Shown one piece after another: positions 1 through 64,000 of a stretch of 64,000 bases of DNA. Numbering within the stretch: the stretch's first letter is position 1; the number at the start of each line of letters is the position of its first letter. The translations under genes were made by a program, and so were the position numbers. The stretch is from the NCBI GenBank assembly GCA_000018565.1, contig CP000875.1, positions 4,975,199-5,039,198 on the forward strand. The letters are read 5' to 3'. This DNA is from Herpetosiphon aurantiacus DSM 785. GTDB taxonomy: Bacteria > Chloroflexota > Chloroflexia > Chloroflexales > Herpetosiphonaceae. A model generated the notes under the pieces. The model was not told the DNA's origin and made no database searches. It was given only the letters and a program-made list of their open reading frames with translations.

Positions 1-3000
1 GACAAAGACCCGATCCTGGCGCTGATCCGCGGTTCGGCGGCGAACCAGGATGGAAAATCCGCCGGACTCACGGCCCCCAACGGCTCATCTCAGGAGGCCT
101 TGCTGCGCGCGGCCCTGGCCAACTCGGGGGTCGAGCCGCATCAGATCGGCTATGTTGAAACCCACGGAACCGGCACGGAGCTGGGCGACCCGATCGAGGT
201 TGCTTCGCTGACCACGGTCGTCGGGCAGCCGCGGCCGCAGGACCAGCGCTGCTTCCTGGGGGCGGTGAAAACCAATATCGGCCACCTAGAAGCCGCCGCC
301 GGCATCGCCGGGATGATCAAGGCGATCCTGTCGCTGCGCTATGAAGCCGTCCCGCCAAACCTGCATTTCGAAAGGCTCAACCCCCACATCACGCTATCCA
401 ACACACCCTTTGTCGTCCCGACGAAGCTCCAGCCATGGCCCGCTGCGGCGAACCGCCGTTTCGCCGGAATTAATTCCTTCGGCTGGTCTGGGACGAACGT
501 CCATGTCGTGTTGGAAGAAGCGCCGCGAGCGCTGCAACCGGCGGTCGCGAATCCACCCGCCGACGCCGAGGCACCGTATGTCTTGGCGCTATCGGCGCGC
601 GCCCCCGGCACACTCAAGGCGGTGGCCGAACTCTACCTGCCTTTGCTGACCGGTGCCGACGCGCCGGCCGCCCGCGATGTGACCTATACGGCGGGAGCGT
701 TGCGCAGTCACCATGCTCACCGTCTGGCTGCGGTCGGCGCCACAAACGCGGAGCTGGCCGAGCGCCTGCGGGCCTTTCTCGCCGGCGACGTGGATCCTTG
801 GTTATTACAGGGCCAGCTAGCCAACGACGTTCAGCCCGAGGTCGTGTTTGTCTTTCCGGGCCAGGGCTCACAGTGGCATGGCATGGCGCGGCAGCTGTTG
901 AACCAGGCTCCGGTGTTTCGCCAATCGATCGAACAGGCGGAAACGGCTTTCCGTCCATATGTGGACTGGTCGCTGCTCGATCTGCTCGCCAGCGACGATA
1001 CCGCTTGGCTTGAACGCATTGATTGCGTCCAGCCGGTATTGTGTGCGGTTCAGATAGCCCTGGCGGCGCTATGGCGGTCCTGGGGCGTCGAGCCGATCGC
1101 CGTCGTCGGCCATAGCATGGGCGAGATCGCCGCCGCCGCCGTGGCCGGGGCACTTTCGCTCGACGATGCCGCTCGCATCATCTGCACGCGCAGCCGCCTG
1201 CTGCGCAGACTCAGCGGGCAGGGCGCGATGGTCTCGGTGGAACTCTCGCTGGAGGCCGCCCAGGCGGCGATTGGCAACTATGGCGACCGGGTGGCGGTCG
1301 CGGTGAGTAACAGTTCCCGCTCCACCGTGCTGGCCGGCGATCCCGGCGCACTCGATGAGATCCTGGCAAGGCTGGAAGGCGAAGGAGTGTTCTGCCGGCG
1401 GGTTAAGGTTGATGTCGCTTCGCATAGCCCGCAGATGGATCCGCTTCTGCCTGAGTTGCGCCAACTGCTGGCGCCTGTGCGACCGACCCCCGGCGCGTTG
1501 CCCTTTTTCTCGACCGTCGAGCGGCGCTTCCTCGGCGGCGGAGAGCTTGATGCGGCCTACTGGGCGCGGAATTTGCGCGAGCCAGTCCATTTCAGCGCCG
1601 CGATCGGCCAGCTGGCGGCCAACGGGCCAACAATCTTTCTAGAGTTGAGTCCTCACCCGATTTTGCAGCCGGCGATCGAGGGCGAACTGCGCGAGCGCGG
1701 GCTGCGCGGTGGCGCGCTGGCCTCGTTGCGCCGCAGCGAAGCCGAGATCCAGGCGCTGAAGACGACGCTTGCCAGCCTGTATATTAAAGGCTACGCTGTC
1801 GATTGGCGGCGGGTGTATGCCATGGCCGGCCGGCCAGTCCGGCTCCCCAGCTACCCTTGGCAGCGCCAGCGCTATTGGCTTGAAAGCGACGCCGTTCACT
1901 CCCGTGTCCGCGTCCCGGCCCATGGCGGGCATCCGCTGCTAGGTCGCCACATGCGCGTTGCTGGGTCTCCGGCGACCCATTATTGGGAGCAAACTATCAA
2001 CAGCGAGCTGCTGCCCTACCTGTCCGACCACTGCGTCGAAGGCATGGTGGTTGTTCCAGGCGCCGCCTACGTGGAGATGGGCCTGGCGGCAGCGCGCGCC
2101 GTGTGGGCCGATACGCGATACCGCCTGGGCGATGTCCGTTTCAAGCAGATGCTCAGCCTGCGGCCGGACGAAAGCCGGGTCGTCCAGGTGGCGCTGCGCG
2201 AATCTGGCGACACGGCGATGTTCCAGATCTTCAGCCGCGGTGCCGAGAACGAGTCGTGGCAGGAGCATGCCACGGGCGAGGTTGTTCGCGGCGCCCTGCC
2301 GGTGCTGGACGGCCCGGAGTCGTTCGACGCCGTGGCGGCGCGTTGCGACAAAACCATGTCTGCCGCGACCTACTATGCGCAACTTGCCGAGCAGGGATTG
2401 GAATACGGGCCGGCCTTCCAGGGCATCACCGAGCTATGGCTGGGTGATAGCGAGGTACTGGCGCGTATCGTGGCACCGGCGGATATTCAAACTGACTACG
2501 GTGCCTACGAGCTGCATCCGGCATTGCTTGACGCATGCTTCCAATCCTTTGTGGCGCTTGATCCCCACCGCAACGGCGCCGAACCGGCTGTAACCTTGCC
2601 GGTGGGCGTTCGGCGCATCCAGGCCCTGCGCAAGCTGCAGGCTGCAGAGCCGCTCTGGGTGCACACGCGCCTGAGCGCCGCGGCTCCCACCGCCGATGTT
2701 TCATTTGAAGGCGACATCCTGCTTCTCGATCAGTCAGGGCAGCCGGTGATGCGTGTCGAAGGCCTGCAAGTTAAGGTGCTCGAGGCGCGGGCTGCCGGGG
2801 GCGATCACATTGATAGCTGGCTGTACACCTTGCAATGGGAAGCGCAGGTCAGGCCGGCCTTTGACGCGGCGCTCGCCCCGTGGTCGAACGGCGCTGTCGG
2901 CGGCTGGCTGATCTTCAGCGACCAAAGTCCGGCCGCCCGCGACCTGGCGGCTGCGCTGGAAGCGCATGGCCAGCATCCTGTGATGGTCGCGCCGGGCGAG

Positions 3001-5838
3001 CGTTTTCAGGCGATCGGCGGGCGGCGCTATGAGATCAACCCGCACGATCACAAAGCTTACAAGCAGCTTCTCAAGGAAGCCTTTGGAGGCGCCAATGCGC
3101 CGTGCCGCGGCATCGTCTACCTGTGGGGAGGCAAGTCCGGCCGCGACGCCGAGGCGAGCCTCGATGCCTTGCTGTCCGCGCAGGATTTCACCGCCACTGC
3201 ACCGCTGTTTCTCCTGCAAGCCATCGGCTATGCCGGTTGGCGCGATTACCCCCGGCTTTGGATCGTCACCCGCGGCGCCGATGCTGCCAGCCCAAACGAG
3301 GCGGTGGCCGTGGCACAAACTCCGCTGACCGGGCTGTCCAACGTTATCAGCCACGAGTTTGCCCAGTTGGAGTGCGTGCGAATCGACCTGAGTGCCGCAC
3401 CGGGTCTGGACGAAGCCTCGGAACTCTTCAATGAAATCTGCTGCGGCAAGGACGATCGGGTCGCCATCCGCCCCGGCCAGCGTTTCGTGGCTCGGCTCAG
3501 CCGTGGGCTTGGCGTCGCCGGCTCGGCGGAGCGACCACAGACCCTCGCGCGGGCCGGCGACCAGCCATTCGGCCTGGATGCCTCGCCGCCAGGCTCGCTG
3601 GATCGGCTGGCGATCCGCGCCATGGCGCGGCAACCGATCGGCCCCGATGATATTGAGATTAAGGTCCGCGCTTGGGGCTTGAACTTCCGCGACGTGCTGA
3701 CCGCCCTCGGCGCTATTCCGGGCAATAGCAGCGAGATCGAGGGCGTGTCTTCATTGCGCGAATGCGCGGGCACGATCGTGGCCCTTGGCGCCAATGTAAC
3801 CGGCTTCACGGTCGGACAGGAAGTGGTCGGCTGGTTCAAGAGCCTGACGGTATCGCACTCAATCTCCACGCAGAACCTGATCGTCGCCAAACCCGACCAC
3901 CTGACCCTTGAGCAAGCCGCGGCGCTGCCTTTCGCCATTCTGACCGCTTACTACTCGTTGGTTGTCACAGGCCGGCTGTCCAAGGGCGAACGCGTCCTGA
4001 TCCACTCTGCGACTGGCGGCGTCGGCCTAGCAGCGATCCAGATCGCCCAGCACGTGGGCGCTGAAATCTTCGCCACCGCCGGTTCGCCCGAAAAGCGGGC
4101 CTTGCTGCGCGAGCTTGGCGTGCCCCACGTGATGAACTCGCGCTCGCTGGACTTCGCCGACGAGGTGCGCGAAGCCACCAACGGCGAGGGCATCGACGTG
4201 GTGCTGAATTCGCTGGCCGGCGATTATATCAAGGAAAGCCTCAACCTGCTGCGCCACCGCGGCCGCTTTATCGAGATCGGCAAACGCGACTACTACGAGG
4301 ACAACAAACTCGGCATGCGGCCGTTTTTGAAGAACCTGACCTTCTCGCTGGTCGATCTTGATAAGTTGCGCGAAGAGCCGGAGATGATCGGGGCGATCTT
4401 CCGCGAAGCGATGGCTTTGTTTGCCGGCGACTCCCTGCTCACCCGCCACTGCCGCGTTTTTTCGATGGGACAGGTCGCCGACGCCTACCGGATGATGGCC
4501 CAGGCCCGGCACATCGGCAAGATCGTTATCAGAATCGACGACGATGAAGAGCTTCCGATCGTCGCGGCTCGGCCCGCCGCAGCGGCCTGGGCTGCCGGCA
4601 CCTACCTGATCACTGGCGGCCTCGGGGGGCTGGGCATAGCCGTCGCCCGCTGGCTGGTCGAACGCGGGGTACGCCATCTGGTTCTTCTCGGGCGCAGCCG
4701 GCCGGGGGCGGCCGCCAGCGCGGCGGTCGAGGATCTGCGCGCGCTCGGGGCGACCGTGCAAGTGTCCCAAGCCGATGTCGCCCAGCCCGCCGCGCTGGCG
4801 GCCCTGTTCGACGATATCGATGCGAAGATGCCCCCGTTGCGCGGAGTCATCCACGCCGCCGGCGTGCTCGATGACGGCGTGCTGCTTCAGCTCACCCCCG
4901 AGCGTTTCAAAACCGTCATGGACCCCAAGGTCACCGGATCTTGGAATCTCCACATCCTGACTCGCGATCGGACGCTCGACCACTTTATTCTGTTCTCGTC
5001 GGCGGCGGCTACGCTTGGCTCGCCCGGCCAGGGCAACTACGCTGCAGCCAATGCCTTCCTCGACGGGCTGGCCCATTACCGCCGCGCCCAAGGGTTGCCG
5101 GCGCTAGCGATCAACTGGGGGCCGTGGGCCGACGTGGGCTTGGCAGCGGCCCAGGCCAATCGCGGCGAGCGCATCGCTTACCGCGGCATGAAAAGCATGA
5201 CGCCCGCCGAGGGCCTGGCGGCGCTGGAGCGCCTGATCCGTGCCAACCCGGTCCAGGCCAATGTGCTGCCCTTCAACCTGCGCCAGTGGCTGCAATACTA
5301 TCCCAAGGCGGCCGCCTCATCACTGTTCCGGCGCCTAGTCGAAGAACTCGACCAAAGTGCCAGCGAGCAGCCAGCGCAGACCCGGCTTCGCCCGCTGTTG
5401 GAGGAAGCGCCGCCCGAGCAGCGCCTGGCGATCATGGAAACCCATATCGCCAAGCTGGTCCAGCAGGTGTTGCGCATTCCCACCTCGGCACTTGACTCGC
5501 AGACCCCGCTGGGCAGTATGGGCCTTGACTCACTGATGGCGCTTGAACTCAGGAACCTCCTTGAAGACAGCGTGGGTCTGAGTTTCCCTGTCACGTTGAT
5601 CTGGAACCATCAATCAATCGCCGCCCTGTCCTCCCATCTGATCGAGCGTATGCAGATTTCGCTGGCGTCGGCGGAGGAGCCGGACGCCTTCGCAAGCGAC
5701 GATCTGGCTGCCGCACCCGAGCTTGAAGTCAGCGACGATCTGGCTGTGCTGCTGTCGGCGATCGGTGAGCTTTCGATGGATGAGCTTCAGCACGCCCTCG
5801 ATATCGAGCCATTGGCTCAAGGTGAGATCGATGAGTAA
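1..5838 (+). CDS. Modular type I PKS, fully reducing module M1 (5' truncated by the window edge)
   Basis: The reading frame is open from base 1, so the true start lies upstream. Numbering from base 1 gives 1945 residues. Order: end of a ketosynthase (His55 in HGTGT, His95 in KTNIGHL; the active-site Cys is upstream); acyltransferase (GQGSQ, nucleophile Ser372 in GHSMG, VASHS near 474); dehydratase (His677 in HxxxGxxxxP, Asp844 in DACFQ); enoylreductase (about 1195-1515, with the HSATGGVG nucleotide-binding loop); ketoreductase ([11 protein letters not shown] motif, Tyr1680); ACP with phosphopantetheine Ser1844; and an acidic tail of about 55 residues that looks like a C-terminal docking segment. 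A KS-AT-DH-ER-KR-ACP module extends the chain and fully reduces it to a methylene. The LDD motif indicates a B-type KR. VASHS resembles the methylmalonyl-type YASHS motif, but substrate choice is uncertain. All its motifs are canonical, unlike the rest of the window. Confidence 0.96.
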
Positions 5839-8800
5839 TCCCTTGGAACAACTTCTCAAGAGCCTGACGCCTGATAAGAAAGCCTTGCTGGCCGAGTACC
5901 TGCGGCCCAAGCCCGAGCCTGTCGCCGTGATCGGAATCGGCTGCCGCTTCCCCGGCGGTTTGGTGACACCGGACGCCTTCTGGGAATTCCTAAAGCAAGG
6001 CCAGGACTCGATCATCGAGGTGCCGTCCGACCGCTGGGATATCGACGCCTACTACGATCCCAACCCGGATGCGCCGGGCAAAATGTATACCCGCTGGGGC
6101 AGCTTCCTGACCGACGCGCCGATGTTTGATGCCAGCTTTTTTGGCCTTTCGCCGCGTGAAGCTCTACGCATGGACCCGCAGCATCGCCTCCTGCTGGAGG
6201 TCGCCTGGCAGGCCCTCGAAGATGCCGGCCAGCAGATTGACAGTCTGGCCGGCAGTCAGACCGGCGTGTTCATTGGGATGATCAACAACGACTATCCCGT
6301 GCGCCAGCTCTACGCCGACGGCGCCGAGTGTTTCAACGACCCATACTTCAGCACCGGCAGTTCGTCCAGCATGGCCGCCGGACGCCTGGCCTACCTGCTT
6401 GATCTCCAGGGGCCGACGATGACCTTGGACACTGCCTGCTCGTCGACGCTCGTGGCAACCCACCTGGCCGTGCAGAGCTTGCAAAGCAAGGAAAGCAACC
6501 TGGCTCTGGTCGGCGGCTCCAACGTGGTAATCCTGCCCGACTCGTTTGTCAGCCTGTGCAAGATGCGGATGTTCTCCAGTGATGGCCGCTGTAAGACCTT
6601 CGACGCCGCCGCCGATGGCTTTGTGATCGGCGAAGGTTGCGGCTTCGTGGTACTCAAGCGCCTTTCCGACGCCATCAAGGACGGCGATCAGGTTCGGGCG
6701 ATTATCCGCGGCTCGGCGGTCAACGAGGATGGTCGCAGCAGCAGCATCACCGCCCCCAACGGCCTGGCCCAGCAGGCGGTGATCCGCAAAGCCCTGGCGG
6801 TGGCCGGGCTGAAGCCCCAGCAGATCAGCTATGTTGAGGCTCACGGTTCCGGGACCTCGTTGGGCGATCCGATCGAGATGGAGTCGCTGCGGGCTGTTTT
6901 GGGCAAAGGCCGATCTCCCGATCAGCCGCTCTACGTCGGCGCGGTTAAAACGAATATCGGCCATCTGGCCGCCGGTTCGGGAGTCGCCGGGCTGATCAAG
7001 ACCGTCTTGTCCTTGCAGTACAAGCAAATTCCGCCGCATCTGAATTTCAAGACGCTGAATCCGGGCATTCCCAAGGGCGGCGCGCCGTTTGTCGTGCCAA
7101 CCAGCCTGACCCCTTGGACGGTCGCCGACGGGCCGCGCCTGGCCGGGGTGAGCTCGTTTGGCTGGTCGGGAACCAACGCCCATGTGATTTTGGAGGAGGC
7201 TCCGCTGGCCGAGCCGCTGAGCGCCGCCCGCCCGACCCATGTGTTGCTTTTATCTGCCAGGACGCCGACCGCCTTGGAAAAGGCGACCGAAAACCTGCTG
7301 GGCTATCTCCACCGCAACCCAGACTGCGATCTTGCCGACGTCGCCCACACGCTGCAACGCCGTAGAAAACACTTCGCCCATCGCCGGGCGGTGATTTGCC
7401 GCGATGTCGCAGAGGCGATCGCTGGCTTGAGCGGCCGACATGGCCGTATTCACACCGGCCATGTCGGCCAGGAACGCCCGGTGGCCTTTGTGTTCGCTGG
7501 CGTCGGCGACCACTACGCCGGTATCGCCAAGGGCCTCTACGCCAATGAAGTGGTTTTTCGCACCGCGGTCGACCATGCGCTGGCCCTGTTGCCGCCGCTG
7601 GATGCGGCGGAGCTGCGGGCGGCGCTGTATCCGTCCAACCTGCCGGCTGCTCCGGCGGCCGGACATGGACTGCTAGGGCGCAACGGAGCTGCGGGCGGGG
7701 CGGACGGGCCACTACACCAGACGGCGCTGGCCCAGCCGGCGGTGTTTGTGGTCGAGTACGCCCTGACCCAATTGATGATGGCCTGGGGCGTGCGACCGCA
7801 GGCATTGCTGGGCTACAGCTTGGGCGAGTACGTCGCCGCAACGATCTCTGGCGTATTGAGCCTGGAGGACGCCTTGGCGCTGGTCGCCCGGCGTGCCCAG
7901 CTGATCCAGTCGCTGCCGAAAGGCGCGATGCTGGCGGTAGCGGCAGGTGCGGATGCGATCCAGCCGTACTTGGGTAGCGAGGTGTGCCTAGCCGCGGTCA
8001 ACAGCCCGAGCACCTGCGTCCTTGCCGGCCCACACGCCGAGATGAACGCCCTGGCGGAGCGGCTCAGCCAGGCCGAGATCGCCTGCCGCCCGGTGGAAAC
8101 CAGCCACGCCTTCCACTCGACGATGCTGGCACCGGCGCAAGAGGCGCTGACTGCGTTCGCTACCACATTGACCTTCAACTCGCCGGCCATCCCGTACCTA
8201 TCCAATGTTACCGGCACCTGGATCACTGTTGAGCAGGCCACCGATCCTGCCTACTGGGCACGGCACATGGTCGAGACCGTCCAATTCGCCCCTGCCCTGG
8301 GTTCGCTGCTCGCCGATCCGGCCATGATGCTCGTGGAGATAGGTCCGGGCCAGGCGCTGGGGTCGTTCGCTAGGCAGCATCCCGCCTGTGATCGCCAGCG
8401 CTTCGCCGATATCGTAGCAACCCTGCCGGCCAAGCACGAGGCCCAGTCCGAGTTGTCGGCGGCGCTGTCGGCGCTGGGCCGCCTCTGGGTCGCCGGGGCG
8501 CGAGTTGATTGGGCCGCGTTCGCCGGCGCTGAGCGGCGCCGCTCGGTTGCGCTGCCGCCGTATCCCTTTGAGCGCGAGCGCTTCTGGATCGATCTTGACA
8601 GCGTGCCTACGACCCTGGCGCCGGCGCGGCCGGCCCGCGGCAAGCAGGCCAATATCGCCGATTGGTTTTATCGGCCGGTCTGGGAGCCGCATGCGCTCGC
8701 CTTGCTGGCGCCTACCCCGACTAGCGGTAAGCACTGGCTGGTTTTTGTTGACGAGCGCGGACTTGGCCACGAGCTTGGCGCCCGGCTCGAACATGCCGGC

Positions 8801-11800
8801 GACAGCGTCGTGCGCGTTCAGCGCGGCGACGGCTTCGCCCGCATCGATCACCAGACCTTCGCCGTGCGCCCGGACACCCCCGAGGATTACTTGCGCCTAT
8901 TGCAATCCCTGGCCAGCGAAGCGCAGTCCCACCTGGTGGTCGCGCACCTCTGGTCGCTTGATGCAACGCCTTCCGCGACCGGCGATCAGTTCGCCGCGAC
9001 CCAGCAAGTCAGCTTCTACAGCCTGCTGGCCCTGGCGCAGGCCCTTGGGCAGGTGAGCCTCGCAGGCGCGCCTGAGATTGCCGTGGTTTGCGCCGCCGTC
9101 CACAGTGTTATCGGCACCGAAACGATCAACCCCGATCTGGCGGCGATCCTTGGCCCGGCGCGAGTTATCCCGCAGGAGTTGCAAGGCGTCGGTTGTCGCA
9201 CCATTGACCTCGCGCTGCCGCAGCGAGGCAGCGCGGAAGAGCGCGAACTGCTCGACCTGCTGGCCCGCGAGCTGCTGGCCCAGTCGGGCGAACCGATCGT
9301 GGCCTACCGCAATAACCAGCGCTGGGTCGCCGCCTACAAGCCGGTGCACCTGGAGGCCCCTGCCCGGACTGCGCTGCGCGAGCACGGCACCTATTTGATC
9401 ACCGGCGGCCTGGGTGACATCGGCCTGATACTGGCCGAGCACCTTGCGTCGACCGTGCGGGCCAGGCTGGTCTTGCTGGCCCGCAGCGAGTTACCCGACC
9501 GCGGCGAGTGGCCACGCTGGCTGAGCGATCGCTCCGAGGACGACCGGACCTGCCAGCGCATCCGCGCGGTTCAGCGCCTGGAGGAGCTAGGCGCCGAAGT
9601 CCTGACGATCACGGCCGATGTCGCCGACGAGAGCGCTTTGCGGGCGGCTGTCGATCGCGCTACTGAGCGCTTCGGCGACATCCACGGCGTGATCCACGCG
9701 GCCGGGATTGTGGCAACCGCAGCGTTCCGCTCGGTCCAGGATAGCGACCCGGCCATCTGTGAGCAGCATTTCCAGCCCAAGGTCCATGGCCTGTATGCCC
9801 TGGAGCGCGTGCTCGGCGATAGGTCGCTTGACTTCTGCGTACTTTTTTCCTCGCTGTCATCAGTGCTGGGCGGGCTTGGTTTCAGCGCGTATGTGGCGGC
9901 AAACTCCTTTATGGACGCCTTCGCCCACCGCCACAACCAGTCGCATCCGGTTCGCTGGCTGAGCGTGAACTGGGATCTTTGGCTGGGCAGCGTCGATAAA
10001 ACCATGTCCGGCGGCCTGGGCGCCAGTCTGACCGAATACGGCATGACGCCTGCCGAAGGGGTCGCGGCATTCGAGCGGGTCCTTTCCGTTCGGGATGCCA
10101 GCCAGATTATCAACTCCACCGGCGACCTTGATGCGCGCATCGCCCAGTGGGTCCGCATGGAAGCCCTTGCGGTTGGCGCCGATGCCCCAACCCCGGCGGC
10201 GAAACTGGCTCACGCCCGGCCCGAGCTTAATACCGCCTATGTTCCGCCGCGCGGCGAATACGAACAGCGTATCGCCGTGATCTGGCAGGAGGCGCTTGGC
10301 CTCGATCAGGTCGGCATTCAGGATAATTTCTTCGACCTGGGCGGCAACTCTCTGGTAGGCATCCAGGTGATCGCCCGATTGCAAAAAGAGTTCAAAGTGC
10401 AGCTTTCGACGGTGGTGCTGTTCGAAGCCCCCACGATCAGCGCCCTGGCGACGTATCTGATGGAACGGCTGCCGCAGGTCGCTGGCGTGGCCAGTCAGCC
10501 GCAGCCGGCCAGACGCCAGCAGCGCCAAGCCGCCCAAGGCGATATCGCTATCATCGGTATGGCCGGACGCTTCCCGGGTGCCAGTTCGGTCGATGAGCTG
10601 TGGCGCAACATCAGCCAGTCCCACGAAGCGTTTTCGATCTTCAGCGACGAGGAATTGCTGGCCGCCGGCGTCGCTCCCGCCCTGGTCCGTGATCCCAACT
10701 ACGTCAAACGGCGCCCGATTCTTGGCGACGATATCGGCCTGTTCGATGCGGCCTTCTTTGGCTATTCGCCCCGCGAAGCTGAGTTTATGGACCCGCAACA
10801 GCGCCTGTTCCACGAGTGCGCCTGGGAGGCCCTGGAAACAGCGGGGTACGACTCTCAGCGCTACGATGGGCTGGTTGGCGTGTTTGCCGGCGCCAGCGTC
10901 AGTACCTATATGCTTCAGCTGGCGGCGCTGCCGGTCTTCAATGACTTCGGCTCCGATCCGTCTGCCTATTTCTCCAATGACAAAGATGGCCTGACGACCA
11001 ACGTGTCCTACAAGTTGAACCTCCACGGGCCAAGCGTGGCGGTGCAGACCTATTGTTCGACCTCGCTGGTGGCCACCCACATGGCCTGCCGCAGCCTGCG
11101 CGGCGGCGAGTGCGACATCGCGTTGGCTGGCGGCGTGTCAGTCCGCGTCCCGGTCAAAACAGGCTATCTGTACCGCGACGGCGATCAGGTCTCGCCCGAC
11201 GGACGCTGCCGCACCTTTGACGCGGAGGCCGGCGGGGCTAACTTTGGCGACGGGGTGGCAATCGTGGTGCTAAAGCGGCTGGCCGACGCGCTGGCCGACG
11301 GCGACACCATCCACGCGGTCATCCGCGGGTCGGCGATCAACAACGACGGGGGGCTGAAGGTCGGCTACACCGCGCCCAGCGTGGTCGGCCAGTCCAAGGC
11401 CATCGCCGCCGCGCTTGACGACGCCGGCGTGACCGCCGACTCGATCTCGTATGTCGAAGCCCACGGCACCGCCACCAAGTTGGGCGACCCGATCGAGATC
11501 GCCTCGCTGACCAAGGCGTTTCGCGCCAGCACCGATAAAGTCGGCTTCTGCGGGATCAGTTCGGTCAAGCCCAACATCGGCCACCTCGACCGAGCGGCCG
11601 GCGTCACTGGCTTGATCAAAACGGTGCTGGCCCTCAAGCACAGCCTGATCCCGCCGACACTGCACTTCCATGCGCCCAATCCCGAGATCGATTTCGCTGC
11701 CAGCCCGTTTTATGTGCTGACCGAGCCGACCCCTTGGACGCGCAATGGCACGCCCCGCCGTGCGGTCGTGAACTCGCTGGGCGTGGGTGGCACCAACGCC

Positions 11801-14800
11801 CACGTCGTGGTCGAGGAGGCGCCGCCGGCTCCGGCTGCCAACCCGTCGCGACCGACTCAGCTGCTCTTGCTGTCGGCCAAGACTCCCACGGCTCTCGAAG
11901 CGGCTGCGGCGCGGCTGTCCGATCATCTTGGCGGCCAAGATGTGAATCTGGCCGATGTCGCCTACACCCTGCAAGTCGGCCGCCGCGTCTTCGAGCACCG
12001 GTGCGTGATGGTCTGCGAGGATGCCACCGACGCGCGTTCGCTGCTGACCAAAGGCGACACCCGGCGCGTTCTCAGTCGCCAGCAGAAGCCGACCAGTCGC
12101 AACCTAGCCTTTGTGTTCGCCGGCGTCGGCGACCACTACGCCGGCATGGCCCAAGGCCTTTATGAAACCGAGAGTGTTTTCCGCGCCACGGTCGACGAGT
12201 GCTTCCGCATCCTGACGCCGCTGCTGGGTGCCGACCTCAAGCAGGCTTTGTACCCGGAAGGCCAGGCACGGCGCAACGGCAATGGCTCCGGCATCGATCT
12301 GCGGGCACTGCTCGGGCGTGATCGCGCGGCAGGCGGGGCGGCCGGGCCGCTGCACCAGACGGCGCTGGCGCAGCCAGCAGTGTTTGTGGTGGAGTACGCC
12401 CTGGCCCAGCTCCTGATGACCTGGGGCATCCGGCCGCACGCACTGCTCGGCTATAGTCTGGGCGAATACGTGGCGGCCGCCGTGGCCGGAGTGTTGAGCT
12501 TGGAAGATGCCCTGGCGCTGGTTGCCCGGCGCGCCCAGCTGATCCAGGCGCTGCCGAGCGGCGCGATGCTGGCGGTGGCGGCGGGCGCGGATGCGGTCCG
12601 CCCGTATCTGGGCGGCGAGGTGTGCTTGGCGGTAGTCAACAGCCCGAGCACCTGCGTTCTCGCCGGCCCCCAGCAGGCCCTCGCGGCCGTCGCGGATCAG
12701 CTTGAGGCCCTCGATATCAGCAGCCGCTGGTTGGAAACCAGCCACGCGTTCCACTCGACGATGCTGGCATCGGTGCAGGCGGAGCTCACCGCGTTCGCCG
12801 CCACCCTGACCTTTCACCTACCGACCATCCCGTATCTGTCCAACGTCACCGGTACCTGGATTACCGCCGAACAGGCCACCGACCCAGGCTACTGGGCGGC
12901 GCACATGTGCCAGACCGTGCAGTTCGCCGCAAGCGTGGCAGTCCTGGCGCAGGATGCTAACCGCGTCATGGTGGAGATCGGGCCGGGCCAGGCGCTTGGC
13001 TCCTTTGTCAAGCAAAGCCCCGCCTGGGGCCGCGACCGCCTGGATCTTGTGCTGTCGACCCTGCCGTCCCAGCATGAGGGTCTGAGCGACTCGACTGCGC
13101 TCCTGACCGCGCTGGGGCGCCTGTGGCTGCTTGACGTGCCGATCGATTGGCAGGAGTTCGCCGTGGGTGAGCAGCGCCGGCGCGTCCCACTGCCAACCTA
13201 TCCGTTTGAGCGGCAGCGCTATTGGCTGGAACCCAGCCGCAAAGTCGGCGGGCTGGCGGAACAAAGCGACAAGCTCGACCTTATGGGCCTGCCGCGCGAT
13301 CCGGCCAACGAGTGGTTCTACCTGCCGGCCTGGAAGCAATCGGCGCCGTACCTGCCGGCACTAGCCACATCCTCGGATGACAGCCCGCAGTGCTGGGTGA
13401 TCTTTGAGGACGCCTGCGTGGTCGGCCAGCAGATCGGCGCCTGTCTACGCCAGCAGGGCCAGCACGTCGTGAGCGTCCACGCCGGCGCAGCCTTCTTCAA
13501 AAACGGCGACTCCTACACAATCAATGCGGGGCAGCGCGCTGATTATGATGAGCTGTTCAACGACCTGTATCAGCAAAACCGGCGGCCCACCAACATTGTC
13601 CACCTTTGGACGGTGACACCGCCGCTACCGCATCCGCTGCCCGATCGCTTGCTCGGCCCCGTGCTTGATGCCAGCTTCTACAGTCTGATCCACCTTGGCC
13701 AGGCGCTAGGCGACCTTGACCTCGAAGCCTGCACCATCACCGTGGTTTCCAGCGATATGCAATCGGTCATCGGCTCCGAGCGCCAGTGCCCGGAGAAAGC
13801 CACGCTTATCGGCCCCTGCAAGCTGCTGCAGTTCGAATATGCGGCGCTGGGCTGCCGCAGCGTCGATATTGTGCTGCCCGAGCGCGGCAGCTGGGAAGAA
13901 GAAGCGTTGATCAGCCACCTGCTCGGTGAGTTGACCGCCGCGACCGCCGACACGCAGGTCGCCTTGCGCGGCAACCGCCGCTGGGTACATTCGCTTGATA
14001 GGCTGAAGCTGGCAGCGCAGGAGTCAAGCGCGCCACGGCTGCGCAAACACGGTGTGTACCTGATCACCGGCGGTCTGGGCGGCATCGGCCTGGCACTGGC
14101 CGAGCACCTGGCGCGGACGCAGCAGGCCCGCTTGGCGCTGGTAGGCCGCTCCGGGCTGCCCGAACGCAGCGAATGGCCTGCCCTGCTGGCGCGCCAGCCG
14201 GAACACGCCCACGCCGGTAAGATCCGACAGATCCAGGCGATCGAGGCGCTGGGCGGCGAGGTGTTGGTGCTCAGGGCCGATGTCACCGACACAGGCGAGA
14301 TCGAAGCGGCGGTGGCGCAAACCATCGAGCGCTTCGGCAGCCTGCACGGGGTGCTCCACGCCGCCGGCGTGCCGGGCGTTGGCCTAATCTCACTGAAGAC
14401 CAGGGAAACAGCTGCCAGCGTCCTGGCTCCCAAAGTCCAGGGCACGCGCGCCCTTGCGCATGCGCTGAACAACATGCCGCTGGATTTCCTGGCGCTGTTT
14501 TCCTCGGTCGCTTCGGCGACCGGTGGCGGAGCCGGGCAGGTCGATTATTGCGCGGCCAACGCCTACCTGGACGCCTTTGCCCACAGTCGAGCCGGGCAGC
14601 CAAGTCTGGTGGTCTCGATTGGCTGGTGCGAGTGGCTCTGGAATGCTTGGGATGAAGCCATGAGCAGCTATGACAGCGCTACCCAGGAGTTCTTCCGCGA
14701 CTACCGCGAACGCTTCGGCCTGCGCTTCGATGAAGGCAGCCAAGCTCTTGACCGGGTGCTTTCTCATCGCTTCCCGAACGTCTTCGTCTCCACCCAAGAC

Positions 14801-15223
14801 CTGCGCGCGATCGTGCGCATGATGGAAAACGCCAAGATCGATGTGCTTGAGCAGCCCGAAGCCCAAGGCGCGCGTCACGCGCGACCGAGCCTTGGCACAT
14901 CATACGTCAAGCCGCAGAGCAAGTTGGAGCAGGCGATCGCCGCGGTGTGGAGCGAACGCCTTGGCATCGCCGAAATCGGCCTCAACGACAACTTTTTCGA
15001 GCTTGGCGGCAACTCGCTGATCGGTGTCGATCTGCTGAACCGGCTGCGCAAGCGCCTTCAGATCAGCCAGATCCCGGCCTATGTGCTGTACGAAGCACCG
15101 ACGGTCGGAGCAATGGCGAAATTCCTTGAACCGGGCCAGGACACAAACGCAGCGATTCAAGAACGTCACGATCGCGGTGCAAAGCGAAGGGATCGGCAGG
15201 CTCAACTCAAACTCAGGTCGTAG
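5831..15223 (+). CDS. Bimodular type I PKS, modules M2 and M3 (KS-AT-KR-ACP twice)
   Basis: The start is placed at ATG 5831, which overlaps the end of gene 1 by 8 bases and has AAGGTGAG just upstream. The open frame reaches back to 5723, but those codons lie inside gene 1. It encodes 3130 residues. A short helical N-terminus ([17 protein letters not shown]) looks like a docking segment that would pair with the tail of gene 1. M2: KS with canonical DTACSS Cys203, His338 in HGSGT and His378; AT Ser663 in GYSLG and HAFHS at 759-763; KR Tyr1354; ACP Ser1507. M3: KS Cys1742 in QTYCSTS, His1878, His1918; AT Ser2209 and HAFHS at 2305; KR Tyr2906 with an intact TGGLGGIG; ACP Ser3062. Each module is predicted to add malonate and reduce it to a beta-hydroxy unit. 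The first KS belongs to the ordinary KS type of gene 1, whereas everything from its AT onward belongs to the repeated lineage of the later genes. Confidence 0.96.
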   Translation: MSNPLEQLLKSLTPDKKALLAEYLRPKPEPVAVIGIGCRFPGGLVTPDAFWEFLKQGQDSIIEVPSDRWDIDAYYDPNPDAPGKMYTRWGSFLTDAPMFDASFFGLSPREALRMDPQHRLLLEVAWQALEDAGQQIDSLAGSQTGVFIGMINNDYPVRQLYADGAECFNDPYFSTGSSSSMAAGRLAYLLDLQGPTMTLDTACSSTLVATHLAVQSLQSKESNLALVGGSNVVILPDSFVSLCKMRMFSSDGRCKTFDAAADGFVIGEGCGFVVLKRLSDAIKDGDQVRAIIRGSAVNEDGRSSSITAPNGLAQQAVIRKALAVAGLKPQQISYVEAHGSGTSLGDPIEMESLRAVLGKGRSPDQPLYVGAVKTNIGHLAAGSGVAGLIKTVLSLQYKQIPPHLNFKTLNPGIPKGGAPFVVPTSLTPWTVADGPRLAGVSSFGWSGTNAHVILEEAPLAEPLSAARPTHVLLLSARTPTALEKATENLLGYLHRNPDCDLADVAHTLQRRRKHFAHRRAVICRDVAEAIAGLSGRHGRIHTGHVGQERPVAFVFAGVGDHYAGIAKGLYANEVVFRTAVDHALALLPPLDAAELRAALYPSNLPAAPAAGHGLLGRNGAAGGADGPLHQTALAQPAVFVVEYALTQLMMAWGVRPQALLGYSLGEYVAATISGVLSLEDALALVARRAQLIQSLPKGAMLAVAAGADAIQPYLGSEVCLAAVNSPSTCVLAGPHAEMNALAERLSQAEIACRPVETSHAFHSTMLAPAQEALTAFATTLTFNSPAIPYLSNVTGTWITVEQATDPAYWARHMVETVQFAPALGSLLADPAMMLVEIGPGQALGSFARQHPACDRQRFADIVATLPAKHEAQSELSAALSALGRLWVAGARVDWAAFAGAERRRSVALPPYPFERERFWIDLDSVPTTLAPARPARGKQANIADWFYRPVWEPHALALLAPTPTSGKHWLVFVDERGLGHELGARLEHAGDSVVRVQRGDGFARIDHQTFAVRPDTPEDYLRLLQSLASEAQSHLVVAHLWSLDATPSATGDQFAATQQVSFYSLLALAQALGQVSLAGAPEIAVVCAAVHSVIGTETINPDLAAILGPARVIPQELQGVGCRTIDLALPQRGSAEERELLDLLARELLAQSGEPIVAYRNNQRWVAAYKPVHLEAPARTALREHGTYLITGGLGDIGLILAEHLASTVRARLVLLARSELPDRGEWPRWLSDRSEDDRTCQRIRAVQRLEELGAEVLTITADVADESALRAAVDRATERFGDIHGVIHAAGIVATAAFRSVQDSDPAICEQHFQPKVHGLYALERVLGDRSLDFCVLFSSLSSVLGGLGFSAYVAANSFMDAFAHRHNQSHPVRWLSVNWDLWLGSVDKTMSGGLGASLTEYGMTPAEGVAAFERVLSVRDASQIINSTGDLDARIAQWVRMEALAVGADAPTPAAKLAHARPELNTAYVPPRGEYEQRIAVIWQEALGLDQVGIQDNFFDLGGNSLVGIQVIARLQKEFKVQLSTVVLFEAPTISALATYLMERLPQVAGVASQPQPARRQQRQAAQGDIAIIGMAGRFPGASSVDELWRNISQSHEAFSIFSDEELLAAGVAPALVRDPNYVKRRPILGDDIGLFDAAFFGYSPREAEFMDPQQRLFHECAWEALETAGYDSQRYDGLVGVFAGASVSTYMLQLAALPVFNDFGSDPSAYFSNDKDGLTTNVSYKLNLHGPSVAVQTYCSTSLVATHMACRSLRGGECDIALAGGVSVRVPVKTGYLYRDGDQVSPDGRCRTFDAEAGGANFGDGVAIVVLKRLADALADGDTIHAVIRGSAINNDGGLKVGYTAPSVVGQSKAIAAALDDAGVTADSISYVEAHGTATKLGDPIEIASLTKAFRASTDKVGFCGISSVKPNIGHLDRAAGVTGLIKTVLALKHSLIPPTLHFHAPNPEIDFAASPFYVLTEPTPWTRNGTPRRAVVNSLGVGGTNAHVVVEEAPPAPAANPSRPTQLLLLSAKTPTALEAAAARLSDHLGGQDVNLADVAYTLQVGRRVFEHRCVMVCEDATDARSLLTKGDTRRVLSRQQKPTSRNLAFVFAGVGDHYAGMAQGLYETESVFRATVDECFRILTPLLGADLKQALYPEGQARRNGNGSGIDLRALLGRDRAAGGAAGPLHQTALAQPAVFVVEYALAQLLMTWGIRPHALLGYSLGEYVAAAVAGVLSLEDALALVARRAQLIQALPSGAMLAVAAGADAVRPYLGGEVCLAVVNSPSTCVLAGPQQALAAVADQLEALDISSRWLETSHAFHSTMLASVQAELTAFAATLTFHLPTIPYLSNVTGTWITAEQATDPGYWAAHMCQTVQFAASVAVLAQDANRVMVEIGPGQALGSFVKQSPAWGRDRLDLVLSTLPSQHEGLSDSTALLTALGRLWLLDVPIDWQEFAVGEQRRRVPLPTYPFERQRYWLEPSRKVGGLAEQSDKLDLMGLPRDPANEWFYLPAWKQSAPYLPALATSSDDSPQCWVIFEDACVVGQQIGACLRQQGQHVVSVHAGAAFFKNGDSYTINAGQRADYDELFNDLYQQNRRPTNIVHLWTVTPPLPHPLPDRLLGPVLDASFYSLIHLGQALGDLDLEACTITVVSSDMQSVIGSERQCPEKATLIGPCKLLQFEYAALGCRSVDIVLPERGSWEEEALISHLLGELTAATADTQVALRGNRRWVHSLDRLKLAAQESSAPRLRKHGVYLITGGLGGIGLALAEHLARTQQARLALVGRSGLPERSEWPALLARQPEHAHAGKIRQIQAIEALGGEVLVLRADVTDTGEIEAAVAQTIERFGSLHGVLHAAGVPGVGLISLKTRETAASVLAPKVQGTRALAHALNNMPLDFLALFSSVASATGGGAGQVDYCAANAYLDAFAHSRAGQPSLVVSIGWCEWLWNAWDEAMSSYDSATQEFFRDYRERFGLRFDEGSQALDRVLSHRFPNVFVSTQDLRAIVRMMENAKIDVLEQPEAQGARHARPSLGTSYVKPQSKLEQAIAAVWSERLGIAEIGLNDNFFELGGNSLIGVDLLNRLRKRLQISQIPAYVLYEAPTVGAMAKFLEPGQDTNAAIQERHDRGAKRRDRQAQLKLRS

Positions 15224-15224
15224 C

Positions 15225-15228
15225 GAGG
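15225..15228 (+). promoter_or_regulatory. Ribosome binding site of gene 3
   Basis: GAGG lies 7 bases before ATG 15236, within the 12-base gap after gene 2. This is one of only three gene junctions here (with those on either side of gene 6) at which successive PKS frames do not overlap. Confidence 0.6.
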
Positions 15229-15235
15229 TATTTCC

Positions 15236-18200
15236 ATGATAGATCGCGAATCACAGGATTTCGAATTCGATACCGCTGTTGCCATCATCGGCATGGCAGG
15301 GCGTTTCCCTGGCGCCAACACGCTGGATCAGTTCTGGCACAACATGACCCAGGGCGTGCAATCGATCCGGTTTTTTTCCGATGAAGAACTGCTGGCCGCC
15401 GGGGTGGACCCGGATCTGATGAGCCAACCCGAGTATGTGAAAGCCGGGACGGTCATCGACAATATCGATTCCTTTGACTCCGCGTTCTTTGGCTTTACGC
15501 CGCGCGAGGCCGAGTTGATGGACCCGCAGTTGCGCTTGTTTCTAGAATGCTCTTGGGAGGCGTTCGAGGACGCCGCTTATAGCCCGGAAACCTACCAAGG
15601 TCTGGTTGGGGTGTTCGCCGGATCGGCCATCTCGACCTATATGTTGAATAATATCTTTAACAACGCCGAGGTGTTCCGCAAAGCGGGCATGCTCCAGGTC
15701 GGCGTCCTGAACTCGTCGGACTCGCTTTCGACCTGGGTCTCCTACAAGCTTAACTTCCGCGGGCCGAGCGTGGTCGTACAAACTTTTTGCTCGACCTCGC
15801 TGGTGGCAGTCCACATGGCCTGCCAGAGCCTGCTCAACTACGAGTGCGATATGGCGCTGGCTGGCGGTGTTGCGATCTCGGTACCCCATGGAACCGGCTA
15901 TGTGTACCAGGAGGGCGGCATTGTTTCGCCCGACGGCCAGTGCCGCACCTTCGACGCCGACGGCCAGGGCAGCGTGATGAGCAACGGCGCCGGCGTCGTC
16001 GCGCTCAAGCGCCTCGATCAGGCGGTCGCAGATGGAGACCACGTGTACGCCGTCATCCGCGGCTCGGCGGTCAACAACGACGGAATCCGCAAAGTCGGCT
16101 ACACCGCCCCTGGCCTAGAAGGGCAGTCGTCGGTGATCGCCGAAGCGCTGGCCCACGCTGGCGTCGACCCTGCGACGGTGGGCTACCTTGAGGCCCACGG
16201 CACCGCCACTGCGCTGGGCGACTCGATCGAGCTCGCGGCGACGATCAAGGCCTACAAGCAGCAGACCGACCAGACCCAGTACTGTGCGCTCGGTTCGGTC
16301 AAGCCCAACGTTGGTCATCTCGACCGCGCCGCAGGCGTGACCGGCCTGATCAAAACCGTTCTGGCGCTGAAGCACCGAGAGATTCCACCGAGTCTTAATT
16401 TCGAGCAGGCCAGCCCCGAGATTGATTTGCCCAATAGCCCGTTTTTTGTCAATACGACGTTGCGGCCCTGGGAGACCGACGGTCGGACGCCGCGCCGCGC
16501 CGGCGTCAGCTCGTTCGGCCTGGGCGGCACCAATGCCCACGTCGTGCTCCAGGAAACGCCGCTCGAGGCTCCGTCCGGTCGATCATACCCGCAGCAGCTG
16601 TTGCTGCTGTCGGCCAAAACCGACTCCGCCCTGCAAACAATGGCCGCCAACTTGGCCAGCTTCTTGCGTGCCCATCCCGAGGTGGACTTGGCCGACGTTG
16701 CCCATACCCTCCAGGTTGGGCGCACCGCCTTCAACCACCGGCGCGCCCTGGTGGCCCGCGACCGTGACGATGCCATCGCGCAGTTGGAGGCGGCTGGCGC
16801 CCGCGGGCTGACCGCCAACCAGACCGACCGTGATCGGCCGGTGGCCTTCCTGTTCCCGGGCGTCGGCGACCACTATGCAGGGATGGCCGCGGACCTGTAC
16901 ACTCACGAAGCGCGCTTTCGCGCGGTGGTTGACGAGTGCTGCACGCTGCTGAATCCGCTGCTGGATCAGGATTTGCTGGCGGTGCTGTATCCAGAGTCCG
17001 GGCGCGGCAACGGGGCGCCGGCGGCCGGCCTGGATTTCCGCCAGTTGCTGGCAGGCCTGCCGGCCGGAACGCCTGCCGGGACGCTGCACCAGACGGAGCT
17101 GGCCCAGCCGGCGGTGTTTGTAGTCGAGTACGCGCTGGTGCAATTGCTGGCGAGCTGGGGCATCCGGCCGCAGGCGCTGCTGGGCTACAGCCTGGGCGAA
17201 TACGTCGCGGCAACGGTCGCCGGCGTGCTGAGCCTGGAGGACGCGCTGCGTCTGGTGGCCCTCCGCGCCAGGCTTATCCAGAATTTGCCTGCCGGCGCCA
17301 TGCTGGCGGTCAGCCTAGGGGAGGACGATGCGCGGCGCTACGTCCGAGGCGATGTCGCCTTGGCAGCGGTTAACAGCCCGAGCGCCTCCATCCTGGCCGG
17401 CCCGGCGGCGGCTCTTGAGGCCGTGGCCAGGCAATGCGCCGCCGATGAAGTTGCCTGCCGCTGGCTGGAGACGAGCCATGCCTTCCATTCGGCGATGCTG
17501 GAGCCGGCCCGCGCGGCCCTGACCGATCTGACCTGCTCGCTGACCCTCAACCCGCCGGCCATACCGTATGTCTCCAACGTCACCGGCACCTGGATTACCG
17601 TCGAAGAGGCCACCGACCCGGGCTACTGGGCGCGGCACATGTGTCAGACCGTGCGGTTTGCCGCCGGAGCTGGCGCGCTGCTGGAGGGGGAGCCAGCGTT
17701 GATCCTGGAAGTCGGCCCTGGTCAGGCGCTGGCGTCGTTTGTCAAGCAGCATTCAGCCTGCTCCCGCGAGCGTATGGGCCAGATCCTGAGCGCGCTGCCG
17801 GCGTCCCACGGTCGCCAGGCCGAGTTGTCCCACGTGCTGGAAACCCTGGGCCGGCTGTGGCTTGCCGGGGTGAACATTGACTGGGCCGCGTTCTCCGCGG
17901 GCGAACAACGGCGGCGGCTTTCGCTGCCGACCTATCCGTTTGAGCGCCAGCGCTACTGGGTGGACGCCGATGCGCACGGTAAGTCGGGCAGTTCGCTAGC
18001 CAACGACGAGTTCCTCAACAGTGCCGACCGCATCGCCGACGTTGGCGACTGGTTCTTTGTGCCTTCCTGGAAACGGACCAGCCCGCCGTCGCCGATCCTA
18101 GGCGCCCCACTTTTCGCCGACCAACACACCTGGCTGCTCCTGGTTGATGACTCCGGCCTGGGCCTTGTGCTCGCCGAGCGCTTGAAACAGCACGGCCAGA

Positions 18201-19984
18201 CTGTGGTGACGATCGCGCCGGGTGCGGCATTCGCCGCCATCGACCCGGCAAGCTACACGGTACGTCCCGCCGAACGCGAAGACTACATCAGCGTGATTAA
18301 GAAGCTCGCCCGCGAAGGCATTGAACCCAGCCGCGTGCTACATCTGTGGCTGGCCTCGCCCGCTGAGTCGGCCGGCGAGTCGCCGGCCGAGGTGGACGGC
18401 ATATTGGAGCGCGGCTTTTACAGCCTGTTGGCGCTGACCCAGGCGCTGGGCAACCAGGGCGTGGAGCGCTGCGAGGTCAACGTCGTCACCACCGGCGTTC
18501 ACGCGGTCGTCGGCCAGGAGGCGGTGAACGCAACGAAATCGACAGTGATCGGTCCGTGCAAGATTATTCCTCAGGAGCACCCCAACCTGACGGCGCGCTC
18601 CATCGATGTGATCTGGGCACCCGATCGGCAGGGCTGCGAGGAGTTGGTGGATCGCCTGGTGGTGGAACTGGCCAGCACCCCGACCGGCGTCGTGATCGCG
18701 CTGCGTGGGCAGCACCGTTGGGTCCAGGCATATGAGCAAATCCACCTGCCTGAGTTCAGCCATCCCCACGCCCGTTTGCGCGATCAGGGCGTGTATGTCA
18801 TAACTGGCGGCTTGGGCGGCATTGGCCTGGCCCTGGCCGAGTACCTGGTGGCGAGTGTGCGGGCCAAAGTGGTCTTGATCGGGCGGACTGCCCTACCGTC
18901 GCGTGAGCGCTGGGATGACATCATCGCCGCTGAAGGCACCGAGAGCGGCACCGGGCATCGCGTCCATTGCATCCGGCAGCTTGAGGCCAGCGGCGCCGAA
19001 GTGCTGGTGCTCCAGGCGGACGTCGCCGACGCCGGCCAGATTGCTGCGGCCATCGACCAGGCTGTCGCCCGCTTCGGCGCCATCAATGGGGTATTCCACG
19101 CCGCTGGCGTGCCGGGGGTGGGCCTGATGCAGCTTAAGACCGCCGAAGCGGCAGCTAGCGTGCTCGCGCCAAAGGTCCAGGGAACCCTGGCGATCGCTCA
19201 GGCCGTGCGCTCCTTGCCGCTTGACTTCTTGGTGCTGTTCTCGTCGGTTGCCGCGGCGGCCGGCGGCGGCCAGGGCCAGGCCGACTACTGCGCGGCGAAC
19301 ATCTTCCTGGACAGCTACGCCCAGTTGCATCATCGCGACAACGGGGTGACGATCTCGATCGGATGGGGCGAATGGCACTGGGACGCCTGGAGCGAAGGCT
19401 TACAAGGCTTCACCGAAGAAGTACGGGCGTTCTTCATAGCCTCGCGCCGAACCTTCGGCATCGACTTCGCCGACGGCATGGAAGCATTGCGCCGCATCTT
19501 GGCTTACGATCTACCGCAGATCTTTGTCAGCCCGCGTGACCTGACGTTCCTAGTTGAGGCTAGCCAGCGCTCGTTCGCCGCGTTCCTCAAGATGCGCGAA
19601 GACCGCGAGCAGTCGCGCTACCCGCGGCCAGCCCTGGCTGTGGCCTATGCCGCACCACGCAACGACCTCGAAACGCGCATCGCCACCATATGGAGCGATG
19701 TGCTGGGCATCGACCCGATCGGGATCGACGATAACTTTTTCGACCTCGGCGGCAATTCGCTGCTGGGCCTCGACCTGTTTGGGCGCATGCGCAAAGCCCT
19801 GAAGCTCGACAACTTCCCCGCATATGTGCTGTATGAGTCGCCCACGGTTGAGTTGCAAGCGGCCCACATCACCAACCTCCAACAGCCGGCCATCGCCCAC
19901 GACGACGGCGACGAGCACGAGGACGAGCAGCGCAGGATGCAATTGAACTACTTTGTGGATTTGGATGAAATGGGGGATCTATGA
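15236..19984 (+). CDS. Monomodular type I PKS, module M4 (KS-AT-KR-ACP)
   Basis: This 1582-residue protein starts 12 bases after gene 2 and ends in an ATGA overlap with gene 4. The KS starts about 15 residues in (AVAIIGMAGRFPG); its catalytic set is Cys185 in QTFCSTS, His321 in HGTAT and His361. The AT has GVGDHY, Ser652 in GYSLG and malonyl-type HAFHS at 748-752. The KR structural half contains the SWKR signature of the beta lineage; the catalytic half has TGGLGGIG and Tyr1351. ACP Ser is 1508, in DLGGNSLLG. The C-tail is acidic (DEHEDEQ) and ends EMGDL. The KS is of the N-type that starts proteins, yet the KR and ACP are of the beta type otherwise found at the end of a second or third module. 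The gene therefore looks like a bimodular gene that lost its middle. It is predicted to add one beta-hydroxy malonate unit. Confidence 0.95.
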   Translation: MIDRESQDFEFDTAVAIIGMAGRFPGANTLDQFWHNMTQGVQSIRFFSDEELLAAGVDPDLMSQPEYVKAGTVIDNIDSFDSAFFGFTPREAELMDPQLRLFLECSWEAFEDAAYSPETYQGLVGVFAGSAISTYMLNNIFNNAEVFRKAGMLQVGVLNSSDSLSTWVSYKLNFRGPSVVVQTFCSTSLVAVHMACQSLLNYECDMALAGGVAISVPHGTGYVYQEGGIVSPDGQCRTFDADGQGSVMSNGAGVVALKRLDQAVADGDHVYAVIRGSAVNNDGIRKVGYTAPGLEGQSSVIAEALAHAGVDPATVGYLEAHGTATALGDSIELAATIKAYKQQTDQTQYCALGSVKPNVGHLDRAAGVTGLIKTVLALKHREIPPSLNFEQASPEIDLPNSPFFVNTTLRPWETDGRTPRRAGVSSFGLGGTNAHVVLQETPLEAPSGRSYPQQLLLLSAKTDSALQTMAANLASFLRAHPEVDLADVAHTLQVGRTAFNHRRALVARDRDDAIAQLEAAGARGLTANQTDRDRPVAFLFPGVGDHYAGMAADLYTHEARFRAVVDECCTLLNPLLDQDLLAVLYPESGRGNGAPAAGLDFRQLLAGLPAGTPAGTLHQTELAQPAVFVVEYALVQLLASWGIRPQALLGYSLGEYVAATVAGVLSLEDALRLVALRARLIQNLPAGAMLAVSLGEDDARRYVRGDVALAAVNSPSASILAGPAAALEAVARQCAADEVACRWLETSHAFHSAMLEPARAALTDLTCSLTLNPPAIPYVSNVTGTWITVEEATDPGYWARHMCQTVRFAAGAGALLEGEPALILEVGPGQALASFVKQHSACSRERMGQILSALPASHGRQAELSHVLETLGRLWLAGVNIDWAAFSAGEQRRRLSLPTYPFERQRYWVDADAHGKSGSSLANDEFLNSADRIADVGDWFFVPSWKRTSPPSPILGAPLFADQHTWLLLVDDSGLGLVLAERLKQHGQTVVTIAPGAAFAAIDPASYTVRPAEREDYISVIKKLAREGIEPSRVLHLWLASPAESAGESPAEVDGILERGFYSLLALTQALGNQGVERCEVNVVTTGVHAVVGQEAVNATKSTVIGPCKIIPQEHPNLTARSIDVIWAPDRQGCEELVDRLVVELASTPTGVVIALRGQHRWVQAYEQIHLPEFSHPHARLRDQGVYVITGGLGGIGLALAEYLVASVRAKVVLIGRTALPSRERWDDIIAAEGTESGTGHRVHCIRQLEASGAEVLVLQADVADAGQIAAAIDQAVARFGAINGVFHAAGVPGVGLMQLKTAEAAASVLAPKVQGTLAIAQAVRSLPLDFLVLFSSVAAAAGGGQGQADYCAANIFLDSYAQLHHRDNGVTISIGWGEWHWDAWSEGLQGFTEEVRAFFIASRRTFGIDFADGMEALRRILAYDLPQIFVSPRDLTFLVEASQRSFAAFLKMREDREQSRYPRPALAVAYAAPRNDLETRIATIWSDVLGIDPIGIDDNFFDLGGNSLLGLDLFGRMRKALKLDNFPAYVLYESPTVELQAAHITNLQQPAIAHDDGDEHEDEQRRMQLNYFVDLDEMGDL
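19972..19977 (+). promoter_or_regulatory. Ribosome binding site of gene 4, inside the end of gene 3
   Basis: GGGGGA lies 3 bases before ATG 19981. The ATG overlaps the TGA of gene 3 (ATGA, 19981-19984), the arrangement expected for translational coupling. The segment GGGGGATCTATGA closely matches the end of the mini-ORFs near 38605 and 52631. Confidence 0.6.
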
Positions 19985-22900
19985 GCGGGCCAACGTCGCA
20001 CGATGCTAATTACGACACTGCGGTGGCGATCATCGGCATGGCCGGGCGCTTCCCCGGCGCCCAGAACGTCGATGAGCTGTGGCGGAACATCACCGCCGGC
20101 GTGCGTTCGATCCGCAGCTACTCGGATGCGCAACTGCTGGCGGCGGGCGTCGATCCCGAAGTGCTCAAACTGCCGAACTATGTGAAGGCGGGGACGTTTC
20201 TGGATAGCTACGACCACTTCGACGCCAGCTTCTTCGGCTACACGCCGCGCGAAGCCGAGGTGATGGACCCGCAGCACCGCCTGTTTCTGGAGTGCGCATG
20301 GGAAGCCTTGGAGCAGGCCGCCTGCGATCCTGGCGCCTACGCCGGCTCCATCGGCGTCTTCGCCGGGTCGAGCATCTCGCTGTATATGATCAACAACCTC
20401 TTCACCAATCCGGAGGTACTGGAACTGGCTGGCGGCTTGCAGATCGACATTGGCAACTCGGTTGACGCGTTAGCCTCGACCGTCTCGTATAAATTCAATC
20501 TGCGCGGGCCGAGCGTGGCGGTACAAACCTACTGTTCCACCTCGCTGGTCGCGGTCCACATGGCCTGCCAGAGCCTGCTCACCTATGAGTGCGGCATCGC
20601 CTTGGCCGGCGGCACGGCCATCAGCATTCCCCATGGCACCGGCTATCTGTACCAGGAGGGCGGCATCCTGTCGCCCGACGGCTATTGCCGCACCTTCGAC
20701 GCCAAGGCTCAGGGCAGCGTGGTGGGCAATGGCGTCGGCATCGTCGCCCTCAAACGTATGAAAGACGCCATCAAAGATGGCGACCATATCTATGCCGTCA
20801 TCCGCGGGTCGGCGATCAACAACGACGGTATCCGCAAGGTCGGCTACACCGCCCCGGGTCTCACCGGCCAATCTGCGGTGGTTACCCGCGCACTGCGCCG
20901 CGCCGGCGTCAAACCGGAAACGATCGGCTACATCGAGACCCACGGCACGGCTACGCCGCTCGGCGACTCAGTGGAGCTTTCGGCGTTGATCAAGGTCTTC
21001 GAGCGTGGCGCCGAGCGCAAACAATTCTGCGCGCTGGGGTCGGTGAAGCCCAACATCGGCCACCTCGATCGGGCCTCGGGTGTCACCGGTCTGATCAAGG
21101 CGGCCCTGGCCCTGCACCACCGTCAGCTGCCGCCGCATCTTGATTTCGAGACGACCAGTCCCGATATCGACCTGGCTAACAGCCCATTCTACGTCAACAC
21201 CCAGCTACGTGACTGGCCCGCGGATGGCGCTGCGCCGCGCCGGGCTGGCGTCAGTTCGTTCGGCCTGGGCGGCACCAACGCCCACGTCGTGCTGGAAGAA
21301 GCACCGGTGCCGATGCCCGCGACCATCATCCCTGCCCGCCCGGCCGAGCTGCTGGTGCTGTCGGCCAAAACTGAAACGGCATTGGAAACGGCGACCGATA
21401 ACTTGGCCGCCTACCTCGAAGCGCAGACCGTTGATCTGGCCGATGTGGCCCACACCCTGCGCGTCGGCCGGGCGCCTTTCAGCTATCGGCGCGTGCTCGT
21501 GGCCAGCGACTCCCGCGATGCTGCGACTGCCCTCAAAGCCCGTGATCCCCGCCGCCTACTGAGTTTTCAGCAAGTTACCCGCGATCAATCGCTGGCGTTT
21601 GTGTTCCCCGGTGTGGGCGACCACTACGCCGGCATGGCCGGGACGCTGTACGCGACTGAGACGGTGTTCCGCGAGGCGGTCGACCGGTGCGCTGAGTTAC
21701 TGGTCTCGCGCCTCGGCCAGGATCTGCGCGCCGCCCTGTATCCCGCTGACCAGGCCGTTCCTGCGTCAGCCTCAGCGCTCCTGTCAGCCCTGCCGGGAGG
21801 CAGTGGGATAGCGGCGGGGGCGCTGCATCAGACGGCGTTGGCCCAGCCGGCGGTGTTTGTGGTGGAGTATGCGTTAGTCCAACTGCTGGCGAGTTGGGGT
21901 ATCCGGCCGCAGGCGCTGCTCGGCTACAGCGTGGGCGAATACGTCGCGGCGACCATCGCCGGGGTGTTGAGCCTGGAGGACGCGCTGACCTTGGTGGCCA
22001 AACGCGCCCAGTGGATCCAGGCCCAGCCGCATGGCGCGATGCTGGCCGTCTCGCTGGGCGTGGATGCGATCAGCGCCTATGCCGAGGGCGAGGTGGTGCT
22101 GGCGGTGGTCAACAGCCCGATGACCTGTGTTCTGGCTGGCCCGCACGCCGCATTGGAGGCGGTCAAGGTGCGGCTGGACGCGGACGAGGTGGCGAGTCGC
22201 TGGCTGGAGACGAGCCACGCCTTCCACTCGCCGATGCTGGCGCCGGTGGCGGCCGAACTGACCGCGCTGGTGCGCACGCTGCGGCTCCATGCCCCGCAGA
22301 TTCCCTATATCTCCAATGTGACTGGCACGTGGATCACCGACGCCCAGGCGACCGACCCGAGCTACTGGGCGCGGCACATGGTCGAGACGGTGCAATTTGC
22401 CGATGGCGTCGGCACCTTGCTGGCCGATGCCCAACTCGTAGTGCTGGAAGTGGGGCCGGGGCAGGTGCTGGGGTCGTTTATCCGCCAGCACCCGGCCTGT
22501 GGCCGCGAACGGATGAAGCATGTGCTGGCGTTGTTGCCGGCGGCTCACGAACGCCAATCTGAGCTGGCTCATGTACTCCAATCGATTGGTCGGCTCTGGT
22601 CGCTGGGTATTACCATCGATTGGGTCGGCTTTGCGCCGGCACAGCGGCGCCGGCTGCCCTTGCCAACGTATCCCTTTGAGCGCAAGCGCTTCTGGGTCGA
22701 TGCCGCAAACCGGCCGGTCGCCGCGACTCTCGCCCCGTCGCTGGGCCGGCATGCGGATGTGGCCGACTGGTTCTACCGGCCCGACTGGGCGCCCACCGCG
22801 CTCGGCGCCCCGGCCGCCCCCGGTCGCTGGCTGATCCTGCCCGATGCCCACGGACTGGGCACGGCGGTGGCTGCGTCTCTTCGTGCGGCCGGCCACACCG

Positions 22901-25900
22901 TCACCCTGGCCGCCGGGCCGGCTGACGCTGCGGCCTACGGTTCGCTGTTCGCCACGCTGCGCGCCGACGGCGACCTACCCAGCCACATCCTGTGGCTGGG
23001 CGGCTTGACGCCGCTCGACTCGGCCCTGACCGGCCCGGCCCGCTTTCAGGCGGCCCAGGCGACCGGCTACTACGACCTGCTCCAGCTGGCGCAGGCGGTG
23101 AGCGCGCAGGTGATCGACGAAGCGGTGCAGCTCGTGGTGGTGACCGCTGGGATGCAGGCGGTCGGTGCGAACACGATCCCCGTGGCCGAACACGCCACGC
23201 TACTGGGGCTGGCGACGGTGATCGGTCAGGAAAACCTGACCATCCGCGTGCGCAGCGTCGACCTTGCGGTGGCCGATGACGCCGCGGTCGGGTTGCTGGC
23301 GGCCGAGTGCTTGGCGACCAGTGATGCGCTGCGCGTCGCCTACCGCGATGGTCAGCGCCTAGAAGAAACTTACCAACCGATTCGGCTGGAGGCGCCGGGA
23401 TCGCCGGTGGTGCGGTCGGGTGGGGTGTATGTGATCACAGGTGGGCTGGGCGGGGTCGGGCTGGTGCTGGCGGAGCATCTGGCGCAGACGGCGCAGGCGA
23501 AACTGGTGCTGGTCGGCCGGCAGGGCTTGCCGGAGCGGGCGGTCTGGGACGCGTGGCTGCGCGAGCACGGCGCGGACGACGCCACCAGCCAGCGTATCCA
23601 GCGGGTGCGGATGATCGAAGCCGCTGGCGGCGTGGTCGAGGTAGTGGCAGCCGATGTGGCGCAGGTGGCCGACCTTCAACGCGTGCTCGCGACTGCTGAA
23701 GCGCGGTTTGGCACGCTCCACGGGGTGCTCCACGCCGCCGGCATATCAGACCCGCAATCGTATCAACCTATCCCTACACTCGGACCGAAGGAATGTGAAT
23801 GGCATTTCCAACCCAAGGCCTACGGCCTGTATGCGCTGGAAGCGGCGTTGGGCGACCGGCCGCTAGACTTCTGCGTGGTCTTTTCGTCGGTGTCCTCGGT
23901 GCTGGGCGGGCTGAGCTTTGGCGGCTATGCGGCGGCCAACAGCTTTATGAACGCGTTCACCCAGCGCCACAACCGCACGCACGCGGTGCCTTGGGTCAGC
24001 GTCAACTGGGATACTTGGCAACTCAAGGCCGGACACGATGCTATTGGTACGACCGTCGCCCTGTACGAGATGAGTCCAGCCGAGGGCACCGACGCCTTTG
24101 AGCGGGCGGTCGCCACGCGCAACGAGCCGGTGATCATTAACTCGACCGGCGACCTGGATGCCCGCATTCGCCAGTGGGTCCGCCTCGAATCCCTGCGCGC
24201 TGATGCCGCAGCGGATGATACCATGGCGGCTCCGGCTTCGTTCAGTCCGGTTGGGCAAACCAGCAGCGACTATGAGCGGCGGATCACAGAGATCTGGAAA
24301 CATGTCCTTGGTATCGATGAGATTGGCATCCACGACAACTTCTTCGACCTGGGCGGCAACTCGCTGATCGCACTCCAGCTGATCGCCCGGCTCAAGAAGG
24401 AGTTCAAGACCCAAGTACCGGCGGTGGCGATCTTTGAAGCACCCACCGTCAGCGCGCTGGTTCAGTACCTGTTGCCAGACGCGCCCGCCGTTGTGCCCGC
24501 CGATGCGCGGCTGGCCGAGCGGCGGCAACGGGTGCGCCAGACCGCCGAGCAGGATGGCATCGCGATCATCGGCATGGTCGGGCGCTTCCCCGGCGCCTCC
24601 ACCGTCGATGCCCTCTGGCAGAATATACGGAATGGCGTGGAGTCGACGACCCACTTCACCGACGCAGAGCTGCTGGCGGCCGGTGTCGATCCGCTGCTGG
24701 TGCAGCACCCCGACTACGTCAAATCGCGACCGCTCCTGAAGGATGATGTCAGCTTGTTCGATGCGGCGTTCTTCGGCTACACGCCGCGCGAGGCGGAGTT
24801 TCTCGACCCGCAGCAGCGCTTGTTCCAAGAATGCGCCTGGGAGGCCCTAGAGCAGGCTGGCTACGATACCCAGCGCTACCCCGGCCTGGTCGGCGTCTTC
24901 GGCGGCACCAACATGAATTACTACTTCCATCATTTGATGGACGACCATGCGCTCCGCGAGCACATGAGCGAAGCGATAATGTTGCAGAATGACAAGGACG
25001 CGCTGGCGACCTATGTCTCTTATAAACTTGACCTGCGTGGGCCGAGTTTCAGCATCCAGACCTATTGCTCGACTTCGCTGGTCGCCACCCACCTGGCTTG
25101 CCGCAGCCTGCGTGCTGGCGACTGCGATATCGCCCTCGCTGGCGGCGTGTCGGTCCGTGTCCCAGTCAACACCGGCTATCTGTTCCAGGAAGGCGATCAG
25201 GTGTCACCGGACGGCCACTGCCGGACGTTCGACGCCAACGCGGGCGGAGCGACCTTCGGCGACGGGGTGGCGATCGTGGTGCTGAAGCGGCTGGCGGACG
25301 CGCTGGCCGACGGCGACACTATCCACGCCGTGATCCGTGGGTCGGCGATCAACAACGACGGCGGCCTCAAGGTCGGCTACACCGCACCCAGCGTGGTCGG
25401 GCAGGCGGCGGTGGTGCAGGCTGCCCTTGCCGACGCCAATCTGGCCGCCGATGCCATCTCGTATGTCGAGGCCCACGGCACCGCCACCAAGCTCGGTGAC
25501 CCGATCGAGGTTGCCTCATTGACCAAGGCCTATCGCACGATGACTGATAAAGTTGGCTTCTGCGCGATCAGTTCGGTCAAACCGAACGTCGGCCACCTCG
25601 ACCGGGCGGCCGGCGCGACCGGCTTGATCAAAACGGTTATGGCGCTGAAGCACAACGTGATTCCGCCGACCTTGCACTTCCAGGCGCCCAACCCCGAGAT
25701 CGACTTCGCCAGCAGCCCGTTCTTTGTGCCGACCGCGCTCACGCCGTGGACGCGCAATGGCACACCGCGCCGGGCCGGGGTCAACTCACTGGGTGTGGGT
25801 GGAACCAATGCCCACGTCATCGTGGAGGAAGCACCGCAGGTCGGGCCAAGTGGCCCCGGTCGGGCGGTCGAACTGCTGGTGCTGTCGGCCAAAACGGCGA

Positions 25901-28900
25901 CCGCGCTGGAGGCAGCGACCACGAATCTGGCGGCTCATCTGGAGGAGCAGCCGACGGTGAATCTGGCTGATGTGGCCCACACACTCCAGGTTGGGCGGCG
26001 GGTGTTTGAACATCGCCGGGTCGTGGTCGCCCGCGATGCGACGAGCGCTGCGGCGCTGTTGCGGAGCGGCGATGCGCGGCGGGTGCTGACGCTGGCACAA
26101 AAGCCGACCAGTCGGGGTGTGGCCTTCGTGTTCCCGGGTGTGGGCGACCACTACGTCGGCATGGCGGAGGGGTTGTACGCGACCGAGGGAGTATTCCGCG
26201 CGACGGTTGACCGCTGCTGCGCGCTGCTGACACCGCTGCTCGGATCGCCCATTCGGAAGGAAATCTACCCGGATGGCGGCGCGCCGGTCTCGGCGAGCAT
26301 CGACCTGCGCGTTTTGCTCGGCCGACCGGCAGTGCCGGGGTCGGCAGGGCGCTTGCACCAGACGGCGTGGGCGCAACCGGCGGTGTTCGTGGTGGAGTAT
26401 GCGTTGGCGCAGCTGCTGGCGAGCTGGGGCATCCGGCCGCAGGCGTTGCTCGGCTACAGCGTGGGTGAGTACGTGGCGGCGACGGTCGCTGGGGTGTTGA
26501 GCCTGGAGGATGCCTTGACCCTAGTCGCCAAGCGTGCCCAGTGGATTCAGGCCCAGCCGGCCGGGTCGATGCTGGCGGTGAGCTTGAGTGCCGAGGCGAT
26601 CGGTGCGTATGTGGGCGGTGCGGTGGCGCTGGCAGTGGTTAACAGCCCGATGACCTGTGTCCTGGCCGGTCCCCAGTCCGCGTTGGAGGCAGTGAAAACC
26701 CGCTTGGACGGTGATGAGGTGGCCAGCCGCTGGCTGGAGACGAGCCACGCCTTCCACTCGCCGATGTTGGCGCCGGTGCAGGCCGAGCTGACCGCACTGG
26801 CTGGTACGCTGCGGCTCCAGGCACCGCGCATCCCGTATGTCTCCAACATCACCGGCACCTGGATCACCGATGCGGAAGCGACCGACCCGGGCTACTGGGC
26901 ACGGCATATGGTCGAGACGGTGCAATTTGCGGACGGCGTTGGCACGCTGCTGGCCGATGCCCAGCTCGTGGTGCTGGAAGTGGGGCCGGGGCAGGCGCTG
27001 GGGTCGTTTATCCGGCAGCACCCGGCCTGCGGACGCGACCGGTTCGGCCAGATCGTGGCCACGGTGCGTGGGATGACGGACACGAGCGATGACCTGGAGG
27101 TGCTGTTGAGCGCGCTGGGGCGGCTGTGGCTGCACGATGTGGTGGTCGATTGGGCCGGCTTCCGTGGCAGCGAAGTCCGCCAGCGTATCCCGTTGCCCAC
27201 CTACCCCTTCGAGCGCCAGCGCTTCTGGGTCGAGCCGAATCCCAACGCTGTGGCCGTGCGGACGCAGCTGCAATCAGTGCGCCGGCCAGATGTCGGCGAC
27301 TGGTTTGCGGCCGCCTCGTGGAAGCGCGGCTTGCCCTTCGATGCTGAGGCGACGGCCGAGCGCTTGAAGGAATCGCGCTGCTGGTTGGTGTTTCAAGATG
27401 CCTGCGGGGTTGGCGCGGGTCTGGCAGCATGGCTGGAAGAGCGTGGACAGACCGTGATCACGGTGACGCCCAGCGCAGCCTTTACACAGCTCGGCGACTC
27501 CCACTACAGTGTCCGCCCGGCCGAGCGCGACGATTGTACTGCGCTGTTGCAAGCACTGGAGCGCCAGGGCCAGACGCCTAGTCGCATCGTCCACGCTTGG
27601 TTGGTCGCTCCTGCCGACCACGCCTCCGACCTTTCGGATGTCGTCTTGGATCAAACCCTTCAAATGGGCTTTTACAGCCTGCTGGCATTGACCCAAGCGT
27701 TGGGCGATCAAGGCGTTGATGGCTGTCAGATCGACATCATGACCTCGGATATGCAAGAAGTCACTGGCCACGAGCCATTGCAAATCGCCAAGGCCACTGT
27801 GATCGGCCTATCCAAAATCATCCCGCAGGAATATCCCAACCTAACCGCGCGATCCATCGATCTGAGCCTGCTGGCAGGCGGGTTGCTCTCCCAGCAGTTG
27901 ATTGCGGAAATCGCGACGGAGCTGGTACACCCGCCGACCGGCGACCAGATTGCATTCCGCGGCATCCACCGCTGGGTCCAGGTTTTCGAACCGCTCAATT
28001 TGCCGGCGGCGCCCGCGTCGCATCCGCGCTTGCGGATGGGCGGGGTGTACCTGCTGACCGGCGGCTTGGGCGGGATCGCCCTCGGCTTGGCCCGCGACCT
28101 GGCGGCGACGCTGCGGGCCAAGCTGGTGCTGGTCAACCGCTCCAGCCTGCCCGATCGCGCCACCTGGTCGGCGTTGCTCGAACGCGACGATGCCGAGCAG
28201 GGCGTGGGGCGGCGCATCCAGCAGGTGCTGGACTTGGAGGCGCTGGGCGCGGAGGTGCTGGTCATTCAGGCCGACGTCACCGACGCGGTGGCAATGGCGC
28301 AGGCGGTGAACCAGGCCCAGGCATGCTTCGGGACAATCCACGGCGTGCTCCACACGGCCGGCGTGCCCGGCGTGGGCTTGATGCAGCTTAAGGATGCCGC
28401 GACGGCGGCGGCTGAGCTGGCGCCCAAGGTTCAGGGCACGCTGGCGCTGACCCGTGCGCTGGCCGGGGTGCCACTCGATTTCCTCGTGTTGTTCTCGTCG
28501 GTGACGTCGGCGACAGGCGGCGGGCCGGGCCAAGTGGCCTACTGTGCCGCCAACGCCTTCCTCGACGCCTACGCCCGCAAGCATGTCACCGACCACGGCC
28601 AGACCGTCGCGGTGAGCTGGGGTGAGTGGCGCTGGGATGCCTGGTCTGAGGGCTTGCAGGGCTTCCCGGAGGAGATCCAGGCTAAGTTCCGTGCCTATCG
28701 GTCCACGTTCGGCATTACCTTCGAGGAAGGCGCAGAAACATTGCGCCGCTTGTTGGCGCGCCGCTTCCCTCATCTGTTTGTGACCAGCGATGATTTGCTG
28801 GCGATGGTTGAAGGCAGTAAACAAATCTTCGCCTCGGGCGGCGGCCTTGTGGGCAATCAGGAACAGGAAAGCGTCCGCTCTACCTACCCGCGGCCCGAGG

Positions 28901-29253
28901 TCGGCACCTCGTTTGTCGAGCCGCAAAGCGACCTAGAACACCAAATCGCGGGTCTGTGGAGCGAACTCCTGGGCATCGCGCCGATCGGGGCCAATGATAA
29001 CTTCTTCGACCTCGGCGGCAACTCACTGCTTGGTATATCGCTGTTTGGCCGCATGCGGAAGACCTTGAAGCTGGATAAGCTTCCGGCGCATGTTTTGTAT
29101 GAAGCGCCCACCGTCAAAGCGCAGGCGGATTACATCTCCCAGGAACAGGCCGCGACGGGCGGCCCGGCGGTGCCGAAGCTCCAGGAGCAAGCTGCAAAGC
29201 GTCGCGAGCGGATGAGCGGTTTCAAGAAGAAAGCTCAGTTGGAGGGTCTATGA
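19981..29253 (+). CDS. Bimodular type I PKS, modules M5 and M6 (KS-AT-KR-ACP twice)
   Basis: It encodes 3090 residues, with ATGA overlaps at both ends. M5: KS Cys185 (QTYCSTS), His321, His361; AT with GVGDHY, Ser650 in GYSVG and HAFHS at 746; alpha-type KR (DWFYRPDW structural half, TGGLGGVG, Tyr1316); ACP Ser1461 in DLGGNSLIALQ. M6: KS Cys1696, His1832, His1872; AT Ser2160 and HAFHS at 2256; beta-type KR (SWKR, Tyr2854), whose cofactor loop reads TGGLGGIA with Ala2700 in place of the last Gly; ACP Ser3015. The tail is basic (KRRERMSGFKKK). The KS-AT of M6 and the KR of M5 are close DNA duplicates of parts of gene 5. Predicted output is two beta-hydroxy units, with some doubt over reduction in M6 because of the altered loop. 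Confidence 0.96.
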   Translation: MSGPTSHDANYDTAVAIIGMAGRFPGAQNVDELWRNITAGVRSIRSYSDAQLLAAGVDPEVLKLPNYVKAGTFLDSYDHFDASFFGYTPREAEVMDPQHRLFLECAWEALEQAACDPGAYAGSIGVFAGSSISLYMINNLFTNPEVLELAGGLQIDIGNSVDALASTVSYKFNLRGPSVAVQTYCSTSLVAVHMACQSLLTYECGIALAGGTAISIPHGTGYLYQEGGILSPDGYCRTFDAKAQGSVVGNGVGIVALKRMKDAIKDGDHIYAVIRGSAINNDGIRKVGYTAPGLTGQSAVVTRALRRAGVKPETIGYIETHGTATPLGDSVELSALIKVFERGAERKQFCALGSVKPNIGHLDRASGVTGLIKAALALHHRQLPPHLDFETTSPDIDLANSPFYVNTQLRDWPADGAAPRRAGVSSFGLGGTNAHVVLEEAPVPMPATIIPARPAELLVLSAKTETALETATDNLAAYLEAQTVDLADVAHTLRVGRAPFSYRRVLVASDSRDAATALKARDPRRLLSFQQVTRDQSLAFVFPGVGDHYAGMAGTLYATETVFREAVDRCAELLVSRLGQDLRAALYPADQAVPASASALLSALPGGSGIAAGALHQTALAQPAVFVVEYALVQLLASWGIRPQALLGYSVGEYVAATIAGVLSLEDALTLVAKRAQWIQAQPHGAMLAVSLGVDAISAYAEGEVVLAVVNSPMTCVLAGPHAALEAVKVRLDADEVASRWLETSHAFHSPMLAPVAAELTALVRTLRLHAPQIPYISNVTGTWITDAQATDPSYWARHMVETVQFADGVGTLLADAQLVVLEVGPGQVLGSFIRQHPACGRERMKHVLALLPAAHERQSELAHVLQSIGRLWSLGITIDWVGFAPAQRRRLPLPTYPFERKRFWVDAANRPVAATLAPSLGRHADVADWFYRPDWAPTALGAPAAPGRWLILPDAHGLGTAVAASLRAAGHTVTLAAGPADAAAYGSLFATLRADGDLPSHILWLGGLTPLDSALTGPARFQAAQATGYYDLLQLAQAVSAQVIDEAVQLVVVTAGMQAVGANTIPVAEHATLLGLATVIGQENLTIRVRSVDLAVADDAAVGLLAAECLATSDALRVAYRDGQRLEETYQPIRLEAPGSPVVRSGGVYVITGGLGGVGLVLAEHLAQTAQAKLVLVGRQGLPERAVWDAWLREHGADDATSQRIQRVRMIEAAGGVVEVVAADVAQVADLQRVLATAEARFGTLHGVLHAAGISDPQSYQPIPTLGPKECEWHFQPKAYGLYALEAALGDRPLDFCVVFSSVSSVLGGLSFGGYAAANSFMNAFTQRHNRTHAVPWVSVNWDTWQLKAGHDAIGTTVALYEMSPAEGTDAFERAVATRNEPVIINSTGDLDARIRQWVRLESLRADAAADDTMAAPASFSPVGQTSSDYERRITEIWKHVLGIDEIGIHDNFFDLGGNSLIALQLIARLKKEFKTQVPAVAIFEAPTVSALVQYLLPDAPAVVPADARLAERRQRVRQTAEQDGIAIIGMVGRFPGASTVDALWQNIRNGVESTTHFTDAELLAAGVDPLLVQHPDYVKSRPLLKDDVSLFDAAFFGYTPREAEFLDPQQRLFQECAWEALEQAGYDTQRYPGLVGVFGGTNMNYYFHHLMDDHALREHMSEAIMLQNDKDALATYVSYKLDLRGPSFSIQTYCSTSLVATHLACRSLRAGDCDIALAGGVSVRVPVNTGYLFQEGDQVSPDGHCRTFDANAGGATFGDGVAIVVLKRLADALADGDTIHAVIRGSAINNDGGLKVGYTAPSVVGQAAVVQAALADANLAADAISYVEAHGTATKLGDPIEVASLTKAYRTMTDKVGFCAISSVKPNVGHLDRAAGATGLIKTVMALKHNVIPPTLHFQAPNPEIDFASSPFFVPTALTPWTRNGTPRRAGVNSLGVGGTNAHVIVEEAPQVGPSGPGRAVELLVLSAKTATALEAATTNLAAHLEEQPTVNLADVAHTLQVGRRVFEHRRVVVARDATSAAALLRSGDARRVLTLAQKPTSRGVAFVFPGVGDHYVGMAEGLYATEGVFRATVDRCCALLTPLLGSPIRKEIYPDGGAPVSASIDLRVLLGRPAVPGSAGRLHQTAWAQPAVFVVEYALAQLLASWGIRPQALLGYSVGEYVAATVAGVLSLEDALTLVAKRAQWIQAQPAGSMLAVSLSAEAIGAYVGGAVALAVVNSPMTCVLAGPQSALEAVKTRLDGDEVASRWLETSHAFHSPMLAPVQAELTALAGTLRLQAPRIPYVSNITGTWITDAEATDPGYWARHMVETVQFADGVGTLLADAQLVVLEVGPGQALGSFIRQHPACGRDRFGQIVATVRGMTDTSDDLEVLLSALGRLWLHDVVVDWAGFRGSEVRQRIPLPTYPFERQRFWVEPNPNAVAVRTQLQSVRRPDVGDWFAAASWKRGLPFDAEATAERLKESRCWLVFQDACGVGAGLAAWLEERGQTVITVTPSAAFTQLGDSHYSVRPAERDDCTALLQALERQGQTPSRIVHAWLVAPADHASDLSDVVLDQTLQMGFYSLLALTQALGDQGVDGCQIDIMTSDMQEVTGHEPLQIAKATVIGLSKIIPQEYPNLTARSIDLSLLAGGLLSQQLIAEIATELVHPPTGDQIAFRGIHRWVQVFEPLNLPAAPASHPRLRMGGVYLLTGGLGGIALGLARDLAATLRAKLVLVNRSSLPDRATWSALLERDDAEQGVGRRIQQVLDLEALGAEVLVIQADVTDAVAMAQAVNQAQACFGTIHGVLHTAGVPGVGLMQLKDAATAAAELAPKVQGTLALTRALAGVPLDFLVLFSSVTSATGGGPGQVAYCAANAFLDAYARKHVTDHGQTVAVSWGEWRWDAWSEGLQGFPEEIQAKFRAYRSTFGITFEEGAETLRRLLARRFPHLFVTSDDLLAMVEGSKQIFASGGGLVGNQEQESVRSTYPRPEVGTSFVEPQSDLEHQIAGLWSELLGIAPIGANDNFFDLGGNSLLGISLFGRMRKTLKLDKLPAHVLYEAPTVKAQADYISQEQAATGGPAVPKLQEQAAKRRERMSGFKKKAQLEGL
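21811..22500 (+). repeat. AT block of M5, near-identical to M7
   Basis: Matches 31074-31763 at offset 9263. One patch at about 22055-22098 (VDAISAYAEGEVVL against VEAIQPYLNTEVAL) is diverged inside otherwise almost unchanged DNA. Confidence 0.88.
22744..23757 (+). repeat. KR block of M5, about 1 kb nearly identical to M7
   Basis: Matches 32007-33020 at offset 9263. Reading both copies I see only about three substitutions (one Asp to Gly). The match breaks off sharply just after HAAGISDPQ and resumes about 30 bases later. Confidence 0.9.
25261..27240 (+). repeat. C-type KS-AT block, copy 1 (M6)
   Basis: About 2 kb, from the middle of the KS (GDGVAIVVLKRLADALADG) to the end of the AT (LPTYPFERQRFW). 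The copy at 34530 lies at a constant offset of 9269, with only scattered substitutions visible. Confidence 0.9.
28012..28665 (+). repeat. Beta-type KR catalytic block, copy 1 (M6)
   Basis: About 650 bases, from the PASHPRLRMGGVYLLTGG segment to the conserved SEGLQGF. Near-identical copies lie at 37278, 51313 and 60719. All four share the TGGLGGIA cofactor loop and VNRS in place of VGRS. Confidence 0.85.
29241..29246 (+). promoter_or_regulatory. Ribosome binding site of gene 5, inside the end of gene 4
   Basis: GGAGGG lies 3 bases before ATG 29250, which overlaps the stop of gene 4 as ATGA. The block GGAGGGTCTATGA is the same junction motif seen at most boundaries of this locus. Confidence 0.6.
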
Positions 29254-32200
29254 GCAGGTCGGTATCCTACGATCCAGCCTACGACACATCGGTTGCGATC
29301 ATTGGTATGGTTGGGCGCTTTCCGGGCGCTCAGAATGTCGATATGTTGTGGCAGAGTCTGATCGCCGGCGAGCGCGGGATCCGCGCCCTGAGCGATGCGG
29401 AACTGCTGGCGGCTGGCGTTGATCCCGAACTGCTTCGTGACCCGCAGTATGTCAAGGCATCGTCTGCTGTCCAGGATGCCGATTGCTTCGATGCGGCGTT
29501 CTTCGGCTACACGCCGCGCGAGGCCGAAGTGATGGACCCGCAGCACCGCCTGTTCTTGGAGTGCGCTTGGGAAGTGCTGGAACAAGCCGGCTATGATGTC
29601 GAGTCGTATGTCGGGACGATCGGCGTGTTCGCCGGCTCGGCGCCTTCTTCCTATCGGGTGCGCAATATCAACGCACATCCGGAGATCGCCGAGGCTGTCG
29701 GAAATTTGCAGCTGGCCATTGGCAACGACAGCGACTCGCTGGCCTCGACCGTATCGTACAAGCTGAACCTGCGCGGGCCAAGCGTGGCGGTGCAGACGTT
29801 CTGCTCGACCTCGCTGGTCGCCACCCACTTGGCCTGCCAGAGCCTGCTGACTTACGAGTCGGATATAGCTCTAGCTGGCGGTGTGGCCTTTATGTTTCCC
29901 CAGGATACCGGCTATCTGTACGAAGAAGGCGGCATCCTGTCGCCGGACGGCCGCTGCCGCACCTTTGATGCCAACGCCCAGGGCAGCATCATGGGCAATG
30001 GCGTCGGCATCGTCGCTCTCAAACGGGTCGAAGATGCGCTCAACGATGGCGACACGATCTACGCCATCATCCGCGGGTCGGCGGTCAACAACGACGGCGT
30101 GCGCAAGGTCGGCTACACTGCCCCTGGCTTGAACGGTCAGGTCGGAGTGATTATGACCGCCCAAAGCCGCGCCGACATCGATCCCGAGACCATTAGCTAT
30201 ATCGAGGCCCACGGCACGGCCACGCCGCTCGGCGACTCGATCGAGCTTTCGGCGTTGATCAAGGCATTTGATGCCAGTACGACACGCCGGCAGTTCTGCG
30301 CGCTGGGGTCGGTGAAGCCCAACATCGGCCACCTCGACCGGGCGTCGGGGGTGACGGGCCTGATCAAAACGACCATGGCCCTGTATCACCGTCAGCTGCC
30401 GCCGCATCTTGATTTCGAGACGCCTAGTCCCGATATCGACCTGGCTAACAGCCCGTTCTACGTTAACACCCAACTGCGCGAGTGGCCTGCCAACGGCGAT
30501 GCGCCGCGCCGGGCTGGCGTCAGCTCGTTCGGCCTGGGCGGCACCAACGCCCACGTTATCCTAGAGGAGGCCTTCGCCACCGTCCCGTCCGCTCCGTCGG
30601 GGTTGCCGCAGTTGTTGGTGCTGTCGGCCAAAACCGAGGCCGCGTTGGAAGACGCCAGTGCTCGGCTGGCGGCGTATCTCGCCGACCACGCCCACGTCGA
30701 TCTAGCCGATGTGGCCCACACGCTGCGCGTCGGCCGGGCGGCATTTAATCATCGGCGCGTCGTGGTGGCTCGCGACCACGCCGAGGCCATTGCCATATTG
30801 GAATCGCGCGAGGCAAGCCGCGGCCTGATCGTCGAGCAGACCGGGCGTAATCGGCCGGTGGCGTTTGTGTTCCCCGGTGTGGGCGACCATTACGCCGGCA
30901 TGGCCGAGACGCTGTATGCGACTGAGACGGTGTTCCGCGAGGCGGTCGACCGGTGCGCTGAATTGCTGCCCTCGCGCCTTGGTCAGGATCTGCGCGCCGC
31001 CCTGTATCCCGCCGATCAGCCGGCCGCAGCCGCGGCCCACACGCTATTTGCGTCCACCGCGGCGAGCGGTCGTGCGGCGGGGGCGCTGCATCAGACGGCG
31101 TTGGCCCAGCCGGCGGTGTTTGTGGTGGAGTATGCGTTAGTCCAACTGCTGGCGAGTTGGGGTATCCGGCCGCAGGCGCTGCTCGGCTACAGCGTGGGCG
31201 AATACGTCGCGGCGACCATCGCCGGGGTGTTGAGCCTAGAGGATGCCTTGACCCTGGTCGCCAAACGCGCCCAGTGGATCCAGGCCCAGCCGCATGGCGC
31301 GATGCTGGCCGTCTCGCTGGGCGTCGAGGCCATCCAGCCCTACCTGAATACCGAGGTGGCGCTGGCGGTGGTCAACAGCCCGATGACCTGCGTCCTGGCC
31401 GGCCCGCACGCCGCATTGGAGGCGGTCAAGGTGCGGCTGGACGCGGACGAGGTGGCGAGTCGCTGGCTGGAGACGAGCCACGCCTTCCACTCGCCGATGC
31501 TGGCGCCGGTGGCGGCCGAACTGACCGCGCTGGTGCGCACGCTGCGGCTCCATGCCCCGCAGATTCCCTATATCTCCAATGTGACTGGCACGTGGATCAC
31601 CGACGCCCAGGCGACCGACCCGAGCTACTGGGCGCGGCACATGGTCGAGACGGTGCAATTTGCCGATGGCGTCGGCACCTTGCTGTCCGATGCCCAACTC
31701 GTGGTGCTGGAAGTGGGGCCGGGGCAGGCGCTGGGGTCGTTTATCCGCCAGCACCCGGCCTGCGGCCGCACGCGTTTCGGCCAGATCGTCGCGACCCTGC
31801 CGGGTGCGGCCGCAGGCTCCAATGATCTGGTGGCGCTGCTCAACGGGCTGGGGCGGCTGTGGCTGGCCGGTGTGACCGTCGACTGGAACGCATTGAACGG
31901 CGCGGCTCGCCAGCGCGTCCCGCTGCCGACGTATCCCTTTGAGCGCAAGCGCTTCTGGCTCGAGGCTGCGGTGGCCCTAGCTGGGAAGACCGGCGAACGG
32001 TTGCGGGGCCGGCACGCGGATGTGGCCGACTGGTTCTACCGGCCCGACTGGGCGCCCACCGCGCTCGGCGCCCCGGCCGCCCCCGGTCGCTGGCTGATCC
32101 TGCCCGATGCCCACGGACTGGGCACGGCGGTGGCTGCGTCTCTTCGTGCGGCCGGCCACACCGTCACCCTGGCCGCCGGGCCGGCTGACGCTGCGGCCTA

Positions 32201-35200
32201 CGGTTCGCTGTTCGCCACGCTGCGCGCCGACGGCGGCCTACCCAGCCACATCCTGTGGCTGGGCGGCTTGACGCCGCTCGACTCGGCCCTGACCGGCCCG
32301 GCCCGCTTTCAGGCGGCCCAGGCGACCGGCTACTACGACCTGCTCCAGCTGGCGCAGGCGGTGAGCGCGCAGGTGATCGACGAAGCGGTGCAGCTCGTGG
32401 TGGTGACCGCTGGGATGCAGGCGGTCGGTGCGAACACGATCCCCGTGGCCGAACACGCCACGCTACTGGGGCTGGCGACGGTGATCGGTCAGGAAAACCT
32501 GACCATCCGCGTGCGCAGCGTCGACCTTGCGGTGGCCGATGACGCCGCGGTCGGGTTGCTGGCGGCCGAGTGCTTGGCGACCAGTGATGCGCTGCGCGTC
32601 GCCTACCGCGATGGTCAGCGCCTGGAAGAAACTTACCAACCGATTCGGCTGGAGGCGCCGGGATCGCCGGTGGTGCGGTCGGGTGGGGTGTATGTGATCA
32701 CAGGTGGGCTGGGCGGGGTCGGGCTGGTGCTGGCGGAGCATCTGGCGCAGACGGCGCAGGCGAAACTGGTGCTGGTCGGCCGGCAGGGCTTGCCGGAGCG
32801 GGCGGTCTGGGACGCGTGGCTGCGCGAGCACGGCGCGGACGACGCCACCAGCCAGCGTATCCAGCGGGTGCGGATGATCGAAGCCGCTGGCGGCGTGGTC
32901 GAGGTAGTGGCAGCCGATGTGGCGCAGGTGGCCGACCTTCAACGCGTGCTCGCGACTGCTGAAGCGCGGTTTGGCACGCTCCACGGGGTGCTCCACGCCG
33001 CCGGCATATCAGACCCGCAGGCGTTTGGCACAATCTCGACGCTCGGACCGAAGGAATGCGAATGGCATTTCCAACCCAAGGCCTACGGCCTGTATGCGCT
33101 GGAAGCGGCGTTGGGCGACCGGCCGCTAGACTTCTGCGTGGTCTTTTCGTCGGTGTCCTCGGTGCTGGGCGGGCTGAGCTTTGGCGGCTATGCGGCGGCC
33201 AACAGCTTTATGAACGCGTTTACCCAGCGCCACAACCGCACGCACGCGGTGCCTTGGGTCAGCGTCAACTGGGATACATGGCAGCTCAAGGTCGGCCAGC
33301 ACGATGTGATCGGCGCGACCGTCGCTCAATACGAGATGAGTCCAGCCGAGGGCGCCGACGCCTTTGAGCGGGCGGCCGCGACGCGCAACGAGCCGGTGAT
33401 CATTAACTCGACCGGCGACCTGGATGCCCGCATTCGCCAGTGGGTCCGCCTCGAATCGGTGCGTGCTGCCGAAGCCCCATCCGGTGAATTGCTGCAAAGC
33501 TCGGTTGCGTCTGGCGAGATGCTTTCCCTGAACGACTACGAGCAACGGGTCGCGGCAGTCTGGCAGCAGATTCTGGGCATCGACGAGGTGGGCATCGACG
33601 ACAACTTCTTCGACCTGGGCGGCAACTCGCTGATCGCACTCCAGCTGGTGTCGCGGCTCAAGAAAGAACTGAAAACCCAGATTTCAGTGCTGGCCTTGTT
33701 TGAGGCGCCGACGGTGCGGGCGATGACTCAGCTCCTGCGCCCCCAGACTGCGCCCGATGTCGACCAGCAGGCGCTGCTCTTGCAACAGCGCCGCCAGCAG
33801 ACCCGGCAAACGATCCAGCAGGATGGCATCGCGATCATCGGCATGGTTGGACGCTTCCCCGGCGCCTCCAGCGTGGAGGAACTCTGGCAAAATCTGCATA
33901 ACGGTGTCGAGTCGACAACCCACTTCACCGACGCAGAGCTGCTGGCGGCCGGTGTCGATCCGCTGCTGGTGCAGCACCCCGACTACGTCAAATCGCGACC
34001 GCTCCTGGCGGATGATGTCAGTCTGTTCGATGCGGCGTTCTTCGGCTACACGCCGCGCGAGGCGGAGTTTCTCGACCCGCAGCAGCGCTTGTTCCACGAG
34101 TGCGCCTGGGAGGCCCTAGAGCAGGCTGGCTACGATACCCAGCGCTACCCCGGCCTGGTCGGCGTCTTCGGCGGCACCAACCTTAACAATTATTTGATCC
34201 GGCTGACCAATGACCCTGAAACTGCCCAGCGCATCAATGACTTAACCGTGCTGGAGAACGATAAAGACGCGTTGACAACCAACGTGTCGTACAAGCTGGA
34301 CCTGCGCGGGCCAAGCTTCGCGGTGCAGACGTTCTGCTCGACCTCGCTGGTCGCCACCCACCTGGCTTGCCGCAGCCTGCGCCACGGCGAGTGCGACATC
34401 GCGTTGGCCGGCGGTGTGTCTATCCGCGTCCCAGTCAACACCGGCTATCTGTTCCAGGAAGGCGATCAGGTGTCACCGGACGGCCACTGCCGGACGTTCG
34501 ACGCCAACGCGGGCGGAGCGACCTTCGGCGACGGGGTGGCGATCGTGGTGCTGAAGCGGCTGGCGGACGCGCTGGCCGACGGCGACACTATCCACGCGGT
34601 CATCCGTGGGTCGGCGATCAACAACGACGGCGGCCTCAAGGTCGGCTACACCGCACCCAGCGTGGTCGGGCAGGCGGCGGTGGTGCAGGCTGCCCTTGCC
34701 GACGCCAATCTGGCCGCCGATGCCATCTCGTATGTCGAGGCCCACGGCACCGCCACCAAGCTCGGTGACCCGATCGAGGTTGCCTCATTGACCAAGGCCT
34801 ATCGCACGATGACTGATAAAGTTGGCTTCTGCGCGATCAGTTCGGTCAAACCGAACGTCGGCCACCTCGACCGGGCGGCCGGCGCGACCGGCTTGATCAA
34901 AACGGTTATGGCGCTGAAGCACAACGTGATTCCGCCGACCTTGCACTTCCAGACGCCCAACCCCGAGATCGACTTCGCCAGCAGCCCGTTCTTTGTGCCG
35001 ACCGCGCTCACGCCGTGGACGCGCAACGGCACACCGCGCCGGGCCGGGGTCAACTCACTGGGTGTGGGTGGAACCAATGCGCACGTCATCGTGGAGGAAG
35101 CACCGCAGGTCGGGCCAAGTGGCCCCGGTCGGGCGGTCGAACTGCTGGTGCTGTCGGCCAAAACGGCGACCGCGCTGGAGGCAGCGACCACGAATCTGGC

Positions 35201-38200
35201 GGCTCATCTGGAGGAGCAGCCGACGGTGAATCTGGCTGATGTGGCCCACACACTCCAGGTTGGGCGGCGGGTGTTTGAACATCGCCGGGTCGTGGTCGCC
35301 CGCGATGCGACGAGCGCTGCGGCGCTGTTGCGGAGCAGCGATGCGCGGCGGGTGCTGACGCTGGCACAAAAGCCGACCAGTCGGGGTGTGGCCTTCGTGT
35401 TCCCGGGTGTGGGCGACCATTACGTCGGGATGGCGGAGGGGTTGTACGCGACCGAGGGAGTATTCCGCGCGACGGTTGACCGCTGCTGCGCGCTGCTGAC
35501 ACCGCTGCTCGGATCGCCCATTCGGAAGGAAATCTACCCGGATGGCGGCGCGCCGGTCTCGGCGAGCATCGACCTGCGCGTTTTGCTCGGCCGACCGGCA
35601 GTGCCGGGGTCGGCAGGGCGCTTGCACCAGACGGCGTGGGCGCAACCGGCGGTGTTCGTGGTGGAGTATGCGTTGGCGCAGCTGCTGGCGAGCTGGGGCA
35701 TCCGGCCGCAGGCGTTGCTCGGCTACAGCGTGGGTGAGTACGTGGCGGCGACGGTCGCTGGGGTGTTGAGCCTGGAGGATGCCTTGACCCTAGTCGCCAA
35801 GCGTGCCCAGTGGATTCAGGCCCAGCCGGCCGGGTCGATGCTGGCGGTGAGCTTGAGTGCCGAGGCGATCGGTGCGTATGTGGGCGGTGCGGTGGCGCTG
35901 GCGGTGGTCAATAGCCCGATGACCTGTGTCCTGGCCGGTCCGCAGGCGGCGTTGGAGGCAGTGAAAACCCGCTTGGACGGTGATGAGGTGGCCAGCCGCT
36001 GGCTGGAGACGAGCCACGCCTTCCACTCGCCGATGTTGGCGCCGGTGCAGGCCGAGCTGACCGCACTGGCTGGTACGCTGCGGCTCCAGGCACCGCGCAT
36101 CCCGTATGTCTCCAACATCACCGGCACCTGGATCACCGATGCGGAAGCGACCGACCCGGGCTACTGGGCACGGCATATGGTCGAGACGGTGCAATTTGCG
36201 GACGGCGTTGGCACGCTGCTGGCCGATGCCCAGCTCGTGGTGCTGGAAGTGGGGCCGGGGCAGGCGCTGGGGTCGTTTATCCGGCAGCACCCGGCCTGCG
36301 GGCGCGACCGGTTCGGCCAGATCGTGGCCACGGTGCGTGGGATGACGGACACGAGCGATGACCTGGAGGTGCTGTTGAGCGCGCTGGGGCGGCTGTGGCT
36401 GCACGATGTGGTGGTCGATTGGGCCGGCTTCCGTGGCAGCGAAGTCCGCCAGCGTATCCCGTTGCCCACCTACCCCTTCGAGCGCCAGCGCTTCTGGGTC
36501 GAGCCGAATCCTAACAATCGACTTGCGGACTCGTCTCAGCCGGTACGTCGCGCAGACCTTGAGACCTGGAGCGCAATCGGCTCGTGGAAGCGCAGCGGCC
36601 CGGCGGCCAGCGCCAGGGTTCGCGCGCGCCTGAACGAGCCGCACTACTGGCTGATGCTGGTTGATGACGACGGCCTAGCCGTCGATGTGACTGCATGGCT
36701 GGAGCAGCGCGGCCAGACCGTGATCGCGGTCACACCTGGAGCGGCCTTCGCCCAGCACAGCGCAACAGCGTATACCGTGCGTCCCGCCAGCCGTGAGGAC
36801 TTCACTGCCTTGTTGCAGACGCTGGAACGCCAAGGCCAGACGCCTAGCCGCGTTGTCCACGCCTGGCTGGCGACCGCCGGCGACCCCGCCGCGGATGAAA
36901 CCGCCGCCGGATTGGACCACGCGCTCGACCATGGGTTTTACAGCTTGCTGGCGCTGGCCCAGGCGCTGGGCGACCAGGGTGTCGAGTGGTGCGAGATCAC
37001 CGTCATCACCGCAGCTATGCAGGAGGTCACCGGACAGGAAGATCTGCGCATCGCCGCCGCCACGGTGATCGGGCCGTGCAAGATTATTCCGCAGGAGTCG
37101 CCGACCCTGACCGCGCGCTCGATCGATATCCTGTTGCCGGCCAGCCCCGCTGAGCGGGCGACCTTGGTCGCGCAGATCGGCGCCGAGCTGGCTACCCCAC
37201 CGACCGGCGATCTGGTCGCCTTTCGCGGCGTCCATCGCTGGGTCCAGGTCTTTGAGCCGTTGCCTTTGCCGGCGGCGCCCGCGTCGCATCCGCGCTTGCG
37301 GATGGGCGGGGTGTACCTGCTGACCGGCGGCTTGGGCGGGATCGCCCTCGGCTTGGCCCGCGACCTGGCGGCGACGCTTCAGGCGAAACTGGTGCTGGTC
37401 AACCGCTCCGGCCTGCCCGACCGCGCCACCTGGCCGGCGTTGCTCGAACGCGACGGTGTCGAGCAGGGCGTGGGGCGGCGCATTCAGCAGGTGCTGGACT
37501 TGGAGGCGCTGGGCGCGGAGGTGCTGGTCATCCAGGCTGATGTCACCGATGCGGTGGCGATGGCGCGGGCGGTGGCTGAGGCCCAGGCACGCTTCGGGAC
37601 GATCCACGGTGTGCTCCACACGGCCGGCGTGCCCGGCGTAGGCTTGATGCAGCTTAAGGATGCCGCGACGGCAGCGGCTGAGCTGGCGCCCAAGGTTCAG
37701 GGCACGCTGGCGCTGACTCGGGCGTTGGCCGGGGTGCCGCTGGATTTCTTGGTGTTGTTCTCGTCGGTGACGTCGGCGACGGGCGGCGGGCCGGGCCAAG
37801 TGGCCTACTGCGCCGCCAACGCCTTCCTCGACGCCTACGCCCGCAAACATGCTACCGACCATGGTCAGACCGTCGCGGTGAGCTGGGGCGAGTGGCTGTG
37901 GGACGCCTGGTCCGAGGGTTTGCAGGGCTTCCCGGAAGAAGTGCAAGCGCGCTTCCGAGCCTACCGGAGCGGATTCGGCATCACCTTCGCCGAAGGCGCC
38001 GACATCCTGCGCCGCATCCTGGCCGAGCCGCTGACCCACGTGTTTGTCACCAGCGAGGATCTGCTGCCGATGGCCGAGCGCAGCCGGCGCTCGTCGGCAG
38101 CCCGCGAGCTTGCGGCGTTGCGCGAGCAACAGTCGGCTCGGCCGACCTATCCACGCCCCGAGGTCGGCTCGTTTGCCGAACCGCAAAACGATCTGGAACG

Positions 38201-38519
38201 CCAGATCGCCGGCATCTGGAGCGAAGTGCTCGGCATCGCGCCGATCGGGGCCAATGATAACTTCTTCGATCTGGGCGGCAACTCCCTGTTGGGCCTAGAA
38301 CTGTTTTCACGGATGCGCAAAGCGCTGAAAGCCGAAAAATTGCCGGCCTACGTGCTCTACGAGGCTCCGACCGTCGCCACTCAGGCCGTCTACCTCGCCC
38401 CGACGCCCCAGGACGCGATCCCGATGAGCGACATTATTCCTGATCTCGAAGGGCAAAGCGCCAAGATTCGACAGAAGGTCAACCGGTTTAAACAGCAATC
38501 GTCGCTGGAGGATGCATGA
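29250..38519 (+). CDS. Bimodular type I PKS, modules M7 and M8 (KS-AT-KR-ACP twice)
   Basis: It encodes 3089 residues and is the closest relative of gene 4 in length and order. M7: KS Cys185 in QTFCSTS; AT Ser648 in GYSVG; alpha KR Tyr1314; ACP Ser1460. M8: KS Cys1696; AT Ser2160; beta KR Tyr2853 with TGGLGGIA (Ala2699 replaces the last Gly); ACP Ser3012. Both ATs carry GVGDHY and HAFHS, so malonyl-CoA is predicted. The C-tail (IRQKVNRFKQQSSLEDA) is shared residue for residue with gene 6. The stop codon overlaps the ATG of a 30-codon mini-ORF, not the next PKS gene. Against gene 4, M7 and M8 alternate nearly identical stretches with short divergent patches, so the two genes arose by duplication with later exchange. 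Confidence 0.96.
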   Translation: MSRSVSYDPAYDTSVAIIGMVGRFPGAQNVDMLWQSLIAGERGIRALSDAELLAAGVDPELLRDPQYVKASSAVQDADCFDAAFFGYTPREAEVMDPQHRLFLECAWEVLEQAGYDVESYVGTIGVFAGSAPSSYRVRNINAHPEIAEAVGNLQLAIGNDSDSLASTVSYKLNLRGPSVAVQTFCSTSLVATHLACQSLLTYESDIALAGGVAFMFPQDTGYLYEEGGILSPDGRCRTFDANAQGSIMGNGVGIVALKRVEDALNDGDTIYAIIRGSAVNNDGVRKVGYTAPGLNGQVGVIMTAQSRADIDPETISYIEAHGTATPLGDSIELSALIKAFDASTTRRQFCALGSVKPNIGHLDRASGVTGLIKTTMALYHRQLPPHLDFETPSPDIDLANSPFYVNTQLREWPANGDAPRRAGVSSFGLGGTNAHVILEEAFATVPSAPSGLPQLLVLSAKTEAALEDASARLAAYLADHAHVDLADVAHTLRVGRAAFNHRRVVVARDHAEAIAILESREASRGLIVEQTGRNRPVAFVFPGVGDHYAGMAETLYATETVFREAVDRCAELLPSRLGQDLRAALYPADQPAAAAAHTLFASTAASGRAAGALHQTALAQPAVFVVEYALVQLLASWGIRPQALLGYSVGEYVAATIAGVLSLEDALTLVAKRAQWIQAQPHGAMLAVSLGVEAIQPYLNTEVALAVVNSPMTCVLAGPHAALEAVKVRLDADEVASRWLETSHAFHSPMLAPVAAELTALVRTLRLHAPQIPYISNVTGTWITDAQATDPSYWARHMVETVQFADGVGTLLSDAQLVVLEVGPGQALGSFIRQHPACGRTRFGQIVATLPGAAAGSNDLVALLNGLGRLWLAGVTVDWNALNGAARQRVPLPTYPFERKRFWLEAAVALAGKTGERLRGRHADVADWFYRPDWAPTALGAPAAPGRWLILPDAHGLGTAVAASLRAAGHTVTLAAGPADAAAYGSLFATLRADGGLPSHILWLGGLTPLDSALTGPARFQAAQATGYYDLLQLAQAVSAQVIDEAVQLVVVTAGMQAVGANTIPVAEHATLLGLATVIGQENLTIRVRSVDLAVADDAAVGLLAAECLATSDALRVAYRDGQRLEETYQPIRLEAPGSPVVRSGGVYVITGGLGGVGLVLAEHLAQTAQAKLVLVGRQGLPERAVWDAWLREHGADDATSQRIQRVRMIEAAGGVVEVVAADVAQVADLQRVLATAEARFGTLHGVLHAAGISDPQAFGTISTLGPKECEWHFQPKAYGLYALEAALGDRPLDFCVVFSSVSSVLGGLSFGGYAAANSFMNAFTQRHNRTHAVPWVSVNWDTWQLKVGQHDVIGATVAQYEMSPAEGADAFERAAATRNEPVIINSTGDLDARIRQWVRLESVRAAEAPSGELLQSSVASGEMLSLNDYEQRVAAVWQQILGIDEVGIDDNFFDLGGNSLIALQLVSRLKKELKTQISVLALFEAPTVRAMTQLLRPQTAPDVDQQALLLQQRRQQTRQTIQQDGIAIIGMVGRFPGASSVEELWQNLHNGVESTTHFTDAELLAAGVDPLLVQHPDYVKSRPLLADDVSLFDAAFFGYTPREAEFLDPQQRLFHECAWEALEQAGYDTQRYPGLVGVFGGTNLNNYLIRLTNDPETAQRINDLTVLENDKDALTTNVSYKLDLRGPSFAVQTFCSTSLVATHLACRSLRHGECDIALAGGVSIRVPVNTGYLFQEGDQVSPDGHCRTFDANAGGATFGDGVAIVVLKRLADALADGDTIHAVIRGSAINNDGGLKVGYTAPSVVGQAAVVQAALADANLAADAISYVEAHGTATKLGDPIEVASLTKAYRTMTDKVGFCAISSVKPNVGHLDRAAGATGLIKTVMALKHNVIPPTLHFQTPNPEIDFASSPFFVPTALTPWTRNGTPRRAGVNSLGVGGTNAHVIVEEAPQVGPSGPGRAVELLVLSAKTATALEAATTNLAAHLEEQPTVNLADVAHTLQVGRRVFEHRRVVVARDATSAAALLRSSDARRVLTLAQKPTSRGVAFVFPGVGDHYVGMAEGLYATEGVFRATVDRCCALLTPLLGSPIRKEIYPDGGAPVSASIDLRVLLGRPAVPGSAGRLHQTAWAQPAVFVVEYALAQLLASWGIRPQALLGYSVGEYVAATVAGVLSLEDALTLVAKRAQWIQAQPAGSMLAVSLSAEAIGAYVGGAVALAVVNSPMTCVLAGPQAALEAVKTRLDGDEVASRWLETSHAFHSPMLAPVQAELTALAGTLRLQAPRIPYVSNITGTWITDAEATDPGYWARHMVETVQFADGVGTLLADAQLVVLEVGPGQALGSFIRQHPACGRDRFGQIVATVRGMTDTSDDLEVLLSALGRLWLHDVVVDWAGFRGSEVRQRIPLPTYPFERQRFWVEPNPNNRLADSSQPVRRADLETWSAIGSWKRSGPAASARVRARLNEPHYWLMLVDDDGLAVDVTAWLEQRGQTVIAVTPGAAFAQHSATAYTVRPASREDFTALLQTLERQGQTPSRVVHAWLATAGDPAADETAAGLDHALDHGFYSLLALAQALGDQGVEWCEITVITAAMQEVTGQEDLRIAAATVIGPCKIIPQESPTLTARSIDILLPASPAERATLVAQIGAELATPPTGDLVAFRGVHRWVQVFEPLPLPAAPASHPRLRMGGVYLLTGGLGGIALGLARDLAATLQAKLVLVNRSGLPDRATWPALLERDGVEQGVGRRIQQVLDLEALGAEVLVIQADVTDAVAMARAVAEAQARFGTIHGVLHTAGVPGVGLMQLKDAATAAAELAPKVQGTLALTRALAGVPLDFLVLFSSVTSATGGGPGQVAYCAANAFLDAYARKHATDHGQTVAVSWGEWLWDAWSEGLQGFPEEVQARFRAYRSGFGITFAEGADILRRILAEPLTHVFVTSEDLLPMAERSRRSSAARELAALREQQSARPTYPRPEVGSFAEPQNDLERQIAGIWSEVLGIAPIGANDNFFDLGGNSLLGLELFSRMRKALKAEKLPAYVLYEAPTVATQAVYLAPTPQDAIPMSDIIPDLEGQSAKIRQKVNRFKQQSSLEDA
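31074..31763 (+). repeat. AT block of M7, near-identical to M5
   Basis: Partner of 21811-22500. Its patch sequence (AIQPYLNTEVAL) is instead shared with M9 and M12, so the patch has a different history from its flanks. Confidence 0.88.
32007..33020 (+). repeat. KR block of M7, about 1 kb nearly identical to M5
   Basis: Partner of 22744-23757. It covers the KR structural half and the cofactor-binding half up to the HAAG motif. Confidence 0.9.
34530..36509 (+). repeat. C-type KS-AT block, copy 2 (M8)
   Basis: Aligns without gaps to copy 1. The few differences are mostly silent, apart from isolated changes such as Ala to Thr before PNPEIDF and a change of PQSALE to PQAALE. Confidence 0.9.
37278..37932 (+). 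repeat. Beta-type KR catalytic block, copy 2 (M8)
   Basis: Same boundaries as copy 1. The cofactor loop Ala codon is at 37344 and the catalytic Tyr at 37806. Confidence 0.85.
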
Positions 38520-38608
38520 ACCATCTCTGGCGCGCAGGTCAAGCGGCGGTGGCGCACCACCGTCCACGATGGAGCAATGCGATGACTTTGGAAATGAGGG
38601 ATCTATGA
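38516..38608 (+). CDS. 30-residue mini-ORF bridging genes 5 and 6 (copy 1)
   Basis: ATG 38516 overlaps the stop of gene 5 (ATGA) and the TGA at 38606-38608 overlaps the ATG of gene 6 (ATGA), so the frame exactly fills the 85-base space between the two PKS genes. The predicted peptide begins MNHLWRAGQAA and ends NAMTLEMRDL. A second copy with the same length and the same double overlap lies at 52542. The last residues and the DNA around the stop resemble the end of gene 3 (EMGDL, then ATGA). It may be a remnant of a PKS C-terminus that now couples translation across the gap. No known family is recognised, and expression of the peptide is not shown by sequence. Confidence 0.45.
   Translation: MNHLWRAGQAAVAHHRPRWSNAMTLEMRDL
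38596..38604 (+). promoter_or_regulatory. Ribosome binding site that decides the start of gene 6
   Basis: GAGGG at 38596-38600 sits 4 bases before ATG 38605. The frame is open from ATG 38512, but the extra 31 codons would overlap gene 5 and match no other PKS start here, whereas MTDRAAYD followed by YDTAVAIVGM matches the heads of genes 3, 4, 5 and 7. Confidence 0.65.
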
Positions 38609-41600
38609 CCGATAGAGCAGCATATGATGCCGCATACGATACAGCGGTAGCGATCGTGGGTATGTCCGGCCGCTTTCCAGGCGCGTCGACCGTCGATGCG
38701 TTCTGGCAGAATCTGACTGCCGGCGAGCGCTCGATTCGCACCCTGGGCGACGCGGAATTGCTGGCGGCGGGCGTCGATCCCGAACTGCTTCGTGACCCGC
38801 AGTATGTCAAGGCCGGCGCATTTGTCGATGATATCGAGCTGTTCGATGCGGCGTTCTTCGGCTACACGCCGCGCGAAGCTGAGGTGATGGACCCGCAGCA
38901 CCGCCTGTTCCTGGAGTGCGCCTGGCAGGCCTTGGAGCAGGCCGGTTACGACCCCGATGGCTTTCGCGGCTCGATCGGCGTCTTTGCTGGCTCAGCCACG
39001 TCGTCGTATCGCGTTCATAATATTCACACCAACCCTGAAATCGCCGAATCGGTGGGCGGCTTGCAACTGGCCGTCGGCAACGACAGCGACTCGCTGGCGT
39101 CGACCGTGTCGTACAAGCTGAACCTGCGCGGGCCGAGCGTGGCGGTGCAGACGTTCTGCTCGACCTCGCTGGTCGCAGTCCACATGGCTTGCCAGAGCCT
39201 GCTCACCTATGAGTGTAACATCGCCCTGGCCGGCGGCGCCGCGATTACGGTGCCGCAGGGTGTGGGATATCTGTACCAGGAAGGCGGTATCCTATCGCCC
39301 GATGGACACTGCCGCACCTTCGATGCCAAGGCCCAAGGCAGCGTGATGGGCAGCGGCGTCGGCGTGGTAACCCTCAAGCGCTTCGAGGATGCGCTCAACG
39401 ATGGCGACACGATCTACGCGGTTATCCGTGGCTCGACCGTCAACAACGACGGCATCCGCAAGGTCGGCTACACCGCCCCCGGCTTGAATGGCCAGTCCGC
39501 AGTGATTACCATCGCTCAGAACCGGGCCGAGGTTGATCCCGACACGGTCAGCTATATTGAGGCCCACGGCACGGCCACGCCGCTCGGCGACTCGATCGAA
39601 CTAGCCGCTTTGATCAAGGCCTTCGAGCGCGGCACCGAGCGCAAACAATTCTGCGCGCTGGGGTCGGTCAAACCCAACATCGGCCACCTCGACCGGGCGT
39701 CGGGGGTAACGGGCCTGATCAAAACGACCATGGCCCTGCACCACCGCCAGCTGCCGCCCAACCTTGATTTCGAGACGCCTAGCCCGGATATTGATCTGGC
39801 CAACAGCCCGTTCTACGTCAACACGCAACTGCGTGACTGGCCAGCAGATGGCGCTGCGCCACGCCGGGCCGGCGTCAACTCGTTTGGCCTAGGCGGCACC
39901 AACGTCCACGTCGTGCTGGAGGAAGCGCCTGCACCGGCGCCCGTGGCTCCGGCTCGCCCGGCCCAGCTGCTGGTACTGTCGGCCAAGACCGCGACCGCCC
40001 TGGAGGCCATGACCGACAACTTGGCTGCCTATCTGGCCGGCGCCCCCGCCGATTTGGCCGACGTGGCCTTTACCCTCCAGGCAGGACGGACAAGGTTTAA
40101 CCATCGGCGCGCTTTTGTGTGCGAAAGCGCGGCCGATGCGGCGCAGGTGCTGCAAACCCGCGACCTGCGGCGGATCACGACGGTTGAGCAGAGCGGGCGC
40201 AACCGGCCGGTGGCGTTTGTGTTCCCCGGCGTGGGTGACCATTACGCCGGCATGGCCAAGACGTTGTATGCGACCGAGGCGGTCTTCCGCGAGGCGGTTG
40301 ATCAGTGTGCCGAATTGCTGGCCCCGCGCCTTGGCCAGGATCTGCGCGCCGCCCTGTATCCCGCCGATCAGCCAGCCGCAGCCGCGGCCCACACGCTGTT
40401 TGCGGCTACTGCGGCGAGCAGTCGTGTGGCGGGAGCGCTGCACCAGACGGCGCTGGCCCAGCCGGCGGTGTTTGTGGTGGAGTATGCGTTAGTCCAACTG
40501 CTGGCGAGCTGGGGTATCCGGCCGCAAGCGCTGCTCGGCTATAGTCTGGGCGAATACGTCGCGGCGACGGTCGCCGGGGTGTTGAGCTTGGAGGATGCCT
40601 TGACCCTGGTCGCCAAACGCGCCCAATGGATCCAGGCCCAGCCGCATGGCGCGATGCTGGCCGTCTCGCTGGGCGTCGAGGCCATCCAGCCCTACCTGAA
40701 TACCGAGGTGGCGCTGGCGGTGGTCAACAGCCCGATGACCTGTGTCCTAGCTGGCCCGCACGCCGCCCTAGAGTTAGTCAAAATCCATTTGGAAGAAGAT
40801 GAGGTGGCGAGCCGCTGGCTGGAGACGAGCCACGCGTTCCACTCGCCGATGCTGGCGCCGGTGGCGGCCGAACTGACCGCGCTGGTACGCACGCTGCGGC
40901 TCCAGACGCCCAAAATTCCCTATATCTCCAATGTGACTGGCACGTGGATCACCGATGCCGAGGCGACCGACCCGGGCTACTGGGCGCGGCATATGGTCGA
41001 AACGGTGCAGTTTGCCGATGGCGTCGGTACGCTGCTGGCCGATGCTCAGCTGACGCTGCTCGAAGTGGGACCGGGCCAAGCGCTGGGGTCGTTTATCCGC
41101 CAGCATCCGGCCTGCGGGCGTGACCGGTTTGGCCAGATTGTCGCGACCCTGCCGGGTGCAGCCGAGGCCACTAATGATCTGGTGGCGCTGCTCAACGGGC
41201 TGGGGCGGTTGTGGTTGGCCGGTGTCCCCATCGATTGGGCAGGCCTGCACGGAAAGCGTCCGCGCCGCCGTGTCCCGCTGCCGACATATCCCTTTGAGCG
41301 CAAGCGCTTCTGGATCGACGCCGCGATCATGCCGGCGGCGCTGGCGGCCGGCGAACGGTTGCGGGGTCGGCACGCGGATGTGACCGACTGGTTCTATCGG
41401 CCCGACTGGGCGCCAGCTGCGCTCGGCGTCCCGGCCGCTCCCGGTCACTGGCTGATCCTGCCCGATGCCCACGGACTGGGCAAGGCGGTGGCCTCGTCTC
41501 TTCGCGCGGCTGGCCACACCGTCACCCTGGCCACCGCTGGCCCGGCCGATACCACACTGATGGTGCCGCAAATTCCAATTGATCCGACCGATGCTGCGGC

Positions 41601-44600
41601 TTATGAGCTCCTGCTCGACACGCTGCGCGCCGACGGCGGCCTACCCAGCCACATCCTGTGGCTGGGCGGCCTGACGCCGCTCGACTCGGCCCTGACCGGC
41701 CCGGCCCGCTTTCAGGCGGCCCAGGCGACCGGCTACTACGACCTGCTCCAGCTGGCGCAGGCGCTGGTGACACGGGTGATTGATGAAGCGGTGCAGCTCC
41801 TGGTAGTGACCGCCGGGATGCAGGCAGTCGGTGCGAATGCGATCCCCGTGGCCGAACACGCCACGCTGCTGGGGCTGGCGACGGTGATCGGCCAGGAAAA
41901 CGTGACCATTCGCGTGCGCAGCGTCGACCTTGCGATGGCCGATGACGCCGCAGCCGAGCTGCTGGCGGCCGAGTGCTTGGCGAGCGGCGATGCGTTGCGC
42001 GTCGCCTACCGCGATGGTCAACGTCTGGAAGAACGCTACCAGCCGATTCGCCTAGAGACGCCGGGATCGTCGGTGCTGCAATCGGGTGGGGTGTACGTGA
42101 TCACAGGTGGGCTGGGCGGGGTCGGGCTGGTGCTGGCGGAGCATCTGGCGCGGACGGCGCAGGCGAAACTGGTGCTGGTTGGCCGGCAGGGCTTGCCGGA
42201 GCGGGCGGCCTGGGACGCGTGGCTGCGCGAACATGGCGCGGACGACGCCACGAGCCAGCGTATCCAGCGGGTGCGAATGATCGAAGCCGCTGGTGGTACG
42301 GTCGAGGTTATGGCCGCCGATGTGGCTGACCCTGAACAACTGCGCGGGGTGTTTGCTGAGACTGAGGCGCGATTTGGCACGCTCTACGGGGTGCTGCACG
42401 CCGCTGGCATATCCGACTCCCAGGCGTATCTGCCACTGGAGACGATTGGGCCGAAGGAGTGCGAGTGGCACTTTCAGCCCAAGGCCTACGGCCTGTACGC
42501 GCTAGAAGCGGCACTGGATGACCGGTCGCTGGACTTCTGCGTGGTCTTTTCGTCGGTGTCCTCGGTGCTGGGCGGGCTGGGCTTCGCGGGCTACGCGGCG
42601 GCGAACAGCTTTATGAATGCGTTCACCCAGCGCCATAACCGCACGCACGCGGTACCTTGGGTCAGTGTCAACTGGGACACCTGGCACCTGCGCGCCGGCC
42701 AGCACGATGTGATCGGCGCGACCGTCGCTCAATACGAGATGAGTCCAGCCGAGGGCGCCGACGCCTTTGAGCGAGCGGCCGCGACGCGCAACGAGCCGGT
42801 GATCATTAACTCAACCGGCGACCTGGATGCCCGCATTCGCCAGTGGGTCCGCCTGGAATCGGTGCGCGAACAGCCGGAACGCGAACGCGAGGCGGCTGGC
42901 TCGACCCAGCAGGCTGTGTCAGTCTCTGTCCCATTGCGATCAACCAGCGAGTATGAGCAGCGGATTACCGCAGTCTGGCAGCACGTCTTGGGCATAGAGA
43001 CGATTGGCATCCATGACAACTTCTTCGACCTGGGCGGCAACTCGCTGATCGCACTCCAGCTGATCGCCCGGCTCAAGAAGGAGTTCAAGACCCAGGTGCC
43101 GGCGGTGGCGATTTTTGAAGCGCCCACTATTAGCGCGCTAGTCCAGTACATGTTGCCGGATGCGCCCGTCGTGGCGCCCGCCGATGCGCTGTTGGTCGAG
43201 CGACGCCAGCGCGTGCGCCAGACCGCCGAGCAGGATGGCATCGCGATCATCGGCATGGTTGGACGCTTCCCCGGCGCCTCCACTGTCGATGCCCTTTGGC
43301 AGAACGTGGCCGACGGAGTTGAAGCGTTCACCCGTTTCACCGATGAGGAACTGCGTGCGGCAGGCGTGCCGGCCGACTTGATCAACGATACCAACTATGT
43401 GAAGGTCCGCCCGGTGTTGCATAACGACATCAGTCTGTTCGATGCGGCGTTTTTCGGCTACACGCCGCGCGAGGCGGAGTTTCTCGACCCACAGCAGCGC
43501 CTGTTTCAGGAATGCGCCTGGGAGGCCCTAGAACAGGCTGGCTACGACACCCAGCGCTATCCCGGTTTGGTCGGCGTCTTCGGCGGCACCAATGTGAACG
43601 CCTACCTTTATCGCTTGGTGGAGGATCCGGAACTTCGCGATCTGATGAGCGAGTCCATCACGCTGCAAAACGACAAGGATGCGCTGGCGACCTATGTATC
43701 CTACAAGCTCAACCTGCGCGGGCCAAGCTTCAGCATCCAGACCTATTGCTCGACCTCGCTGGTCGCTACCCACCTGGCCTGCCGCAGCCTGCGTGCTGGC
43801 GACTGCGACATCGCGTTGGCCGGCGGTGTGTCTATCCGCGTCCCAGTCAACACCGGCTATCTGTTCCAGGAAGGCGACCAGGGCGCTCCTGACGGCCGTT
43901 GCCGCACCTTCGACGCGCTTGCCGAAGGGACGAATTTCGGCGACGGGGTGGCGATCGTGGTGCTGAAGCGGCTGGCGGATGCGCTGGCCGACGGCGACAC
44001 TATCCACGCGGTGATCCGTGGGTCGGCGATCAACAACGACGGCGGCCTCAAGGTCGGCTACACGGCACCCAGCGTGGTTGGGCAGGCGGCGGTGGTGCAG
44101 GCTGCCCTTGCCGACGCCAACCTGGCCGCCGATGCCATCTCGTATGTCGAGGCCCACGGCACTGCCACCAAGCTCGGTGACCCGATCGAAGTGGCGGCAT
44201 TGACCAAGGCCTACCGCACGATGACTGATAAAGTTGGCTTCTGCGCGATCAGTTCGGTCAAACCGAACATCGGCCACCTCGACCGCGCTTCGGGGGCGAC
44301 CGGCTTGATCAAGACCGTCATGGCGCTCAAGCACAACGTAATTCCGCCGACCTTGCACTTCCAGGCGCCCAACCCCGAGATCGACTTCGCCAGCAGCCCG
44401 TTCTTTGTGCCGACCGCGCTCACGCCGTGGACGCGCAATGGCACGCCGCGCCGGGCCGGGGTCAACTCACTGGGTGTGGGTGGAACCAATGCGCACGTCA
44501 TCGTGGAGGAAGCACCGCAGGTCGGGCCAAGTGGCCCCGGTCGGGCGGCCGAACTGCTGGTGCTGTCGGCCAAAACGGCGACCGCGCTGGAGGCAGCGAC

Positions 44601-47600
44601 CACGAATCTGGCGGCTCATCTGGAGGAGCAGCCGATGGTGAATCTGGCTGATGTGGCCCACACGCTCCAGGTTGGGCGGCGGGTGTTTGAACATCGCCGG
44701 GTTGTGGTCGCCCGCAACGTGGCGGACGCGGTGGGCCTGCTGCGGAGCGGCGATGCGCGGCGGGTGCTGACGCTGGCACAGAAGCCGACCAGTCGGGGTG
44801 TGGCCTTTGTGTTCCCGGGCGTGGGCGACCACTACGTCGGGATGGCGGAGGGATTATACGCGACCGAGGGAGTATTCCGCGCGACGGTTGACCGCTGCTG
44901 TGCGCTGCTGACGCCACTGCTCGGATCGCCCATTCGGAAGGAAATCTACCCCGATGGCGGTGCGCCGGTCTCGGCGGGCATCGACCTGCGTGCTATGCTG
45001 CGCGAGAACGCGACGCCGAGGTCGGCGGGGCGCTTGCACCAGACGGCGTGGGCGCAACCGGCGGTGTTCGTGGTGGAGTATGCGTTGGTGCAGCTGCTGG
45101 CGAGTTGGGGCATCCGGCCGCAGGCGTTGCTCGGCTACAGTGTGGGTGAGTACGTGGCGGCGGCGGTCGCTGGGGTGTTGAGCCTGGAGGATGCCTTGAC
45201 CGTGGTCGCCAAGCGTGCCCAGTGGATTCAGGCCCAGCCGGCCGGGTCGATGCTGGCCGTCTCGCTCGGCGCTGACGCGATCGGTGCGTATGTGGGCGGC
45301 GCGGTGGCGCTGGCGGTGGTCAACAGCCCGATGACCTGCGTCTTGGCTGGTCCGCAGGCGGCGTTGGAGGCGGTGAAAACCCGCTTGGACGGTGATGAGG
45401 TGGCCAGCCGCTGGCTGGAGACGAGCCACGCCTTCCACTCGCCGATGTTGGCGCCGGTGCAGGCCGAGCTGACCGCACTGGCTGGTACGCTGCGGCTCCA
45501 GGCACCGCGCATCCCGTATATCTCCAACGTGACCGGCACGTGGATCACCGATGCGGAAGCGACCGACCCGGGCTACTGGGCACGGCATATGGTTGAGACG
45601 GTGCAGTTTGCGGACGGCGTTGGCACGCTGCTGGCCGATGCCCAGCTCGTGGTGCTGGAAGTGGGGCCAGGGCAGGCGCTGGGGTCGTTTATCCGGCAGC
45701 ACCCGGCCTGCGGGCGCGACCGGTTCGGCCAGATCGTGGCCACGGTGCGTGGGATGACGGACACGAGCGATGACCTGGAGGTGCTATTGAGCGCGCTGGG
45801 GCGGCTGTGGCTGCACGATGTGGTGGTCGATTGGGCCAGCTTCCGTGGCAGCGAAGTCCGCCAGCGTATCCCGCTGCCGACCTACCCCTTCGAGCGCCAG
45901 CGCTTCTGGGTCGAACCGCGGTCGTATGTTCGCACGCCGGTTCAAGAAGCCGCCGTTATCGGCCGCAAACCGAATATCGCCGACTGGTTCTACACGCCGG
46001 TCTGGGAAGCCCAACCGCTGCCGGCCAAGGGCAGCGCCCAGCCGGCCGGGCCGTATCTCGTTTTTGTTGATGAGCAGGGCTTTGGGGCGCAGGTCGTCGG
46101 GCGACTTGAAAGCAATGGTGTGACAGTGATCAAGGTTCGCCAGGGCGGTGCGTTCGCACAGCTTGACGCCACGAGTTTCGCTGTCCGGCCTGATATCCGC
46201 GATGATTACGCCGTGCTTTTCAGTGCGCTGCAAACCAACCGTCTGCTTCCGCAGGCCATCGTGCATCTGTGGAATGTGGCTTCGAATGCGCGGGTCAGCG
46301 CGGACGAGGCCGGCTTCGGCGCTTGCCAGGTCTACGGCTTCTACAGCCTTCTGCACCTGGCCCAGGCGGTCGGCGGTATTGATCTGGAATCGACGCTGCC
46401 GATCACTGTGTTTTCCAACAGCACCCAGCCCGTGACCGGAAACGAGCGGCTGTATGCCGAACAATCGCCCAGCGCCGTGACCTGCCGCGTGATCGGTCAG
46501 GAAAATCCGGCGGTGTTCTGCCGCAACGTTGATATCTGCGTTCCAGAGCAGGCTGGGGCCGAAGCGGACCAGCTGGCCATGCTGCTTGAGCAGGAACTGC
46601 TGGTTCCATCGCAAGATATCGCGGTGGCCTACCGCGAGGGACGGCGGTTTGTGCAGCACTACCGGGCCGATCGGCTCGAGCCGATCTCCCGCGCTGTCCC
46701 TGCGCCGTTGCGCATGGGCGGCGTGTATCTGATCACCGGCGGCCTCGGCGGCATCGGCACGGCGATCGCCGGCTACCTAGCCGAAAAAGCTCAGGCCAAG
46801 CTGGTGCTGCTGGGGCGCACGCCACTGCCGCCGCGCGAGGAATGGGATGGGCTGGCGGTCGCCCGCGGCCCCGAAGATGGCCTTGTTCAGAAGATCGCGA
46901 AGATCCGGGCGATGGAGGCTCATGGCGCCGAGGTGCTCACCCTCAGCGCCGATGTCGGAGACCCGGCCCAACTTAGCGCCGCGTTGGCAGAGATCCGGCG
47001 GCGCTTCGGCGCCCTCCACGGCGTCGTCCACGGCGCCGGCCACCTTGATCAGTCCGGGTTCCAGTTGATCCAGGATGTCGGCCACGAGCCGTGCGAGGCC
47101 CACTTCAAGCCGAAAGTCTATGCGCTGTATCATCTGGAAGCCATGTTGCGCGACCAAGAGCTGGATTTCTGCCTCCTGCTGTCGTCGGTTTCGTCGGTGC
47201 TGGGCGGCCTGGGCTATGTCGGCTACACGGCGGCCAACTACTTCATGGATATCTTCACCCACCGCCTGCGCCAATCGCCGTCCAACCGCTGGATTAGCGT
47301 CAACTGGGACACGTGGCACCTGAAGGCCGGCCAGCATGATGGGGCGACCGTCGCCCAGTACGAGCTGTTCCCGTTCGAGGGCGTCGACGCGTTCGGGCGC
47401 ATCCTGGAACGCGCGCCGGTGCAGATTATCAACTCGACCGGCGACCTCGACACGCGCATCAAGCAGTGGGTGCTGCTCGAGTCTATCCGCAGCAATGCCG
47501 CGTCCAGCAGCCCGGCCGCCAGCCACGAGCGGCCGGCGATCGATACCCAGTATGTTCCGGTCAACAGCGAGTACGAGCGGCGGATCGCGGCGGTGTGGCA

Positions 47601-50600
47601 GCAGGTGCTGGGCATCGGCCAGATCGGCATCGACGACAACTTCTTCGACCTGGGCGGCAACTCGCTGACGGCGTTGCAGCTGATCTCGCGGCTCAAGAAG
47701 GAGTTCAAAACCCAGATTTCGGCAGTGGCGATCTTCGAGGCACCGACGATCCGGGCGATGGCGCAGTATCTTATGCCCGATGCACCGCCTGCGGTAGATC
47801 TGGCCGAAACTCTGCTGGTGCAGCGGCGGCAACGGGTGCGCCAGACTGCCGAGCAGGATGGCATCGCGATCATCGGCATGGCTGGGCGCTTTCCTGGCGC
47901 CTCGAATGTCGATGAGTTCTGGGACAATCTTGCCAACGGCGTCGAGGCCTTCACCGCCTTCACTGATGCGGAGTTGCTGGCGGCCGGCGTGCTGTACGAG
48001 CAAGTCCACGACCTGAACTACGTCAAACGAAGGCCGATCTTGAAAGAGGATGTCACCCTCTTCGACGCGGCGTTTTTCGGCTACACGCCGCGCGAGGCGG
48101 AGTTTCTCGACCCGCAGCAGCGCTTGTTCCACGAGTGCGCCTGGGAGGCCCTGGAGCAGGCCGGCTACGACACCCAGCGCTATCCCGGTTTGGTCGGCAT
48201 CTATGGCGGCGCGAACCTCAACACCTACCTGATGCAACTGGCGTTTGATCCGGATGTCGCCAGAAACTTCACCGACTCGGTGTTTCTCGAAAATGATAAA
48301 GACGCGTTGACAACCAACGTGTCGTACAAGCTGAACCTGCGCGGGCCAAGCTTCGCGGTGCAGACCTATTGCTCGACCTCGCTGGTCGCCACCCACCTGG
48401 CCTGCCGCAGCCTGCGCGCCGGCGACTGCGATATCGCGTTGGCCGGTGGCGTGTCTATCCGCGTCCCAGTCAACACCGGCCATCTGTTCCAGGAAGGCGA
48501 CCAGGTGTCGCCCGATGGAAGCTGCCGGACGTTTGATGCCCAGGCAGCCGGGACCACATGGGCCGATGGGGTGGCGGTGCTTGTGCTGAAGCGGCTGGCG
48601 GATGCGCTGGCCGACGGCGACACCATCCACGCGGTCATCCGTGGGTCGGCGATCAACAACGACGGGGGGCTGAAGGTCGGCTATACGGCACCCAGCGTGG
48701 TTGGGCAGGCGGCGGTGGTGCAGGCGGCGCTGGCTGATGCCAATCTGGCCGCCGATGCCATCTCGTATGTCGAGGCCCACGGCACCGCCACCAAGCTCGG
48801 CGACCCGATCGAGGTTGCCTCATTGACCAAGGCCTACCGCACGATGACTGATAAAGTTGGCTTCTGCGCGATCAGTTCGGTCAAACCGAACGTCGGCCAC
48901 CTCGACCGGGCGGCCGGCGCGACTGGCTTGATCAAAACGGTTATGGCGCTGAAGCACAACGTGATTCCGCCGACCTTGCACTTCCAGACGCCCAATCCCG
49001 AGATCGACTTCGCGAGCAGCCCGTTCTTTGTGCCGACCGCGCTCACGCCGTGGACGCGCAATGGCACACCGCGTCGGGCCGGGGTCAACTCACTGGGTGT
49101 GGGTGGGACCAATGCCCACGTCATCGTCGAGGAAGCGCCGCAGGTCGGGCCGAGCGGCCCCGGTCGGGCGGTCGAATTGCTGGTGCTGTCGGCACGCACG
49201 CCCAGCGCCTTGGAGACGATGACGGTGAATCTGACCGCCTATCTGGAGGGGCAGCCAACGGTGAATCTGGCCGATGTGGCCCACACACTCCAGGTTGGGC
49301 GGCGGGTGTTTGAACATCGCCGGGTCGTGGTCGCCCGCGATGCGACGAGCGCTGCGGCGCTGTTGCGGAGCGGCGATGCGCGGCGGGTGCTGACGCTGGC
49401 ACAAAAGCCGACCAGTCGCGGCGTGGCCTTTGTGTTCCCGGGTGTGGGCGACCATTACGTCGGGATGGCGGAGGGGTTGTACGCGACCGAGGGAGTATTC
49501 CGCGCGACGGTTGACCGCTGCTGCGCGCTGCTGACACCGCTGCTCGGATCGCCGATCCGAAAGGAAATCTACCCGGATGGCGGCGCGCCGGTCTCGGCGG
49601 GCATCGACCTGCGTGCTATGCTGCGCGAGGACGCGACGCCGAGGTCGGCAGGGCGCTTGCACCAGACGGCGTGGGCGCAACCGGCGGTGTTTGTGGTGGA
49701 GTATGCGTTGGTGCAGCTGCTGGCGAGCTGGGGCATCCGGCCGCAGGCGTTGCTCGGCTACAGCGTGGGTGAGTACGTGGCGGCGACGGTCGCTGGGGTG
49801 TTGAGCCTGGAGGATGCCTTGACCCTAGTCGCCAAGCGTGCCCAGTGGATTCAGGCCCAGCCGGCCGGGTCGATGCTGGCGGTGAGCTTGAGTGCCGAGG
49901 CGATCGGTGCGTATGTGGGCGGTGCGGTGGCGCTGGCGGTGGTCAATAGCCCGATGACCTGTGTCCTGGCCGGTCCGCAGGCGGCGTTGGAGGCAGTGAA
50001 AACCCGCTTGGACGGTGATGAGGTGGCCAGCCGCTGGCTGGAAACGAGCCACGCCTTCCACTCGCCGATGTTGGCGCCGGTGCAGGCCGAGCTGACCGCA
50101 CTGGCTGGTACGCTGCGGCTCCAGGCACCGCGCATCCCGTATATCTCCAACGTGACCGGTACGTGGATCACCGATGCGGAAGCGACCGACCCGGGCTACT
50201 GGGCGCGGCATATGGTCGAGACGGTGCAGTTTGCGGACGGCGTTGGCACGCTGCTGGCCGATGCCCAGCTCGTGGTGCTGGAAGTGGGGCCGGGGCAGGC
50301 GCTGGGGTCGTTTATCCGGCAGCACCCGGCCTGCGGACGCGACCGGTTCGGCCAGATCGTGGCCACGGTGCGTGGGATGACGGACACGAGCGATGACCTG
50401 GAGGTGTTGTTGAGCGCGCTGGGGCGGCTGTGGCTACACGATGTGGTGGTCGATTGGGCCGGCTTCCGTGGCAGCGAAGTCCGCCAGCGTATCCCGCTGC
50501 CGACCTACCCCTTCGAGCGCCAGCGCTTCTGGATCGAGCCGAACCTCAATAGTCGCCTTGCGGCGGCCCACCGGCCGATCCGCCGCCCGGATATCGGCGA

Positions 50601-52545
50601 TTGGCTGGCTGCGCCATCGTGGAAACGCAGCATTCAGGCCGGCAGCGCCGGAGTTGCGGCGCGTTTGGCCGAGCCGCACTGCTGGCTGATGCTGGCGGAT
50701 GGCGAGGGGCTGGCCGCCGAGTTGACTGCCTGGCTGGAGCAGCGCGGCCAGACCGTGATCACGGTCATGCCCGGCGCGAGCTTCGCGGCACTCGGTCAGG
50801 CGCGCTATATGCTCCGCCCGACCAGCCGCGAGGATTTCACGGCCTTGTTGCAAACGTTGGAGCGCCAAGGCCACGCCCCCAGCCGCGTCGTCCATTGCTG
50901 GCTGTTCGGTGCCCAGGAGGATGCCGATTCGCTCAGCGATGCTACTCTGACCGCAACACTAGATGTCGGCTTCTACAGCCTGCTGGCACTGGCCCAAGCG
51001 CTGGGCGACCAGGGTGTCGAGTGGTGCGAGATCAACGCCGTCACTGCGGCCATGCAGGAGGTCACCGGACAGGAGAATCTTCAGGTAGCGGCATCAACGG
51101 TGATCGGGCCATGCAAGATTATTCCGCAGGAATATCCCAACTTAACGGCGCGCTCGATCGATATCCTGTTGCCAGCTGGGGCTGCCGAACGCACGGCGCT
51201 GGTCGCACAGCTGGGCACTGAACTGGCCACTCCGCCGACCGGTGACCAGGTCGCCTTCCGCGGCGCCCATCGCTGGGTCCAGGTTTTCGAACCAATTACC
51301 GTGCCAGCAGCGCCCGCGTCGCATCCGCGCTTGCGGACGGGCGGGGTGTACCTGCTGACCGGCGGCCTGGGCGGGATCGCCCTCGGCTTGGCCCGCGACC
51401 TGGCGGCGACGCTTCAGGCGAAACTGGTGCTGGTCAACCGCTCCGGCCTGCCCGACCGCGCCACCTGGCCGGCGTTGCTCGAACGCGACGGTGCCGAGCA
51501 GGGCGTGGGGCGGCGCATCCAGCAGGTGCTGGACTTGGAGGTGCTGGGCGCGGAGGTGCTGGTCATCCAGGCCGACGTCACCGACACGGTGGCGATGGCG
51601 CGGGCGGTGGCTGAGGCCCAGGCACGCTTCGGGACGATCCACGGTGTGCTCCACACGGCCGGCGTGCCCGGCGTGGGCTTGATGCAGCTTAAGGATGCCG
51701 CGACGGCAGCGGCTGAGCTGGCGCCCAAAGTCCAAGGCACGCTGGCGCTGACCAGCGCGTTAGCTGGGATTCCACTCGATTTCTTGGTGTTGTTCTCGTC
51801 GGTGACGTCGGCGACGGGCGGCGGGCCGGGCCAAGTGGCCTACTGTGCCGCCAACGCCTTCCTCGACGCCTACGCCCGCAAGCACGCCACCGACCACGGT
51901 CAGACCGTCGCGGTGAGCTGGGGCGAGTGGCTGTGGGATGCCTGGTCTGAGGGCTTGCAGGGCTTCGCGCCCGAGGTCCAGGCGCGCTTCCGCGCCTACC
52001 GCACGACCTTCGGGATCACCTTTGACGAAGGCGCCGACATTCTACGCCGCATCCTGGCCGAGCCGCTGGCCCACGTGTTTGTGACCAGCGAGGATCTGCT
52101 GCCGATGGCCGAGCGGAGTCGGCGCGAATCGGCGGCTCGCGGCCTCGAAGAATTACAGCGGCAGCAGGAAGCGCGGCCGACCTATCCGCGCCCCGAGGTC
52201 GGCACCTCGTTTGTCGAGCCGCAAAGCGTGATTGAACAGCAGATCGCCGGTATCTGGAGCACGGTGTTAGGCATCGCACCGATCGGCCTCCACGACAATT
52301 TCTTCGACTTGGGCGGCAACTCGCTACTGGGTCTGGATCTCTTTTCTCGGATCCGCAAGGCACTGAAGGTCGACAAGCTGCCGGCCTACGTACTCTACGA
52401 GGCTCCGACCGTCGCCACCCAGGCCGCCTATCTCACACCGGCGCCTGAGGCAGCCCTGGTTACGGAAGCGGTGCCGGATCTTGATGTCAAAATCCGGCAA
52501 AAGGTTAACCGGTTTAAACAGCAATCGTCGCTGGAGGATGCATGA
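38605..52545 (+). CDS. Trimodular type I PKS, modules M9, M10 and M11 (KS-AT-KR-ACP three times)
   Basis: From ATG 38605 it encodes 4646 residues, the largest protein here. M9: N-type KS Cys185; AT Ser647 in GYSLG; alpha KR Tyr1330; ACP Ser1480. M10: C-type KS Cys1715; AT Ser2179 in GYSVG; alpha-type KR with an unusual HGAGHLDQ in place of HAAG plus six variable residues, Tyr2874; ACP Ser3020. M11: C-type KS Cys3256; AT Ser3720; beta KR Tyr4413 with TGGLGGIA (Ala4259); ACP Ser4573. All three ATs have GVGDHY and HAFHS (malonyl type). M10 is the extra module compared with genes 4, 5 and 7. Its KS-AT is nearly identical to those of M8 and M11, but its KR-ACP is the most divergent of the alpha group. 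The C-tail IRQKVNRFKQQSSLEDA repeats that of gene 5, and the head MTDRAAYD repeats in gene 7. Predicted output is three beta-hydroxy units. Confidence 0.96.
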   Translation: MTDRAAYDAAYDTAVAIVGMSGRFPGASTVDAFWQNLTAGERSIRTLGDAELLAAGVDPELLRDPQYVKAGAFVDDIELFDAAFFGYTPREAEVMDPQHRLFLECAWQALEQAGYDPDGFRGSIGVFAGSATSSYRVHNIHTNPEIAESVGGLQLAVGNDSDSLASTVSYKLNLRGPSVAVQTFCSTSLVAVHMACQSLLTYECNIALAGGAAITVPQGVGYLYQEGGILSPDGHCRTFDAKAQGSVMGSGVGVVTLKRFEDALNDGDTIYAVIRGSTVNNDGIRKVGYTAPGLNGQSAVITIAQNRAEVDPDTVSYIEAHGTATPLGDSIELAALIKAFERGTERKQFCALGSVKPNIGHLDRASGVTGLIKTTMALHHRQLPPNLDFETPSPDIDLANSPFYVNTQLRDWPADGAAPRRAGVNSFGLGGTNVHVVLEEAPAPAPVAPARPAQLLVLSAKTATALEAMTDNLAAYLAGAPADLADVAFTLQAGRTRFNHRRAFVCESAADAAQVLQTRDLRRITTVEQSGRNRPVAFVFPGVGDHYAGMAKTLYATEAVFREAVDQCAELLAPRLGQDLRAALYPADQPAAAAAHTLFAATAASSRVAGALHQTALAQPAVFVVEYALVQLLASWGIRPQALLGYSLGEYVAATVAGVLSLEDALTLVAKRAQWIQAQPHGAMLAVSLGVEAIQPYLNTEVALAVVNSPMTCVLAGPHAALELVKIHLEEDEVASRWLETSHAFHSPMLAPVAAELTALVRTLRLQTPKIPYISNVTGTWITDAEATDPGYWARHMVETVQFADGVGTLLADAQLTLLEVGPGQALGSFIRQHPACGRDRFGQIVATLPGAAEATNDLVALLNGLGRLWLAGVPIDWAGLHGKRPRRRVPLPTYPFERKRFWIDAAIMPAALAAGERLRGRHADVTDWFYRPDWAPAALGVPAAPGHWLILPDAHGLGKAVASSLRAAGHTVTLATAGPADTTLMVPQIPIDPTDAAAYELLLDTLRADGGLPSHILWLGGLTPLDSALTGPARFQAAQATGYYDLLQLAQALVTRVIDEAVQLLVVTAGMQAVGANAIPVAEHATLLGLATVIGQENVTIRVRSVDLAMADDAAAELLAAECLASGDALRVAYRDGQRLEERYQPIRLETPGSSVLQSGGVYVITGGLGGVGLVLAEHLARTAQAKLVLVGRQGLPERAAWDAWLREHGADDATSQRIQRVRMIEAAGGTVEVMAADVADPEQLRGVFAETEARFGTLYGVLHAAGISDSQAYLPLETIGPKECEWHFQPKAYGLYALEAALDDRSLDFCVVFSSVSSVLGGLGFAGYAAANSFMNAFTQRHNRTHAVPWVSVNWDTWHLRAGQHDVIGATVAQYEMSPAEGADAFERAAATRNEPVIINSTGDLDARIRQWVRLESVREQPEREREAAGSTQQAVSVSVPLRSTSEYEQRITAVWQHVLGIETIGIHDNFFDLGGNSLIALQLIARLKKEFKTQVPAVAIFEAPTISALVQYMLPDAPVVAPADALLVERRQRVRQTAEQDGIAIIGMVGRFPGASTVDALWQNVADGVEAFTRFTDEELRAAGVPADLINDTNYVKVRPVLHNDISLFDAAFFGYTPREAEFLDPQQRLFQECAWEALEQAGYDTQRYPGLVGVFGGTNVNAYLYRLVEDPELRDLMSESITLQNDKDALATYVSYKLNLRGPSFSIQTYCSTSLVATHLACRSLRAGDCDIALAGGVSIRVPVNTGYLFQEGDQGAPDGRCRTFDALAEGTNFGDGVAIVVLKRLADALADGDTIHAVIRGSAINNDGGLKVGYTAPSVVGQAAVVQAALADANLAADAISYVEAHGTATKLGDPIEVAALTKAYRTMTDKVGFCAISSVKPNIGHLDRASGATGLIKTVMALKHNVIPPTLHFQAPNPEIDFASSPFFVPTALTPWTRNGTPRRAGVNSLGVGGTNAHVIVEEAPQVGPSGPGRAAELLVLSAKTATALEAATTNLAAHLEEQPMVNLADVAHTLQVGRRVFEHRRVVVARNVADAVGLLRSGDARRVLTLAQKPTSRGVAFVFPGVGDHYVGMAEGLYATEGVFRATVDRCCALLTPLLGSPIRKEIYPDGGAPVSAGIDLRAMLRENATPRSAGRLHQTAWAQPAVFVVEYALVQLLASWGIRPQALLGYSVGEYVAAAVAGVLSLEDALTVVAKRAQWIQAQPAGSMLAVSLGADAIGAYVGGAVALAVVNSPMTCVLAGPQAALEAVKTRLDGDEVASRWLETSHAFHSPMLAPVQAELTALAGTLRLQAPRIPYISNVTGTWITDAEATDPGYWARHMVETVQFADGVGTLLADAQLVVLEVGPGQALGSFIRQHPACGRDRFGQIVATVRGMTDTSDDLEVLLSALGRLWLHDVVVDWASFRGSEVRQRIPLPTYPFERQRFWVEPRSYVRTPVQEAAVIGRKPNIADWFYTPVWEAQPLPAKGSAQPAGPYLVFVDEQGFGAQVVGRLESNGVTVIKVRQGGAFAQLDATSFAVRPDIRDDYAVLFSALQTNRLLPQAIVHLWNVASNARVSADEAGFGACQVYGFYSLLHLAQAVGGIDLESTLPITVFSNSTQPVTGNERLYAEQSPSAVTCRVIGQENPAVFCRNVDICVPEQAGAEADQLAMLLEQELLVPSQDIAVAYREGRRFVQHYRADRLEPISRAVPAPLRMGGVYLITGGLGGIGTAIAGYLAEKAQAKLVLLGRTPLPPREEWDGLAVARGPEDGLVQKIAKIRAMEAHGAEVLTLSADVGDPAQLSAALAEIRRRFGALHGVVHGAGHLDQSGFQLIQDVGHEPCEAHFKPKVYALYHLEAMLRDQELDFCLLLSSVSSVLGGLGYVGYTAANYFMDIFTHRLRQSPSNRWISVNWDTWHLKAGQHDGATVAQYELFPFEGVDAFGRILERAPVQIINSTGDLDTRIKQWVLLESIRSNAASSSPAASHERPAIDTQYVPVNSEYERRIAAVWQQVLGIGQIGIDDNFFDLGGNSLTALQLISRLKKEFKTQISAVAIFEAPTIRAMAQYLMPDAPPAVDLAETLLVQRRQRVRQTAEQDGIAIIGMAGRFPGASNVDEFWDNLANGVEAFTAFTDAELLAAGVLYEQVHDLNYVKRRPILKEDVTLFDAAFFGYTPREAEFLDPQQRLFHECAWEALEQAGYDTQRYPGLVGIYGGANLNTYLMQLAFDPDVARNFTDSVFLENDKDALTTNVSYKLNLRGPSFAVQTYCSTSLVATHLACRSLRAGDCDIALAGGVSIRVPVNTGHLFQEGDQVSPDGSCRTFDAQAAGTTWADGVAVLVLKRLADALADGDTIHAVIRGSAINNDGGLKVGYTAPSVVGQAAVVQAALADANLAADAISYVEAHGTATKLGDPIEVASLTKAYRTMTDKVGFCAISSVKPNVGHLDRAAGATGLIKTVMALKHNVIPPTLHFQTPNPEIDFASSPFFVPTALTPWTRNGTPRRAGVNSLGVGGTNAHVIVEEAPQVGPSGPGRAVELLVLSARTPSALETMTVNLTAYLEGQPTVNLADVAHTLQVGRRVFEHRRVVVARDATSAAALLRSGDARRVLTLAQKPTSRGVAFVFPGVGDHYVGMAEGLYATEGVFRATVDRCCALLTPLLGSPIRKEIYPDGGAPVSAGIDLRAMLREDATPRSAGRLHQTAWAQPAVFVVEYALVQLLASWGIRPQALLGYSVGEYVAATVAGVLSLEDALTLVAKRAQWIQAQPAGSMLAVSLSAEAIGAYVGGAVALAVVNSPMTCVLAGPQAALEAVKTRLDGDEVASRWLETSHAFHSPMLAPVQAELTALAGTLRLQAPRIPYISNVTGTWITDAEATDPGYWARHMVETVQFADGVGTLLADAQLVVLEVGPGQALGSFIRQHPACGRDRFGQIVATVRGMTDTSDDLEVLLSALGRLWLHDVVVDWAGFRGSEVRQRIPLPTYPFERQRFWIEPNLNSRLAAAHRPIRRPDIGDWLAAPSWKRSIQAGSAGVAARLAEPHCWLMLADGEGLAAELTAWLEQRGQTVITVMPGASFAALGQARYMLRPTSREDFTALLQTLERQGHAPSRVVHCWLFGAQEDADSLSDATLTATLDVGFYSLLALAQALGDQGVEWCEINAVTAAMQEVTGQENLQVAASTVIGPCKIIPQEYPNLTARSIDILLPAGAAERTALVAQLGTELATPPTGDQVAFRGAHRWVQVFEPITVPAAPASHPRLRTGGVYLLTGGLGGIALGLARDLAATLQAKLVLVNRSGLPDRATWPALLERDGAEQGVGRRIQQVLDLEVLGAEVLVIQADVTDTVAMARAVAEAQARFGTIHGVLHTAGVPGVGLMQLKDAATAAAELAPKVQGTLALTSALAGIPLDFLVLFSSVTSATGGGPGQVAYCAANAFLDAYARKHATDHGQTVAVSWGEWLWDAWSEGLQGFAPEVQARFRAYRTTFGITFDEGADILRRILAEPLAHVFVTSEDLLPMAERSRRESAARGLEELQRQQEARPTYPRPEVGTSFVEPQSVIEQQIAGIWSTVLGIAPIGLHDNFFDLGGNSLLGLDLFSRIRKALKVDKLPAYVLYEAPTVATQAAYLTPAPEAALVTEAVPDLDVKIRQKVNRFKQQSSLEDA
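43942..45917 (+). repeat. C-type KS-AT block, copy 3 (M10)
   Basis: Offset 9412 from copy 2. It differs in a linker patch (RNVADAVGLLRSG where others have RDATSAAALLRSG) and in the segment before LHQTAWAQPAVF (REN where M11 and M13 have RED). Confidence 0.9.
48565..50544 (+). repeat. C-type KS-AT block, copy 4 (M11)
   Basis: Offset 4623 from copy 3. The first codons (WADGVAVLVLKRL) and one linker patch (ARTPSALETMTVNL) are diverged; the rest follows the other copies closely. Confidence 0.9.
51313..51966 (+). repeat. Beta-type KR catalytic block, copy 3 (M11)
   Basis: Same boundaries as copy 1. The cofactor loop Ala codon is at 51379 and the catalytic Tyr at 51841. It shares RTGGVYL with M13 where M6 and M8 have RMGGVYL. 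Confidence 0.85.
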
Positions 52546-52634
52546 ACCATCTCTGGCGCGCAGGTCAAGCGGCGGCGGCAACGCTTCGCCAAGCAGGGAG
52601 CAATGCGATGACTTTGGAAATGAGGGATCTATGA
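52542..52634 (+). CDS. 30-residue mini-ORF bridging genes 6 and 7 (copy 2)
   Basis: It has the same design as the copy at 38516: ATGA overlap with the end of gene 6, ATGA overlap with the start of gene 7, and 30 codons. The peptide again begins MNHLWRAGQAA and ends SNAMTLEMRDL. The middle eight or so codons differ (AATLRQAG-like against VAHHRPRW-like) without any change of length or frame. Retention of frame despite local divergence argues weakly for a constraint, either on the peptide or on ribosome passage. It could equally be a passive passenger of the gene duplication. Confidence 0.45.
   Translation: MNHLWRAGQAAAATLRQAGSNAMTLEMRDL
52622..52630 (+). promoter_or_regulatory. Ribosome binding site that decides the start of gene 7
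   Basis: GAGGG at 52622-52626 sits 4 bases before ATG 52631, identical in layout to the gene 6 start. The upstream in-frame ATG at 52481 lies inside gene 6 and would add 50 codons without PKS similarity. Confidence 0.65.
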
Positions 52635-55600
52635 CCGATAGAGCAGCATATGATGATGCATACGACACAGCCATTGCCATCGTAAGCATGGCCGGGCGCT
52701 TCCCAGGCGCGTCGAATGTTGATGCGTTCTGGCAGAATCTGGTCGCTGGCGTGCGCTCAATCCTCCCGATTGCCGACGAGGATATGCTGGCCATGGGCAT
52801 GGATCCCGCAGTGCTTCGCGACCCGCAGTATGTCAAGGCTGGCGCGTTTGTCGACGATGTCGATCTGTTCGACGCCAGTTTCTTCGGCTACACGCCGCGC
52901 GAGGCCGAGATCATCGATCCCCAGTACCGGCTATTTTTGGAATGTGCTTGGGAAGGACTGGAACGGGCTGGCTATGACCTGGAAACCTACCGCGGAGCCA
53001 TCGGCATGTTCGCCGGCTCCGGCCACCCGACGTATGCTCTGGAGAATATCGCCTCCAACCCAAGCATCAGGGAGTGGGCCGGTGACCTTCAGGTTAATAT
53101 CAACAACGAAAAGGACTCGCTAGCGACGATCGTCTCGTACAAGCTGAACCTGCGCGGGCCGAGCGTGGCAGTGCAGACGTTCTGCTCGACCTCGCTGGTC
53201 GCGGTCCACATGGCCTGCCAGAGCCTGCTGACCTACGAGTGTAATATCGCGCTTGGCGGCGGCTCGGCGCTGAATCTGCAACAGGGCCTCGGGTATTTCT
53301 ACCAAGAAGGCGGCATCTTGTCGCCGGACGGCCGCTGCCGCACGTTCGACGCCCAGGCCCAGGGCAGCGTGATGGGCAGCGGCGTCGGCGTCGTCGTGCT
53401 CAAGCGCTTCGAGGACGCGCTCAACGATGGCGACACGATCTACGCCATCATCCGCGGGTCGGCGATCAACAACGATGGCATCCGCAAGGTCGGCTATACC
53501 GCCCCCGGTCTGGGCGGCCAGTCATCGGTGATCTCCACTGCGCATCAGCGCGCCGGGGTTGCGCCAGAGTCAATCGGCTATATCGAGGCCCACGGTACGG
53601 CCACGCCGCTCGGCGACTCGATCGAGCTGGCCGCCTTGATCAAAGCCTTCGAGCGTAAAACCACTCGCCAGCAATTCTGCGCGCTGGGGTCGGTCAAGCC
53701 GAATGTCGGCCACCTCGACCGGGCGTCGGGGGTGACGGGCCTGATCAAAACGACCATGGCCCTGTATCACCGCCAGCTGCCGCCCAACCTTGATTTCGAG
53801 CGCACCAGCCCGGATATCGATCTGGCCAGCAGTCCGTTCTACGTCAACACGCAACTGCGCGAGTGGGCCGCTGAGGCCGGGAGCGTGCGACGGGCCGGCG
53901 TCAACTCGTTTGGTCTGGGCGGCACCAACGTCCACGTCGTGCTGGAGGAAGCACCCGCACCGGCGCCCGTGGCTCCGGCTCGCCCGGCCCAGTTGCTGGT
54001 GCTGTCAGCCAAGACCGCGACCGCCCTGGAGGCCATGACCGACAACCTAGCCGCCTATCTGGCCGGCGCCCCTGCCGATCTGGCCGACGTGGCCTTTACC
54101 CTCCAGATCGGCCGCACGGGTTTCAACCACCGGCGGATCGTCGCCGGAACCAGTGCCGCCGATGTTCGTGCCGCCCTGGAGCAGCGCGATGGGCGGCGCG
54201 TGCTGAGCGCCACGCAGACTGGACGCAACCGGCCGGTGGCGTTTGTGTTCCCCGGCGTGGGCGACCACTATGCCGACATGGCCAAGACCCTGTACGCGAC
54301 CGAGGCGGTCTTCCGCGAGGCGGTTGATCAGTGTGCCGAATTGCTGGCCCCACGCCTTGGCCAGGATCTGCGCGCCGCCCTGTATCCCGCCGATCAGCCA
54401 GCCGCAGCCGCGGCCCACACGCTGTTTGCGGCTACTGCGGCGAGCAGTCGTGTGGCGGGAGCGCTGCATCAGACGGCGCTGGCCCAGCCGGCGGTGTTTG
54501 TGGTCGAGTATGCGTTAGTCCAACTGCTGGCGAACTGGGGTATCCGGCCGCAAGCGCTGCTCGGCTATAGTCTGGGCGAGTACGTGGCGGCGACGGTCGC
54601 CGGCGTGCTGAGCCTGGAGGATGCCCTGACCCTGGTTGCCATGCGCGCCCAGTGGATTCAGGCCCAGCCGCATGGCGCGATGCTGGCCGTCTCGCTGGGC
54701 GCCGAGGCCATCCAGCCCTACCTGAATACCGAGGTGGCGCTGGCGGTGGTCAACAGCCCAATGACCTGCGTCCTGGCCGGTCCGCAGGCGGCGTTGGAGG
54801 CGGTCAAAATCCGTCTGGAAGAAGATGAGGTGGCCAGCCGCTGGCTGGAGACGAGCCACGCGTTCCACTCGCCGATGCTGGCGCCGGTGGCGGCCGAACT
54901 GACCGCGCTGGTGCGCACGCTGCAGCTCCAGACACCCAAAATTCCCTATATCTCCAATGTGACTGGCACGTGGATCACCGACGCCCAGGCGACCGACCCG
55001 AGCTATTGGGCACGGCATATGGTCGAAACGGTGCAGTTTGCCGATGGCGTCGGCACCTTGCTGGCCGATGCTCAGCTGGCGCTGCTCGAAGTGGGACCGG
55101 GCCAAGCGCTGGGGTCGTTTATCCGCCAGCATCCGACCTGCGGGCGTGACCGGTTTGGCCAGATCGTCGCGACCTTGCCAGTGGCGGCCGAGGCCACTAA
55201 TGATCTGGTGGCGCTGCTCAACGGGCTAGGGCGGTTGTGGCTAGCTGGCGTCCCCGTCGATTGGGCCGGTTTCCACGGCGGCGCGGCTCGCCAGCGCGTC
55301 CCGCTGCCGACGTATCCCTTTGAGCGCAAGCGCTTCTGGATCGATGTGCAACGGCCGGAGAAGGCCGCCGCCCTCGCCGAGACGACCGCGGGCCGCAAAC
55401 CCGACATCGCCGACTGGTTCTATCAGCCAGCGTGGGTGCGCGCGGAACTGCTGGGTGCACCGGTCAAGCCGGGCTGCTGGCTGGTGTTTGCCGACCAGCA
55501 CGGTCTGGGCAACGCTGTCGGCCAGCGGTTGATACTGGCCGGCCATCGCGTCGTGCAGATCGAGGCCGGATCAGATTTCGTCCAGTTCGACGAGCAGCAC

Positions 55601-58600
55601 TTTCAGATCCGACCGGGCCAGATTGACGATTACCAGAACCTTTTGAAGACGGCGATCGGCGCGGGATACCTGCCGACCCACGTCCTCCATCTGTGGAGTC
55701 TGGCGCCGGCGGCGGGTCGGGCGACGGGTTCCGGGCGTTTCGCAGCCATTCAGGAGTACGGCTTCACCAGCTTGCTAAACCTGGCCTTCGCCCTCGGCAG
55801 CCAGCTGATCGACGATCCGGTTGAGCTGCTGGTGGCGACTGCCAGTATCCAGGCCGTCGATCCGAGCGACCTCCCCGATGCCGACAACGCCACAATCCTT
55901 GGTGCCTGCACTGTGATCGGCCAGGAAAACCTTTCTATCACGGTCCGCAACATCGACCTAAGCCTGCCAGCTGACCTGAACAGTGCCGAACTGCCGGTCG
56001 CCGCGCTGGTCGCCGAGTGTCAGAAGCAAAACAGCGACCTCCACGTCGCTTATCGCGGCAATCAGCGATTTGTCCAGCAGTACCAGCCCTTGCGGCTAGA
56101 GGTGCCGGAGTCGCCGGCGGTGCGGCCGGGCGGGGTGTATGTGATCACGGGCGGCCTGGGCGGGGTCGGACTGGTGCTGGCGGAGCATCTGGCGCGGACG
56201 GCGCAGGCGAAGCTGGTGCTGGTCGGCCGGCAGGGCTTGCCGGAGCGGGCGGCCTGGGACGCGTGGCTGCGCGAACACGGCGCGGACGACGCCACGAGCC
56301 AGCGTATCCAGCGGGTGCGGATGATCGAAGCCGCCGGTGGCAGCGTTCTGGTTGTTGCCGCCGATGTGGCCATGGTGGCCGGTTTCCAGCGCGTGATTGC
56401 GGCGACCGAGCAGCAGTTCGGTTCGATCAACGGCGTCTTGCACGCCGCCGGTATCTCGGATAGCACCGCGTACAACCTAATCCAGTTATTGGAACAGGCG
56501 ACCTACGCCGCTCACTTCCAGCCGAAGGTGTACGGGTTGTACGCACTGGAAGCGGCGCTGGGCGACCGGCCGCTGGACTTCTGTGTGCTGTTTTCCTCGA
56601 TCTCGGCGGTGCTGGGTGGGTTGGGCTTCGCGGGCTACGCGGCGGCCAACTGCTTCATCGATGCCTTTACCGAGCGCCACAACCGCACGCACGCAGTGCC
56701 TTGGGTCAGCGTCAACTGGGATACTTGGCAACTCAAGGTCGGCCAGCACGATGTGATCGGCGCGACCGTCGCCCAGTACGAGATGAGTCCGGCCGAGGGC
56801 GCGGCGGCCTTCGAGCGCGTCGCTGCGGCCCGGGGCCACACCCAGATTGTCAACTCGACCGGCGACCTCGACGCCCGCATTCGCCAGTGGGTCCGCCTGG
56901 AATCGGTGCGCGCCGACGCCGCCGCAGCGGCCGACACCGCCGTGCAAACGGTGCCCCGCGGCACACCGCTTTCCAGCAGCGAGTATGAGCAGCGGGTGGC
57001 TATGGTCTGGCAGCAGATTCTGGGTATCGACGAGGTGGGCATCGACGACAACTTCTTTGACCTGGGCGGCAATTCGTTGGTCGCGCTCCAATTAGTGACG
57101 CGGCTCAAGAAAGAGCTGAAAACCCAGATCCCGATGGTCGCCTTGTTTGAGGCGCCGACGGTGCGGGCAATGTCGCAATTGCTGCGCCCCGAAACCGCGC
57201 CCGATGTCGACCAGCAGGCGCTGCTCTTGCAACAGCGCCGCGAGCAAACGCGCCAGACGGTGCAGGCGGATGGCCTCGCGATCATCGGCATGGTCGGGCG
57301 TTTTCCCGGTGCCTCCAGCGTGGAGGAGCTCTGGCAAAATCTGCATAACGGTGTCGAGTCGACAACCCACTTCACCGATGAGGAACTCGTTGCTTCCGGG
57401 GTCAATCCCCTGGAAATCCGGCACCCCGACTACGTCAAGTCGCGGCCGATCCTGAAGGATGATGTCAGCTTGTTCGATGCGGCGTTTTTCGGCTACACGC
57501 CGCGCGAGGCGGAGTTTCTCGACCCGCAGCAGCGCTTGTTCCACGAGTGCGCTTGGGAGGCCCTGGAGCAGGCCGGCTACGATACTCAGCGCTATCCCGG
57601 CCTGGTCGGCGTTTTTGGCGGCACCAATATGAACGCCTACCTCAACCGCATCGCCCGCGACCCACGCTCCGACGGCCATATCACTGAGATCATCACCCTT
57701 GAGAACGACAAGGACGCGCTGGCGACCAACGTCGCCTACAAGTTGAACCTGCGCGGGCCAAGCTTCGCGGTGCAGACGTTCTGCTCGACCTCGCTGGTCG
57801 CCACCCACTTGGCCTGCCGCAGCCTGCGCCACGGCGAGTGCGATATCGCCCTCGCTGGTGGCGTGTCGGTCCGTGTCCCGGTCAACACCGGCTATCTGTA
57901 TGAAGAAGGCGATCAGGTGTCACCGGACGGCCACTGCCGGACGTTCGATGCCAACGCGGGCGGAGCGACCTTCGGCGACGGGGTGGCGATCGTGGTACTG
58001 AAGCGGCTGGCGGACGCGCTGGCCGACGGCGACACTATCCACGCCGTGATCCGTGGGTCGGCGATCAACAACGACGGGGGGCTGAAGGTCGGCTACACCG
58101 CACCCAGCGTGGTCGGGCAGGCGGCGGTGGTGCAGGCGGCGCTGGCTGATGCCAATCTGGCCGCCGATGCCATCTCGTATGTCGAGGCCCACGGCACCGC
58201 CACCAAACTCGGCGACCCGATCGAAGTGGCGGCATTGACCAAGGCCTATCGCACGACCACCGACAAAGTTGGCTTCTGCGCGATCAGTTCGGTCAAACCG
58301 AACGTCGGCCACCTCGACCGGGCGGCTGGCGCGACTGGTTTGATCAAGACGGTTATGGCCCTGAAGCACAACGTGATTCCGGCCACGCTGCACTTCCAGA
58401 CGCCCAACCCCGAGATCGACTTCGCCAGCAGCCCGTTCTTTGTGCCGACCGCGCTCACGCCGTGGACGCGCAATGGCACACCGCGCCGGGCCGGGGTCAA
58501 CTCGCTGGGTGTGGGTGGAACCAATGCCCACGTCATCGTGGAGGAAGCACCGCAGGTCGGGCCAAGTGGCCCCGGTCGGGCGGTCGAACTGCTGGTGCTG

Positions 58601-61600
58601 TCGGCCAAAACGGCGACCGCGCTGGAGGCAGCGACCACGAATCTGGCGGCCCATCTGGAGGAGCAGCCGACGGTGAATCTGGCTGATGTGGCCCACACGC
58701 TCCAGGTTGGGCGGCGGGTGTTTGAGCACCGCCGGGTCGTGGTCGCCCGCGATGCGACGAGCGCTGCGGCGCTGTTGCGGAGCGGCGATGCGCGGCGGGT
58801 GCTGACGCTGGCACAAAAGCCGACCAGTCGGGGTGTGGCCTTCGTGTTCCCGGGTGTGGGCGACCACTACGTCGGGATGGCGGAGGGATTATACGCGACC
58901 GAGGGAGTATTCCGCGCGACGGTTGACCGCTGCTGCGCGCTGCTGACGCCACTGCTCGGATCGCCCATTCGGAAGGAAATTTACCCCGATGGTGGTGTTC
59001 CCGCCCAGACCGGCGTCGACCTGCGTGCTATGCTGCGCGAGGACGCGACGCCGGGGTCGGCGGGGCGCTTGCACCAGACGGCGTGGGCACAACCGGCGGT
59101 GTTCGTGGTGGAGTATGCGTTGGCGCAGCTGCTGGCGAGCTGGGGCATCCGGCCGCAGGCGTTGCTCGGCTACAGCGTGGGTGAGTACGTGGCGGCGACG
59201 GTCGCTGGGGTGTTGAGCCTGGAGGATGCCTTGACCCTAGTCGCCAAGCGTGCCCAGTGGATTCAGGCCCAGCCGGCCGGATCGATGCTGGCGGTGAGCT
59301 TGAGTGCCGAGGCGATCGGTACGTATGTGGGCGGCGCGGTGGCGCTGGCGGTGGTCAATAGCCCGATGACCTGTGTCCTGGCCGGTCCCCAGTCCGCGTT
59401 GGAGGCAGTGAAAACCCGCTTGGACGGTGATGAGGTGGCCAGCCGCTGGCTGGAAACGAGCCACGCCTTCCACTCGCCGATGTTGGCGCCGGTGCAGGCC
59501 GAGCTGACCGCACTGGCTGGTACGCTGCGGCTCCAAGCACCGCGCATCCCGTATGTCTCCAACATCACCGGCACCTGGATCACCGATGCGGAAGCGACCG
59601 ACCCGGGCTACTGGGCACGGCATATGGTCGAGACGGTGCAGTTTGCGGACGGCGTTGGCACGCTGCTGGCCGATGCCCAGCTCGTGGTGCTGGAAGTGGG
59701 GCCGGGGCAGGCGCTGGGGTCGTTTATCCGGCAGCACCCGGCCTGCGGGCGCGACCGGTTCGGCCAGATCGTGGCCACGGTGCGTGGGATGACGGACACG
59801 AGCGATGACCTGGAGGTGTTGTTGAGCGCGCTGGGGCGGCTGTGGCTACACGATGTGGTGGTCGATTGGGCCGGCTTCCGTGGCAGCGAAGTCCGCCAGC
59901 GTATCCCGTTGCCCACCTACCCCTTCGAGCGCCAGCGCTTCTGGATCGAGCCTGATCTGACCCCGCGGCCGGGTAGCGGGCCGAAACTTCGACGATTTGA
60001 TGCGGGCGACTGGTATGCCGTGCCCTCGTGGAAGCGCGCGGTCGCCCATAATATCGTCAACAACGGCTCGCTGACCGAGCCGGGGTGCTGGCTGGTGCTG
60101 GTGGATGGCGAAGGACTGGCCACCAGGTTGACCGCTTGGCTGGAAGATCGCGGCCAGACCGTGATCGCGGTCACACCTGGCGCGGCCTTCACCCAGCACA
60201 GCGCAACGGCGTATACCGTGCGTCCCGCCAGCCGTGAGGACTTCACTGCCTTGTTGCAGACGCTGGAACGCCAAGGCCAGACGCCTAGCCGCGTTGTCCA
60301 CGCCTGGTTGGCGACCGCCGGCGACCCCGCCGCGGACGAAACCGCCGCCGGATTCGATCATACGCTCCAGCACGGCTTCTACAGCCTGCTGGCGCTGGCC
60401 CAAGCGCTGGGCGACCAGGGTGTCGAGTGGTGCGAGATCAACGCCGTCACCGTAGCTATGCAGGAGGTCACTGGACAGGAAGATCTGCGCATCGCCGCCG
60501 CCACGGTGATCGGGCCGTGCAAGATTATTCCGGTCGAGTATCCCAATCTGACCGCGCGCTCCATCGATATCTTGCTGCCGGCCAGCCCCGCTGAGCGGGC
60601 GACCCTGGTCGCGCAGCTGGGCGCCGAACTGGCCACTCCGCCGACCGGTGACCAGGTCGCCTTCCGCGGCGCCCATCGCTGGGTTCAGATGATGGAGCCG
60701 GTTGCGCTGCCGGCAGTGCCCGCGTCGCATCCGCGCTTGCGGACGGGCGGGGTGTACCTGCTGACCGGCGGCCTGGGCGGGATCGCCCTCGGCTTGGCCC
60801 GCGACCTGGCGGCGACGCTGCGGGCCAAGCTGGTGCTGGTCAACCGCTCCGGCCTGCCCGACCGTGCCACCTGGCCGGCGCTGCTCGAACGCGACGGTGC
60901 CGAGCAGGGCATGGGGCGGCGCATCCAGCAGGTGCTGGATCTGGAGGCGCTGGGCGCGGAGGTGCTGGTCATTCAGGCCGACGTCACCGATGCGGTGGCG
61001 ATGGCGCGGGCGGTGGCTGAGGCCCAGGCACGCTTCGGGACGATCCACGGTGTGCTCCACACGGCCGGCGTGCCCGGCGTGGGCTTGATGCAGCTTAAGG
61101 ATGCCGCGACGGCAGCGGCTGAGCTGGCGCCCAAGGTTCAGGGCACGCTGGCGCTGACTCGGGCGTTGGCCGGGGTGCCGCTGGATTTCTTGGTGTTGTT
61201 CTCGTCGGTGACGTCGGCGACGGGCGGCGGGCCGGGCCAAGTGGCCTACTGTGCCGCCAACGCCTTCCTCGACGCCTACGCCCGCAAGCATGCCACCGAC
61301 CACGGTCAGACCGTCGCGGTGAGCTGGGGCGAATGGCTATGGGATGCCTGGTCCGAGGGTTTGCAAGGCTTCGCACCCGAGGTTCAGGCAGAATTCCGGG
61401 CCTACCGCAAGAACTTTGGGATCACCTTCGCCGAAGGCGCCGAGGCGCTGCGCCGCATCCTGGCCTGCCAGATTCCGCACCTGTTTGTGACGACCGAAGA
61501 CCTGTTGAATATGTTTGAGGGCAGCAAACGCTCGGCGGCGCGGACGCAAGCCGAGCCAACCGAACAACAGGCGCGAACCCGTTATCCGCGGCCCGAGGTC

Positions 61601-61957
61601 GGCTCGTTTGTCGAGCCGCAAGGCGAGTTGGAGCAAAGCATCGCGCGGGTCTGGGCTGATGTCTTGGCGATCGAGGCGATTGGTGCCAACGATAACTTCT
61701 TCGATCTCGGTGGCAACTCGCTGCTGGGAATTGGTCTGATCAATCAACTGCGCCGAAATCTCAAATTGGAGAAACTGCCGGCACACGTCCTGTACGAGGC
61801 TCCGACCGTCGCCACACTGGCGGACTATATCAATCAATCGACACACCCCACGGGTTCAAGCGCGGTTCATCTTCCCGATCTTGACGAGGAAGCCGACAAG
61901 CGCGAAGAACAGTTCGATTTCTTCAAAGACAGAGCTCAAATGGAGGAGCTGACATGA
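52631..61957 (+). CDS. Bimodular type I PKS, modules M12 and M13 (KS-AT-KR-ACP twice)
   Basis: From ATG 52631 it encodes 3108 residues. M12: KS Cys185 in QTFCSTS; AT Ser647 in GYSLG; alpha KR Tyr1336; ACP Ser1482. M13: C-type KS Cys1718; AT Ser2182 in GYSVG; beta KR Tyr2873 with TGGLGGIA (Ala2719); ACP Ser3030. Both ATs carry HAFHS, so malonyl-CoA is predicted. The first KS is atypical in its N-terminal half: it has VSMAGRFPG where the others have GMAGRFPG, and IDPQYRL where the others have MDPQHRL. The M12 KR is a mosaic, with a structural half unlike the other alpha KRs and a cofactor-binding part nearly identical to them. The tail (DKREEQFDFFKDRAQMEEL) differs from genes 5 and 6 and overlaps gene 8 by ATGA. 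Predicted output is two beta-hydroxy units. Confidence 0.96.
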   Translation: MTDRAAYDDAYDTAIAIVSMAGRFPGASNVDAFWQNLVAGVRSILPIADEDMLAMGMDPAVLRDPQYVKAGAFVDDVDLFDASFFGYTPREAEIIDPQYRLFLECAWEGLERAGYDLETYRGAIGMFAGSGHPTYALENIASNPSIREWAGDLQVNINNEKDSLATIVSYKLNLRGPSVAVQTFCSTSLVAVHMACQSLLTYECNIALGGGSALNLQQGLGYFYQEGGILSPDGRCRTFDAQAQGSVMGSGVGVVVLKRFEDALNDGDTIYAIIRGSAINNDGIRKVGYTAPGLGGQSSVISTAHQRAGVAPESIGYIEAHGTATPLGDSIELAALIKAFERKTTRQQFCALGSVKPNVGHLDRASGVTGLIKTTMALYHRQLPPNLDFERTSPDIDLASSPFYVNTQLREWAAEAGSVRRAGVNSFGLGGTNVHVVLEEAPAPAPVAPARPAQLLVLSAKTATALEAMTDNLAAYLAGAPADLADVAFTLQIGRTGFNHRRIVAGTSAADVRAALEQRDGRRVLSATQTGRNRPVAFVFPGVGDHYADMAKTLYATEAVFREAVDQCAELLAPRLGQDLRAALYPADQPAAAAAHTLFAATAASSRVAGALHQTALAQPAVFVVEYALVQLLANWGIRPQALLGYSLGEYVAATVAGVLSLEDALTLVAMRAQWIQAQPHGAMLAVSLGAEAIQPYLNTEVALAVVNSPMTCVLAGPQAALEAVKIRLEEDEVASRWLETSHAFHSPMLAPVAAELTALVRTLQLQTPKIPYISNVTGTWITDAQATDPSYWARHMVETVQFADGVGTLLADAQLALLEVGPGQALGSFIRQHPTCGRDRFGQIVATLPVAAEATNDLVALLNGLGRLWLAGVPVDWAGFHGGAARQRVPLPTYPFERKRFWIDVQRPEKAAALAETTAGRKPDIADWFYQPAWVRAELLGAPVKPGCWLVFADQHGLGNAVGQRLILAGHRVVQIEAGSDFVQFDEQHFQIRPGQIDDYQNLLKTAIGAGYLPTHVLHLWSLAPAAGRATGSGRFAAIQEYGFTSLLNLAFALGSQLIDDPVELLVATASIQAVDPSDLPDADNATILGACTVIGQENLSITVRNIDLSLPADLNSAELPVAALVAECQKQNSDLHVAYRGNQRFVQQYQPLRLEVPESPAVRPGGVYVITGGLGGVGLVLAEHLARTAQAKLVLVGRQGLPERAAWDAWLREHGADDATSQRIQRVRMIEAAGGSVLVVAADVAMVAGFQRVIAATEQQFGSINGVLHAAGISDSTAYNLIQLLEQATYAAHFQPKVYGLYALEAALGDRPLDFCVLFSSISAVLGGLGFAGYAAANCFIDAFTERHNRTHAVPWVSVNWDTWQLKVGQHDVIGATVAQYEMSPAEGAAAFERVAAARGHTQIVNSTGDLDARIRQWVRLESVRADAAAAADTAVQTVPRGTPLSSSEYEQRVAMVWQQILGIDEVGIDDNFFDLGGNSLVALQLVTRLKKELKTQIPMVALFEAPTVRAMSQLLRPETAPDVDQQALLLQQRREQTRQTVQADGLAIIGMVGRFPGASSVEELWQNLHNGVESTTHFTDEELVASGVNPLEIRHPDYVKSRPILKDDVSLFDAAFFGYTPREAEFLDPQQRLFHECAWEALEQAGYDTQRYPGLVGVFGGTNMNAYLNRIARDPRSDGHITEIITLENDKDALATNVAYKLNLRGPSFAVQTFCSTSLVATHLACRSLRHGECDIALAGGVSVRVPVNTGYLYEEGDQVSPDGHCRTFDANAGGATFGDGVAIVVLKRLADALADGDTIHAVIRGSAINNDGGLKVGYTAPSVVGQAAVVQAALADANLAADAISYVEAHGTATKLGDPIEVAALTKAYRTTTDKVGFCAISSVKPNVGHLDRAAGATGLIKTVMALKHNVIPATLHFQTPNPEIDFASSPFFVPTALTPWTRNGTPRRAGVNSLGVGGTNAHVIVEEAPQVGPSGPGRAVELLVLSAKTATALEAATTNLAAHLEEQPTVNLADVAHTLQVGRRVFEHRRVVVARDATSAAALLRSGDARRVLTLAQKPTSRGVAFVFPGVGDHYVGMAEGLYATEGVFRATVDRCCALLTPLLGSPIRKEIYPDGGVPAQTGVDLRAMLREDATPGSAGRLHQTAWAQPAVFVVEYALAQLLASWGIRPQALLGYSVGEYVAATVAGVLSLEDALTLVAKRAQWIQAQPAGSMLAVSLSAEAIGTYVGGAVALAVVNSPMTCVLAGPQSALEAVKTRLDGDEVASRWLETSHAFHSPMLAPVQAELTALAGTLRLQAPRIPYVSNITGTWITDAEATDPGYWARHMVETVQFADGVGTLLADAQLVVLEVGPGQALGSFIRQHPACGRDRFGQIVATVRGMTDTSDDLEVLLSALGRLWLHDVVVDWAGFRGSEVRQRIPLPTYPFERQRFWIEPDLTPRPGSGPKLRRFDAGDWYAVPSWKRAVAHNIVNNGSLTEPGCWLVLVDGEGLATRLTAWLEDRGQTVIAVTPGAAFTQHSATAYTVRPASREDFTALLQTLERQGQTPSRVVHAWLATAGDPAADETAAGFDHTLQHGFYSLLALAQALGDQGVEWCEINAVTVAMQEVTGQEDLRIAAATVIGPCKIIPVEYPNLTARSIDILLPASPAERATLVAQLGAELATPPTGDQVAFRGAHRWVQMMEPVALPAVPASHPRLRTGGVYLLTGGLGGIALGLARDLAATLRAKLVLVNRSGLPDRATWPALLERDGAEQGMGRRIQQVLDLEALGAEVLVIQADVTDAVAMARAVAEAQARFGTIHGVLHTAGVPGVGLMQLKDAATAAAELAPKVQGTLALTRALAGVPLDFLVLFSSVTSATGGGPGQVAYCAANAFLDAYARKHATDHGQTVAVSWGEWLWDAWSEGLQGFAPEVQAEFRAYRKNFGITFAEGAEALRRILACQIPHLFVTTEDLLNMFEGSKRSAARTQAEPTEQQARTRYPRPEVGSFVEPQGELEQSIARVWADVLAIEAIGANDNFFDLGGNSLLGIGLINQLRRNLKLEKLPAHVLYEAPTVATLADYINQSTHPTGSSAVHLPDLDEEADKREEQFDFFKDRAQMEELT
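57977..59955 (+). repeat. C-type KS-AT block, copy 5 (M13)
   Basis: Offset 14035 from copy 3. A patch near 58990-59035 (GVPAQTGVDLRAML) is specific to this copy; the rest is close to M6 and M8. Confidence 0.9.
60719..61372 (+). repeat. Beta-type KR catalytic block, copy 4 (M13)
   Basis: Same boundaries as copy 1. The cofactor loop Ala codon is at 60785 and the catalytic Tyr at 61247. Confidence 0.85.
61942..61948 (+). promoter_or_regulatory. Ribosome binding site of gene 8, inside the end of gene 7
   Basis: GGAGGAG lies 5 bases before ATG 61954, which overlaps the gene 7 stop as ATGA (61954-61957). Confidence 0.6.
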
Positions 61958-64000
61958 CGGGTTCGACAGCAACGAACTACAATGGAGCGGTCGCGATCAT
62001 TGGGATAACAGGGCGCTTCCCCGATGCCCGTGACGTGGCTGCCTTCTGGCAGAATCTGGTCGCGGGGGTGCGGTCAATCCGCTCTTTCACCGATGCGGAA
62101 CTGCTGGCAGCGGGCGTCGATCCCGAGGTCTTGAACGATCCGAACTTTGTTAAGCATGGAACCAGGCTCGATGACATCGAGCTGTTCGACGCGGCGTTCT
62201 TCGGCTACACGCCACGCGAAGCCGAGGTGATGGACCCACAGCACCGCCTGTTCTTGGAGTGCGCCTGGCAGGCTCTTGAGCAGGCCGGCTACGATCCGGA
62301 AGGGTTCCGCGGGGCGATCGGTGTGTTCGCCGGCTCGGCGACCTCGACCTACAGGGGCAATAACCTCCATACCAATCGCGAGATCGCCGAGGCGGCCGGC
62401 GGCCTGCAACTGGCCGTCGGCAACGATGTCGACTCGCTGGCGTCGACCGTGTCGTACAAGCTGAACCTGCGCGGGCCGAGCGTGGCGGTGCAGACGTTCT
62501 GTTCGACCTCGCTGGTCGCAGTCCATATGGCCTGCCAGAGCCTGCTCACCTATGAGTGTGGCCTGGCACTAGCCGGCGGCGCTGTGATCGCCGTGCCACA
62601 GGGCGAGGGGTACATGTACCAGGAAGGCGGCATCCTGTCGCCCGATGGACACTGCCGCACCTTCGATGCCAAGGCCCAGGGCAGCGTGATGAGCAATGGC
62701 GTTGGGGTGGTGCTGCTGAAGCGCATGACCGATGCATTGAAGGATGGCGACACGATCTACGCGGTTATCCGCGGGTCGGCGGTCAACAACGACGGCATCC
62801 GCAAGGTCGGCTACACCGCCCCTGGCTTGAATGGCCAGTCATCAGTGATTACCATCGCCCAGAGCCGGGCCAAGGTCGCCCCGGAAACGGTCAGCTATAT
62901 TGAGGCCCACGGAACGGCCACGCCGCTTGGCGACTCGATCGAACTGGCCGCCTTGATCAAAGCGTTTGAGCGCGGCGCGCCACGCAAACAATCCTGCGCG
63001 CTGGGGTCGGTGAAGCCCAACATGGGGCACCTCGACCGGGCGTCGGGGGTGACGGGCCTGATCAAAACGACCATGGCTTTGCACCACCGCCAGCTGCCGC
63101 CCAACCTTGATTTCGAGGCGCCTAGCCCGGATATTGATCTGGCCAACAGCCCGTTCTACGTCAACACGCAACTGCGCGAGTGGCCGGCCAACGGCGCTGC
63201 GCCGCGCCGGGCCGGCGTCAACTCGTTTGGTCTGGGCGGCACCAACGTCCACGTCGTGCTGGAGGAAGCGCCTGCACCGGCGCCCGTGGCTCCGGCTCGC
63301 CCGGCCCAGTTGCTGGTGCTGTCGGCCAAGACCGCGACCGCCCTGGAGGCCATGACCGACAACTTGGCCGCCTATCTGGCCGGCGCCCCCGTCGATCTGG
63401 CCGACGTGGCCTTTACCCTCCAGGTTGGTCGCGCGGGCTTCAACCACCGCCGCATCCTGGTCGGCGACAGCGTGGCCGATGTCCGCGCCGCGTTGGTGGC
63501 AAAGGATTCGCGGCGCGTGCTGAGCGCCACGCAGACTGGACGCAACCGGCCGGTGGCGTTTGTGTTCCCCGGCGTGGGCGACCATTACGCCGGCATGGCC
63601 GGGACGCTGTACGCGACCGAGGCGGTCTTCCGCGAGGCGGTTGATCAGTGTGCCGAATTGCTGGCCCCGCGCCTTGGCCAGGATCTGCGCGCCGCCCTGT
63701 ATCCCGCCGATCAGCCGGCCGCAACCGCGGCCCACACGCTGTTTGCGGCTACTGCGGCGAGCAGTCGTGTGGCGGGAGCGCTGCATCAGACGGCGCTGGC
63801 CCAGCCGGCGGTGTTTGTGGTCGAGTACGCGCTGGTCCAACTGCTGGCGAGCTGGGGTATCCGGCCGCAAGCGCTGCTCGGCTATAGTCTGGGCGAATAC
63901 GTCGCGGCGACGGTCGCCGGGGTGTTGAGCCTGGAGGACGCGCTGACCTTGGTGGCCAAACGCGCCCAGTGGATCCAAGCCCAGCCGCATGGCGCGATGC
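61954..64000 (+). CDS. Type I PKS, module M14 (KS-AT start, 3' truncated by the window edge)
   Basis: The frame opens at ATG 61954 (MTGSTATNYNGAVAIIG) and runs off the end of the window after 682 codons. It holds a complete N-type KS (Cys183 in QTFCSTS, HGTAT, and KPNMGHL with Met where the others have Ile or Val) and the first part of an AT (GVGDHY, nucleophile Ser645 in GYSLG). The HAFHS region and everything after it lie beyond the edge, so extender choice and reduction cannot be read. The KS and linker are nearly identical to those of M9 and M12 in many stretches. The N-type KS shows a new protein begins here, so at least one more module follows and the assembly line is not finished at M13. 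Confidence 0.93.
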   Translation, partial: MTGSTATNYNGAVAIIGITGRFPDARDVAAFWQNLVAGVRSIRSFTDAELLAAGVDPEVLNDPNFVKHGTRLDDIELFDAAFFGYTPREAEVMDPQHRLFLECAWQALEQAGYDPEGFRGAIGVFAGSATSTYRGNNLHTNREIAEAAGGLQLAVGNDVDSLASTVSYKLNLRGPSVAVQTFCSTSLVAVHMACQSLLTYECGLALAGGAVIAVPQGEGYMYQEGGILSPDGHCRTFDAKAQGSVMSNGVGVVLLKRMTDALKDGDTIYAVIRGSAVNNDGIRKVGYTAPGLNGQSSVITIAQSRAKVAPETVSYIEAHGTATPLGDSIELAALIKAFERGAPRKQSCALGSVKPNMGHLDRASGVTGLIKTTMALHHRQLPPNLDFEAPSPDIDLANSPFYVNTQLREWPANGAAPRRAGVNSFGLGGTNVHVVLEEAPAPAPVAPARPAQLLVLSAKTATALEAMTDNLAAYLAGAPVDLADVAFTLQVGRAGFNHRRILVGDSVADVRAALVAKDSRRVLSATQTGRNRPVAFVFPGVGDHYAGMAGTLYATEAVFREAVDQCAELLAPRLGQDLRAALYPADQPAATAAHTLFAATAASSRVAGALHQTALAQPAVFVVEYALVQLLASWGIRPQALLGYSLGEYVAATVAGVLSLEDALTLVAKRAQWIQAQPHGAM

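Follow-up and report, generated by a model that had tools for sequence, protein, structure and literature searches.

The genome of Herpetosiphon aurantiacus, a predatory soil bacterium, encodes a polyketide assembly line with a run of 14 consecutive KS-AT-KR-ACP modules (M2 to M15), the longest among the loci compared (six joined loci and this cluster), and on the reading that we narrowly favor, the product of this run would be a mostly contiguous polyol and not a 1,3-polyol, with M2 to M15 drawing predominantly on hydroxymalonyl-ACP. This prediction stems from a hydroxymalonyl-ACP operon lying within the cluster, from the GYSxG motif of the acyltransferases (ATs), from the association of motif and operon across genomes, and from the gene order and labeling known for butyrolactol A. 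Here the window is the whole stretch of DNA that was analysed, of 64,000 nucleotides; positions are counted from its first letter, and negative values lie upstream.

Architecture of the Assembly Line

The open frames that the earlier note had placed in the window are present, all on the + strand. M1 is KS(cut)-AT-DH-ER-KR-ACP by Pfam (1–5838), in a gene that begins upstream of the window, and is preceded by a further fully reducing module, M0 (−7608 to −916; Pfam). These are followed by the proteins of the run, consisting of M2 and M3 (5831–15223; open frame, profiles and Pfam), M4 (15236–19984), M5 and M6 (19981–29253), M7 and M8 (29250–38519), M9 to M11 (38512–52545), the last four by open frame and profiles, M12 and M13 (52538–61957, in an open frame from 52481 with a probable ATG at 52538), and M14 and M15 (61954–64000 for the 5′ part within the window, continuing to 71235; Pfam), each module being KS-AT-KR-ACP.

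A profile scan of 180 kb gives an order that starts with a ligase, continues with two KS-AT-DH-ER-KR-ACP modules and then with the 14 of KS-AT-KR-ACP type, and it confines DH and ER to M0 and M1 over the entire region. The profiles were built from the same locus; Pfam, applied to M0–M3 and M14–M15, is concordant there, and M4–M13 are defined by the locus profiles and alignments, with a module size of about 1,540 aa that leaves scant space for an additional domain. In the alignments, the KS residues Cys/His/His and the KR residues Lys/Ser/Tyr/Asn (Ser being the second Ser of FSS) are found in 16 of the 16 modules from M0 to M15, and within M2–M15 every AT (14/14) has HAFHS and every ACP (14/14) has DLGGNS or ELGGNS, a pattern over 14 modules that is far beyond chance. 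With catalytic residues in each module, and neither DH nor ER, the run belongs to the cis-AT type I modular PKSs with KR-only modules; trans-AT architecture was not found, since an AT is present in every module.

The earlier note had described M2–M13 as twelve modules with these same motifs and devoid of DH and ER, which the alignments and the scan bear out: the twelve are real and intact, but the true length of the run is 14, and the line does go beyond M13, as had been anticipated, through M14 and M15 and then into an NRPS. It had also placed one saturated unit, that of M1, ahead of the run, and M1 is indeed fully reducing, although there are two such modules and not one. No free dehydratase that could act in trans appears among the flank genes scanned (which included part of the small frames), in agreement with what had been supposed. 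So long a run without dehydration had been thought unusual, and this view holds among the six joined loci, where the next longest run comprises seven modules (Idiomarina). The joined locus of Anaerolineales has a run of five followed by KS-KR-ACP, that of Ardenticatenaceae five beside KS-KR, the two of Tengunoibacter five in the first stretch and one in the second, and that of a Chloroflexota bin at least four, the contig ending there.

The PKS modules look recently multiplied, as the DNA of the ATs is 93–99% identical within the set M6, M8, M10, M11, M13, and M15, and the N-terminal half of the KS 72–83% identical within the same set (93% in one pair). Near-identical repeats carry an assembly risk, so the figure of 14 modules relies on the complete genome as published; collapsed repeats or iteration may affect it.

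The KRs of the run fall by alignment into two alternating types, one in M2, 5, 7, 9, 10, 12, and 14 and the other in M3, 4, 6, 8, 11, 13, and 15. The standard markers of KR stereochemistry are LDD and W; they are not clearly present in the KRs of M2–M15, and the best solved matches of these KRs are distant ones, to PksJ, for which reasons a syn or anti prediction from the two types was rejected.

Extender Supply and AT Signatures

Between M15 and the NRPS lies a complete four-gene hydroxymalonyl-ACP operon, made up of a 3-hydroxyacyl-CoA dehydrogenase (71248–72111), a free ACP (72160–72459), an acyl-CoA dehydrogenase (72549–73679) and FkbH (73704–74780; NCBIfam score 276.5 against a cut-off of 146.65), with no methyltransferase among the operon genes. 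A complete operon of this type within the cluster marks the hydroxymalonyl-ACP polyol PKSs of the butyrolactol and zwittermicin kind, and the butyrolactol A cluster is reported to share these four genes and their order (PMC5355916).

The ATs of the run are distinguished by their nucleophile motif, which in the alignment is GYSxG and not GHSxG in 14 of the 14, in the form GYS[LV]G. In the window, GYS[LV]GEY is located on the + strand near 7811, 12449, 17183, 21922, 26452, 31185, and 35721 for M2 to M8, and near 40537, 45133, 49756, 54563, 59168, and 63880 for M9 to M14; that of M15 is outside the window. The ATs of M0 and M1 read GHSMG, and this contrast thus occurs within one and the same line; in six other PKS loci of H. 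aurantiacus five ATs have GHS, one GQS and none GYS. Of the 1,3-polyol PKS signature, GHSxG together with HAFHS, the run therefore has HAFHS but shows GYSxG throughout.

The ATs of zwittermicin A biosynthesis offer a reference for these motifs (PMC4207774, Tables 2–3): ZmaA, for hydroxymalonyl-ACP, has GYSFG and the lid GAAH; ZmaF, for aminomalonyl-ACP, has GYSLG and GPFH; and ZmaK, for malonyl-CoA, has GHSIG, HAFH and Lys at the carrier-recognition site, so that, in the parts of that work considered here, the two ATs using ACP-bound extenders combine GYSxG with hydrophobic carrier-recognition residues. In M2–M15 the first carrier-recognition position (−8) is A or S, and, unlike ZmaA and ZmaF, position −6 is Arg and the lid HAFHS. 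The M6 AT has ZmaA-AT as its best natural solved match. However, a control, the GHS AT of an FkbH-free genome, also matches ZmaA-AT best and with a higher score, which means that whole-domain similarity does not discriminate, and the nearest solved structure was rejected as evidence of AT substrate.

The extender might also differ among the modules, hydroxymalonyl being used in only some of M2–M15 to give stretches of 1,2- and of 1,3-diol. We regard this as unlikely: the ATs of M2, M3, and M4 are diverged, with 66–70% DNA identity to the more uniform ATs of M5–M15, and carry ACR, SSR, and ACR where the remaining ones have ASR, and the HAFHS lid differs from that of the one assayed hydroxymalonyl AT in the data considered, but all 14 ATs are alike at the two motif positions used. 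Predominant use of hydroxymalonyl-ACP stays the favored reading, and with it the alternate-carbon (1,3) hydroxyls and the C2H4O increment that the earlier note had proposed are probably mistaken, given that the operon in the cluster and GYSxG in all the ATs of the run point to C2H4O2. The lid on which that proposal relied is in fact present in 14/14, but many further genomes have ATs that combine GYSxG and HAFHS close to an operon of this kind.

Association of Motif and Operon Across Genomes

For the comparison, the best 80 of at least 527 stretches encoding KS relatives were kept, which gave 76 loci, and FkbH was searched (E 1e-30) in 43 genomes, from 44 of the 76 loci, being present in 34 and absent from nine. 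The FkbH matches in open frames under 500 aa numbered 37; two of these were in stretches already included, and for the other 35 new stretches with up to 10 kb per side, as far as the contig extended, were added, chosen for FkbH and not for AT type. In all, 113 sequences were compared, namely 71 of the 76 loci, six joined loci (longer, and taking the place of L011, L013, L016, L017, and L024), the 35 FkbH-centered stretches and this cluster.

Among the 113 stretches, those with the full operon had only GYS in 37, both motifs in nine, only GHS in four and no readable AT in three; those without any operon gene had only GHS in 32, only GYS in 13 and both in six; and those with a partial operon had only GHS in two, only GYS in two and no AT in five. 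A GYS AT is accordingly found in 46 of the 50 stretches where a full operon is accompanied by a readable AT (45/49 excluding this cluster), and in 19 of the 51 without any operon gene, counts that are not independent due to related lineages, overlapping loci or shared contigs, and the choice of 35 stretches for FkbH. By genome (68 in total), 43 combine the full operon with a readable AT in a single stretch, where GYS is found in 40 (39/42 without the present genome), the exceptions being G082, G088, and G101, with only GHS ATs beside the full operon. In the fetched stretches, where FkbH genomes were sampled more, 29 of the 34 FkbH genomes have a GYS AT as against 0/9 of the FkbH-free ones. Several of the operon-free GYS stretches are only 3–4 kb long, or the operon of the contig sits in another fetched locus; two joined loci of 55–60 kb have GYS ATs without the full operon, and in Tengunoibacter about 200 kb separate the full operon from the GYS modules.

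Of the 207 ATs found, 190 had the motif, and eight of these were left out because of an unreadable lid. Position −8 is D, E, K, R, N, or Q in 0/113 of the GYS ATs vs. 48/69 of the GHS ATs, K or R, which the published rule would expect, occurring in just 9 of these 69; 108 of the 113 GYS ATs have Arg at position −6, where ZmaA and ZmaF are hydrophobic. In a tree of 225 ATs there are at least five changes between the GYS and GHS states, with GYS in the HAFHS group and, apart, in a small group with TAGHS/IAAHS lids, resembling ZmaA by GYSFG (motifs of two members). Four actinobacterial loci have GYS with HAFHS (or HPFHS) in modules of the KR-only type that surround the operon and a thioesterase, their other modules having GHS and in one case GQS (two AT nucleophile motifs were unreadable); the Planomonospora locus has one GYS module across the operon from the others.

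These data also bear on the possibility that all 14 modules use malonyl-CoA and make a 1,3-polyol, the operon being vestigial or serving something else. HAFHS, present in each of the 14 ATs, is the classical malonyl lid, and two to three consecutive GHS modules of the KS-AT-KR-ACP type exist elsewhere in operon-free stretches (L174, L176, and cyanobacterial loci). Such a scheme has against it, however, the GYSxG motif of the 14 ATs, the presence within the cluster of all four operon genes in intact form, the association of GYS with the operon over other genomes, and butyrolactol A, in which, as far as the sources consulted describe it, the modules annotated AT(m) would by colinearity fall in the hydroxymalonyl-labeled part; it appears to us improbable. 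On the favored reading, M2–M15 use mainly hydroxymalonyl-ACP, and it is the HAFHS lid with Arg at −6, the ZmaA-AT control, the operon-free GYS stretches and the distance of the operon in Tengunoibacter that keep this at somewhat probable, and the use of this extender by all 14 modules at possible, if somewhat less likely than not.

Predicted Starter Unit and Peptide Portion

Upstream of M0 lie a gene similar to chorismate pyruvate-lyase (−10440 to −9904; Pfam PF01947, 65.9 bits vs. a cut-off of 22), which against the NCBIfam chorismate lyase model scores 39.8, under the cut-off of 175, and an AMP-ligase of 712 aa carrying its own ACP (−9838 to −7700; Pfam). The start of the mycobacterial phenolic glycolipids involves FadD22 and Pks15/1, and by analogy with that start, which is alike in its Rv2949c-like lyase and in the ACP-bearing ligase, the chain here would begin with 4-hydroxybenzoate. 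The mycobacterial start feeds a long alkyl chain, whereas the present one would feed a polyol-peptide line.

Downstream of the operon, the NRPS part consists of a C-A-T protein (74896–78276) and a protein of 6,684 aa with a terminal thioesterase (78329–98383), after which Pfam shows genes for a further thioesterase, an ABC-2 transporter and a DAHP synthase. The order in the profile scan is C-A-T, then A-T-C-A-T-C-A-T-C-C-A-T-C-A-T-C-A-T, making seven modules, with the terminal thioesterase taken from Pfam, and an exact repeat of 2,109 bases joins two A-domain copies. The A-domain codes of three modules are mutually identical, read by eye from motif anchors; as a lead only, we take the first code, by eye and by comparison with code tables, to be ornithine-like, the second leucine-like and the last asparagine-like. 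The PKS-NRPS hybrid nature and the predicted aromatic start were outside the earlier note.

It could be argued that the line is silent, or that modules are skipped or reused, in such a way that the length of the product departs from the number of modules. The core motif of the A domain of NRPS module 6 is degraded, the second NRPS protein opens with A-T and without a C domain, and no product of the cluster is named in the available portions of PMC3368417, PMC4902038 and PMC6210107. Nevertheless, the PKS frames in the window have no internal stop, their catalytic residues are all kept, and DNA identity with a second Herpetosiphon genome (G001) is 96% over 20 kb of the PKS, all of which makes such an outcome very improbable.

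Predicted Product

In the mechanism that we infer, from the starter and the AT substrate to the number of complying modules, the stereochemistry, the peptide and the release, the chorismate-lyase-like enzyme would make 4-hydroxybenzoate, the ACP-bearing ligase would activate it, and M0 and M1 would elongate this starter with full reduction. M2–M15 would then add one unit each and halt at the KR step, leaving no double bond, and most or all of them would draw hydroxymalonyl-ACP from the operon in place of malonyl-CoA, so that each module would set a hydroxyl on both of its new carbons. The resulting contiguous polyol, of up to 28 neighboring hydroxylated carbons, would be handed to the NRPS modules, and the terminal thioesterase would release the product. 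Should all 14 modules take this extender, which is conceivable but somewhat doubtful, polyketide chemistry would yield a carbohydrate-like chain in which up to 28 contiguous hydroxylated carbons would lie between a 4-hydroxyphenylalkyl end and a peptide. Such a product class would extend to Chloroflexota, cyanobacteria, actinobacteria and further groups, and would be readable from GYSxG plus the operon.

If true, the chain would exceed by more than three times the eight contiguous carbons of butyrolactol A, the rule of thumb by which HAFHS means malonyl would misread such modules, and genome mining could separate 1,2- from 1,3-polyols across phyla. The two chemistries predict, respectively, 60.021 Da (C2H4O2) vs. 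44.026 Da (C2H4O) per module, and a periodate-sensitive vs. a periodate-resistant chain. For a free acid built from 4-hydroxybenzoate, two C2H4 and 14 units, the calculated formula and mass are C39H70O31 and 1034.390 with hydroxymalonyl vs. C39H70O17 and 810.461 with malonyl.

Position of the Cluster at glmS

The GC content is 0.60–0.67 over about 110 kb vs. 0.42–0.54 on both sides, and the high GC of the cluster was noted earlier (PMC3368417). Upstream are glmS and then tnsA, a weak match to the C-terminus of a Mu-type transposase at the expected place of tnsB, and tnsC- and tnsD-like genes. Repeats of the type AATAAAGTTGGAAACT are located just past glmS (about −21790) and, inverted, near 104834–104973, and both ends of the element begin with TGTG. 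A related element with other cargo occupies glmS in another genome (G002), with a perfect 5-bp duplication, TTTAC; in the H. aurantiacus genome analysed there is no target duplication, and the far flank is rearranged. The second Herpetosiphon genome has the cluster at glmS as well, with 95–97% DNA identity over the compared stretches, the glmS-side end being kept and the far side joining the usual neighbor DNA; the tns genes are absent at its cluster site, and TnsD is absent genome-wide. One of its contigs breaks in the M6 KS, and the contig carrying the opposite end terminates within the NRPS region. Tn7-like delivery of the cluster at glmS is thus likely, and if this is right, a pathway of about 110 kb would be traveling together with a Tn7-like element, probably as its cargo.

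Comparison with Known Systems

The existence of the cluster was already known, as PMC3368417 lists in H. aurantiacus 114-95T the locus pks-nrps5 (Haur_04184–Haur_04206), of 112.6 kb, with 16 PKS and seven NRPS modules; its GC content is about 66%, and it contains genes for hydroxymalonyl-ACP as well as fragments of transposons. By its size, module counts, GC and genes, pks-nrps5 is the locus analysed here; the earlier note did not contain this listing. The portion of that paper concerned labels it "Macrolide", without module logic, starter, AT specificity or type of transposon. In a literature search covering few subscription journals, Herpetosiphon and hydroxymalonyl were found together only in PMC3368417, and "contiguous polyol" and hydroxymalonyl only in PMC5355916.

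A close parallel in chemistry is butyrolactol A, of Streptomyces sp. TP-A0882, and it concerns gene order, module annotation and labeling. Labeling, for which [1,2-13C2]acetate and [U-13C6]glucose were fed, assigns its C1–C8 to hydroxymalonyl-ACP (PMC5355916, PMC5932044), and orf 10-17, annotated as KS/AT(m)/KR/ACP twice (PMC5932044), would by colinearity build part of C1–C8. In common with the locus described here, the butyrolactol A cluster has a protein of 3,135 aa with two KS/AT/KR/ACP modules, and it continues, in the tables considered, with one KS/DH/KR/ACP protein and then 3-HACDH, ACP, ACAD, FkbH, and TE. It differs from the present one in having four hydroxymalonyl extensions by carbon count, or two by the modules listed without AT, a different starter, and no NRPS in those gene tables. 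The four actinobacterial GYS loci resemble this layout.

Zwittermicin A shares with the Herpetosiphon line GYSxG in ZmaA and ZmaF (PMC4207774) and, according to the sections consulted, a homologous four-gene supply of hydroxymalonyl-ACP (PMC5355916). It is, however, an aminopolyol and not the product of a 14-module run, and ZmaA has the lid GAAH and the carrier motif MCM in place of HAFHS and A-x-R or S-x-R.

Similar arrangements were encountered in Idiomarina xiamenensis contig 15, Anaerolineales SS36427 and Ardenticatenaceae CFX1, where a ligase-like domain is followed by a run of GYS KR-only modules and then by an NRPS, with the same operon in the first two; a chorismate-lyase homologue was not found in these three loci. 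Their runs amount to seven, five, and five modules, respectively, vs. 14 here, and if the prediction is true, the contiguous-polyol line of the type strain would be longer than any other predicted in the compared set.

A predicted Tn7-like element around the cluster

The whole PKS-NRPS cluster of Herpetosiphon aurantiacus appears to be enclosed by a Tn7-like element some 127 kb long, in the region between L002:16137 and L006:4990 of the neighbouring stretches (window about -23860, that is upstream, to 104990), as the cluster is flanked by glmS, the tns genes and, at each end, TnsB-like repeats. A sibling element, with different cargo, is found in another genome (G002), where it has a perfect 5-bp duplication, and the far flank of the element in H. 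aurantiacus is rearranged.

Module similarity and the large NRPS

Two KR types alternate through window 5831-71235, paired mostly inside each PKS protein, and this alternation may represent a stereochemical pattern. In window 19981-71235, the KS C-terminal halves, the ATs and the KRs of like modules are closely similar while the KS N-terminal halves are still divergent, which suggests either gene conversion or selection, sparing or targeting the KS N-terminal half.

The large NRPS protein begins with A-T, without a C domain. In L005, window 80000-98383, three of its A domains have identical core regions, two of these three carrying copies of a 2,109-base exact repeat, and the A domain of the cluster's sixth NRPS module has a degraded core motif.

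Related systems

Two other genomes, both from the same order, G021 (L178, L181, L182) and G024, gave very large numbers of first-look candidates for modules of this kind (256 and 216), and they constitute a rich, though fragmented, source of related lines. Hydroxymalonyl-ACP operons lie close to ATs with the GYSxG motif in cyanobacteria, actinobacteria, Chloroflexota and Gammaproteobacteria (L127-L152, L028-L085), a range that exceeds the four genera named in the butyrolactol A cluster paper (PMC5355916).
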